A DNA stretch of 64,000 nt, taken from Entophlyctis helioformis. Taxonomy: Eukaryota > Chytridiomycota > Chytridiomycetes > Chytridiales > Chytriomycetaceae. The stretch is from the NCBI GenBank assembly GCA_025526915.1, contig JAHLKH010000038.1, positions 109,917 to 173,916 on the forward strand. The letters are read 5' to 3'. The notes beneath the pieces were generated by a model. That model worked only from the letters and a program-made list of their open reading frames with translations. It was not told the origin of the DNA and made no database searches. Position numbers and translations under genes: made by a program. Of this stretch, positions 1 through 64,000 are shown piece by piece (positions within the stretch are counted from its first letter, which is position 1; each line of letters opens with the position of its first letter).

Positions 1-3000
1 GTCCACAAGCACTGGTGCAGCATATGGCAGCATATGCAGCAGACACTGCGCCAATGAGTCACTAACGTCGGCACATGCGGGTGCATCTCGTAGTAGATCT
101 GGTGGAGCCACAGGATGATTTCGGGCAGGTAGATGTTTCCGATAATGTCCAGCTCGAGGCCGCGTTGGTAGGCAATGTGTGTCTCGTGCACAAGCCCGCC
201 GTCGGGCACATGGCTGAATCCGTTTCCTTCGAGGAGTTTGGACAGGTTGTCAATGGCGCGATCTGCGTAGCTCTGCATACCATGTGCGGCAAGACGCGTG
301 GCGTGAGACATGCTGTCAAGTGTTGAGTGGCTGGCACGCTGCGTATCTTACCTTGGCTTTGATCAGCCAGTTCTGCACCTCGTGCGGCTTCTCACTGCCC
401 ACGTGCGTCAAGACGGTCAGTCCCAGCACGCCTCCGCCAGCAAAGCCAAGCAAACACACTCGACGCGACTCACGATGCTGGTCTGCCCATGAAAAACACC
501 TTGGTCCACTCGGTGTAGTTCACAAACGCCTCGATAAACCCGCGGTCGGCGCTAAACTCTTGCGCAAGCGACTTGCCGCGCAGATCGGAGCAGCTCACCA
601 CGTAGTCCATGATCCGCTTGTCAGCAAACACGCCCTGGTACTCTTCAATGACTCGTGTGGCCGAGTTCAAGTGGCCCAGGACTGCACCACACGGCCAGAA
701 TGCCGTGCAAGGCCGTCAGTCCGGTTTGGCGACATGAGCAAGAAGTGGGACAGGTGAACAAGACGTACTGAGAAAGTGGCGCAAGAGAAGGTTGACGTGC
801 TCAAAGAGATCAAACGCCTGGCTCTCGTCGACAGCCAGCCAGCCCAGAGCATGAATCTGCACCTCGTCGGCCATGGGCACAGGGTCGCGCGCACCCGACA
901 GCGTCACGGCAGGAACCTCGTCAAACCGCGCGTCCTAGGGTCGTGTCATGTGGGCCACAGTCAGTGCATCTCGCGCCACCAAGCGACCAAGGACGCGCAC
1001 AACAAGACCACTGCAAGGACGGCAAACTCACAAGGAGACCGCCGGCGCTGAACAGTCTGTGGACCGTCGCAAGACAGATGCCCGGCATGTCCAGAGAATA
1101 GTCACGGCCCGTGCCCACATACTCTGCCATTCGCGCCTGATCGACACCATCCAGCCCTGTTGCGAAGCAGGCATCAGTCCCATGCGGCCGGCTACCTCCG
1201 CGACCGCCAGCCCCCTCCCCTCTGTGATCGCACAGTCAACTTACTGGCAAGCACGTCAGAGTACGACTCGACCTGCTGGTCGGCCGGAAGGTACTGCACG
1301 TACATGGGCACCAGGTCATACTACCACGCCCGCACAACAGACCAGTGTTAGCATCTACCGCCCATGCACACCACGCGCGCCGCCAGAGGAAGGGGACCAA
1401 GGGCACGGCAGCTCACCTTGCCAGCCAGCGCCAAGAGGTCAATGTACTCGCACAGAATCTGGTTCGCGCTCTCCGAGGCAGCCGGCTCCTCCACCAACCG
1501 GAGAAACAGGATCAGATGCGTCACAAAGCGGAGCACCTGCGGCAGTCCCGGGATATCCGGCGCGTTCGCATTGGTGCGGATGGCCGTCAGGTGCGACGCC
1601 AGGTTGTCGAACATGACTTGGAACATGTTGACGATCGTGTGTGCCTGGATGATATGGAACGGCTCGGCTGCCTCGGCTCTGGATGGGCCCGTTGTACCGT
1701 CACACGTGAGTGGACATGGAAGCGGACGTCGGCATATACGTGGACATGGCGGGAAAGTCAAGAGGCACTCACTTGATCTTGGGGTCCTCGCTCTGGATGA
1801 GCAGGTCAAAGATGCCAGACGCCTCGAGATCAAAGTGCGGCAGCGGGAGACTCAGCTCCTGCAGCGCAGGGAACGTCTGGCTGTGCTTGCCCAGCGCCTT
1901 GCGCACGAGCGAGTCCTCGAGTGCATTGTACCGCAGCCAGACATGGTCCTCCCACGTCTGGCACGCCGGAAGCGCCTGTCCAACCAAAGAGCAGGACACA
2001 TGGATGCATTAGTGACCAGCCGCCCCAGACAACGCACACGACATGCCACGACACGCCACGCCACGCCACGCATAAACTTGCATTCTTGACATCGCCGGCA
2101 AGCACAGCATAGAGAGCGCGCTCATACGGATCCGCCCGCTCGTCCATGGCAATCTGGTAGCAGGTCGCCTTCCACAGCATCACGTTCTCGTTGCCCGTGA
2201 TAAGCTCATTGTCCTCGTTGACCACGCCGTCGACAAACTTGTCTTCGCGCGTGATGCCGCCGAGCAGCGTTGCAGCGCGCCATGGCTGATCGCAGTCCTG
2301 GCACAGTGCGACAGCATCCAGCAGACGGCCACGTCGCACGTCTTCGTACATGGTGCGGAACATTTGCGCCTCGTAATTCTGCGCCACATGGACAGTTGCA
2401 ACAGGTGAGCACAATGCCAGGGACTGCCTTGGCATCAAGCATGCCGGCGGGTACCTGATCGTGTGGGGCAAGCTGGCGGTTCTGGCGAGTCGGCGCATCG
2501 GGATCCAGCTCAGTCACAATCTGGTCGTTGGACACAGACCCCATGTTGGTCCCTTCCAGCCGCTTCTTGTTGCGGATCTGTGCAAGCGTGTCGTGGTAGT
2601 ATCCCTTGTGGACCTGGACACGGTTAAAGTCTGGCGCGGTGCGTTCAAGCCACTGCTTGACAACCTGCGCACATGCTCATGGCATGTCAGTACCCTGCCA
2701 ATGGATGCCGATTCAGCCGTGACTGCCAACACCCTACCGAATGCTCCTGCGCGTCCTTGCCGTTCAGGACCTTGTTGGCAATGTATCTGTCGCTCTGGAA
2801 AATGTTCCTGTTTGGGCGGGACCCAACCGGCACTTCAACGTCGTCTTCGTCGGCTCCCACCATCTGGTCCTGCGCAGACTGCCGTGCACTGGCGATTGGC
2901 TTGCGTTAGCGGCTGCCGGGCTATCAGGCTGCCATGCTGTCGGGCCGGCGTGCCACTCACATGAGCAGCTCAAGAACAAGACTCCATGTGTTGGCTTCCT

Positions 3001-4889
3001 GGATCCAGTAGCGATCGTTGCCGTCGTTCTTGTCGGCCCTGCACATGCCAGTCAGCCCCAGCGTGCGTACAAGCATGCATGCATCGTCGCGTCCAGACAC
3101 TTGCATCGTCAGACAGTACTCCTGGCACTTGACAAGCACGCTCGACTCGTGGTCGAGGAGCGACTCGGGATCCGCTTCGCCAAACAGCTGGGCAAACGTC
3201 TCAAAGTCGTGGCCAGAGAGCGCATGCAGCCTGTCTGTGGACGCACACATCGGCACCGTCAGCACGCCGGTCCAGCCAGCCAGTCAGCCAGCCAGCCGGT
3301 CAGCCAGACAGCCCGCTCACCTCCCGCATCCTCAATGTAGGTGTTCTGGATGTGCTGGATGTGCTGGGGACGAGCCGCCATGCGAGCGTCGATGGATGGC
3401 AGATGGTCGGCTGCGGGTCAGCGAGCGAGTGTCGGCATGCGGGCAGAGCAACACACACACACTCGCACACACGCACCTCGGCAGCCTGGGGCTCTTCGGC
3501 GAGGTACCGAGTGCGACGTTTGCTGGGGCTGCCTGCCGCGCTGGTGCCTGTGCCGGTGCCGGTGCCTGCTCTGCCGGGTGTTCGGTACTGCGGCAAGGCG
3601 TCAGTCGGGTGTCTATCTGCGTGTCTGTCTGCGAGGCGCCTGCACCGGCCGTGTAACATGCCAGCCGGTCGGCCAGCCAGCCAGCCAGCCAGCAGCAGCA
3701 GGCACCTCGCTCGTCTGGCGATCTTCGCGGCTGCACGCTCACCATGCCGCAATTGCCGTTACGCGACGAACGGGCAAGCCAGACGCAGCGTGCACACTTG
3801 CAGATCTCTCTTCAATCAGTCAAAGTCCAGATCAAGCAGCGACTCGGCGGTCAGGGCCGCTCCAGGTGCACCACCAGCTTCTGCACCCAGCCCGCCACCC
3901 GGTGCCGCGCCGCCGCCCACGAGGAGATCCAGCTCCATCGCACTCGCCAGATCCGTCTCGGCCCCCGCGAGCCCGCCAAGCAGATCGCCGCCGGCTCCCA
4001 CTCCCACTCCCGGCACACCGCTGCCGCCGAGGCCGTCTGCAGCACCAGGCGCGCGTTGCAGACCACCGGCCGCAGTAGCGAGCACCGTGCCCTGTCTGAA
4101 CAGCAGCGACATGCGCATGTGGTTGTCTTGCGGGATCGGCGGCTCGACCACCCACGTGTTGGCATTCACGGGCGACATGGTGTGTTTGGACACGCGTTGT
4201 GCGTACGACAGCAGCTCCTTGTACTCGATCGATCCTGATGGCCGAGTCAGTCAGTCATCCAGCCAGTCGGCCAGCCAGCCAGTCAGTTGGCCAGTTCCAT
4301 TCTTGCATCTGCAACAAGATGCACCTTGGTTGGCCTGGCGCATGGTGCGCAGGCGATCGTGTGCGTCCGACAGCACCGACTCGAGCGAGTCCTGCGCACG
4401 GTAGAGTGCCTTGACGTGCGAGAGCAGGCTGCGGTTCTGGTGGTTGAGTTGGTCGCGCACTTGCTGGACTTGCTGCACGAGGCTCTGGTGGGATCGCACT
4501 GCTTGAACGCGCCGTTTGGGTCAGCGTGTGTGCATGCTACGGCTGGCAGACTGGTAGACCGGCAGACCAGCAGACAGAAAGACAGACAGACCTCTGCCCT
4601 CTAGTGCCTGCAGCTGTGTATCGACGGCCATGAGACGCTGCAGAGTAAGCACCGGCTCGTGCTGCAAGTGCTCCTGCTGCGGCTGTTGGTCCTGCCGTTG
4701 GTCGACATCCTGCTGTTGCTGTGTGGATGGCTGTTGCGGTGCAGAAGACCCAGACACAGGCGCAGACGCACGGCCGTCCTCGTCTCGCGGCACCAGCGCC
4801 TCGAGCGACTCGAGCAGCGACGTCAGCAGCGACAGATACGCCGGATACAGCTCGCGGGCCGTCTGCGCCGGAGAGGACTCGCCGGCCAT
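1..4889 (-). CDS. NUP84: Nup84/Nup107-family scaffold nucleoporin (3' end missing)
   Basis: Structural nucleoporin of the Y-shaped complex of the nuclear pore; the C-terminus runs off the left edge. The chosen ATG is at 4887-4889. The first exon (to about 4600) is Gln-rich, the next (about 4495-4330) is strongly helical, and a Gly/Ala-rich low-complexity exon lies at about 3830-4190. The identifying block is near 2340-2260, LLDAVALCQDCDQPWRAAT, matching the Nup107 pattern of a Cys followed by QPWRAA(S/T)L. Further helical exons continue leftward (about 1900-1400, 670-480, 300-70), ending in a family-like stretch containing HETHIAYQRGLELDIIG. Many short GT-AG introns separate the exons, so exact joins are approximate. 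The start codon lies 30 bp from the divergent SUB1 start, so the two probably share a promoter. Family assignment is firm; the N-terminal exon set is less sure. Confidence 0.85.
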
Positions 4890-4919
4890 CAAGGCACTTG
4901 TCCAACAAATCGCAAACGC
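4890..4919. promoter_or_regulatory. Very short bidirectional promoter/5' region between NUP84 and SUB1
   Basis: Only 30 bases separate the two divergent start codons (CAT ending at 4889, ATG beginning at 4920). No TATA-like box is visible. Core promoter elements for each gene must overlap the other gene's 5' UTR or coding sequence, unless one of the true starts lies further inside. Confidence 0.5.
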
Positions 4920-5485
4920 ATGACCAAGCGCACCAAGGCAGAGCCTGTCGACGACATCGAGAGCCAGCAGGCGCAGGACCAGGAGGCCGACGATGCCGAC
5001 ATTGAGAACGGCGATCAGGGCACCGATGCGGCTGCTACTTCTGCGGGGCATGCGGCCAAGAAGCCCAAGACGGCTGCGTCAGCAAGCAAGGGTCCAGCGA
5101 ACGCAGCGTCTGGAGCGCCTGGATCGAGCGCAACCGAAGCCGATGGCTCGTTCACGCTGCATGTTGCGCCAATGAAGCGGCTGTCCGTGTCGACGTTCAA
5201 GGGCAAGAAGCTCATCCACATCCGCGAGTGTGCGTGCCTGCGTGCCCGTCTGCCTTGCTCTGTCTGTCTGTCTGCCTGCCACTCGTCCGAAGCTTTCTGT
5301 CCGGACGAGCCGTGCACGGCCACACATCCAACACTGATCTGACACGGCGTCACACAGACTACAAGGACAAGAGCGACGGCATCGAGAAGCCTGGCAAGAA
5401 GGGCATCACGCTCTCGCCCGAGGCCTGGAAGATCATTGTCGACAACAAGGCCGCCATCGATGCCGCCATTGCCAAGATCAAGTAG
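4920..5485 (+). CDS. SUB1: Transcriptional coactivator PC4/Sub1
   Basis: Single-stranded-DNA-binding coactivator acting with RNA polymerase II in the nucleus. Two exons, 4920-5229 and 5358-5485, with a 128-nt GT-AG intron (donor GTGCGTG, acceptor CACACAG) give 145 residues. The first 75 or so residues are acidic and Ala/Ser-rich with a basic AAKKPK nuclear-localisation-like patch. The PC4 domain fills the C-terminal half and spans the splice junction: KRLSVSTFKGKKLIHIREYY, then PGKKGITLSPEAWK. The IRE-YY join across the intron reproduces the conserved family sequence and fixes the splice sites. The start was chosen because it gives the usual acidic N-terminus and no earlier in-frame ATG is needed. 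Convergent with the downstream kinase gene. Confidence 0.95.
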
Positions 5486-5612
5486 CCCGCTGGCCGCACC
5501 ACTGTCATCGTCTGTCACCGTCTGTTGCAGCATGTTGCACCCAATGAACCAGTTTAATGCGATGCCAGACACCGGCCACCGGCCACACATGTCGCCCACT
5601 CATGGCAGAGAT

Positions 5613-5666
5613 GGAGAGAGAGAGAGAGAGAGCGAGTGGTGTGTGTGTGTGTGTGTGTGTGTGAGA
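5613..5666. repeat. (GA)n/(GT)n microsatellite between convergent genes
   Basis: A run of GA dinucleotides (about 5613-5632) passes into about twelve GT dinucleotides (5640-5663). It lies in the 279-bp gap between the stop codons of SUB1 and the kinase gene and has no coding potential. Confidence 0.9.
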
Positions 5667-5764
5667 GGGAGTGAGAGAGCGAGATACGATACACGGATCC
5701 ACACACAGATCGACAAAGAGTCTAGAGAGTCCCAGACACACAGCCATGACCACGACGACCAGCA

Positions 5765-9739
<3,975 letters not shown>

Positions 9740-10306
9740 GGCTGCCGGGATATGCCTGCGTGCCAATGTGCGTGCGGGGTGTGCGGGGTGTGCGGGTGTG
9801 GGCGGCGGCCGTGGGTCCTGGTGAAATGCCCGCCGATGCCCTTGTCGAATGGCTGGCAAGATGAGTGCGCCGTGTCGGAGAAGCAGCCGTGAATGGGCAA
9901 ACCTCCGCTCCGGCGTGCCAGGCGGATCGTGCCTCTTCTGACTCGCTCCGCTCCGCTCCTCAACGACAACGACAACGACCACCACCGCAACCACAACCCC
10001 AGCCACGGTCGCTCTCTCATTCTCGATCGCTCCCGGTCCGCAGTCTCCGCCCACATCTCGCACATCACATCCCGTCCCGTCCCATCCCAGCAGAGCCAAG
10101 GAAGACGCAGAGTGCAACGCGCATTCAGAATTCACATGCACGCACGCATCTTCCAGCCATGGCACATCTGCACCGCTCTGTGCAACATCTGACCAGCAAG
10201 CTAGCTTGACGAGACTCTTCATTGCGAGATTGAACAAGAGCCCATATGGCTGGCAGACACTGTAAAAGAAGGAACAGAGAGATCGAGGCGGGGCAAGGAT
10301 CCATGA
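9740..10306. other. Intergenic region upstream of the kinase, downstream of beta-tubulin
   Basis: No gene recognised. It holds the kinase promoter and 5' UTR (minus strand) and the beta-tubulin 3' end. A short GAC-rich tract lies at about 9961-9990. The minus-strand frame stays open upstream of the kinase ATG, but its composition is not protein-like. Confidence 0.5.
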
Positions 10307-12728
<2,422 letters not shown>

Positions 12729-12920
12729 GTTGTCTGGGGGTGGTGGGCGGGTGTGCGGGTGTGGACGCGAGCAAGATTCTGGGGCAAGATCGTCGCGCGT
12801 TTGTTTGTCTCTTGGCTGGCGTGCGTGCGGGCTGTCCTTGGCGGGCTCTCAAACGAGACACACGACAATCAGAGAGGCAGGCGGACAGAGAGATCTCCAC
12901 ACACACATATACAAGTGACA

Positions 12921-14744
12921 TCACCCTCCCATTGTCCTGCCAGGCAGCGAGTCTGTAAAAAGCTTCATTCGCGTCGTGACGCATACAGCGCATCGACCAG
13001 CGCGTCCCTGAGCTGCCCGTGCTCGTCCGTCCCAGACACCGCGGGCCGCTCTTGGCTGCCGCAGACAGCGGCTGGCCTCGCTCAGCACATCCTCGACAAA
13101 GGCGTCGGGATCGCTGGCAGACGACGCTGGCAGCGCCTCGATCTGCGCTGGCCGGAACACTCGGGTGCGTCCCGTCTCGAGTTGCGCCACATGGAACGCA
13201 CGCAGCGATCCCGTCGTTGCTGCGAACCCTGCCACATACGTGCGGCGCCTGCACGCAATAGACGGTGAGCCGGCTGATTTGATGGCGGGCGGGAGGCGGG
13301 CGGGCGGGGCTGGCGAGCCTGCTTACCCTGAACAGATGGCTTCAGACGTCATGGTCGTCGAGTCTGCGAGCACAACAATGTCACTCGCGTACGCGAGCAT
13401 GGCGTCGTAGGGGTTCGGCTGCCGCTCGTCCCAGATGTATACGCGTTCCTTGAGCGTCAGTCTGGCGTGCCATGCCGCAAACTTGGCCTTGACCTGTTTG
13501 TTGGTCCGCCAAGGGTCAGCATGCCGCCAACATGCCAGCAGATCAGCAGGATCGAGCTCCAACAGGGCACGCACCGCAGCAGGAGTGCGGTCGGTAAATG
13601 TCAAGAGAACCTTGACTGGATGCACAACAATCATGCGGCTCAGTTGCCGGATAAACCGGTCGCAGTGCTCGCCGTACCACGCAAACTCTCTACCGTCCAT
13701 GTCTGTCAGTTCATCCACCCATGGCCAGCACACGCTCTTTCCACATGCACCAAGACCCACGCTGAAGGCTCGCCAGATACGAGCACCGTCACGACCCGAT
13801 CAGCCGGCAGGTCGCGAAAGGACTGCGGAATGCATTCAAGCGACGTGCTGCCCAGTCGCGCCGGCGTCACTGAATTGAGCGTCAGATCCGTGCGCACAAC
13901 GCGGCCACTCGGCGCGCCTTTCCCTGAATCTGCCATGCCATGCCATGCCGTGCTAAGTCGTTAGCGGTCCACCATCTTCACCCGTGGCTGCGAGTCTCGC
14001 AACAAAGGGCAGCGCGACTCACCGCGAGCGTCGGCCACAGATACCGTGGCAGCACACACACGTCAAAGTTCTGCACGTCCACGAGAGGTTGCAGGAGGTG
14101 CACGGCTTTTGTGGACGATGGAAACATGCGCTTGACGGTGAGCGCGGGCAGCGTGGTGTCGGCACATGAGCTGATGACAACGGCCGGTGGCTGGTCGGCC
14201 GTCAGCCGATCGCCGCTGGGCGATGTAAGAAACCATGGCAGTGCCTGTGCATCTTGTTGTTGTTGCTTGCTGTCTGTGGAGGGCCTTGCAGACGCTGCTT
14301 GCTGTGTGGAGGATGAGTCGCTGGCAACGACCTGGTCGAGGAACTTGAGCTGGAAGACGGGGTACATCCACTTGATGGCTGCAGGCAGGCAGGCAGGCAG
14401 GATGGGCGGAGGCATCAGTGGCCTGTCGGTGCTTGGGCAGGCAGCCAGCCAGGCAGGCAGACGGCGCTGAGCTACACTGGGCCAGCGGGAGAGCGCACGG
14501 CCAGCGGCTTACCGGGCGACGGCACGACATGCCTGATCTTTGGCGTCAGGCCGAGCACGGCGGCGAGTGCAACGGCCTGCTTGTCGCGGCCGACGTTGCC
14601 GGCAGACATGATCCAAGCCTCGCTACTCCCAGTGCCATTACTACTGTTACTGCTGCTGCTGTTCCTACTCCAACTGCGGCTATCCAGCGCCAGTCGCCGC
14701 CCTGCAGCCAAGCGCAAATGTCTCGCACGAGCCAAGTGAAGCAT
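12921..14744 (-). CDS. ELM1-type mitochondrial fission protein (Mito_fiss_Elm1 family)
   Basis: Related to the plant ELM1/bacterial family with a glycosyltransferase-B-like fold; in plants ELM1 recruits the dynamin DRP3 to mitochondria. Minus strand, several exons. The N-terminus MLHLARARHLRLAAGRR is Arg-rich, amphipathic and free of acids, like a mitochondrial presequence, which is why the ATG at 14744 is preferred over one at 14609 that would lose a conserved Trp (AWIMSAGNVGRDKQ). Family blocks: the GRDKQ-type N-terminal motif, a central segment with VVISSCADTTLPAL (about 14190), LLTFTDRTP (about 13600), and ERQPNPYDAMLAYASDIVVL followed by ADSTTMTSEA (about 13420-13340). The last exon ends at 12921 with a basic, low-complexity tail. 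Intron joins in the C-terminal third are approximate. Confidence 0.8.
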
Positions 14745-14822
14745 GATGCGAGCAGGGCAAAGTACAGGCTGTATTGTGCATGTCAAAACCGGGGGCGAAA
14801 GTACGGCCGCATGACATGATCG

Positions 14823-15002
14823 GGCGGTGCCTGCTGCTGTGCCTGCTGTATCTGCTGTGCCTGCTGCTGTGCTTGCTGTGCCTGCTGTATCTGCTGTGCT
14901 GGTCTGCGAGAGGTGCCTGTGGCCAAGTAGGGCCGGGTGCACACACGCTGCTTGCTGCAACGGATGCTGCTGCAACGGATGCTGCTGCTGCGCCGGTGGC
15001 AC
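14823..15002. repeat. Imperfect CTG-rich tandem repeats between ELM1 and gankyrin
   Basis: Repeated units of the form TGCTGTATCTGCTGTGCC and GCAACGGATGCTGCT within the 456-bp divergent promoter region (14745-15200). No coding feature supported. Confidence 0.7.
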
Positions 15003-15200
15003 GGTGGGCTGCACCGTCACCAGCGTGTAAAAGGCCGGATGCATGCGTGCGCTGTCAAAGGCCGCTCCTGCTGCTGTTGTTGTGGGCATCTGTGCGATCT
15101 GCCGCTTGCCTGCCTGGTGTCTGTCTGCCTGGCTGTCTGTCCGTGTGATGGCAACTTCTGTATGCAGACTCTCGCAGCAAACAAGCTTTGGTTGCCGTCG

Positions 15201-16196
15201 ATGATCTCCAACTCGAGCGCCAAGCCGTCCACGTCGACCGTCTTCACGGCGGCCTTTGAGGGTGCGCTTGAGACCGTGCGCACGCTCGTGGACAACTCGG
15301 CGTCGCTGGTGGCTGCTGTCGACGAGGACGGCCGCAGTAAGCCTGCGCTCTTGCTTGGCTGGCTCTGGCTGGCTTTGTGACTGACTGGCTGGTGTCCGAC
15401 AGCCGCGCTGCACTGGGCCGTCAGTGGCAAGCACATGCCCATCGTCGAGTACCTCTTGGACGTACGTCGCCATGCATGGCAGCCACGGCATGCACGCTTG
15501 CACACACGCCCACTCACAGCAGACGCATGCATCCATGTGTGCACAGAAGGGCAGCAAGGTCGACGTCGAAGACGAGGCGGGATGGACGCCGCTGACCATT
15601 GCCGTCAACGTGGACCAGGAGGCCATGGTCCGTCGGCTCATTGCGTGCGGCGCCAACATCAACGCTGCAACGTCTACAAAGGTCACGCCGCTGCACTATG
15701 CCGCGTCTCGCAACCGCTACGAGGTATGCACGCATCCTCTCTCTCATACTCGCATGCGTATATGTATGGCTGACAAGAGTGTGCTGGCTGCGACACTGCA
15801 GATCGGCCAAGTGCTGATTGGCATGGGTGCGGACGTCTCGGCCATCGACAAGCTGGGGCAGACACCCATGCACCGTGCCGCATCGGTCGGCAACGTGCGG
15901 TTTGCAAAGATGCTGCTGGAGGCAGGTGCCAAGGTCAATGTGCGCGACGTGGCACGCGACACGCCGCTCCATCTTGCAGCCGAGCATGGCCATGTAAGGA
16001 CTGCCTGCGTATTGTGCGGATGGACGAGTGGATGCAACTGACACGCAGCGACGGGCAGGGCGATATGGCCGTGTTCCTGATCGAGAACAAGGCGGACGTG
16101 GATGCACCGAACCGCGACAACAAGACGCCGTTACAGGTGACGACGGATCTGCAAGTCAAGGCATTCATCCAGCGTGCGCTGGACGAACACGCATGA
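15201..16196 (+). CDS. NAS6: Gankyrin/Nas6 (PSMD10), 26S proteasome assembly chaperone
   Basis: Ankyrin-repeat chaperone that binds the Rpt3 ATPase during assembly of the 19S regulatory particle. Five exons: 15201-15336, 15403-15461, 15547-15723, 15802-15993 and 16059-16196, giving 233 residues (human gankyrin 226, yeast Nas6 228). All joins use GT-AG and keep frame. It is ankyrin repeats throughout: RTALHWAVSGKH, AGWTPLTIAV, TPLHYAASRNRYE, TPMHRAASVGN, TPLHLAAEHGH and NKTPLQV. The TPLHYAASRNR, MHRAA and final KTPLQV blocks align with gankyrin rather than generic ankyrin proteins. An in-frame ATG at 15162 would add 13 residues; 15201 gives an N-terminus of more normal length. Short introns of 65-85 nt. 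Confidence 0.93.
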
Positions 16197-16346
16197 GCAG
16201 GCGTCTGCTGATGTGCCGTGATGTGCTGTTTTAAACAATCAATCCGTTGTTCAATCGAATAGTCCACACTCCCTGTCATCAGTCGTCTCTATCTGTCATC
16301 TGCGTCCCCTGCCCTCCCCGCCACGACCCCGCCAAAAAACATCCTT

Positions 16347-19298
16347 CTAGAAACACGAGTCGGCCAGATCGCTGTCTGGCAGCACATGCCTCACAACCCG
16401 CTGCACACAACCACATACACCACACCACGCAATCAGTACATGCCAACCATGCCAACCATGCGAACACGGCCATCAGTGCATCTCACCTGCAGACGGTCGC
16501 TCTCGTCGCGACCCACAAGATGCTCGATCATCTGGTACACGGCAAGCACATAGCGGCACGCAACGCCGACCATGAGCTGGTCGCCTGCCGATGCCGCGCC
16601 CGTCACCACTGCCGGCGACACGGTGCGCGGCTTGGCCGCATACTCGCAGAGCAGGTGTCCGCTCTCGAGGACCATGCGCGCAAACGATTCCGCGTCTCCA
16701 CCGCCGCCCCTGTCGGTGGCCGCGTCGGTGCCGGTGTCGGTGTCGGCTGGCAAGTGCACCACCGAGTGCGTGGCGCCTGTAGCGTAGAACCCACAGGACG
16801 GTCGTGACTGCGGTTGCAATGCCGGCGAGGGCGATGAAGACATGGCGTCGTCGAGCTTGCGGGCGATGGCGGGTTGAACAGCCCGCTCGTCGATCGGTGG
16901 GCGAGCAGTCCTCTGCCTGCAGCGTACACGGGCGACGTGCCCGCGTTCGGCATGGCGGGCCGCGCTTGCGGCGAGACGGAGGACGCCTGGCTCATGGACG
17001 CGGGGTCGTGGGTATCGCTATATCCGCCGTAACTGCCGTGGCTGCCGCGGGCGGGCACTGAGCGCCGCGTGTGAGAGTCGAAGAGCCGTGGGCCGGGCAG
17101 CAGGCCGCCGAGCGAGTAGGCTGCCACACCGCGTACGGCACGGAGCATCTGGATGAGCAGCTCGTACTGGTGGGCGATGCGGGCATCTGATGATCGTGTT
17201 GGTTTGGGCTTGGACGCGGTGGACGTGGATGGCCGCGCACGCGTCGAGGTCAATGAAGTGGTGGACGAGGAAGTGGAGCCGGCCGGGTGGCCAACGAGGG
17301 CAGATATGTCGCGGAGCGACACAGAGGTGAAGCAGATGCACAGCTGCATGGCAGCGGACTCGAGGAGACGCGGAACGGGACACGACGCGCCAAGGAGGTC
17401 GGTGACGTCTGCCAGCACATCCATGGCGCGCAGAATGGCTCCATGCAACTCCTGTGGTTCCCAGTCCGGTGAGTGTCAGCCAATCGACGCCAGTGCCATG
17501 CAACAGCAGCCATGAGCAAGACAGCGAACGCGACCGTACCTTGGCGTTGGAGAGCTCCATGACATCGCTCTCGCCGGCTGCGGTGGCTGCAGCCTCGGCC
17601 GTACCGCTTGGCCCCACGTCGGCCAGGATCCGCTGCATGAGGACCCACACCCACCGATGCATCATGCCGCCAAACGCGGCAAACAGCCCGTCCAACTCGT
17701 CCACCGGATAGCCCAGCACGCGCCAAGGCAGCACCTGCTGCTTGAGCAGATCCCCGTACACGGCGCGTTTGGCAGCCACAACGCTGGTGATGGCGTCCGC
17801 GTCCGGTCGCATGGTGGCCGGTCGCACCCACAGCTGGCGGGCTCGCCACCGTGGCCTTGAGGTCATCAACGATCTGGATATAGCGCATGACGTTGTTGAG
17901 CGTGTGCTCGACACGGTGCCAGGACGGCACCAGCTGGCGGATCAGCTCGAAATCGCCGGCGCTGAGCCAGCCGGCGGTCTCGACCACATTCTGCATAATG
18001 AGACGCAGGTCGTCGTACGAGTCGGACGGCATGCCGGTGCACAGCATCGACAGGTTACTCTCGAGCTCGCGGCGTTTGGTGTCCCACTGGTTGCGGAACT
18101 CGGCCAGATCGGCCGGGGCCGAGAGGCCATGCGATCTGGCGAGTGCTGAGACGTACGTGTCGGTGGCAGCGTTGGCGGGCTGGAAGAGATCCGCGTGCGA
18201 TGTGGACAGGCTGGCGTCGACAGGCGACGGCATCATGGCAACCGACGGCAGCTCGAGCGTGTCCACGGGGTATGCGAGCGGCTCGTCTTCGGCTGTGAGC
18301 GAGTCCATCGGCCCGAGAGACGGCCACCGGGCTGGAGACGGCTGCTGCTGATGTTGTTGTTGCTGATGATGGTGGGGAGGAAGGGGAGGGGCTGGCACGG
18401 CCGAGTCGTGGTCGCCGACCTGCAGGCTCTGGGCGAAGCGAGACGTGAGCGTCGTGGTGACGCGCATGGACTTTGCAGGGCGGTGCATAAAGGGATGCCG
18501 GCCGCCCAATAGACTCGGGCTGCTCGAGTGCGACAGCGGCGGCGCATCGACCATGCCATCCTCGCGTTTGCGTTTCTTGAGCGGAGCAGCCTGGCTGGCC
18601 TGGTAGGCAGCCAACGTCTGGGCAGGCTGGCCATTCGAGCCCAGCGCGTCCTCTGAGAATGCAGACATGTCGGCGCAGTCGACCGTGTCCGCCGACGCGC
18701 GGCAGCTGCTCAAGTCTGACTGACGGTAAGCAATGGCTTGGAGTCGCGACGCGTGTGCACGGCCAGGCATGCCAGCCGACGGACCCACGGCCATCATGAC
18801 CGAATCGCCGCTGCCGAGCACGCTCATGGCCGACGGCTGGCCGGTGTAGTCTGTCGGGCTGCCCACGCTCGCACGACTGCCGCTGCCGGCACTGCTCCCG
18901 CGACTGGCCGAGATGCCCATGGCGATGCTGCCCAACGCGCCAGGCGGAGCGTCGGGCGACAAGAGGCTGGCCTTGTACGGAGAGTCGTGGGTGCCAAAGA
19001 GCGATGTCATGGACTGCTGCGAGTTCTGAGCCGACAGCGGCAGAGTCGGCAGCGGCGGCAGCGAGCCAGGCGAGGGCAGATGCGCAATGGTCTCGAGGGC
19101 GGCGAGGAGGGTGGCGAACCCAGCGGCGAGCGGCAAGCACGCAGCGTCGGAAGCGGCCTGGCTGTGCAGGTCGTCTGCATTGGCATGATGATTGCCCAGA
19201 TGGCCTGGCTGGCCTGGCTGGCCCAGATGGCGGAGGCTGGCATGTGCAGGCGCAGCAGTGCCACACGAGGTCGAGGCCGATGTGGGCGAGATGAACAA
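16347..19298 (-). CDS. Uncharacterised Ser/Pro/Gln-rich, probably nuclear protein
   Basis: Not recognised. The N-terminal half (19298 to about 18100) is low-complexity: Ser/Pro/Ala with a Gln/His run (about 18340-18375) and a basic nuclear-localisation-like KKRKRED (about 18565). The C-terminal half is helical and looks folded: DDLRLIMQNVVETAGWL, LLKQQVLPWRVLGYPVDEL, GGMMHRWVWVLMQRIL, then MDVLADVTDLLG and YVLAVYQMIEHLVG. The final exon begins after a TGTGCAG acceptor and ends in LPDSDLADSCF at 16347. Between about 17890 and 17820 the frame changes; a 58-nt GT-AG intron ending CGCCAG would restore it, or it may be an indel. The true start is uncertain because open, compositionally similar frames continue upstream to at least 19506. 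A transcriptional regulator is possible but unsupported by a domain. Confidence 0.5.
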
Positions 19299-19734
19299 GG
19301 CGGCCGAGTCGGCAGATGCATGCGAGTGGTGGCGCGATTGCGGATGGGGCGTGGGGCGTGGGCGTGGGCTTGGGCATGCTGGCCGTAGAGGCCGTGGTGG
19401 CCGAACGGGCTGGGATGCTGCATCTGCAGGTGGCGTGCTGGGCGGTATTGGTTGTTGGTTTGTTGTGTTGTTGTTGGTGTTGTTGCTGTGTGGTGGATGG
19501 GTCCATGTGGCGTGCCGCTGTCAGGATTGTTGTCGACTGGCTGGCAAGAGGGATGGCGTGGCACGGGAAGGCGGGCGGGTTGCAGCAGCAGCAGCAGGCG
19601 AGGCTCTCGAGGCGAATGCAGAGGGCGGCGTGGCTGCGAGGCGGTCTGGTCTGTCTGCCAACGAGTCGGTCTGTGGGCCTTCGTGTCCGTTATTCGAGCG
19701 AATGTTTTTCGCACTTTACGCTTAGCCAGCAAAC
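19299..19734. other. Divergent promoter region between the uncharacterised protein and SUMO
   Basis: Contains G/T-rich imperfect repeats (TGTTG units about 19450-19490) and a GCAGCAGCAG tract at 19580. It may include the real 5' coding end of the minus-strand gene. No separate gene supported. Confidence 0.4.
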
Positions 19735-20484
19735 ATGGGAGCCGAGGGCGAGGACGTAAAGGACAAGCATATCAACGTCAAGGTGGCCGCTCCCGTGAGT
19801 GCGGCGCCTTGCTTTTGTTGCTGCTACTCCGACTGTCCGACTGCTCCTATCACGGCAGCCTCTCTCGTACACCGTGCACTCACACCACTCCTGCCACCAC
19901 TGCAACGGCCGCCACCACCACCACCAGGACGGAAGCGAGGTCTTTTTCAAGATCAAGCGGTCCACGCCGGTGCGTGTTGCTGTCTGTCTGTTGCCGCAGT
20001 CTGCCTGCCTGTCTACTAGTCTGCCTGTTGCTCTGTCGCAGTCTGTCTGACACTGCTGCCTGCCTGCCTGCACAGCTCGCCAAGCTCATGAACGCATACT
20101 GTGAACGTACGTTGTCTGCGTATCTGCCTGCCTGCGAGTCTGTCCGAACAGCCCAACCTGAACCAGCAACTGACGCTCGTTCCGTCGCCAGGCCAGGGCA
20201 AGCAGCGTGATATGGTGCGCTTCATGTTCGAGGGCCAGCGGGTCCCCGACGAGGCCACTCCCGACACGGTGTGTCTCTGTCCGTGCATCTGTCCATGCAT
20301 CTGTCCATGCGTATGTACTCACTCTCTCGTGGCTGCCATGATATCCTCAGCTCGACATGGAGGACGGTAAGTTACCCTGACGGACCAGCAGATCCACCGT
20401 GCCATGCCAACTAATCCGTGCCATGGCGGGCTCACAGGCGACTCGATCGATGCCATGATCGAGCAGGTCGGCGGCTGCAACTGA
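19735..20484 (+). CDS. SMT3: SUMO (small ubiquitin-related modifier)
   Basis: Protein modifier conjugated to lysines after C-terminal processing. Six exons: 19735-19794, 19928-19969 (42 nt), 20076-20106 (31 nt), 20192-20268, 20351-20366 (16 nt) and 20438-20484, giving 90 residues. Every join is GT-AG and in frame. Family blocks: HINVKV, DGSEVFFKIKRSTPLAKLMN, then AYCERQGKQRDMVRFMFEGQ, and DGDSIDAMIEQVGG. The precursor ends GG-CN, so a Ulp-type protease must remove two residues. The N-terminal tail is short and acidic/charged. Introns (477 nt in total) outweigh coding sequence (273 nt). Convergent with the septin gene. Confidence 0.96.
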
Positions 20485-20853
20485 GCATTGCTGTCTCTGC
20501 TTTACAAACACACATCGACACACACCACACACATCCACTTCTTCTCGTGCGCGGCTGGTGCATGGACAGGGCCGCCACGGAAGAGCCGGCATCCATCCTC
20601 CCACTGTCAAATGAACAAACCCGTCGTGCATCAGGACACTGGTGAGGCTGTTTTTCAAAAACGAAAGCAAGGAATCAAGGGTGGTGGTTGTAGTGGTCGT
20701 AGTGGTCGGGCTGACAAGAGGGATCAACTGCGAACTGGAAAAGGATGGATGGATGGATGCTGGATCGATGGGATGGGGGGAGTGAGAGGGAGATGCCCGG
20801 CAATGGATCGATGGATCGATGGATGGACGGCATATCTCGGAAACGCGTCTCGC
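20485..20853. other. Intergenic region between convergent SUMO and septin genes
   Basis: No gene seen. It contains CACA-rich sequence just after SUMO and ATGG/ATCG repeats (about 20744-20825) close to the septin stop. Confidence 0.6.
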
Positions 20854-22669
20854 TCAACGGCCGCCCTGCGCCTCTTCAAACTCGTGCTCGAGCTCCTTGA
20901 CCATCCGGTGCGTGTCCTCGAGGTCCTTGTTGAGGCGGTCGCGCTCGGCAATAAGCCGTTGCTCCCACTGGCGGAACCGGTTCTCTTCTTGGCGCACCTG
21001 CTCGGTGAACCGCTTGCGGAGGGCCTCCTCGTCCTCCTTCATCTTGCTTGCCAGCACCTTCTTGGCCCGCACGACCGGGTCGTCGTCGGAGCGTCCCATC
21101 GACGTGAGCTTGCCCGTGCGGAACGTCTCGTAGTGCTCTTCTTGCGTCGACTGGATGAGATCGTGCATGTGCGTTCTGCACCACGTGTCCCGCTCATCGT
21201 CAGTCCCAAACTCGCATGCAGCATGGCAGGGCATATGCATTCCAGCAGCGGTCGGCTTGCCTGATCAGGAGGTTGCGCAGCTTCTTAAAGTCACAGTGCG
21301 CCTCGTTCTCGACTGTTTCGCGACACCCATGGTCAGCCACCACTACTGCCACTGCCACCACCACGACTCTGCTTCAAGAGAGTAAGCGACAGCGCGAAAC
21401 AACGCGACGAACCTTCGGCAACACCCCACAAGTACTCGCGGCCGCGGACCATTTGGCCATTGACATTGACCTCGTTCTCGCTGGCGATGACGGAAAAGGG
21501 CATCGCAGACACAATGCTCTGCGTCATGACGGCAGCCTCCTGGTCATCGTCATCGATCGGGGGCGTGTAGTAGTTGATGCCGTGCGTCTCGAGGCAGTCG
21601 CGAATCTGTGCCAGACCGTCGGACCCGTCCGTTGGAGACAGAGTCAGTTTGACAGACGCTCAGCGAAGCAAGATGAGGCGAATGCATTGAATGCGCAGAA
21701 TGTGCAGAATGTGCAGAATGTGCAGAATGCGACAGCGACAGCCACGATGCCGCTACTTACGCGCTGCTTGAAAAAGGCCAGGTTGTTGGGCGTGAGGGTG
21801 TCGGCCTTGGCAATCACGGGAATGAGGTTGACGCGGGATCCGAGCTGCTTCATGACCTCAATGTCCAGGGGCTTGAGCCTGTGCCAAGAGCAGCCACGCG
21901 AATGAATGCACAGTCAGTCAGCAGGCATGCAGAGAGACAGACAACGAGATGGGCAGAGAAACAGTCGACAGACAGCAGCAGGCAGACAAACAGAGAGACA
22001 TACGTGTGGCCGGTGGGCTGGATAAAGTACATGCAAGCGTGCACACGGAGATCGTCGATGCCCTTGCGAGCGCCGGACGACTCTGCCTTCATGTAGTTGT
22101 TGTGCTGCTCGTCGATAAAGTCGATGATGGGCACCCAGCACTCGGAGTTGTTGACGTAGTCGCCAAAGCCGGGCGTGTCGACCACGGTCAGACGCACACG
22201 GAAGCCCTTTTCCTCGACATCTGTGTCCATCGTAGGCGGTGTGGTCAGTTCAGCGGCTCGTGTTGGCGACGGCTGGCAACCATTCGCAACCGTTGGCGAT
22301 GCAGGGTGGCCCATCCAGCCCACACCGGGCCGAGACGTACCGGCACGGACAACGTCGATGGACACTGTCGATCCATCTGCGAGGAGTGGCGCTCGTGGGT
22401 GGGCTTGTACTCCTTGAGCAGGGTCGAGAAGAGGGTGTTGACAAAGGTGGTCTTGCCGACGCCCGACTCGCCTGCAGGCGGCCAGAGTCGCAGGTTCGTT
22501 CCGTTGAATGGCCGCAAGCACCCGTCGCAGTCAGCCAGTCAGCCAGCCAGTCGGTCAGACAGTCGGTCGGGGGTTGCACAGAGGAGCAGGCAGACGGGGA
22601 GCAGGAGACAGAGCGAGAGACAGACGGGGGGTGAGCAGAGGTGACAGCCACGGCCACAGCAGGCGTTCA

Positions 22670-22705
<36 letters not shown>

Positions 22706-23297
22706 GTCGACGAGGGCAACGAGGCGTCGTATGCGTGAGCGGCAGACGGCAGCGGCACGAGGAGCAGCAGGGCCAGTGTAGAGGCAAGGCAGGCAGCAGG
22801 CTGATGGGCAGGCAGGCAGGCCCCGCTGGTCTCTTTTGCTAGCTGTGCTGGCTGTATATGGGCTGCTCTCGAGGCCGCTTGCTCGCCCGCCCGCATGCTT
22901 GCAGCGACGGCCCTTCAGGCACGGCCAGGCTCGACACGGCACGCCACGCCGCACACAGGCCGCATCACACAGAACGGCCCACCGAGCAAACGGGGCTGGC
23001 GTTTTCGCTTTGGCGGCTGTTGGACTGGACTGGACTGGACTGCGGGGACAGAGGGCGGGGGGAGGACAGAGGGGAGGGGGAGGACATGGGACAGAGACGC
23101 AGAGACGCATGGGCAGAGGCGTGCGTACCAACCACCATGACGGTGAAGTTGGTGCCCTGTCGGGACACAATCTTGTGGCGCTGGTTAGCGAGGTTCTGGA
23201 TGCCAATCAGGCCGCTGAACGAAATGGGCATGGCTGGCGTGGCGGGTTTGGCGGCAAGGTGGAATTGAGGCTCGACGGGCACATCAACGGAGCACAT
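20854..23297 (-). CDS. Septin (Cdc3/Cdc12-like GTPase), with one apparent single-base deletion
   Basis: Filament-forming GTPase of the septin ring. Exons: 23129-23297, 22341-22471, 22014-22220, 21761-21878, an exon from 21605, an exon ending at 21261, and 20854-21175. P-loop GESGVGKTT (start of exon 2), G3 DTPGFGD, G4 AKAD, and the septin segment SALIG-like [16 protein letters not shown] before the P-loop. The C-terminal exon is a predicted coiled coil ([20 protein letters not shown]). Intron 1 is 657 nt and repeat-rich. The intron at 21176-21260 uses a GC donor. In exon 2 the frame changes at about 22367: HSSQMDR in one frame continues as TVSIDVVRA in another, as if one A were missing; no plausible intron fixes it. 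The start at 23297 is the first ATG of the frame; one at 23232 is an alternative. Confidence 0.9.
22671..22705. repeat. (CAGC)n repeat in septin intron 1
   Basis: About eight tandem AGCC units inside the 657-nt first intron (22472-23128), which also contains AGTC/CAGT-rich runs at 22528-22568. Confidence 0.9.
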
Positions 23298-23725
23298 CAA
23301 CGAGAGCACATTGCGGGGACAGATGGGGATCGCTCAAGTGCAGCCATAGACAGACCATAGACAGACCATCGACAGCCATAGACAGCCACTGGCAAGCCAT
23401 AGACATACCATCGACAGACCACGACAGCAATCGACGGCCCTTGAAAGGCCCAGAGCGCGCGGATGCAAAGCAGGGCCGATGGAATGGACCAAAGGCAGAC
23501 AGCAGCCAGCCAGAGACAGCCAGACAGCCAGACAGCCAGACGCACACACAAGTGTGCTCGCGGGGATGTGGCTCATGCGCACCACCACAAACTCCACACG
23601 AACACGAGCAGCAACACTCGAGCAACATCACTCGAGCAGCGGCAGCAACACCAACGAAGCAAAGGCAATTTTTGCGTGTCTTTGCCCCAGATCACGCAAC
23701 ACTCGCTGCAATCCAATCCAATCCA
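23298..23725. other. Divergent promoter region between septin and 14-3-3
   Basis: Carries an irregular tandem array at about 23340-23430 built on CATAGACAGAC/CATCGACAGAC units, then CAGA/CAGC repeats (23505-23545). No coding sequence supported. Confidence 0.6.
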
Positions 23726-26263
23726 ATGGGTAAGCCCGCCTGGCTCAGCGCGTCGCTCCCCGGCCAGGCAGACGAGCCAGCCAGGCAGACGAGCCACAAG
23801 CGGCAGGCAGCGCCGCGAGACACCGTGCAACTCCAGCACAGCACAGCGCAGCGCAGCACTACTGCATGCCATGCCATGCCATGCCATGCCCCAAGCGTGT
23901 CTCACGGATGTCTCGCCTGTCTCACCCCCGTCCCGTCCCGTCCCCGCCCCGCCCCCACCCTGCCCCCTGCTCCAACCTCTGCGCATGCCCCTTGAGTGTC
24001 TGCCTCGCCTGCCGTCTCGCTTGTCCGTCCGCCTCTGCGTCGGTGGCATCCCGCACGCCCAGAACGCTGCAGAACCTGTGCCTGCCTGCGTGCCTGCCTG
24101 CGTGGGAGCGGGGGGAAGCAGCGAGCGGGAACGGCCCACGACAGCAGAGCAGCAGCAGCCACCAGCCAGCCAGCCACCACTAGCCAGCCAGCTATCAGCC
24201 ACCAGCCAGCCAGCCACCAGCAGCACCGCTCGTCGGCCACATCGCCTGCCATCACGCCCACGCTGACGCTGAAAGGGCCAGCCAGTACACGCCTGCCCCC
24301 GCATGCCCAGCCACAGGGACATGGCCGGCCTATCTCGCCCAGCGGACTGCCTCTGCCGCACTCACCTGTCTCCTGCTGCTGCTGGTTGCTTGCTGCTCTC
24401 GCCCGTGCCTCCCGTCTCTGCCGGTGCTGCCCTCGTCCTCGCCCATGCTCGTCACCCTGGGCACGTTGCTCTCTGCGCCGCACACGCACACACGCACGCC
24501 AAGCAAGCCAGCGTGTGCCATCTTGGCCCGCGTTGGGCTGCAAGCCAAGGCCGCCAGTGCGCTCGGCTCGGCTCGGCTCGGCCTGGCGTGCGGTGCGGGT
24601 GCGACTGCTTCTGCGACGGCGACTGCTTCTACGACTGCGCAGAGCGCCTGCCGGGCTAGCCGTCGACGCCCACGCCCCCTCTCCTGCCTCCTGCCTCCTG
24701 CCTCCCGCCTGCCCACTCCCTCCGCGTCTGCCCCCACCGCCCTCGTTGTGCCGGCCTGCCCTGATCAGCACGGCGGCCTCCCTTGTCGCCGTGCCGCTCT
24801 CGCCCTGCTGCGCTCGTGTCTCGCTGCTGCTGCCCGCTGCCCCGATGCCACACACGGCCACTCGTGGCTGGCTGCTCGTCTGCCTACCTGCCTTCCTGTC
24901 GCTGCTGCCTGGCCCCTCTGTCTCTTGCCGAGTCCAACGTTGCCGATACTGACGCACTCGCTGTCCCCCGCCTCTGCGGCCGCCACCAACACGCTCGCCA
25001 CGCCCAACGCGCGCTCTCAATCCCGCCCATGCATAATTCCGTGTGCGGCCGTCTGTCCGCTCCTCCCAACACCCAACCCTCGCCTTCCCTCTCGGCGCAT
25101 GTCCCGTGGCTGTCCGTGACGACCTGCAGCAACCCGCGAAGACCAGGTTTACATGGCCAAGCTCGCCGAGCAGGCCGAGAGATACGATGGTACGTTGTGT
25201 CTGCCTTATCGCTCTCGAATGCCGCTGCCAGCGCCGCATTTGTGGCAGCCACGCGGGATGCCATGAATCATGCTCGTCACCCTGGGTCACTAACACATCA
25301 CACTCCCTGCCCGTCTGCCCCTTGGATGCGGCGTCTTGCAGAGATGGTCTCGTTCATGAAGGAGGTCGCCAAGGTGTGTTTCTGATCCCACGCATGCGTC
25401 ACTCTGGCCAGCTGTCTCTTGCACATGCCTGCCACCAGTGGGGCAGTCGTTCAACTCAAAGTCGTCTGACACGTGTGCGCTCCTGCTCCGCGCTCCGCCA
25501 CCTGCAGCTTGGTGTCGAACTCACCGTCGAGGAGCGCAACCTCCTGTCGGTCGCCTACAAGAACGTGATCGGTGCTCGCCGTGCCTCGTGGCGCATTGTC
25601 TCGTCCATTGAGCAGAAGGAGGAGTCCAAGGGCAACGAGGGCCAGGTGAAGAAGATCCGCGACTACCGTTTCAAGATCGAGGCCGAGCTCTCGGACGTCT
25701 GCTCCGACATCCTAGCGGTCCTCGACCAGCACCTCATCCCCGCTGCCGAGGCTGGCGAGTCCAAGGTCTTCTACTACAAGATGAAGGGCGACTACCACCG
25801 CTACCTTGCCGAGTTTGCCACGGGCGACAAGCGGAAGGAGTCGGCTGGCTTTGCCCACGATGCATACAAGGCCGCCACCGACATTGCGCAGACTGAGCTT
25901 GCCCCCACCCACCCCATCCGCCTCGGCCTCGCCCTCAACTTCTCCGTGTTCTACTACGAGATCCTCAACTCTCCCGACCGCGCGTGCCACCTTGCCAAGC
26001 AGGCATTCGACGATGCCATTGCTGAGCTCGACACTCTGTCCGAGGAGTCGTACAAGGACTCTACGCTCATCATGCAGCTTCTCCGCGACAACCTCACACT
26101 GTGGACATCGGATCTCCAGGATGGTGCGTTGAATGCTCCTTGCCCTGCCTGACGCGTCGCATGCACGCATGACTCACCCTCGCGATGCTTTGACTCGCAT
26201 TGCCATGCCACAGGTGAGAAGGGCGAGGAGGCCAAGGCTGACGAGGGCGACGAGGCCAAGTAA
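23726..26263 (+). CDS. 14-3-3 protein
   Basis: Phosphoserine/threonine-binding adaptor. Exons: 23726-23729 (only ATGG), 25130-25189, 25342-25373, 25508-26123 and 26214-26263, giving 253 residues, the family length. Joining ATGG to the second exon gives [20 protein letters not shown], matching fungal 14-3-3 N-termini, which is the evidence for the tiny first coding exon. Signature 1 is [20 protein letters not shown]; signature 2 is [20 protein letters not shown]. The phosphopeptide-binding Lys, Arg, Arg and Tyr positions appear intact. The acidic/Lys tail is [16 protein letters not shown]. The exon 4 coding region is strongly C-ending in codon use, as in a highly expressed gene. Confidence 0.95.
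23730..25129 (+). other. 1.4-kb first intron of 14-3-3
   Basis: Donor GTAAGCCC directly after ATGG and acceptor GACCTGCAG at 25121-25129. It is C/T-rich over most of its length, with ATGCC repeats at about 23866-23890 and CAGC repeats at 24150-24215. Several open frames cross it on both strands but none resembles a protein. It is by far the longest intron in the window. Confidence 0.75.
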
Positions 26264-26550
26264 ACCACGCTGCTGTGTCTCTGTGCCGCTCTGTGCCTCC
26301 ACACGGTCTGGCCCACTCCGATCCCCCCACCCTCTTTCCATTTATCCCCCAACCCCCTGCCCCTCTCCCCTCCACTCACAGCAAGCCTTCTTTTTTGCGT
26401 CTGGAATGCTTGGCCACAATAACAGTGTTGCCTTGAAACAAAGCTTGCAGCCTCTTGCCCCTTCCTCGTTGCCCAGCCGCATCTTCCAGGCAGCGTTCAG
26501 TCAAGATGAGATAGAATGAGATGGAAGGGCTTGCGACGCATTCGGTTTCA

Positions 26551-28305
26551 TTAACGACGTCGCCCACCGCGGCGCGGACTCGGTGTTGCTGCAGCGCCAC
26601 TGCCGCCAGCCGATCCGCCAGCGCCGCCGTCGCCGTTTCCATTCCCACCGCCACCAGCCGCATCGCCTGCACCTGCCTTGACAGCCGCCACACGGCTCTT
26701 GCTTCTTCCAGCCGCTCCACTGCCGCTGCCACTTGGACGGCCGCGGGGTCTGCCGCGCGCCACGACCGCGTCCTTGCCTGCCCGCCCTGCACCGTCCGCG
26801 TCAGGGTCAGATCCGCCGTCCGCGTCCACGACACTCACCGTGCTCGACCGCCGCGCCGCACGCTGCTTGCGCGCCGCCGCCGATGCGGCCGTCGCTGCGG
26901 CCGTCTTGCGTCGTCGTGCCTCGCGCTGTGCCTCAGCCGCGGCCCGCTCCTCCTCATCCACATCATCCCCACCATCCCCTCCGTCGCCATCCCCGCCATC
27001 GCTCTCGTCATGGCTGTGATCATCATCCTCGTGGTCGTCATGACTGTCGTCGTCATCGTCGTCGGTGCCGCGGTGGTCAGACACGCCGTCAGCGTCAGCG
27101 TCGCTGTGTGGCGGCTCGGACGTGCCCCGTCGTCGGCGACGGCCGTGTGACCGCTCCGACCGCGCATCCTCGTCATGGCCGTCGTTGTCCGGTTTGGCCG
27201 GATGCGCGGCAGCCGCGCTCTCGTCGCGCGATGCCCGGCGGCGGGTGATGGGCGGCTGCGGATGGACCGGCGACTCGTCATCGGCGGCATCGGCATTCGC
27301 GTTGGCGACATCGGGCTCGGGCTCGGCTTTGACGGCAGCAACTTTGCGGCGGCCGGTGGCTGCGCCGGTGCTTGGACGACCGCGGCCTCTTGGTTTGGCA
27401 GCAGGCGTGGCAGCAGCAGCAGTAGCAGTGGTCGGCGCCATATCAGACGGCTCAGTCGTGCCACTACCATCACCAGAAGCAGCAGCAGCAGCGGCGGCAG
27501 CAGCAATGGCAGCAGCAGCAGAGGCTCCCTTGGATTTCCGGCGTCCCTTTGTTAGTGGCACCGGCGTTTGAGAGACGGTGCTGGATGTTACAGCGCTGTC
27601 AGCAGACGGCAGGCTCGCATCCGCAGTACCCGTCGCAGCCGTCGCAGCAGCAGTCGACCGACGACCGGACGCGGGTTTGGTGCCCGATCGGCTCTTGGTC
27701 GCCGCCGCAGGTGCAGTCACAGCCACGCCGTCCGTCGCGTCGGACGCGTCGCCCTTGGTCGGACTCGTCGCCGCAGACGCCGCTTTCTTGCTTTCACGCT
27801 TGCTGGCCGCCTTGGGTGCAGACTCGGACGCAGTCGCAGTCGCGTTTGTCGCTGCTGGCGCGGCCACTCCGTCGCCACTCGCGCCGGCGTCCACGTCTGG
27901 CTTGGTGTCATTCTCTTGCATCGGCGCGGTCGCCTCGGCACCCGCTCCCTCCTGCTGTGCAGCATGCATCTGCTGCTGCATCTGCTGTTGCTGTAGCTGC
28001 TGTTGTTGGGCCTGCTGCTGCTGCTGCTGAGCCATCTGCACCAACTGAGCCTGCTGCTGGTTCTGTTGCTGCACCTGCTGGATCTGCATCTGCAGCGCTT
28101 GGTTCTGCTGGCTCTGCTGCTGCACCTGCATGTTCTGTGCAAGCTGTGTCAACTGAGCTTGCTGGGCCTGTAATGCCTGCTGCTGCTGGAGCAGATGCCC
28201 CTGCTGCTGCGCCGTCAGGTCGGCCGACTCGAGTGACAATGCCACGGCCGATTGCTGCTGCACGAGGTGTTGCTGCAACTGCGCCAGCTGGCCCATCATG
28301 CCCAT

Positions 28306-28341
<36 letters not shown>

Positions 28342-31300
28342 TTGCTGCTGTTGGAGCGGCAGAGACTGGCTACCCACGCCGTTCATGCCCGTCAACTGCA
28401 GCTGCGACCCAATACCGCCCAAGCCGAGCTGAGCCTGCTGCTGTGCTTGCTGGATCTGCAGGCTGCCCATCTGGCCGAGCTGGCCCATCGGTCCGCCGAG
28501 CTGCGATCCCATTCCGCCCAGGCCAAGCTGCTGCTGGATCTGCGCGCCAATCTGCCCGAGCTGCCCGCCGAGCCCCACCGCGCCGAGTCCAAGCCCGCCC
28601 AGCCCATTCGACGATCCCTGCAGCCCCATCTGCTGCTGCTGCTGCATCTGCTGCATCTGTTGCTGTGACTGTGCGGATGCTGCCGCCTGCTGTTGTTGTT
28701 GCTGCTGTTGCTGCTGCTGATGCTGGTGGATCAGCAACCGCTGCTGCAACTGATACTGGTGCATCTGCTGCAGGTTGGTCTGCAGGAGCTTCTGGAGGTT
28801 GGGGATGTCCGCCGTCTGCCCGTTGGCCATGGCTTCCTGGAGGTTCAGCTGTGTCTGCTGGTGGGCCTGCCGCGTTTTCTCGAGATGCGCTTGGAGCAGC
28901 TGGAGACGCTGCGCAATTTCGGGCGACATCTGCTGTCCAAGCTTGGCAGCCTGCTGCGCGTTCTGCAGCGCCACAAACGCAGCGGCCGTGGATGCGTCTG
29001 CTTGCATCTGCGACCGTTGTTGCTGCTGTTGCTGCTGCTGTTGTTGTTGGGCCGCTACTTGCGGCTGAGTGGATTGCTGCGCTTGCAACTGTTGCTGTTG
29101 CTGTTGCTGCGCCGTCAGCTGCCCTTGCTGGATCTTGGCTGCCTGCAGATGCTGCAGCCTCTGCAGACGCTGCGCAATTGCTGGCGACATGCCAGTGAGC
29201 TGTCCGCCCAGCGCCGGCGAGCCTGGCGACGTGGCGGACCCATCCGCGCCAGCTGCATTCAGTACACATCACGGCAGCCCCAATAAATCGCTTGTCAGTC
29301 CATAAATTGCAGAGCCAGTAGACCAGAGCATGGTTCACCTTGGCCGCCAAGAGACCGCGTTACAATCATCTGCCGTGCAAGAATAGCCTGCAGCTGCTCG
29401 GCAGACAAGGTGCTCTGGCCACTGCCGACGCGTGTCATGGCTAATTCCGCACCGCCGTTGAGTTGTTGCTGCTGTTGCTGCTGTTGCTGCTGTTGCTGGA
29501 GGGCTTGAAGGGCCTGCAGGTTCGCCTGCCCGTTCATCTGCTGCTGAGCCATGCCCATTGTCGCTGCTGCCTGCGGACCAAGCGGACTGCCGGCCGGCAC
29601 GCCAGCGCGAGGCGATTCGGGCACGCCGCCAGCCCCAGGCGGCCGCAACAGCCCACGCCCTTGCATCGGCATCCCGCCCATCCCTCCGGCGACACCCATA
29701 CCAGCACCAACACCGCCAGCCGGTCCCGGACTCGGGCCACCACCCATGCCCATTCCCATGCCCATACCCATACCCATACCCATGCCCATGCCCATGCCCA
29801 TGCCGCCGCCAAACCCAGGCCGGCCATTCGCAAACAGCACGCCGGACCGCGCCTGAGCGTTCAGAACCGCCTGGCGATGCTGCTCCTGCAACTGGCGGTC
29901 GCGCCGATCCTTGAGGGACGCGAGATCCGTCGGCGAGAGCGGCGGCTGGCCCAGCACGACGCCGGCCTGCAGCTGTGCCTGCGCGTGCGTCTCGTGCGCA
30001 ACAAGATGCACCTGGTCGCGGTTGGGTTTCGACAGCGGCGTGCGCGTCGCCTCACGCCGCTTGGCGCACTTTTTGATAAACTCAAACGTGTTGAGGAGCT
30101 TGAGCGCCTTCATCTTGGAGTCGTTCATCGTGGCTTTGCTGGTGCGCGTCGGCGGCGCGAAGAGGTAGTCGCCGCGTGACGTGGGCCGGTGGCCGCCGCT
30201 TGTTCCGGACCCTGAGCCTGAGCCTGAGCCCGATTGGCACAGCGCCAGGTAGCGGTCGTAGCACTCCCATTCGGAGCGGCCCTGCGCCATGCCGAGCCGC
30301 ATGCCGTTGAGCGAGGCCGCCAGGATCGTCCAGTTGTGGTTGTAGTACTTGGACAGGTTCCAGAGCGCATCGTCTTCGTCGGAGCTCCATGCCGGCGTGG
30401 TTTTGGGCATAGCGGGCCGTGGCGCATGCGGCTCGCGGATACCGGCTTTGGATGCAGGCTGGCCACTCTCGGCAGCATCAGGCGTCTCAGCGGGGCCGTC
30501 AAACAGAATGGGTACCGCCAGAACGGGATCGTAGCGTGTCGCCATGGGCAGCCACTTGACCGGATCTTCGGGCGGCACAGTGTCGCGCACACGGCCACAC
30601 TCGTCCCACAGAGTCTCTTCCTTGGCAACGATGCGATGCCAGTTGTACCGCGAGATGGGGATGACGCTGTCAATGTTGGGCACGACGGGCTTCTCGTCAA
30701 ACACGGGCGGCTGGTACGTCGGCAGCTGCGGCAGCGCATGATCCGCCGACTCGTCGTCCATGACAAAATACACGCTGGACTCGAGCAGCACGGAGATGGG
30801 CTTGGCAGGCAGTCGCGGCTGCGAGGACGACTGCTGAGAAACGGTCCGTGTGAGACTGGGCTGCGGCGCCATGGCCGGCGGGGGAGGCAAGATGGCCGAT
30901 GTGGCAATGCTCGGCTGGTTCGCAAGAGGTCGCGATGTCTTGAGAGCCATGTCTGCCAGCGAAGGACTCGCGCTTGTTGCAACTACTGTCTGACCCTCGT
31001 CAGCGCCGGTCTCGGCCGAGCCAGCAGCCTTTGCGTCCTCAATCGTCTCCGTGGTCGGTGCAGCAGTTACACCATCGGCGCCTTCTTCCGCGAATGCGTC
31101 CATGTGCACCATCTCTGACAAAACATCGGCCTCGGCGTGTGGCTTTGCTGCCATATCGACTGGCTTCTCGACTGCCTCGGCCGGCGACGCTTCCACCTTG
31201 ACGTCCTCCTGTAGAGCCAGAGCGTCCAGACCAGTGGTTTCCTCAACCTCCATCGACATGGACACATCGACGGCCAACGCATCTTGCAAGAACCGGATGT

Positions 31301-33555
31301 CTTGGCGCTGGTTCCACAGCATCGTACAACCCCGAGTCAGCCTTATTTGACATGACACACAATGCAAACGAATGAATGCATCGCAGGGCTCGGACATACC
31401 TTGACGCAAACAGCAGTCTTGTCATCGGCTTGGTGCCATTCAAGAACCCACTGGGCGACTGTAAACGCCATGGCACGCTTCCACTTGCGCTCCTGTCGAA
31501 AGTCCGTGTACATCCATTTCTATCAAACGCACACGCGTCAGTGCCAGACAGTCTCTTGTACAGTACACCAGCCAAGTGCATACCATCTCGTCAAGCAGAT
31601 AGTCGCGGTGCGTGCGCGGCTGCGAGGGTGGCCGGTGCGGCTTCATCTGTCTAAAACTCCACATATTTTCCGCCTTGAGCGCATCAATCCGCTGCATGAT
31701 ACGCATCTGTCGGATCTCCTCGCGCACAAGCTGCCAGTCCTTGGTCATGACAATTTTGGGTGCCGTGCTGAGCACAGACGTCAGTGGCCGTGCCTGGGTC
31801 TTGTAGCGCCAGGCCTGCAACTGGTAGCCTCTGTGCTGCGAGTGCTGTTCAAGGCGGGGTTTGGTGCGCAGCAGAGAGCTTGATGACGTTGTCGGGATCT
31901 TGCCGACAAGTTTGATGGGCTCTGTGCGGCTTATGTGGAATTCGTGCGATTCGTCATCGAGCGTGTCGTTGTCCGTGTCCTAGAGTGGGCAGCCAAACGC
32001 GCGCGTCAGTCAACGTGCGATGGTTGCATGCGTGTCTGGCATGTCGTGTGAGGGCTTCAAGGGACGCTCGACAACAAAGGCGAGCAAGCGTACCTGTGCA
32101 TCCGCGGTATCAATGTCCGAGGGCCGTGAAGCCAGTCGCGGAATCGCCGACAGACGAGGCCGCTTGGCAGGCGGCAGCTCGTCGACCGAGTCCAAGTGGT
32201 CAACGCCTCGTGCAGCCAGTGCCAAAATCGCAGACCCAGCCAGCGGGTTGGAGTTTGGAGCCAAGGGCCGCATGCCCTTTCTGGGGACATAGGGTGCTGG
32301 CGGTGGTCGTTTGGGCGGCACCACAGGTGGGGCGACCTCGGCCGACAGAGGCACGGTGTCTGTGTCTGTTTGCGGAGCAGCATCCGAGTCCTGCCCAGAC
32401 GGCTGCTCGGTGTCGGTCTCGGCGACTTGCCCAGATCCGACTCCAGATGGTGCAGACCCAGACTTTGCTGCTTTGATGGTTTTGCTGCTCGGATGGCGGC
32501 CAGATGCATCCGCTGCCGGCCCAATGGCAAGCTCGTCGTTCTCATCGCCGAATGCAAACGCGATGTCAACATCTCGGGCAGCGTCCTTGGCCGGGCTGTT
32601 TCGAGCCACGGCTGCCAATCCCGGTGCCGTCGACGCGTCAGCCTGGCTGGTCTCGTCCTTGTTCTTGGAGTCAAGCGTATCCGCGTCCGCGTCCACGTCC
32701 ACATTGGCATCCATCACAGCATCGCTACTGCCATCGGCTGCAGCGACATGCTCGTGACTCGCGTCTGTGTCGTGCTCCTGGTCCTCTACAGTCTCCGCAA
32801 GCGGATAGTCATGAACTCTGGCCATGCACAGCCAAGTCAGTCCACAGACCGCCAAGGGCACTCTGCATCCACAGACGCATACCGTTCGATCGGATGCTGG
32901 TCGCGAAACTGTATCCATCCAGGGCTGTTTGCTCTTGCGTCGGCGTCGTCGTCGTTGGTGTCTGGAGACTGCTGCATGGTGGACGACAGGTGGCTGCTGA
33001 TGTCTGCAATGTTGTCGATTGTGGCCGACTCGTGGTGGTAGAGTGCCTTGAGCAGATGGTCGTGGTGGTTGCGAAGAGTTCTGTCGGATCGGCACGGGCC
33101 GAGAGCCAGCAGGGCAGCGCGGCAGCAGGTCAGCGAGCCAGCGTGTCAGCGGGCCAGCGGGGCATGCGCATTAGCAACAGCAGCACGGACACGTCCAGCA
33201 GAACACGCACCTCAGCCGTTCAAGGCGCTGGTCGATTGCTTCCTTTCGAAGGCCCGCGAGGCGGTCCTGTGCAGTGGGTCGACGGCGGCAGGCCAGCAGG
33301 CCAGCAGCAAGCAGGTCAGCATATGTGCGTCTGTATGTGTGTGTGTGTACAAGCACCAAAGGCCGCACAGGCAGGCTGCCCGAGAGCGTATCTGCCCGAT
33401 TGGGTGTCCAGGCTGGCTGAGCGTCCGTCTGGCTGGCTGGCCGAGCAGCCGGCTAGCAACAGGCACGGACGTGCTAGCACGGCACAGCGCACGGCACAGC
33501 GCACGGCACAGCGCACACCAGCGACGCACACCAGCGACGCACACACCTCTGGCAT
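26551..33555 (-). CDS. EAF1: Eaf1/Vid21-like NuA4 histone acetyltransferase scaffold (HSA and SANT domains)
   Basis: Platform subunit of the NuA4 complex (fungal Eaf1; animal EP400 in part). About 2,050 residues. A proposed 9-nt first exon (33547-33555, MPE) leads to exons ending in LERLR and continuing TLRNHHDHLLKALYHHES (about 33070-32885). An acidic exon with a KRPRL patch follows (about 32818-32094). The HSA domain spans about 31820-31405: RTHRDYLLDEM, then KWMYTDFRQERKWKRAMAF. The SANT/Myb domain is at about 30400-30240: WSSDEDDALWNLSKYYNHNW. The C-terminal third (29250-26551) is first very Gln-rich, then acidic/Ala/Ser with GRGRPS-type AT-hook-like motifs, ending RRGGRRR. A Gly-Met repeat (about 29730-29815) precedes the Q-rich part. 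The start is inferred from splice phase only; the HSA-SANT identity is secure. Confidence 0.88.
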
Positions 33556-33693
33556 GTCGATGCCCCGCAAGCGCAGGCAAGCGGGCGAGGAGTGCGTGGC
33601 GAGGCTCTGGCTCTGGCACCGGTTCAGGCTCTTGCGAAGAACAGAGCAGACGGGCAGACGGGCCGCAGGCTGCTGCTGCTGCTGCTGTTGCTT

Positions 33694-33724
<31 letters not shown>

Positions 33725-33859
33725 CGGCCAAGGCGGTACGAGCGACCTTGTCTGCGTCTGCTTGAACGTCTGAGCGACCACGAGCGTCTGCTTGAACGTC
33801 TGCAGGCGGCTGCTTGAACGCGTGTGATCACGGCAGGCCAACCCAACTTGCCCGAACGA
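33556..33859. other. Divergent promoter region between EAF1 and lysyl-tRNA synthetase
   Basis: Contains a CTG/TTG trinucleotide run at about 33671-33724 and a duplicated CGAGCGTCTGCTTGAACGTC-like unit (about 33750-33815). On the minus strand the trinucleotide run would encode poly-Gln in the frame of the proposed EAF1 start, but no upstream ATG is available there. Confidence 0.45.
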
Positions 33860-36011
33860 ATGCCGCCACGAGCCCTGCACGCTCGCCGTCTGCCTTGGGC
33901 CCCGTGCTCGCGCTGGCTGGCCACGGCTGCAACGCCTGTGGCAACGCCCGCGGCGCCTGCAGCACCACCACCTGCCGCACTGCCTGCAGCACCGCCTGCA
34001 ATCCCTGCCGTGGACGTGCGTCTCGGTGCGCCGACCGAGCACGAGTACCTGGCCTTCCGCACGTCCCGGCTGTCGCTGCTGCCTGCCACAACCACACCTT
34101 CGACAACCACACCTTCGACAACTACAGGCCGCATGTACCCGCTGCTGCCCGACGCAGACAGCGTCGTGTCGCTGTCCGACTTCAGAGCCCGATTCGCCCA
34201 CCGCTGCGAGGCCACGCAGTGGCTCGACGACGAGCAGGCGTCCGTCACGGGCAGAGTCACCGTGCGCCGCGACTCGGGCAAGCACCTCGTCTTTCTGGGC
34301 ATCGAGCGCAACGGCCACAGCCTGCAGGTGCTCATCAACCGCAAGTTCTGGTCCGCTGCCGCCGACTTTGCGACCTTTGTCGATGCCCTTGGTGTCGGCG
34401 ACGTGATCCGTGAGTTGCTGCTCGTCGCCGTCCGTCTGCCGATCTGACGGTCTGCATGTGCACACAGGTCGTCTTCTTACATGCCTTTCGTGCTGCCAGA
34501 TGTGCGCGGTGTGCCTGGCCGGACAAGGACGGGCGAGCTGAGCATCCGCGCGCAGTCCATTGACATCCTCGCCCCGTGTCTGCACAGATTCCCCAAGAAA
34601 AACTCCATCACAAACGACGTGCGTATTGCCAGTCTGTTCATGCCACACACCCTTGCCGCCGTCACTTACCCGCATGGCAGAATCTGCGGTTCAGACAGCG
34701 GTATCTGGACATGCTGGCCAACGACAAGACCATTGCAACATTCATGACGCGATCCAAGGTGCGTGCCCGTGCACTCGTGCATACCCAGGCTTCTGCTCTT
34801 CACGCTGACTTGGCTGCCGCTCAATGGCAGATCATCCGAGAAATCCGATCGTTTCTGGATAACCGTGGATTTGTGGAGGTGGAGACTCCCATCCTGTCGC
34901 CCATGGCTGGTGGCGCCAATGCACGGCCGTTTAGGACACGCATGGAGGCGTTGGACATGGACTTGGAGCTGCGCATTGCTCCCGAGCTGTATCTCAAACA
35001 GCTCGTCATTGGCGGCATGGAGAAAGTGTACGAGATGGGCAAGCAGTTCCGCAACGAAGGTGTGTCTGTGTACAACGCTCGCACCACCAGCATGCGCGAC
35101 GCTGACCGTAGCGATGGCATTAGGAATCGACGTGACACACAACCCCGAGTTCACCACATGCGAGTTTTACGAGGCATACACGACCCTGCCGCGTGTCATG
35201 AGCCTCACCCAAGAGATGCTGCAGTCGATTGTTGTTTCTGCTGCTGGCTCTTCCACCGTGCCCTGGGTCTCTCCGTCGGGCGAAACCCATACCATTGACT
35301 TTTCAAAGCCCTTTGAATGCATAGATATCACGACAGCACTTGAGGCAGCCATCGGCCAGCCGCTGCCGGACCTCAATGACAATGGTGGGCAGACTGTTGC
35401 GTTCGTCGATCCATGCATGCGCCGTATGGCTGACTGTCCCATCTGCCTGCCATCAGCATCCATCCCGGCACTGCTGCAAATCTGCAGCGAGAAACACATA
35501 CACGTCAGGCGTCCGCACTCTCTCGCGCGCATCATCGACCACTTGGTGTCTGAGCTCATCGAGCCGCAGTGCATCCAACCCACGTTTCTCATGGGACAGC
35601 CGCTCTCCATGTCGCCACTCGCCAAAGAGGGCAACCGTCCCGTACGTCATCCGTCTCCTCCCCACGCCATGCATTGACCTGCCCGTCTAACAGCGTGTTG
35701 CTGGGCACACTCAGGGCATCACGGACCGCTTCGAGCTCTTCATCGGCACCAAAGAGTACGCAAACGCGTATGTGGAGCTCAACGATCCCTTTGAGCAGCG
35801 GCGACGCTTCAGCCTGCAAAAGGCGGACAAGGACCTGGGCGATGACGAGGCACAGTCCATGGACGACGCGTTCTGTGTTGCGCTGGAACACGGGCTGCCG
35901 CCCACGGTTGGGTGGGGGCTTGGCGTCGATCGGCTGTGCATGCTGGTGACGGGATCGCCACGCATCCGCGACGTTATCCCATTCCCTGTCCTCAAGCCTG
36001 AGGAGCAATAA
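33860..36011 (+). CDS. KARS: Class II lysyl-tRNA synthetase, probably mitochondrial
   Basis: Charges tRNA-Lys with lysine. Exons 33860-34409, 34500-34618, 34681-34758, 34831-35059, 35124-35641 and 35715-36011 give 596 residues. The N-terminus [20 protein letters not shown] is Arg-rich and followed by an Ala/Pro linker, like a mitochondrial presequence. The OB-fold anticodon-binding domain follows ([34 protein letters not shown]). Class II motif 1 region [10 protein letters not shown] and [20 protein letters not shown]; motif 2 [20 protein letters not shown], formed across an intron; motif 3 [15 protein letters not shown]. All three are intact. The exact join ...[12 protein letters not shown] uses a GCATTAG acceptor. 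Whether one gene also supplies the cytosol through a downstream start cannot be told. The stop codon overlaps AATAAA. Confidence 0.94.
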
Positions 36012-36012
36012 A
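36007..36012 (+). terminator. Polyadenylation signal overlapping the KARS stop codon
   Basis: AATAAA at 36007-36012 includes the TAA stop (36009-36011). The 3' UTR must be very short or overlap the convergent SYG1 gene, whose stop begins at 36062 on the other strand. Confidence 0.55.
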
Positions 36013-36059
36013 GGTGCACACAGAGCGGACGGGGGTTTCATTAAGTGTGTGTGTGTGTG

Positions 36060-39000
36060 TCAAGGAGGCGTCCGGCGGGGAGATCGGGTGGTTGGCGATG
36101 TGTGGCTCAGACTCGTCATGTTAACCTGCATGTTGATGCGGAATGGCAGCGGCAGCTCCTTGACGGCTCTGAACTTGCCAACATTGGTCGAGTGCTCGTT
36201 CTCCATGCGGATGATCGCCCATACAAAGCGTCTGTGATGCGCCAAACACGCGTCAGTCGAGGCATGTCCTGCAACCCGCGTGCAGCTGGCGGCTCTCACC
36301 TAAAGATCTCGAGCATGGCGACAATGTACACCACGAAGCGAAAGTCGGTGAACACGGCCCAGTAACTCGGCGCGAGCAGGAACACCCAGCCGAACCGCAG
36401 AACGGCATTGAGACCGACGGCGCCAAAGTACAGCCATTTCGGGTACAGGATGTGTGTACGCAGCAACGGGTTGTCGCGGTTCTTGCTGAACAGACCCCAG
36501 TCAAAGAGCACGTCCCACGAGTACGCCATGACCGTTGCAAAAAAGGAAAAAACTGTCAGCATGGCATGTCAGCTGGGCGACACACGTTCACGATGTGTTG
36601 GGAAGAGAAACGCACTGATCCAAAAGGCGTAGACGACGATCGAGTTGGAGTTGCGCGAAGCGGTCGACAGAAAGATGACTGTGAGTGACAGCAAGTACTT
36701 GACCGCGTTGGTCATGTGGGGGTGCAGCGTGCGGTGATCATAGTAACCTGCAATGGAAGCACGTCAGCTGCCAGCATCACAGCGGAATGCCGCTATCAGC
36801 TCTTACGTCGGAAGCACTGTAACAACCGCCATGCGGCGGGTAAGGCTGCTGCAAGTGATGCGCCGAGCGTGCCCTGTGTCGCACACGATCCAACTGCCAA
36901 CCAAGCGGCGAGATCAGCCATGGTCCTGATAAGCAGCCGATCAATGCACACTCGGACACCCACATGGATCGTTGTAGTTGAACACGATGCATGCCACGTT
37001 CTGCAGGGCGACAAACGAGTATGTCTGTACCAAGATCATCGTGTCAGAACCAAATCGTGCATTGATATGCACAGTCGCGCGAGATCCCAACCGCAGCGCG
37101 CGTACCATGGATATCATCAGATCACAAGAAAGAAGTCCCTAAACTAAACAGTGCCAGCCCGTGCCCATTCAGGTCAGCCGTCTCATCATCGGCCATGCGA
37201 AACAGCAATTCTGCGAACCTGCACTTCAAAGCAGCCTGAAAACACAATCCGAGCCTGGCCATCACAGCCGTTAGTGCACGCAGGGCAGGACAACCAAAGG
37301 TCGCTTGAACAAACATACAACTGATCGCCAGAACCATCGTCGAGACGATGGCGGCATGACAGGTGTGGCACCACCAACAACAATAAAATGAGCCCCAACA
37401 GTATCTATAGAACACCGCGTGTCAGCACACGCCAGCGACATGCTCGCCATCCAAGCCAACTCACGGGAGGGTAAAACAGCGTGTCCATCATCGGCAGCGG
37501 GTTGTCAATCACCGCAAAATACATGGAATACCCAAACAGCAGCAGCAGCATGGCCGCCATCTCCATGAACGAGCTCGACTGCATGTACTCGCGCGGATCA
37601 AGCTCGAACACGAGCACCCAGTTGATATGGAACCGGTCCCAGATCTGCAAGCAGAGCGCAAAGAGGTACATCATGACTATGGGAATGCTCAAGCCGCCAA
37701 AGAGCTGGATGATAAAGTACTCGCGCGGCGTGGACGAGCTGGAGGCCAGAAGCTTGCGGACGACAAAAACGATAGGCGGGATGGCGAGGCCGCTGAGAAA
37801 GCCCGACCGCCAGTTGGCGAGGACGCGCCGTTTGCTCTGTTGGATGGGGGGATGAATGAGCCATGGATAGGTGTCTCGCACGGACTGTCTGCGTGCACTC
37901 ACAATCTCTGCGACGTCTGGCACGCGTAAAACCTTTCGAGCCGCGCGTCTGTGGTGCATGCCATGTACGTGTTAGTGACGGCCGTATCAGCCTCTTTCCA
38001 GGCAATGCACTCGCCTGTCCTTGTTTTCGTCGATAAAGTCAGCGTAGAGATGCTCGGTGGTCTGCAGCTGCGTCTCGACTAACATGGACTGGACAAAGTG
38101 CAATTCCTTGACCTTGTCTCTGAACCGCGAGTTGTGCAGCCCAGTCGCCTTTTCAAATTTCTGGTGTGCGTCATATCAGCCTGTCGTGATCTCAGGGCAT
38201 GTCGCCACGAGCGCAACGAACCTTGAGGATCTTTTGGATGGCCATCTCGTTCAAGATGCGAAAGTTCTTGAGCAGCTGGATATTGCAAATGACTGACGTC
38301 AGTCATTGACATAGACAGTGTTGAAGATCCGCAAAGCGATTCACCCACCTCCAGCATACGATAGAACCTGTGCCGTGGATATGGGACCACGAGTCAGCAC
38401 CACCAACAGCAGCAAGAAACGGCAAGCGGCGGGGGCTAGACTCACTCGAGTAAAGCTTTTTGCAGTCGTTCGCGTGGGTTGGTCGTCATGGCCACGATCG
38501 CAGGAGACAGCTGCTGGACAGCTTCATCACTGTCATCGGACTGCGACTGATCGTCCATGTTCAGCCCGCCAGAAGCGCTCCTAAGATTGTGACGGCTGCC
38601 ATAGACGCCTGTTACAGACGGCGGCACACCACCTCCCCGACCTGAAAACACGTTGGTAATGGACATGATCACAGGCTGGCGTGCTGCACTCGACCACGCC
38701 GTTGTGCCATCCGCGGTCGACGTCCGAGTGTCCATCTGGGCAAGGATCTCGCACTGCTCGCGCAGAGACTCGAGCTTGCTGTTGGCGTCCATCTCGCGGT
38801 CGGTGTAGAAGCGGTTGGCCTTGCGGATCTGCTTGACAAACTCGGCAAAGAAGTCTTCGTCGGCGTCGTAGTCCACATCGACAATCTGCAGATACTCGTC
38901 GCCTGCCAGAGTGCGCATCGTCAGCTTGCGTGCGGACAGATCTGCACAGACGATCGGACTGCACCTTCGTCCAAGCGCACATTCGAGTTGTCTGTATAGG

Positions 39001-39395
39001 CCGAGTCCTCGTTCTCGTCGTCCATGCCGACTGAGCGTGAACTGGCGTCTGTATGGCGTCGGGGCAGAGCAGCCGCCCCACTGCCGCTCCGACTGCCGTT
39101 TGGCAAGTAGCCATGGCTGCCATCCACCGGTTGCTTCAAAGCGAGTCAGTCTGCCGCTGCTGCCATTCAGGCACTGGCATGCATGCATTCAATACTGCCC
39201 AACGCAGCAAGCCCACCGTTGCCCTTGCAACAACAGCCCGCTTGATAAGCTTCTTGAGCTTGCCGTAGTTGATGTAGCGAGTCCGCCACTGTCGAATGCC
39301 CAGAGCTGCATGTCAGCCACTGCGACTGCGGATAGGTGAGTGCCCGCCCTTACCTCTGGGACCGAGTTCTCCAAGATGTACTTGTTGAACTTCAT
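36060..39395 (-). CDS. SYG1: SYG1/XPR1-family phosphate exporter (SPX-EXS)
   Basis: Membrane phosphate exporter regulated by inositol pyrophosphates through its SPX domain. The start [14 protein letters not shown] (39395-39354) is the canonical SPX opening; exon 2 continues [16 protein letters not shown] (about 39290-39240). The SPX domain is split by an acidic/Ser insertion, resuming with [18 protein letters not shown] (about 38870-38800). After a helical linker the multi-membrane region starts near 37850 ([18 protein letters not shown]) and the EXS domain follows: [20 protein letters not shown] (about 37020), [20 protein letters not shown] (about 36690), [20 protein letters not shown] (about 36530), and [20 protein letters not shown] (about 36220-36160). 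The EXS signature residues (DWGL, RMENEH, FR) are intact. About a dozen exons, roughly 850 residues. The C-terminal tail is short and basic. Confidence 0.93.
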
Positions 39396-39522
39396 GGCCG
39401 TTGTTGCCTCGGTTGCTGTTGCTGTTGCAAACCCAGCTGCCAAGTGCGCCGACGAAACCCCCAACAAAACAAACGCACAAAGGTCTCCCAGCTTCAGCAA
39501 CCGACAGATCCACCAAAGACCC
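39396..39522. promoter_or_regulatory. 127-bp divergent promoter between SYG1 and the intronless unknown gene
   Basis: Separates the ATGs at 39395 (minus) and 39523 (plus). Mostly C/A-rich with no clear TATA element. Confidence 0.45.
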
Positions 39523-41595
39523 ATGAGCCACACAAAGATCATCTACCGTGGCAGCGTCTACGGGCCTATGCGAGCACCCACCACGATCAGGACCATCTGT
39601 GCGGTGCTCAAGATATCGCCTCGCGCATCACCGACCCTGCAAAGCGTCGACCGCACCGTGCCCATCGTTGTTGTTGACATCAATGCGCCGGTCGCATCCG
39701 GTCTCTACGAGCTCCTCTCACACCCCGACGTGGCCTACGATCAGTCGATTGACGGGCCCATGCTCGACCTGCGGCCGGCACAGATCCTGGACAACACGCC
39801 TGCCACGATCCATCGGTACTCGGCTCCCACCGACACGCCTATCATCTCGGGATCCCTGCTCGCCAAGACGGACGCTTCGGCTGCCGTGCGTCCGATTTCG
39901 GGCGGCCATGCATCGGCGGGCGGCATGTCCAGCAATGACGGCCAGATGCACCTGCCAAACACCAAACAATTGCCGCTGGGCAAGACCGAAATGGATGCGT
40001 GTGTCGGCGCCATGGTGCAGCTCATCTCGTCTATTCCGCCGCGGTATGTCAAGTACAACAAGGTGCTCTCGGCGCAGATCGACTATGCCATGCGCGAGGT
40101 CGATCGTCTGCAGAGCGTCCTCTCCCGCCTGACCCAAAAAGTCGACGAGGCGACCGCCAAGCTGCACCATGCCACGCCGACCCATGGCGGCATTCTGGCA
40201 CCGACGCCGCCCGACAAAACAAGCGCAACAGCAGGTGCACCGGCACGGCCACGGAAACCCATGACGGCGGCAGTGCCGCTCACGATGCACGTCACGTTCA
40301 CACAGTTCCGGATTGTGCACATCCTGTACGAGACATGGAAGACGGTGTGGAAGCGGTACTCGCCCGCCGTGCGGTCCTTTAACATCTCCAAGATCCAGAC
40401 GGTGCACTCGATCGAGATGGCCGAACACTACCTCAACCAGCTGTGGTCGTGGCGGCGGATTCTGGACGCGCGCACATGGGATCGACTGCAGCAGTCTGCC
40501 ATCGCCAACGGCACCATGGGCCCTGCCGCCTTGTCTGCTGGTACGAGCACGGGTGTCGGCGCTGCTAGTGCGTGGGGGGCAGGCGCAGGCCAAGACATGT
40601 CCAAGCAGGCAAAGTTCCGCGGGTACGCAGTGCCGCCTATCGGCGTGGCGCGACTGCTGGAACCTCCGGCCCTGCCCAGCGGCGAGCATCCCCGCGCATG
40701 GGAGTATCTGGTCCAGCCGTCGCCTTCGCTTGTCGTTGAAGACGTTGACGGCGCAACACCCACACCCCAGTCAACGACGCGGCTGGTCGTGCGTCTCAAC
40801 GAACAGACAACGCTCCGCGAGTTCCGCCAGATCTTTATTGACGCGATCCTGCAGCACCGCATCTACCGCGACGACGAGCTGGACTGTCTGCTCGAAGAGC
40901 TGATGGGGCTGGACAAGATTGCGCGGCAGCATGTGTTCAATTCGTTCAGGTCCACCAAGATGGGCACGAGTGTCATGGCCGGCGACCAGCACGACAACAC
41001 GGACAGTGATCTAACCGACGACGTTGTTGTGTATCCCACAGCGTTCATCAGGAACGCGATCCGCTCCGAGTTCCGGATCCACTGGACATCGCTTGACGAA
41101 GAACAGGCAGCGTCAACAAGTGCCATGGCGAACGCGGCACGTCCGACATTGTCCAAAGCGTCCAGTGTGGGCGATGCCCTGTCCCCTGCGTCCATCTCGA
41201 CATTTGCGTCAGCAGCAGCGGCCGAAGCGGTGCATGGCAACAAGGCACCAACATCACGGCCGACAACAGGCGCACCGCACACGATCCAACCTGGCCAGCT
41301 GCCCGCAACCAACAGCACTCTGTCGCACGCAGCTGCAGCGACACAGTCGCGCATCCGGCAAGTGGTGCGGCTGCAACACAAGGACCTCGTGCAGAGATTC
41401 AGGGCCGTCGCGGCGTCAGGAGCTGCAACAGCAAACGCAACCACATTGCAGCAAGCCGACTTGTATGTCCCGCGATCTGCGCACCCTGTGGCGCTGTCGA
41501 TGCTCCCATCTGCTGAGCCTCGGCCGTCAACAACAGCCACAACAACAGCAACCACAGCGACAGCAGTAAGACCATCGGCGAGCATCCGCGTTTGA
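39523..41595 (+). CDS. Uncharacterised intronless protein (690 residues)
   Basis: Not recognised. A single exon, unusual among intron-rich neighbours. Starts MSHTKIIYRGSVYGPMRAPT. Two regions look folded: residues about 150-340 (MDACVGAMVQLISSIPPRYV, a coiled-coil-like heptad stretch MREVDRLQSVLSRLTQKVDE, then FRIVHILYETWKTVWKRYSP and MAEHYLNQLWSWRRILD) and about 420-480 (TLREFRQIFIDAILQHRIYR, LDCLLEELMGLDKIARQHVF). The rest is Ala/Thr/Ser-rich and probably disordered, with a Thr/Ala tail. No signal peptide or membrane span. The last 43 codons lie within the inverted duplication and are repeated, frame intact, at the right edge. Its position beside epsilon-tubulin in both copies hints at nothing more than linkage. 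An in-frame ATG-like extension upstream is rejected because it overlaps SYG1 exon 1. Confidence 0.7.
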   Translation: MSHTKIIYRGSVYGPMRAPTTIRTICAVLKISPRASPTLQSVDRTVPIVVVDINAPVASGLYELLSHPDVAYDQSIDGPMLDLRPAQILDNTPATIHRYSAPTDTPIISGSLLAKTDASAAVRPISGGHASAGGMSSNDGQMHLPNTKQLPLGKTEMDACVGAMVQLISSIPPRYVKYNKVLSAQIDYAMREVDRLQSVLSRLTQKVDEATAKLHHATPTHGGILAPTPPDKTSATAGAPARPRKPMTAAVPLTMHVTFTQFRIVHILYETWKTVWKRYSPAVRSFNISKIQTVHSIEMAEHYLNQLWSWRRILDARTWDRLQQSAIANGTMGPAALSAGTSTGVGAASAWGAGAGQDMSKQAKFRGYAVPPIGVARLLEPPALPSGEHPRAWEYLVQPSPSLVVEDVDGATPTPQSTTRLVVRLNEQTTLREFRQIFIDAILQHRIYRDDELDCLLEELMGLDKIARQHVFNSFRSTKMGTSVMAGDQHDNTDSDLTDDVVVYPTAFIRNAIRSEFRIHWTSLDEEQAASTSAMANAARPTLSKASSVGDALSPASISTFASAAAAEAVHGNKAPTSRPTTGAPHTIQPGQLPATNSTLSHAAAATQSRIRQVVRLQHKDLVQRFRAVAASGAATANATTLQQADLYVPRSAHPVALSMLPSAEPRPSTTATTTATTATAVRPSASIRV

Positions 41596-42024
41596 TCCCA
41601 TCTTGCATCTCGTCCGACACCAGTTCAACGTCTTGGGAACAGCACCGACAGATGAGCCAGAGCATTGTCCTGCAAGGTACTCTGGGCTTGGCGGCCTGTC
41701 TGGCCTGCACCGGCTGGCATGGTCAAGACCACTACAGCAGCTGCATGCATGCATCGCTCGTCTGCCAATAAACTGTGCGGTTGTGTCTGACGCTCTGCTG
41801 TGTTGCACAGTCGGCCAGTGTGGCAACCAGGTCTGGCCTTGCTTGCACGGCTCCAACGAGCCAGCTTGCCCAAGCTGAGCACCACAAGGCGTCTGCGCAC
41901 CGCATGCTCATGGGATGGCTGACATGGATGGCTGACATGGCGGCTGGTTGCACTGCGCAGATTGGCGGCCGGTTCTGGGATCTGGTGCTGCAGGAGCAGG
42001 CCATGTACAACCGCTCCGGCATCT
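41467..42024 (+). repeat. Inverted duplication, left arm
   Basis: Reverse-complement match to 63448-64000. By eye I count four substitutions (for example 41571 T versus C) and two small indels (1 and 4 bases) over about 555 bases, so about 99% identity. The arm covers the last 43 codons of the intronless gene, its 3' flank, and epsilon-tubulin exons 1-2 and part of exon 3 with both introns. The inner end is a sharp break at 42024; the outer end is limited only by the window edge on the partner side. Confidence 0.95.
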
Positions 42025-42165
42025 GCGATCGAGCGGAACGATCGCGTGCTTGACGCGATGACCAACACCAGCGCGCATCTGCTGCTTGCCATGCCGAGTG
42101 ACCAGTGGGCGAGTGGGCACGTGGGCAGATGCAAGACGTGGCTGGGCAGATGACCGACGGCCGGT
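41652..42165 (+). pseudogene. TUBE1: Decayed epsilon-tubulin copy
   Basis: Exon 1 (MSQSIVLQ), exon 2 (VGQCGNQ) and the start of exon 3 (IGGRFWDLVLQEQAMYNRSG) are near-identical to the intact gene. At 42024 the sequence jumps to a diverged version of the internal exon that in the intact gene encodes KAKDRAFDTMNNIVANLLLN; here 42028-42130 reads roughly as DRVLDAMTNTSAHLLLAM. It then matches the following intron to about 42165. About 930 bp and then about 820 bp of the intact gene are missing. The frame entering the junction stops at 42051-42053. No GTP-binding loop remains, so it cannot make a tubulin. Confidence 0.85.
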
Positions 42166-42340
42166 CGCTGCCCCTGCTGCTGCCCTTGCCACACGGCCCG
42201 CATCTCCAGCCCTTGCACCGTGCACGGCCCCCGCACTTGCCCCCCATCTCCCGTCCCTCTTCCGTGTCGTCCGTGTCGTCTGTGTTGTCCACGACGTCCT
42301 GCATGCCCGCATCTGGCCTCGTCGTGGTTGTGGTGGCGGC

Positions 42341-42522
42341 CGTGCACCCAGCCACCTGTGTCCAGCAGCCGCCTGTGCCCACCCAGCCGGCCAGCCCAGA
42401 CTGCGGCGCATCTTGCTTGCACGTGCAGCCGCGGCTTCGACCGCCGCTCCATAACCAAACGGCGCAAATGGACGACGACGGGCCGAGCTCGCCCGGTGCG
42501 CGAACAACGTCCAGCACCGGCA
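42341..42522 (+). repeat. SulP-A 5' segment duplicated upstream of CLASP
   Basis: Inverse match to 61378-61555. The part around the start codon (from 42468) is identical for about 55 bases and the upstream part about 80% similar. It includes the SulP-A 5' flank and its first 18 codons. Confidence 0.88.
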
Positions 42523-45500
42523 CGGGGCCGAGCGTCGGCGCTGGCCTGATGGTGTCGCCCGTCATGCGCCCGCGCAAGCACGGCACGCTGGTGCCTGCCC
42601 GCTCGCACTTTGCCCACAGGCGCTCCGAGGACCTGTCTGCATGTGCGTGCCTTTGTTGTTGCTGTCTCACGCACGTCTCACGCCCGTCTCACGCACATCG
42701 CGCCATCGCATTCCATCGCGGCCGATGACGGGCGAGCGAGCGTTCGTTCGTGCGTGATTCATCCGTTGAAGCTTCGCTGACGCTGCCTTCTTGCCCCGCT
42801 TCTGCCCATCCATCTGCCCATCCATCTGCCCACATCGCCATGCTGTCTCACGAACGGCCGTCTGCGCCGCCGTCCGTCTGTCTCTCGCCGCCATCCACCT
42901 CGCCAGACTCGCTCGCATCCGACGCCGCCTTCTCTTTCTCGGGCGAGGAGATAAGACGGGTGCGTTGCTGATGACGCACCGATCTGGCATGTGAAACCTC
43001 GTGCATGCCCCTTGCTGCCCCTTGCATGCCCCTTGCATGCCCTCAATCTGCCCTCCAGCCTGGCTCACCACACCGTCTGCAGCAAAGCGTCAACTGGGCC
43101 TTCCAGGAGCTGTCCATGACATCGCAGACAAGCCACCTCTCTTCCAGATCACAGCAGCAGCGTCGCCCAACACTCAACAGCGACGGCCAGCCTGCCGATC
43201 TCGCCACTTCAGCCGTCAGACAGTCTCACGTGCAGCCTGCATCCCACCAGCCGCATCACGATCCGTCGGTGCCGTCTGGCTCTTCGCTGCGCAGTCGCAA
43301 CGCCGCTCGCCAGGACTTGGACACAGCACTGAGCGCGAAGCTTGACAACGTTTCGCAGCTCAGCCAGCAGATCTCCCCGTCACCAAAGTCTCTGACGCCA
43401 ACGGCGCACGCCATGAACGTGGGAAAGCGTTCCGGCTTGGCTGCGAACGACAGCCAGCCAGTATCCAACCGGCATGCAGCTTCTCGAGACGTCCAGCCGC
43501 TGGGATGGTTTGACAACGATGCCGCGATTGGGTCGCCGTCGGCCGATCCTGGCAGTCGCATGCACTACACCGACCATGCCAGTATGGAGGAGCAGTTCTT
43601 TGCCGGTCATATCATCAACGAGGAGACGGCGCAACTCGGCGGGCAACACCACTACAACTACGGCTCGCTTGACGACGACGAGGGCAACTACGCTGACGAC
43701 GATGACGAGGGCGGTCGCGACAACCAATTGCGGCGTGCCTTGCTTGCGCGGCACGTGCAACGTCAGCATCTGCAGAGTGGCGCGGCACCAACTCCATTAT
43801 CGCAGCATGCTCGCCAAGAGCCGTATCCGACCATCGAGTTCGACCTCAGCAGCCCGCATGGCACGCCTGGTGGGTCTGGCGGCCCTCCTCCTCGCAGAAC
43901 CGGTCCCGGCGGCCCCGGCCGACCCTCGCAACAGCCGCAATCCCCATTCAAGCTGGCCATGATGCGTCAGGGCGAATACGGCTTGGTTGCCCTCAAGTCG
44001 GTTCCGGCAGTCTGCCTTGCTGTTATTCTCAATCTGCTGGATGCGGTATGTGGCACCATACGCTTGCGGGATGTAGTGCGCTTGTCGTTTGCACTGGAAG
44101 CATATGCCATGCTTACAGTCTGCTCCATGCCTTGTGCTGGCCCCCTAGATGTCGTACGGTATCATCATCTTCCCTGCCTCGGACCAGCGCGTCCCAGCCA
44201 CGGCTGCACAGAGCGGCATCTCCATGTTCCTGACAAGCACCATCATCTCGCAGATTGTCCTCACATTCGGCGGATCGCAGTTCAGAGGTGCAGTCGGCAG
44301 CATGATGATTGAAGTCATGCCGTTCCTGCACATCATCTGCGCCACCATCGAAGCCAAGATGCCGGACGCAGACACACACACGGTCACTGCCACCATCATG
44401 GTTGCTTATGCCATGAGCACCATCATGACGGGCCTTGTTTTCATGGCTCTCGGCGTCTTCAAGCTCGGCAGCCTCATCCAGTTCTTCCCTCGCCACATTC
44501 TGGTTGGCTGCATTGGCGGCATTGGCCTGTTTCTGCTGTTCACGGGCATCGAAGTCACGGCGGGCGTCAAGCCAGGTATGGCACTGACGTATCTGTGGGA
44601 CATCTTCCAGCCGTCTGCGCTCAAGCTGTGGGGATCGAGTCTGGCAGTCGCACTCGTTCTCAAGACCATACAGCGGCACATCTCGCATCCGCTGCTCGTG
44701 CCCGTCTTTTATGCGACTGTCCCGGCCATCTTCTACGCGATCGTGCTGCCCCTGGGACTGTCGATTGACAGTCTGCGACAGTATGGCTGGCTGTTTGATC
44801 TGCCTGCGTCTGCAGACACGCCCTTCTGGACGTTCTGGACGTACATCGACATGGGCGTCGTCAACTGGAGCGCCGTTGCAGCGACCATCCCAACCCAGAT
44901 GGCGCTGTCCTTTTTTGGCATTCTGCACGTGCCCATCAACGTGCCGGCACTCGCCGTGTCGACCAAGCAGGACGTTGACCTGTCGCGCGAGATCATTGGG
45001 CACGGCATCTCCAACATTCTTGCTGGACTGGCTGCCACACCGCAGAATTATCTCGTGTATTCCAACTCGCTGCTGTACATCCGATCTGGCGGCGACTCTC
45101 AGATCAGCGGTGCGCTGCTCACACTTGCCACCGTGCTGCTGTGGATCAAGGGCAGTACCGTCATTGGCTATGTGCCGACTATTGTCGTTGGCTCGTGAGT
45201 GTTTGTCTGGCTTGTCTGCATGTGTGGTGCTGATGATCACATGCCTTTGACTCACGTTTGCACCACGTGCGTGCGCTGGCTGCTCAGGCTCATTTTCCAC
45301 CTCGGCATCGATCTGATCACAGAGAGCGTCATTGACACGTACTATGTCGGCATTCACCCCCTCGAGTATGCCACCATCTTAGTCATTGTTGCCGTGATGG
45401 GGGTCATTGGCTTCACAGAAGGTGTCATGGTCGGCATCATGCTCGCGTGTGTCTTTTTCGGTGAGTGGCCTTGTTGCAGCACACTGCCATGGATAGGATG

Positions 45501-46803
45501 CCACCAGCGATACTGATGCTACGCTATCCAGTTGTCATTTACGCGCGGCGGTCCATCATCCGCGACAGCTTCTCTGGAACACAGCTCCGCTCAACCGTGC
45601 ATCGTCTCTACCGCCAGCAGATCTTTCTCGACAACTGCGGCGACCAGATCCACGTCATCAAGCTCCAAGGGTTCATGTTCTTTGGAACAGTCGGCCAGGT
45701 CGAGGCGCACATCCAAAACGCGTTTGCGGCACGGCCAGACATCAAGTACATTGTTTTGGACTTTGGTCTCATCAGCGGCATCGACTATTCTGCGCTCGAG
45801 AGTTTCCAGCGTATCAAGCGGATCCTTGCGAGTCGGCAAGCGCATCTCGTGTTCTGCTCGCTTGGCGCGTTGCAGGACAATCTGGTCAAGGCGGGAGTGT
45901 TTGACATCCAGGTGGAGGATGACGAGGACGGACATGGGCAGCATGGCCAGCGAGGGCATGCAGACATGGAGTCGCCTGACGGAGATCGCAGGTTACACGC
46001 ATCGTTTGTGAACAACTTTGAGACGTTGGATGGTGCGCTCGAGTATTGCGAAAACTGTCTGCTTGAGACGTTTTACGCCAAGACTGGCAGCCGGCTCAAG
46101 GAGCCGCGGTCTGCCCCCATTCCCGCTGTCACGGTTGCTGCTGTTACTGCTGGCAGTGGTGCAGACACGCTCGCTGTTCCTGGGCTCACGCTTGACATGC
46201 AGACGCCGCGACAGCAGCATGCCCAAGACGTCGCATCTCTTATTCTAAAGGGTGAGTGTGCATGCGACTGTGTCGGCGATGGTAGATGGCTGGCACTGAC
46301 AGACATGTCATGCAGAGCATCCGCCGATACCACGATCGCACCGCGATGTTGCGCGGCCCATGTCCGTTCTGATGCAAGCCTTTTCGGAAGTGTCCGAGTT
46401 CCAGTCTGTGCTTGCGGACCTCTGCGGCACGCACTTTGAGCTCGTGCACGTGCTGCAGGGCGAGACGCTCTTTTCGGTGGGCGATGCGTCAACCGAGCTG
46501 TATGTCGTCGAAGAGGGCGAGGTCGTGCTGGCCATTCCCGACGGCCGATCGGGCGAGCGTGTGGTCGAGACGCTGCTCGCCGGCACGATGGTGGGCGAGC
46601 TGGAGATGTTTGCCGACCGGCCGCGTGCGTGCCGGCTGTACGCGACACGCGATACGATGTTGTGGCGGCTGGACAAGACGGTATTTGACGAGCTGTGTGC
46701 CGAGCATCCTGCGCTGATGCTGCAGTTTGTGACCAAGGTTGCGCTTGCGTTTGATGCGGTGCGGTACTATAATACACTGAGGCACTGGGCACAGCTGCGG
46801 TGA
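42468..46803 (+). CDS. SulP-A: SulP/SLC26-type transporter with STAS and cyclic-nucleotide-binding domains
   Basis: Anion or amino-acid transporter of the SulP superfamily, resembling fungal SulP-STAS-cNMP proteins (yeast YGR125W/Vsb1 group; comparison from memory). Exons 42468-42642, 42772-42959, 43083-44045, 44149-45194, 45288-45460, 45532-46251 and 46316-46803 give 1,250 residues; all joins keep frame. Residues 1-430 are a long hydrophilic N-terminus, Ser-rich then acidic (YGSLDDDEGNYADDDDEG). The membrane domain begins at about 430 (SVPAVCLAVILNLLDAMSYG) with many spans, including FPRHILVGCIGGIGLFLLFT. The STAS domain follows (HVIKLQGFMFFGTVGQVEAH, IKYIVLDFGLISGIDYSALE). The C-terminal cNMP fold (about 1,110-1,240) contains GETLFSVGDASTELYVVEEG and GELEMFADRPRACRLYATRD. 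The phosphate-binding-cassette Arg of true cAMP binders is partly replaced (FADRPRACR), so ligand binding is uncertain. AATAAA occurs at 46836. Convergent with SulP-B. Confidence 0.93.
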
Positions 46804-46979
46804 GGTTTGCAGTGGTAGGCTGCGGTGGGATGGGCAATAAACCGTGACTACCAGAGTGGCGATCTGGGCTGTATTCATTGGGCGACAAGGACGACGAGAT
46901 GGGACGAGCGTGGGATACAAGCGGTAGGTGTTGTGCACAAGAAATACAGCAGATGAACGAAATGGAGTGCGAGATGCGT

Positions 46980-49900
46980 CTAGTGATGGGCAGGCTGCGG
47001 TGCGGGCAAGTCGCTGTGCGGCGTGAACAGCGCCGACAGCGGCAACACTCTGTCCTCCTCGTGGCCGCGCTCATGCTGGCGCGTCTCATGGACAGCAGCG
47101 GCAGGCCGCACAGCCTGGATGGCATCGCTGACCGAATCAAACACATTGTGGCTGCCCAGCAGCGCAAGGAGACCCGAGATACGGAACAGCCGACGCTGAA
47201 AGTCGTGGAGCCCCGTGAACACTACGCGCGTGTGCTCCTTGTCGTGGAAACTGTGGATGATCTCCTGCAGCACAAACAGCGCCGCCGAGTCCTGTTTGGT
47301 TGGTTTGTTGACCGCAGGGTCGCGTTGCTGTTAGTACGGGCCGCGGTGCACACACGCCACACGCGACGCAAGGAGAGAGGGAGGGAGAGGGATGACGGAC
47401 CATGTCGATACAGGCACTAAAGTCGAGAATCAGCACAAAGGTTTTCATGCCGGCCGGCACGGTCAGATTGACGCCGCTGATGCTGTGGATAGACGCCTGG
47501 TTGAGGTCCGAGTTGTTGCTCATGTGGGTCATGTCGACCGCAACCTGCTTGATACGCGACACGCGAGGATTGGTGAGGAGCGGGTCGGCCGATGGATTGG
47601 CTCCCGTCGCCGGCGATGTGGTGGTCGAGACAGAAGTCAGGGACGGCTGGATGCCCGACACAGAGACATCGGTACTGGGACCGGCGGTTGTAGAGATGCC
47701 ACCGGTACCGGTGGCCATCGAGTAGGATGACGTGGACGAGGACGCCGTAAGCGACGCGGTCGATCCAGAAGTCTTGAGCTGCAAATGCGTCTGGCTCTGA
47801 CGACGGATCGTGTCGTAGCCCGTCTGTGGCAGCATCGATCGCCTGTTTTTAAGAGTAAGCTCGCTCTCTGCGGCTGCAGCAGGTGCCTCGAGACTGTCGA
47901 GCTTCTCGTCACTGGCTCCGCTGCGGTGTGTCGGCAAGGAGGCCGGCGTCTCGGATTCGCCCAGCTTGGTCAGGTCAATCTCGGACGACGAATGCTCCAG
48001 ATGCCGCTCAATGTCGGTTGCGTCCGTGATGCCGTTCGCTTGCAGCTTGAGAAGCTTCTTGTCCGTCTTGAGCAGATGTTGGATCGTGCGTCGGATGCGG
48101 CCCGAGTTGTAGAACATGAGCGGCCCACGGATCTGTAACGGGAGGATCCCCTCGAGCACCTCTGCACTCGAGTGCTCCTTGACATCCACAAGCGTGATCT
48201 CGGTGCCCAGAGGATCCTGGCTGTGCTTGTGGCAGAGCGGATGCGCGGGTACATCGGCCGTCGACGACGGTTTGGATGGCAGCTGGCCCAAGAGAGCCAT
48301 GTCGACCGCGCTTGTGCGACGCACGATGATGAGCACGGCAAGCAGCAGACACAGCAGAATGCCCTGCGAGATGCTCGTGAAGAACGTGATGGCCCACGTG
48401 GCCAGGAACATGAGGATCTCGGACCAGCCGCGCACCTTGAACACGAAGAAGATCTCGTCAAACTCGATGAGGTTGATGGCGGCGTTGAAGACAATGGCCG
48501 CGAGAATGGGCTTGGGGAGGTACTGGAGCACGTTGCCGAGAAACGTGAACAGCACGAAAACAAACGCGGCAATCATGAGCCCCGACACCGTGGTCTTGCC
48601 GCCAGCATTGGCCAGGATGCGCGAGCGCGGCAGTGATCCAAACGTGACATAGGCACCGAGCATGGACCCAACGACATTGGCGGCACCGAGAGCAAACAGC
48701 TCCTGGTCGCCCGACGGAAAGTATCCATTCTTGAGGCCAAAGTTGCGGGTGACGGTCTGGGACTCGACAAAGCCGACAATGGAGATGGTGATGGCAGACG
48801 ACAGCAGATTCTGGATGAGTGCCATGTTGATCGGTGGTGCGGTCGGTGCACTGACGCGGTTGTTGAAGATGCCCAGAACACGGATGCCGCGGCTGCTAAA
48901 GTCGAGCGTGGCCGAAAGGACAATAGACAGCACGACGAGGATGAGGATCTCGGGGATCTGCATGACCCACGGCCGCTTCTTGGCGAAATGGAGTTTGCTG
49001 TACTTTGCTGTGATGAGAAAGGCGAGACCGACGAGGCCGACTGCCAGACCTGATGGGCTTGCTGATGGGAGGGCTTTGAGGGACTTGACAAGCTTGTCGA
49101 GTGTGGACAGTTCGGTGTGGGGTCCTTTGACCTTTTCAAGCGTGAGCGCGAGCATTTCTGGCAGCTGCTCCGTCATGATCAAGCAGGCGACCGACAGCAC
49201 AAATCCAGTCTGCGGTGCGCGAACGAGTCGAAATGGTGGCGGTGGCAGTGCAGGTCTGTCAGTTTGTGCACTGTGCCAGTCAATCGCCAGATCTGGGGCT
49301 CATCTGGGGCACATCTGGGGCACATGACCAAGATGCCGCTGGTGCGGGTCCACCGTCCCAGAGCGGCACTTTGAGACCGGGTGCACGGAGGAGATGCAGA
49401 CAGATGGGCACACAGATAGCAGAAGGACTGCCGCAGGACGAACGCCACCAGACTCACCAGCAGGTAGCCCGAAAGGATGTTGTCAACGAAGCCTGCGCGC
49501 AGGACCCAGAGGATAAGGCATATCATGCCGACCATCAGGGTAGGATCGAGGCGACCATGGCTGGATCTGAAGGAAGCAGGTTTTCGGGCACGGCCTCGAC
49601 CGCAACGCCGACGAGAACGCTTGAAAGCGCCTCCGGCCCTGTGCAGCAAGGAACGTTGCGAGTGAGTCATGGCTGACCAGAGGGATGTGCACCGACAGGC
49701 CGGCAGATGGGCAGGCAGGTGGGCAGGCAGATGGGCAGGCAGGCAGATGGGCAGATCCATGCGTTGTTCTTGAGCGCATCCATGCCCCCACGCCCATCCA
49801 ACACGAACGTGCACGTCTGGCGGCACGGCATGGATGGCGCCGTCGGCACTTACCGAGTGAGAGCTGCCTGGAGGAGCCAAAGACGGCATAGACGAACACT

Positions 49901-50238
49901 GGGAAGCAGGCCGACACGAGTGCCTTGATGGGCTCGACACGGGCCAGCGAGCTGTAGGCGATGGACTGCGGAATGAGCACAAAGGCCACGGTGATGGCGG
50001 CACCGAGGTCGGCAAAGAACTTGGCACGGTCGTAGGCTGCCAGCTCGCCGACGATTGGAAAGCAGGCTCTGGCGAGATGGCCGAAGTTGACGGCCTGCAG
50101 CGATGCGACGGGGGCCTCCCAGAACTTGGCCAGCTTTTCCTCAAAGGTGTCGTGGCGCTCGAGAGGCAGCGTGCTGCCGTCGTTATCGACCGTCACAAAG
50201 GTGCGCAGCAGCGTCTTCTTGCGAGTCGTCGAGCTCAT
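46980..50238 (-). CDS. SulP-B: sulfate permease-like (SLC26) transporter with split STAS domain
   Basis: SulP-family anion transporter, distinct from SulP-A and without a cNMP domain. Exon 1 (49854-50238) encodes MSSTTRKKTLLRTFVTVDND and the first spans with IPQSIAYSSLA. Exon 2 starts at 49638 (GPEALSSVLVGVAVEAVPEN). The main exon (about 49210-47400) carries ILANAGGKTTVSGLMIAAFV, FNAAINLIEFDEIFFVFKVR and a final hydrophobic segment. STAS strand 1 (LQIRGPLMFYNSGRIRRTIQ) is separated from the rest (FVLILDFSACIDM, VDSAALFVLQEII) by about 190 Ser/Thr-rich residues, comparable to the intervening sequence in animal SLC26 STAS domains. Near 49540 the frame breaks: AMVASIL runs into a stop while LMVGMICLILWVLRAGF continues in another frame, as if one A were missing. 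The last exon ends PAPQPAHH at 46980. About 900 residues if the frame is repaired in the organism. Confidence 0.88.
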
Positions 50239-50691
50239 GGTAGATCGAGCGACCGATACGATGAGGATAAGGGGGTGAACAAGTTTATTGGTCCGAGGGC
50301 GGTGCAACGTTTGGCCAGCATCAAGTGGCACGGTTGGATGGATTGGCGGAGATACGAGCGCCGAGGCGGAGACTGGGCGGGGCTGTGTGCACTGTGCACC
50401 ACAATCGTAGGCGCTGCCGTCGCTGCTGTCGTCTTTGCTGTCGTCGGCGATGGCGAGGGATGCGGGTGCACATCGCATGCCACCTGTTCCACATCGCATG
50501 CCCCCAGCAGCGTCCCGGTCGAGTCGGAGAAATGGCCGCCGTGTATGTTGGAATAATCCGTCGCCCAAAATTCTGACCAGCGATTCCAAAAACCGTGAGT
50601 CGCTTCGCAGCATGACACAGCGGCCAAGACGACTGACACCTGCCCATGGCTGCGTGGCAAGAGCGACAGACAACAGACAGCAGACGTGCAG
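50239..50691. other. Divergent promoter region between SulP-B and MIA40
   Basis: No gene seen. It contains CTGTCGTC-type repeats (about 50410-50445) and repeated CATCGCATGCC units (50475-50505). Confidence 0.5.
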
Positions 50692-51075
50692 ATGAGCTAC
50701 GGCCGCGAAGACACCGAAAAGGACATTGTGCTGTTCCTCACAGCCGAGGATGCCGTTGCGCCGTCGAGCGAGTCGGGCGCTACATCCACAGCCGCAGCAG
50801 CCAACGAGGCATACAACGAGGCGACGGGCGAGATCAACTGGGACTGCCCGTGCATTGCGCCGATGGTGCAGCCGCCCTGCGGCGAGGTGTTCAAGGAGGC
50901 CTTCTCGTGCTTCGTCTACAGCCAGGAGACGCCCAAGGGCATCGACTGTGTCGAGCAGTTCCGTTCCATGCAGTCGTGCTTCCGGGAACACCCCGACATC
51001 TACGGCGCCGAGCTCGACGACGACGAGGACGAGGCTGGCAGTGCCGACCAGAAGAAGGAGGGCGGCAAGGCATGA
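50692..51075 (+). CDS. MIA40: MIA40/CHCHD4 oxidoreductase of the mitochondrial intermembrane space
   Basis: Import receptor and disulfide donor of the MIA pathway. Single exon, 127 residues. The start MSYGREDTEKDIVLFLTAED aligns with animal CHCHD4, supporting this ATG. The redox CPC motif (INWDCPCIAPM) is followed by a twin CX9C helix pair: CGEVFKEAFSC and CVEQFRSMQSC. An acidic C-terminal tail (LDDDEDEAGS) ends at a Lys-rich stretch. There is no N-terminal membrane anchor, unlike the long yeast Mia40, so it is the short animal/plant-like form. A GTGCAG just before the ATG resembles an acceptor, so a 5' UTR intron is possible. ATTAAA lies at 51321-51326. Confidence 0.95.
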   Translation: MSYGREDTEKDIVLFLTAEDAVAPSSESGATSTAAAANEAYNEATGEINWDCPCIAPMVQPPCGEVFKEAFSCFVYSQETPKGIDCVEQFRSMQSCFREHPDIYGAELDDDEDEAGSADQKKEGGKA

Positions 51076-51440
51076 GCACGCTCCGCGGGGTGTGCTCGAG
51101 ATGCCCGAGATGCCCGAGCCGCGCGGAGCACCAGGCATGGGTCGCTTTGGAGGAGGGTTTGGAGGTCGCCATTGCAGGCTCGGCCGAAGCGGCCGTCGTT
51201 CGATCGAGTTCTTGCGGGCCGATGGATGGACGGGACAGATGTGCGGGCAGAGTGCCGTTGTGTGGTGCACAGCGCGGGCTGGCCGAGGGTTGTATGTGCG
51301 GGGTCTTGTTGGTCGTCTCTATTAAAATGGCATTCGCATGGCTCGCCGCTCTCCTAAAGGACGGCCGGCTGCCCTGCAAGGCTGCCCTGCGTCGTTGTCC
51401 GTGCCGACGTTGCCAGCACATTCAAGCGTGATCTCGTTGA
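51076..51440. other. Intergenic region MIA40-UPF2
   Basis: MIA40 3' flank with a possible polyadenylation signal (ATTAAA, 51321-51326), then the UPF2 promoter. No coding feature supported. Confidence 0.5.
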
Positions 51441-54400
51441 ATGGACAGCGATTCCGCCACGGCCCAGCTGGCTGCCCGTGCCGACGTGCGGGTGGCCAAC
51501 CTCAGGGCAAAGGTGGCAAAGCCCGGTGTGTACCAGCTGCCCACTTGCCATGCATGGCCAGTAGTGCAGCAGCCAGTAGTGCAGCAGCCAGTAGAACGAC
51601 AGCCAGTAGTGCGGCAGCCAGTACGACAGCCAGTAGACGACAGCCTGCCACTCTGAGCCACTGGCGCTGCTGGCACACGACTGACGCCGTTGCTGGACAC
51701 CCCAGACCCGTCGCTTTATGCCAAGCTGGACGGCTCCATCAAGAAGAACACCTCGCTCATCAAGAAGCTCAAGGCCGGCATCACGGCGTCGCAGGCGGCT
51801 GCCCTCAAGAAGGAGGTGCTGAGCCTCAAGCTCGAAAAGTACGTCGAAGAGGTCGCTGCCTCGATTGCAGACGCTTCGTACAAGACTTCGGCGGACGTCT
51901 GGGCTGCAGTCGAGATCTGCTCGTTGATCCACCAGCGCTTCCCTGAATTCTCGCCGCTGCTCACTGCCAACGTCGCCAAGGCACTCGGCCCGCCGCCCAA
52001 CACGGCCGGCCTCTCGCCTGAGCAGCGCGATCGCGAGGAAGCAGCTCGCGTGTCTCGCCAACGAAGCTCGCTGCGTCTCATCACCGAGCTGTATCTCGTG
52101 GGCATTGCAGAGGATGCGCCAAAGGCCAAGGACGGCGGCCTGATTGTCGGCATCCTGGCTGACATGGTCAGTCTCTGTGGCATGCCGCATGCCATTGCCA
52201 TTCCCTTGCACTTATCGTGATGCGTGCACCGCTGCGCAGTTTTCCAAGGACAAGACGCATGCCAACCTGCCCATTGTCGTTGCGTTTGCAAAGTACTTTG
52301 GCACATACTTTTTTGACAAGCAGCCGCAAGATTCGGCCGATGGGGATGCTGCTGCTACATCTGCTGCTGCTGCTGCTGCTGCTGCCTCGGACGCGCCATC
52401 AAGCGCTTTGTCCACCGAGCAGCTCGACCAGCTTGTGCAAGCGGCAGTTCGTTCACGTGTCCGCCAGATCGTGGCTGCTTACTTTGATTCTCTCAAGACG
52501 CACTTGATCCGTGATCACCAGGTAAAGTGCTTGCGTTGTCCGTGTCTCGCATTCATGCAGCCTGGAAATGCATCAGATATGCAGACGCATCGTACAAGAG
52601 CAAGGCTCACACTTGCTTGCATTGTCTTGACAGCGCATCCGGCGCATGGAGAAGAGCAACAGCGACGCATTCATTGCTCGTGGGGAGATTCTGGAAGACA
52701 GACAGGACAACTACGAAAAGGCCTCAAAAGCGTACGAGAAGTTGCGCGCCGGTGTCGAAACGCTCTCCGCGTGTCTGGGTGTCGACATGCCAGAGCTCCC
52801 CGAAGAAGAGAACGAGACGCGGATGGGGATTGGAATCAGCATCTCGGACGGGAAGTCTGGACGTGGCGAATCGGTACGTTGGGCTGGCCGCTTGTACGTA
52901 ACCAGCCTTTGTCTCTTTACGGATCTGACATGATTCACCCCTGCTGGATAACCAGGATTTCAAGGCTGGAATTTGGGAGGACGAGGATGCCAAGGCGTTT
53001 TATGAAAAGATCCTGGATCTGCAGCACCAAGTGCCTGGCATCCTGCTTGGCGGAAAAGCCAAAGCACCAGGCAATGGCACGTCTCCGAATGCTGCTATCC
53101 CTGCAGCAGACAGCCAGGTTGTTGTCACGGACATTGCGGACAACGACGATGCTGAAGCCGTTTCCAAGGATGCGTCGTCTGATCGTCGCGAGTCCATTGA
53201 CAAGGGTGCCGATGAAGCCAGCAATGTCGATGACAAGGAGGACGCCGAAAAGAAGGACGAAGACGAGGAGGAGGACGAGGACGAGGCAGAAGACGGAGGC
53301 GACACGTTTGAAGCAGCATCCTCCAAACTCGCGCTTGAATCCATCTTGCTGCGGCTGCCCAACTGCCTCAACCGCGACGCCATTGACCAGCTCGCGATCG
53401 AGTTTGCCTATCAGAACAACAAGGGATCGCGCCGCAAACTCATCAAGGCTCTGCTCGCTGTTCCGCGCCAGAGGCTCGAGCTCCTGCCGTACTACAGCCG
53501 TCTGATTGCCACGCTCAATCCGTACATGCCCGATATCGGCACAATGGTTGTTGCCGAACTGGGGTCGTCCTTCAACTACCATCAGCGCAAGAAGAACCAA
53601 GTCTTTGTCGAGGAGAAGATCAAGGCAGGATCTGCGTCGTGACTGCTCGCAGTCAAGCGTCCAATGACTAACCCACGCTGCTTGCCAACAGAATGCACGC
53701 TTTATTGCAGAGCTCACCAAGTTCCGCATCACGCCAACGCACACCGTGTTCCACTGCATCAAGGTTCTGCTCGACGACCTTACCCACCACAACATTGAGA
53801 TCCTGTGCAATCTCCTTGAGTCGTCTGGCCGTTTCTTGTTCCGCAACCCAGAAACCAATGTCCGCATGGCCAATTTCGTGAGTTGTGTGCACATCTTTCA
53901 CTGCAATTCTCTGTTGAGCTCCTTCTGATCCGCCTGTGCATTGCCTAGATCGAGATCCTGCAGCGCAAAAAGAACGTCCAGAATGTCGAAACCCGCTATG
54001 CCTTTATGATCGACAACGCCATCTACGAGACCAATCCGCCCGAGGTCGCAGCAGCAGCAAAGAAGGAACGCGAGCCCATTGTTCTCTTCCTCCACAAGCT
54101 CATCTACAAGGACTTGACGATTTCTGGATCACGCCAGGCCCTCGCACTTCTCTGCAAAGCCAACTGGAACGACGCCCTTGTCCGCACCACGCTCAACAAG
54201 ATGTTCATCAAGGTGTGGAAAGTCAAGTACTCCAACCTGAACGCCATGGCGTTCCTGGCAAGTGAGCTGTCGCGGTTCTATCCCGACTTTGGCGTCGAGA
54301 TCGTGGATGCGGTGCTCGAAGAGGTGCGCGTTGGTCTTGAACTCAACATCTTTAAGCACAACCAGCGGCGGCTCTCTGTCGCCAAGTACCTTGGCGAGCT

Positions 54401-55772
54401 GTACAACTATCGCATGATTGACAGCCATGTCGTGTTCGAGACGCTGTACCTGCTACTGCGGTTCGGTCATGGTGAGTCGAGTTCTTGTTTCGTCTTTGCG
54501 TGTGCCATTGCATGTGACCAACAGCTTGTCCACACAGAAAACGGCGTGCCGCTTCCCAGCAATCCGTCGCCGCTTGATGCGCCGCACGACTTTTTCAGAC
54601 TGCGGCTGGCATGCACAGTGCTTGACACGTGTGGCCAGCACTTTGTCAAGGGCGGACCGATTGGCCGCAAGCTCGACGACTATCTTGCGTTCTTGCAGAT
54701 GTACCTTTTCACCAAGGTCACGCCCGTGCCGATGGATGTCGAGTTTTTTGTGACCGAGACCCTCGAGTTGCTCAAGCCCGATCTGCGCTTCTGCGAGACG
54801 TACGAAGAGGCTGTTGCGGCCGTCAACCGCATTGCTGCCGAACAGATGAAAGCGCTCCAGGATGCCCAGGCTGCGGCTGCGGCTGCGGCTGCGGCTGATC
54901 AGTCGGTTGCTGCTGGATCGTTGACTGGCCAGCCGACAGCGGGGGCAACTGCTGATGATGCAGAGGATGTCGAGCCGGATGAGGAGAGCGACTTTTATGG
55001 CGAGGAGAGTCTGGCCATGGACGGCGACTCCAACTCTGATGTTTCCGACTCTGAGGACGACGAGATCGACGAGGACGCTGAAGGTGACGAGGATGACGAA
55101 GACGACGATCTTGAAGAGGACGACGAGGACGGCCGTGACGATCAGTTCATGGGCGATGAGGACGAAGACGACGAAGTGATTGTGCACCTGCAGACCCCAG
55201 TGGTTACGGAAGAGGACTACGAATTTGAGCAAGAGTATAACCGCATGATGCAGGAGTCGCTCGAGAGCCGCAAGGGCGATCGCAAGATTGCTTCGTTTGA
55301 TGCCCCCATTCCCATACGCCGCAATCTGCAGTCTGGCGCTGGTGGCGATGCAGGCGAGAGCCAAGTCGAGGCTGGGCAGATTGCGTTTACTGTGCTGACC
55401 AAGCGCGGCAACAAGCAGCAGGTATGCACGCTTGGCTGGGATGGTTGCTGTGTGGCGGCTGACACAAGATGCGCCGTGTAGACACGGACCATGGCTCTGC
55501 CAACGGACAGCTCGCTTGCAATCAGCACGCTGTCGAAGCAGCAGGCCGAGCAGGAGGAGAAGACTCGTCTCAAGGAGTTGGTGCTGGGCTACGAAGAGCG
55601 TGAGCGCAACCTGTTTTTACAGCGTAAGTTGGACGTCTGAGGCTGCCTGGTGTATGCTGTGGCGCTGACGAGTTGGCCACGCACAACAGAGAGCCGGTTT
55701 GGCGCAGTAAGAGGAGGCCGCGGCAGAGGCCGTGGCTCGCATCGCGTCATTTGGAGCTCGTCGTCGCGGTGA
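51441..55772 (+). CDS. UPF2: UPF2/Nmd2 nonsense-mediated decay factor
   Basis: Bridges UPF1 and UPF3 in nonsense-mediated mRNA decay; cytoplasmic/perinuclear. Ten exons, about 1,190 residues. Exon 1 (51441-51525) joins exon 2 at 51706 to give VAKPDPSLYAKLDGSIKKNT, the conserved LDxSxKKNT start of the first MIF4G domain. The second MIF4G lies at about 52980-53640 and 53693-54470 (LLRLPNCLNRDAIDQLAIEF, LLPYYSRLIATLNPYMPDIG, ETRYAFMIDNAIYETNPPEV). The third is at about 54020-54860 (LRLACTVLDTCGQHFVKGGP, LDDYLAFLQMYLFTKVTPVP). A long acidic stretch (about 54960-55190) precedes the UPF1-binding tail (EEDYEFEQEYNRMMQESLES, MALPTDSSLAI). The last exon (55689-55772) is RG-rich (GAVRGGRGRGRGSHR). A second acidic insert lies at about 53230-53300. 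Confidence 0.94.
51557..51648. repeat. CAGTAGTGCAGC-type tandem repeat in UPF2 intron 1
   Basis: Five or so imperfect 15-nt units (CAGTAGTGCAGCAGC variants) fill the centre of the 180-nt first intron. Confidence 0.85.
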
Positions 55773-56140
55773 TCACCTACATCGGTCAGTCAAGGCGCAC
55801 CTGAGCCGAGGCATTTGCCTTGCCATGCATGGCCCCCAGTCCTGCGCTTCCATGGCTGCCACAACACCACGACCACCGCATCTATTTGACCACGACAGCG
55901 ACACCAGTGACCAGCACGTGCATGACCAATCATGCCCACATGCCCACGGATCAGCAAGCAGTTTGCTGCCGCCTCCCACGCTCACGAGCATGTCGCTCGA
56001 CAACGCTGCCTGCTTGTCTGTCTCTCTGTCTGCAGGCCGTGGTGCAACACTGCTGGCCGGCTGGCACTCTCAGTGCAAGTAAATGGCGCATTGCAGCATG
56101 CCCGTTCATTCCTTGAGCACAGCCCGAACCCAGCCACCAG
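55773..56140. other. Intergenic region between convergent UPF2 and CLASP
   Basis: No gene seen. It contains a CTGTCTCTCTGTCTGCAG-like tract (about 56015-56036). It forms both 3' UTRs. Confidence 0.55.
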
Positions 56141-59100
56141 CTACATGTGCGTGTCAACAAGACGGCGCTTGGACCGCTGCACATACACTTGCAGGACCTT
56201 GCACTGGTTGTGTGTCAGCACACCCTCCACATGCGTCCAGATCCCGTCCCCAAGGACGCGGGAGACGTCGACCAGACAGTCAATGGTCGCCTTGCGGATC
56301 TCGGCACTGTCCGAGTTGATCGAGTCGGCTGCTATGGCCATCAGATCGCGCATCCACTTGAGCCCATCGCCCCCAGCAGCGTCATCTCCTGCCGACATCC
56401 TGTCCGCCACAAGCCGCCCAAGTACACCGAGCGCCGAAGCAGCTGGTGCGGGCTTGTATGTATAATCCGTGCCACTCCCGCCACTGCCTCTACCATCCAC
56501 GCGCCGGCGGACACGGCGGCCCGGGTCGCTGGGGTCGTCGAATCGCCACGCAGCCAGCATGCCAAGCAGCGCAGCAAGAAGCGCATGGTGGTCAAGGGCT
56601 TGCATCGCGCGGCTCAGGACGGCGTCGGCGCTGCCAGATACATGGCCGGTGCCATCCGATCGGCAGTCAAAGAGGAGCTCCAGCAGATTGGACTCGAGAC
56701 CACTGAAGGCCGGCCCCTGGTTGCCAACCACTTCACCAAGCAGCATCAGACAGTTTTCTTGCAACCCATGATCCTGATCGTCATGGGCGGTTGCCGCGTC
56801 AGTGGGTTGGCCGGTGCATGCCAGCGTTGCGGTTAACGACGCGACTTACGGTTGCGGGGTTCTGGATGATCTGGGAGAGGGCGATAAAGAGACCGCGGGC
56901 ATGGAGACTCCAGTGTGGGAGTGTGTGCGGATGGCCGGCATCTTGGCGGGACAGCCGGAAGAGCCGTCGGAGGGTGCTGTGAGTGGCTGCGCCAGCACTC
57001 AGCTGTGTGACCATCTGCGCGAGCTCATCTGGCTGTCTCTGCTGCACAGGCGTGCCGTTCAGCACTGCACATGCAGACCAGCACAAGCCATGCGTGCCAG
57101 TCAGTCCGAGCGACGCGATGCATGGCCACAGGGCAATACAAACTCACGCTGGTCCATGGCGTGGCGGCTCATGCTGCGCGGCTTCACTGGCGTGACGTGC
57201 TCCTGGACAAGCCGCTGAAGCGGGCCAAGAGGCGGCGGCAGCGCATGCCGTGGATGGCTAGCGTCGACTGATCCCACCAGGCCCGAGACGCCCACGTGGA
57301 CCGCGTCCGTTGTGCCATGGTTGGTGTTAGGCTGGATCGACGGCAGCTGCCGCGATGGCGTGTAAGGCGTGCTCATCGCAACAAACGGCTCACCCTGCAC
57401 GTCGCCGTGCAAGCCATCGCGATCTGCCGCCTCGTCAAGCATCGCTGTCGCTGTCGCTGCTGCTGCTGCAAGACCGCCCGCCCTTGTCCGGCCAGCACGC
57501 CTGCTGAACTCACTCGCCTCGTCCTCCTGGTCGCTGAACGCTGCCATAGTTGCTGCCAACCCACGAACGTCCTCGCGGCCCATGCCGTCGTCCATATCGT
57601 CATCAAACTGCATCTCGCTATCGGACGCCGCCTGGCTAGACGGACCAGAGCGGCCCGTTGACGTCAGCAGCACGCTCGTCTCTGCAAACCCGTACGGCAG
57701 TGTCTCCTGTCATCACAGTCAGCACCGGCAGTTGTCAGCACCAACCGTCTACTCCAAAACGCAATCAGATCCATTGGCACTTGCATTCAGCACATCGCCG
57801 TCCGACACGAGCCCGTGCTCATCAACGTCAGAACCATTCGGCTCGTGGCTCTCGATCTCGCTCAGGTCACCTCCGATCGCGTGCTCGTGGAGCGTGCCAT
57901 GGTGTCGCATGCTGTCCGCATCCTGACCGCGACCGAGCGACGCGCGGCGAGGCGACACAGCATCATCCATCGTCCCAGCATTTGCCTGCTGCTGTGACGA
58001 CCTGTTGCGTTTGGGCGTAATCTCCGACATGTCCTCGGTATCCATGGAAATGCGGCCATGGTCGTCGCTGTCTTCAAGCTCTTCAGCAGAGGGATCGGCG
58101 ATGCCAAGAATATCGCGCACTCCTTCGGCCAGCTCATAGTCGAACGTGTCAAGAGCACGTCCAAACACGGCCGAGAACGATCCAGCCAGTTGGCCCAAGA
58201 TGGCCCGGAGAGACTCTTCGGCACCCCGGAGCGCAAGACGGCCCGTGGTCAGCGGCACAAACTTGTTGAGACAGCCGCGCATTCTCGGGTCGTTGCCAAA
58301 GAAAGACTCGAACGCTAGTGGATCGCTGGCAGCCCAGTCAGCAACCAGCGACTCGATCCACGCAATCAGCAGCACGTTTGTCGCCTTGACCGTCGCTGGA
58401 TCGCGCTGCACACCGGCCATGCCTGCTGCGGCTGCTGCCAGGCGACCTCCACGGCCGCTTGGCGGAGGTCGGCGGAATTTCGGGCCAGCGACTGCGATCG
58501 GGTTCACATGGCCAATGAGATGATCAAGGAGATCAGCGGTGTCGGACGTCATCGTGATGTGGTGCATGTACTTTTCAAACAGCGGCTGGATGCCCGACAC
58601 CTTCCCGCGAGCTGCCATCGTCACCACGGGCATGACCGTGTCCATCTGTGCGAGCAGACTGCTGTCAAACAGAACCTGCAGGTTCTCCAGCCGCATGAGA
58701 GACAGCGTCATGCCGTCGGACGGATCGGTGTACAGGTCCATGAGATGCTGCTGCAACACCAACGTGGCGTCTGGTCCCCAGGGCAAATCGTGCATTGCTG
58801 TGGCTGCATCCCGCGCTGTTTGGATCAGGCTATCAAACCCTTGCCGCTGGTCGTCTGGGCTGGCACTCTTGAGCATGGCCGCAATGGACTCCTCTGGCAT
58901 CGCGGCTGGCTTTGGCTGCGAGGATGAAGGCGACATCGCCGGCACAGCCCATCCCGGCGTAGCCTGCTTGATGGGGCTCGAGACTCTGTCCTGTGTCTTT
59001 GACGGAGTAGCACTGTGGGGGGCAGAGTGGCCGGGCGAGAGTGACGCGGATCGCGCCATGCTGCTTTGCGGCGATCGGCCGGTCTTGGCTACCGTGCTGG

Positions 59101-61293
59101 CTCGTGCAGGTGCAGCAGCAGGGAAGGGATCAGCCACCACAGCAGCGGTGCTTTGTATGCGCGGAAGGTTCAGCTTGGTGGGTGCTGGCTGCTTGTGGCG
59201 AGCAAGAGCCTTTTGGGCCGGAGCCTCGAGCAAGCTCACCAGCCTGGCGTACCGCTCAGGCCAGCCCGACTTGAGAAAGAAAGCCGCATCGCGACTTGCG
59301 TCGCGCACTGCGCCGTTGGCGTCTTGGACCGACTTCTTGAGGCACTTTTCGGCAACGTCCACCATGCCCGTCCGCTCGGCCAGCTGCCGGTTTTGTGCAT
59401 TGGATGCCAGCCGCTCCATGAGAACGCGAAGACACTCTGCAGCCACCTGCCGCACGCTCTGGCTCTTGTCTGCTAAGCCTGCTGCAAAGTGAGCCAGATA
59501 CTTGGGCTGCAACGTGGCAGTGTACACTAGCACTTTGATGGCGTTGACGGCGGCCGACACAATCAGCTTCTTGGACGATCCCGAGATCTTGATGAGGTTG
59601 ATCAGTAACGTGTCCACGTGTGGATCAAGAGGGACTGGCGCGGCGGCTGCAAGATCAACAATGGCTGTGCAGCAGGTGATGACCAGGGCTGTGCGTAGAC
59701 TATGAAGCGTCCTGCTGACGGGCTCGATGATGGCCTTGAGGCCGTTGGCATAGCCTTGTGTTCTGGGAGAGTCGCCGCGCACGAGACCGCGAAGCCTTTG
59801 GAGGGCTCTCTCGCGCGACTCCCAATTCTCTTCGGTCTCGCGGCCGTTGAAGAGCTGGCTGAAGATGCTGCATTCGGCCTCAAAGTCTCTTGGATAGGCA
59901 AGCTGCAGGGCACATGTGCTGATAAGTGGCGATGCCCAGATAATGGCGATCATCCATCGTCAAAGTGCAATAGACTGACCATAATCGCAGTCGGCTCTGA
60001 TGCAGCTGTGCCTCCGCTGACAACACCAGCAGGAGCAACATCCAGGGTCTTTGCAGCGGTCGATGCTGGCTCGACTGAAGCAGGTTTGGCCGCTGGCGTT
60101 GGCGAAGAGGACGCTGAGCCAGGCTGATCGACCTGCCGGATATGGATCAAGGTGTTAGCAGCCAATCACGCAAGGACAGAACCGCCAAGGAGTCCTACAT
60201 CGGCTGTTTGGTCTTGGTCATCGCGTAGCTGGGCAGTGATGGAGTCGACAATGGACTGCCGAATCTGCTTCTTGCCGAGCTCCCTGCGAATGTCTGTGCG
60301 CATGGCGCGGTTTGGAATGGTGCTGGTTGAGCCGAGAACGGCTGATGAGCAATCCAAGAACCCCATCTTGCAAGCCGGTGCGGGCATGGTAGCTTACTTG
60401 TAGAGGCGAATCAGGCCGTCGCGACTGACAGCGCGGACAGCCTCATTCGGGTCTTCAAGGAGGCGCAGCAGGAACGGCATCCATGGCTTGAGCGAGAACT
60501 CGTGCAGCGACTGTGCTACTGTCATGAGCCACATCAGCGACTGCTCGCGAGTGCGTGGGATCTTGCTTGAGAAGGCATTGGCTCGGATCTCCTTGTCCAG
60601 ATAGACGAGCATGCTGGCGAATGGGTTGCTGCTGGAATAGCCGCCCTCGACTCCGACGTCGTGAGCATGCCCTTGGCTCTGGCCATGCCGTCCAGCGCTG
60701 ACCCGATCGGTCATGTCGTGCAAGGCATACTGCCGATGTACTGCGATGTACAGCTCGACCAGCCCTTCCAGAGCGAGTTCGCGGCAGCGGTCTCGTGCAT
60801 CGCCCAGCTTCTCGACCAGCAGCGGCACAAGCAACGGCAGGAGCACCTTTAGATGGTAGACCACCGTGCGGGAAGTGTCGACGACTGCACCGACAAGAGG
60901 GCAAACAAGCTGCAGACCAGCGATTGCCATCTTGGCCTGCGGCGAGCGGACGGCTTTGGTGACACTGTCCACCACTTGATCGTACAAGTGTGGCTAGTAG
61001 TGGGCCACAGGAGCAAGGCAAGAGCAGACTGGTCAGCTGCCATCAAGGCATCCAAAGACAGCAGCGCACCACAGGGCGGAACCCACTTCGATGTCCTCCA
61101 GGCTGAGCTCGTCTGCCTGTGCGTGCAGTTCTTGCAGGGCAGCAAACCTGTCCTCGAGGTCTGCCAGAAGACGGCGTAGCAGAGCGTCAGTGGCAAGAGC
61201 GAGCGGCCAGCAGACAAGCCAGTGCAGGGGGCAAGCGCACGCACTGCTGGAGATAGCGGCAGCACAAAACGTCGTCAGCAGCGGCGGCGGCAT
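56141..61293 (-). CDS. CLASP: CLASP-family microtubule plus-end protein (TOG domains)
   Basis: Microtubule rescue and stabilisation factor (animal CLASP, yeast Stu1, fission yeast Cls1). Roughly 1,550 residues in about eight exons. The proposed start at 61293 gives a helical first exon (LRRLLADLEDRFAALQELHA). The first TOG region (about 60990-60400) includes LPLLVPLLVEKLGDARDRCR and MWLMTVAQSLHEFSLKPWMP. The second (about 59930-59230) has FSQLFNGRETEENWESRERA, the CLASP TOG2 hallmark, and KYLAHFAAGLADKSQSVRQV. A Ser/Pro linker with SSPIKQATPGW (about 59000) precedes another helical array. The C-terminal exon (56780-56141) is the CLIP-interacting TOG: SAEIRKATIDCLVDVSRVLG, then HNQCKVLQVYVQRSKRR. 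The splice near 57770 is uncertain; without it the protein would end at 57749. The start is the weakest part; a SulP-A relic lies just upstream. Confidence 0.85.
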
Positions 61294-61377
61294 CTCTCGT
61301 GATCGTCTGTCCGACAGTGCAAGCGCGTTCAAGTCGTTTCATTCGTGTGTCCGGCAACCGTCGCTGCTGGATCTGCT

Positions 61378-61555
61378 GCCGGTGCTGGACGTTGTTCGCG
61401 CACCGGGCGAGCTCGGCCCGTCGTCGTCCATCTGCGTTGCTGGCTGTGGAGCGGCGGTCGAAGCCGCGGCTGCACGTGCAAGCAAAATGCGCCGCTGTCT
61501 GGACAAAGGTGGCTGGACACAGGCGGCGGCTGGACAAAGGTGGCTGGGTGCACGA
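61378..61555 (-). pseudogene. Truncated SulP-A 5' fragment
   Basis: Minus-strand copy of the SulP-A 5' flank and first 18 codons (start codon at 61429-61431, MDDDGPSSPGARTTSSTG), after which similarity ends at about 61378. The downstream frame closes about 12 codons later. It sits between the epsilon-tubulin stop and the CLASP start, on the same strand as both, so if transcribed it would be a short upstream reading frame for CLASP. It contains an internal direct repeat of GGACAAAGGTGGCTGG. Confidence 0.85.
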
Positions 61556-61577
61556 CTATGACCACACTGCCGCCCCT

Positions 61578-63816
61578 TCAACCCCGGCAGCCCGCCTCGT
61601 GCTGGCCGTACTCGCTGATCAGGCTGCGCAGACTCGCCCGTGCCTCGTCAAAGTCGCCCGTCTCCATGTGCTCCAGGTAGTGGTGCAGGTTGGCCTTGCG
61701 GCGGTACAGCTTCGTGAACCGGTCCGCGACGCGGCCCAGCACGACGCGCATGCTGCAGTTGTTGGACAGCGACAGCAGCGCGTGCGGCTGCCCAATCGGC
61801 GGCACGCTGCACAGCCCCGTCTTCCATCCGTCCACGTTCCATGGCACAAACCGCAGCGTCTTGCGCATCCTGCTCAAGGACCATGCACGTGCACGGACAC
61901 ACAGACACGCTCAGCTGTCAGTGCCATTCGACATGCACGCGCAGCACACGCTGGCCACGGCACACTGACCGGTCAATGTTGCGTCGCAGATCAGACACCT
62001 CGACGGCCCCGCGCACAATCAGCGCGCTCGCCAGGTACACGCTGCTGCGTGGATCGACCGACACCAGCTGGCTCTCGGGTGAAAACGCGTCTGCAAACAT
62101 CTGGTCCAGTCTGTCGCACACAATCCATCCGATCCAACGCATGCCGTCAGTTCCACTCGTGTGCGTGAGTCTGGAGGGATCAACTGCGTCAATGACATCC
62201 ATCGCGCAACGAGCCAAACTCACCGTCGCGGTGCGACTCGGACATCGGTCAGCGTGTACAACGGCGTCATGCTTGAAAACAGATACTTGAGCCGAGGAAA
62301 CGGCACCAGGTTGGTGACAATGTCGTTAATGTCCACATTCATGTTGCCTTCAAAGCGTGTCGAGCTGCATCATTCGGTCATGATCCGGTCAGCCGTCTGC
62401 CCAGCCATCCTTCTATCTCACTCGCCCACTCGCCCACCTCGTCATGTTGAGTAGCAGATTCGCCACGATGTTGTTCATCGTGTCAAACGCGCGATCCTTG
62501 GCTTTGACAACGCTCGATCGCAGCAGCCCGGCCGTCTCCAGCGCCGTGCTGTCCGTGATGGCGCTGCCCTTCTTGCGCGCCAGTGGCCCAACATCGGCTT
62601 TGGACTGGATGCGGTCGTAGATGGCCGCGAGTGCCTGGTTGTCGACGGGCATCACGCAGTCGGCACTCTGGTCCATCTGTCGCAGCGACATGATGCTTTG
62701 AACAGCAACCACGGTCAGCCACAGACCACCAGCCACTCTCCGCGAGGCATAATGCCGCACAGATCGCATGCAGCCAACACACACCTGTTGTAAGGAGATG
62801 TGACGACATCGTCGTTGGGACTCGGCACAATCCCGGCAACAAAGCGATAGATGGCGGGGTAGTAGTCGGCAAGCAGCCCGAGCGTGTACGATCCCAGCCC
62901 AGACCCCGTGCCGCCGCCCATCGAGTGGATCACAAAGAACGACTGCAGCGTGTCGCAGTACTCGGCCTGGCGCCGCACAGCCTCCAGGATGGTCTCTGCA
63001 TACTCTTGGCCATACACGTGGTAGCCGACGGCCCAGTTGTTGCCGCTCCCCGACACGCTTGTGATGATCTGGTCGGCGTCAAACAGCTCGTGGATCGGGC
63101 TTCGCATGATCTGGTTGACGACGCCCTCTTCCATGTCGATCATGATTCCCTGGCGGGTTGGACGAGCCGGCTGAGCGTCAGTCCATCCGTGCACTCGCCC
63201 ATCCCTGCATCCTTGCATCCCTGCTGATCTCCCACTCACTCGAGCCTTGAGACCGCGGATGCGTGCAGTGCCACTGCCAATGCCGAGGTTCTGCTGGCCT
63301 CGCCTGTCGTCGGGCAGATGCTGTCGGTCAGCACTGCACACAGCCGCCTGCAGCCACCAACAGAGGGCCTGACAGCCAGCCAGACAACCGGCCTGCCAGC
63401 ACACCTCTCGTCAACGTGTCGGAAGAAGGACGACATGGAGTCGTCGTAGATGCCGGAGCGGTTGTACATGGCCTGCTCCTGCAGCACCAGATCCCAGAAC
63501 CGGCCGCCAATCTGCGCAGTGCAACCAGCCGCCATGTCAGCCATCCATGTCAGCCATCCCATGAGCATGCGGTGCGCAGACGCCTTGTGGTGCTCAGCTT
63601 GGGCAAGCTGGCTCGTTGGAGCCGTGCAAGCAAGGCCAGACCTGGTTGCCACACTGGCCGACTGTGCAACACAGCAGAGCGTCAGACACAACCGCACGGT
63701 TTATTGGCAGACGAGCGATGCATGCAGCTGCTGCAGTGGTCTTGACCATGCCAGCCGGTGCAGGCCAGACAGGCCGCCAAGCCCAGAGTACCTTGCAGGA
63801 CAATGCTCTGGCTCAT
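61578..63816 (-). CDS. TUBE1: Epsilon-tubulin
   Basis: Centriolar/basal-body tubulin needed for doublet and triplet microtubules. Exon 1 is 63792-63816 (25 nt), exon 2 is 63642-63661 (20 nt), exon 3 starts at 63511. Together they read MSQSIVLQVGQCGNQIGGRF, matching epsilon rather than alpha, beta or gamma. Epsilon-specific blocks: IYDDSMSSFFRHVDE, IMIDMEEGVVNQIM, SVSGSGNNWAVGYHVYGQEY, the GTP loop IHSMGGGTGSGLG, FDTMNNIVANLLLNMT, then FSSMTPLYTLTDV, LDQMFADAFSPESQLVSVDP, SDLRRNIDR, and WKTGLCSVPPIGQPHALLSL. It ends with LHHYLEHMETGDFDEARASL and a stop at 61578-61580. The joins after exon 3 (donor near 63402) and around 62300 are approximate. No frame breaks seen. Confidence 0.95.
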
Positions 63817-64000
63817 CTGTCGGTGCTGTTCCCAAGACGTTGAACTGGTTTCGGACGAGATGCAAGATGGATCAAACGCGGATGCTCGCCGATGGTCTTG
63901 CTGCTGTCGCTGTGGTTGCTGTTGTTGTGGCTGTTGTTGACGGCCGAGGCTCAGCAGATGGGAGCATCGACAGCGCCACAGGGTGCGCAGATCGCGGGAC
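63448..64000 (-). repeat. Inverted duplication, right arm (continues past the window)
   Basis: Partner of 41467-42024 in inverse orientation. Includes epsilon-tubulin exons 1-2 and most of exon 3, their introns and 5' flank, then the tail of a second copy of the intronless gene. Similarity is still complete at base 64000, so the true end lies outside. Confidence 0.95.
63872..64000 (-). CDS. 3' end of a second copy of the intronless uncharacterised gene (partial)
   Basis: The last 42 codons and stop (63872-63874), in frame, differ from the copy at 41467-41595 by one visible change (Val to Ala, GTA to GCA). The rest lies beyond the right edge. The intact frame over this short stretch is compatible with a functional paralog but does not prove it. 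Confidence 0.65.
   Translation of the reverse strand, partial: VPRSAHPVALSMLPSAEPRPSTTATTTATTATAARPSASIRV

Follow-up and report, generated by a model that had tools for sequence, protein, structure and literature searches.

The window analysed here, 64,000 bp in length, covers positions 109917-173916 of a 173,916-bp contig of Entophlyctis helioformis (C38) and is therefore the right end of that contig, with window position 64000 as its last base. It contains an uncharacterised intronless gene, one truncated and one intact copy of epsilon-tubulin, and several other genes, together with three pairs of inverted matches (blocks 1 to 3). The features, in window coordinates, are as follows.

39523..41595, + strand: uncharacterised intronless gene, left copy, complete (690 aa, P0121)
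41467-42024 (+) against 64000-63448 (-): block 1, comprising the 3' end of the gene, a short spacer and epsilon-tubulin exons 1-3 (part)
41652..42156, + strand: truncated epsilon-tubulin, with exons 1-3 to ...NRSGI, a junction, and a diverged piece of exon 6 with intron
42037-42156 (+) against 62499-62386 (-): block 2, on the right the end of epsilon-tubulin exon 6 and the next intron
42341-42522 (+) against 61554-61377 (-): block 3, on the right inside the epsilon-tubulin/CLASP spacer
42468..46803, + strand (outer limits approximate): SulP-A, a sulfate permease with STAS and cNMP-binding domains
Between the arms: two sulfate permeases (PF00916), a UPF2 gene (MIF4G, Upf2) and CLASP
56141..61293, - strand (lower limit approximate): CLASP gene (PF12348), annotated P0126
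61578..63816, - strand: intact epsilon-tubulin, nine exons, 470 aa (PF00091 and PF03953)
63448..64000, - strand: right arm of block 1, reaching the final base of C38
63872..64000, - strand: 3' end of a second copy of the intronless gene (last 129 bases, ending ...RPSASIRV*), the rest being cut off by the contig end

The two arms lie about 20 kb apart, with the second running backwards, and comparison of the window with itself gives three matches between them, all inverted and with their order kept on both sides. The first-pass annotation had reported three inverse matches in the same order, and all of them were found again where it had placed them. The continuation past 64000 that it had named as a check would lie outside the contig, since block 1 ends on the contig's last base. 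Block 2 has a local score of 76, whereas 300 first-order Markov resamples of the left piece average 24 (SD 2.6) and reach at most 36. The window contains two collinear copies in opposite orientation whose similarity exceeds chance, which is the pattern of an inverted segmental duplication. When 60000-64000 and 42025-42560 were searched across the assembly, no copy was found besides the two arms; the arm itself has four extra matches of 40-54 bp on other contigs, and the interior (42550-61340) has 13 matches elsewhere in the assembly, all shorter than 100 bp. Pieces of SulP-A and SulP-B, both PF00916, gave no significant alignment with each other.

The intronless gene had no match in a Pfam search with its 690-aa product. 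Its remnant on the right is in frame and carries one amino-acid change relative to the left copy. The right epsilon-tubulin model is 100% identical to the annotated protein P0001. On the left, epsilon-tubulin has exons 1, 2 and part of exon 3, after which 926 bp are missing (from exon 3 to exon 6), and the reading frame meets a stop after 45 codons. About 2 bp are common to both sides of this first junction (42024/42025), which is a plain deletion. The stretch between blocks 2 and 3, which measures 831 bp on the right versus 184 bp on the left, is not a plain deletion, because left positions 42161-42340 gave no match above shuffles when compared with the right copy. The locus has a single gene loss, that of epsilon-tubulin in the left copy only; the right epsilon-tubulin is intact.

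The shared spacer and the divergence of the blocks

The third match was said in the first-pass annotation to be the start of SulP-A. On the left, block 3 does contain an ATG (42468) in frame with SulP-A, whose PF00916, PF01740 and PF00027 domains fall in successive reading frames; further in-frame ATGs occur at 42549 and 42564, so 42468 is a candidate start. The match extends about 54 bp into the SulP-A frame and then ends. On the right, block 3 lies within a 284-bp spacer that runs from the epsilon-tubulin stop at 61578 to the annotated CLASP start codon at 61293. The annotated CLASP protein begins MPPPLLTTFCAAAISS, and this N-terminus from 61293 resembles, by eye, the N-termini of two relatives. 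We discarded a model that had the shared ATG segment as CLASP exon 1, joined by splicing to DLEDRFAAL, as the annotated CLASP starts downstream at 61293. No sign of a former SulP-A was seen when the right copy was examined for one.

The duplicated ancestral block of the first-pass annotation can thus be retained as the gene, epsilon-tubulin and the downstream spacer, without the SulP-A start, which is epsilon-tubulin/CLASP spacer. Likewise, epsilon-tubulin was lost on the left and kept on the right, as that annotation held, but its companion claim that the right copy had nearly lost SulP-A reduces to the overlap of about 54 bp with the SulP-A frame. A duplication resolved by reciprocal, complementary loss is unsupported: what had been taken for a remnant of SulP-A is spacer lying ahead of CLASP, and the only loss is that of the left epsilon-tubulin.

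The three blocks differ sharply in divergence. Block 1 has 4 substitutions in 553 aligned bases (0.7%) plus two indels of 1 and 4 bp, and the 250 bp adjoining the junction (41775-42024) are identical in both arms. Block 2 has 72% identity, with 24 substitutions in 112 bases (21%), and block 3 has 88% identity, with 17 in 178 (10%). Fisher tests separate block 1 from block 2 (p = 3e-16) and from block 3 (p = 5e-8), and the outcome is the same if 556 rather than 553 bases are used for block 1. These counts are not those of copies of one age, and they contradict the earlier proposal of one duplication event with a single age. Between blocks 2 and 3, too, the share of substitutions differs (p = 0.006), a gap that is not well explained by one neutral age. 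The last 60 bp of block 3 (42463-42522 versus 61377-61436), around an ATG, are identical, which has a chance of about 0.002 at the block's mean divergence of about 10%.

The jump from 0.7% to 21% coincides with the 926-bp deletion junction at 42024/42025 in the left epsilon-tubulin. Selection on protein fails to explain the near-identity of block 1, because it covers introns and the dead exon piece as well; the block has six differences, a single one of them in coding sequence, where the frame is preserved.

Gene order in relatives and a possible history

Among the matches listed, P0121 has at least five homologues besides itself, including one each labelled Polyrhizophydium stewartii, B. salamandrivorans, B. 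dendrobatidis and Hompol1. Two deposited proteins, P0123 from Polyrhizophydium and P0003 from B. dendrobatidis, are fusions with the gene N-terminal to epsilon-tubulin. In Hompol1 (HPOL), which we take to be Homolaphlyctis polyrhiza, the gene and epsilon-tubulin are separate proteins labelled 433 and 431 (HPOL_000433 and HPOL_000431). Judging from these deposited proteins, the tandem of gene and then epsilon-tubulin is probably ancestral in this group, and the right-hand side is therefore favoured as the old arrangement. The nearest fungal epsilon-tubulins among the matches listed are those of Batrachochytrium, Polyrhizophydium and Homolaphlyctis. NCBI taxonomy places Entophlyctis helioformis under Chytridiales, and Polyrhizophydium and Homolaphlyctis under Rhizophydiales.

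Linkage of CLASP to the gene, as distinct from adjacency, was judged from equal sizes of the contigs that carry them, using 90%-identity clusters. The two are on contigs of 805,177 in Polyrhizophydium and of 1,106,600 in B. salamandrivorans, and the sizes agree in two of the five species with both proteins listed. They disagree in B. dendrobatidis (for which the two entries may belong to different assemblies), Spizellomyces sp. 'palustris' and Powellomyces hirtus. Comparison of gene order in relatives, which the first-pass annotation had proposed as a way to find the ancestral copy, speaks for the right side through the tandem and extends to CLASP by linkage in two of five species. In a published comparison that includes E. 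helioformis and names strain JEL805, synteny between these genera is described as poorly conserved and the assemblies as fragmented (PMC11797018).

The explanation that we prefer, with somewhat less than even confidence, is an old inverted duplication in cis whose outer part was later homogenised, or copied anew, through exchange between the arms. The segment running from the gene through epsilon-tubulin to the epsilon-tubulin/CLASP spacer would have been duplicated in inverted orientation long ago, with the second copy placed upstream of SulP-A. The right-hand copy would be the ancestral arrangement, with its working epsilon-tubulin retained. The left epsilon-tubulin would then have lost 926 bp from exon 3 to exon 6, and beyond this the 831 bp of the right copy would have been replaced on the left by the 184 bp with no recognisable match. 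The remainder on the left would have decayed to diverged scraps and to the copy of the spacer that now reaches the beginning of SulP-A. The outer segment, made up of the gene and the 5' part of epsilon-tubulin, would be about 99% identical through exchange between the inverted arms, and this exchange would end where pairing ends, at the deletion junction.

We infer a shared chromosome for the two arms, an ancestral right side, and gene conversion as the cause of the homogenisation. Gene conversion predicts a step in divergence at the junction, because pairing ends there; the same step is also predicted by a recent joining of old and new DNA, or by an allelic block 1. Against a duplication in cis, block 1 stops at the contig end, and no other contig was found with the missing portion of the second gene copy, 39340-41470 occurring once in the assembly. 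An extension of the preferred explanation, which we consider distinctly unlikely, is that the arms still recombine, so that the 19-kb segment with SulP-A, SulP-B, UPF2 and CLASP flips and is polymorphic in the strain, and that SulP-A gained its upstream region, start codon and first 18 codons from the spacer.

Redundancy in the assembly and alternative readings

The inverted repeat is real in the sequence, but part of it may come from the genome assembly. As a control, 39 ends of 90 bases were taken from 20 contigs across the size range (20 starts, including that of C38, and 19 ends), and 37 of them were assessed after two simple-repeat ends were left out. At least 17 of the 37 recur at a second site with 97% identity or higher across 86 bases or more; part of this count is a lower bound in which the best 40 of 625 candidates were scored, and several of the 17 resemble dispersed repeats, with three or more places. 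For the left end of C38, no second place was found among the best 40 of 625 candidates. Three of the 20 sampled contigs, C220, C330 and C380, have both ends inside a larger contig (C106, C133 and C9, respectively) with order and orientation kept, and these have the appearance of redundant and perhaps allelic contigs; the spans that match measure 14.1 kb versus 19.8 kb in the case of C330. Aligned pieces give 99.5% identity for C220 (2 kb), 99.9% for C330 (2 kb) and 99.5% for C290 versus C22 (2 kb). C380 and C9 are 94.4% identical including gaps (8 kb), with 130 substitutions in 7,767 aligned bases, a divergence not significantly different from that of block 1 (p = 0.11).

The assembly therefore contains uncollapsed, near-identical contigs whose divergence is comparable to that of block 1, as in false heterotype duplication. 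Uncollapsed alleles assembled as duplicates are a known class of error (PMC9516828). Gene counts from this assembly may be inflated by the pairs C220/C106, C330/C133, C380/C9 and C290/C22. Two other contig ends were rejected as parallels to C38. The end of C12 matches its own interior in direct orientation (97.8% over 1.7 kb) and is probably a repeat, its sequence being also on C243; the start of C190 is a repeat that matches an inverted array on C190 and other contigs. The start of C430 resembles, by eye, integrase-type retroelement coding sequence and is on two other contigs at 99%, and the last 90 bases of C110 are nearly all TTAGGG telomere repeats.

Because several contigs of the assembly are redundant copies, the second arm may be an allele rather than a second locus. 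An assembly artefact from haplotypes, which the first-pass annotation had itself raised as a caveat, is accordingly a live possibility. In its explicit form, which we regard as somewhat unlikely, the two arms are alleles of each other, the strain being heterozygous for an inversion that spans the 19-21 kb between them. The contig would switch haplotype inside the interior and end on re-entering its own DNA, with block 1 then unduplicated. One haplotype would carry the flank, the gene, the broken epsilon-tubulin and SulP-A, and the other CLASP, epsilon-tubulin and the gene. C38 does stop inside block 1, and the remainder of the gene does occur once; the recurrence of 17 of 37 contig ends at 97% or more, the nesting of 3 of 20 sampled contigs and the similar divergence of C380/C9 all fit as well. 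Against this reading, no second contig with the interior or the SulP-A side was found: a search of the assembly for one with either of these or the left flank gave just short matches, the longest for the left flank being 219 bp at 71% (best 39 of 293 candidates). Moreover, the collinearity on the left across the 926-bp junction would be coincidental unless an older relic was already present. The smallest contig in the assembly measures 10,105 bp, so anything shorter than about 10 kb was probably left out, and this alone could account for the absence of the rest of the second copy of the gene. We take blocks 2 and 3 to be an old inverted copy in which one epsilon-tubulin was lost, and not alleles, since their divergence greatly exceeds that of the redundant contigs used for comparison.

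A recent staggered-break inversion, leaving the region from the gene to epsilon-tubulin exon 3 duplicated at either end of a flipped segment of 19-21 kb, appears quite improbable. Here the young copy would lie beside an older epsilon-tubulin relic next to SulP-A. Breakpoint duplications by staggered breaks have been described in Drosophila, where the mechanism leaves inverted copies at the segment ends with a functional gene at one of them (PMC4965816). Block 1 is young and ends abruptly, as this mechanism would have it, but the model requires an old relic of this gene that arose independently, is correctly ordered and lies exactly at the other break. Very improbable is a library or assembly chimera, in which the 42024/42025 junction or the contig's final 553 bases exist in no chromosome: the assembly is redundant and fragmented, but assemblers require overlaps far longer than the roughly 2 bp shared at the junction, the sole coding difference among the six in block 1 keeps the frame, and relatives predict a copy of the gene upstream of epsilon-tubulin on the right.

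The locus shows in compact form that an inverted copy can pass for reciprocal gene loss if spacer DNA common to both copies is taken for part of a gene, and that allelic redundancy may give a fungal assembly the look of a duplication. Should the arms truly be in cis, the locus would also offer a small natural test of inverted-repeat gene conversion that stops at a deletion, and possibly a leader captured by a transporter gene.

In comparison with known systems, the locus resembles an inverted segmental duplication with ordinary loss of a duplicate, in that the copies are collinear and inverted, with one gene intact and the other truncated. It departs from ordinary duplicate loss in that divergence is unequal along the copy and one arm lies at a contig end. 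The gene-sized inverted copies at both ends of the segment, with a working copy kept, are like the staggered-break duplications of Drosophila (PMC4965816); unlike in those, an older and diverged part continues collinearly beyond the young block. Finally, the divergence of about 1%, the position at a contig end and the redundancy elsewhere in the assembly are like those of false (heterotype) duplications (PMC9516828), whereas the copy described here is inverted within one contig and runs into blocks whose divergence exceeds that of the redundant contigs examined.
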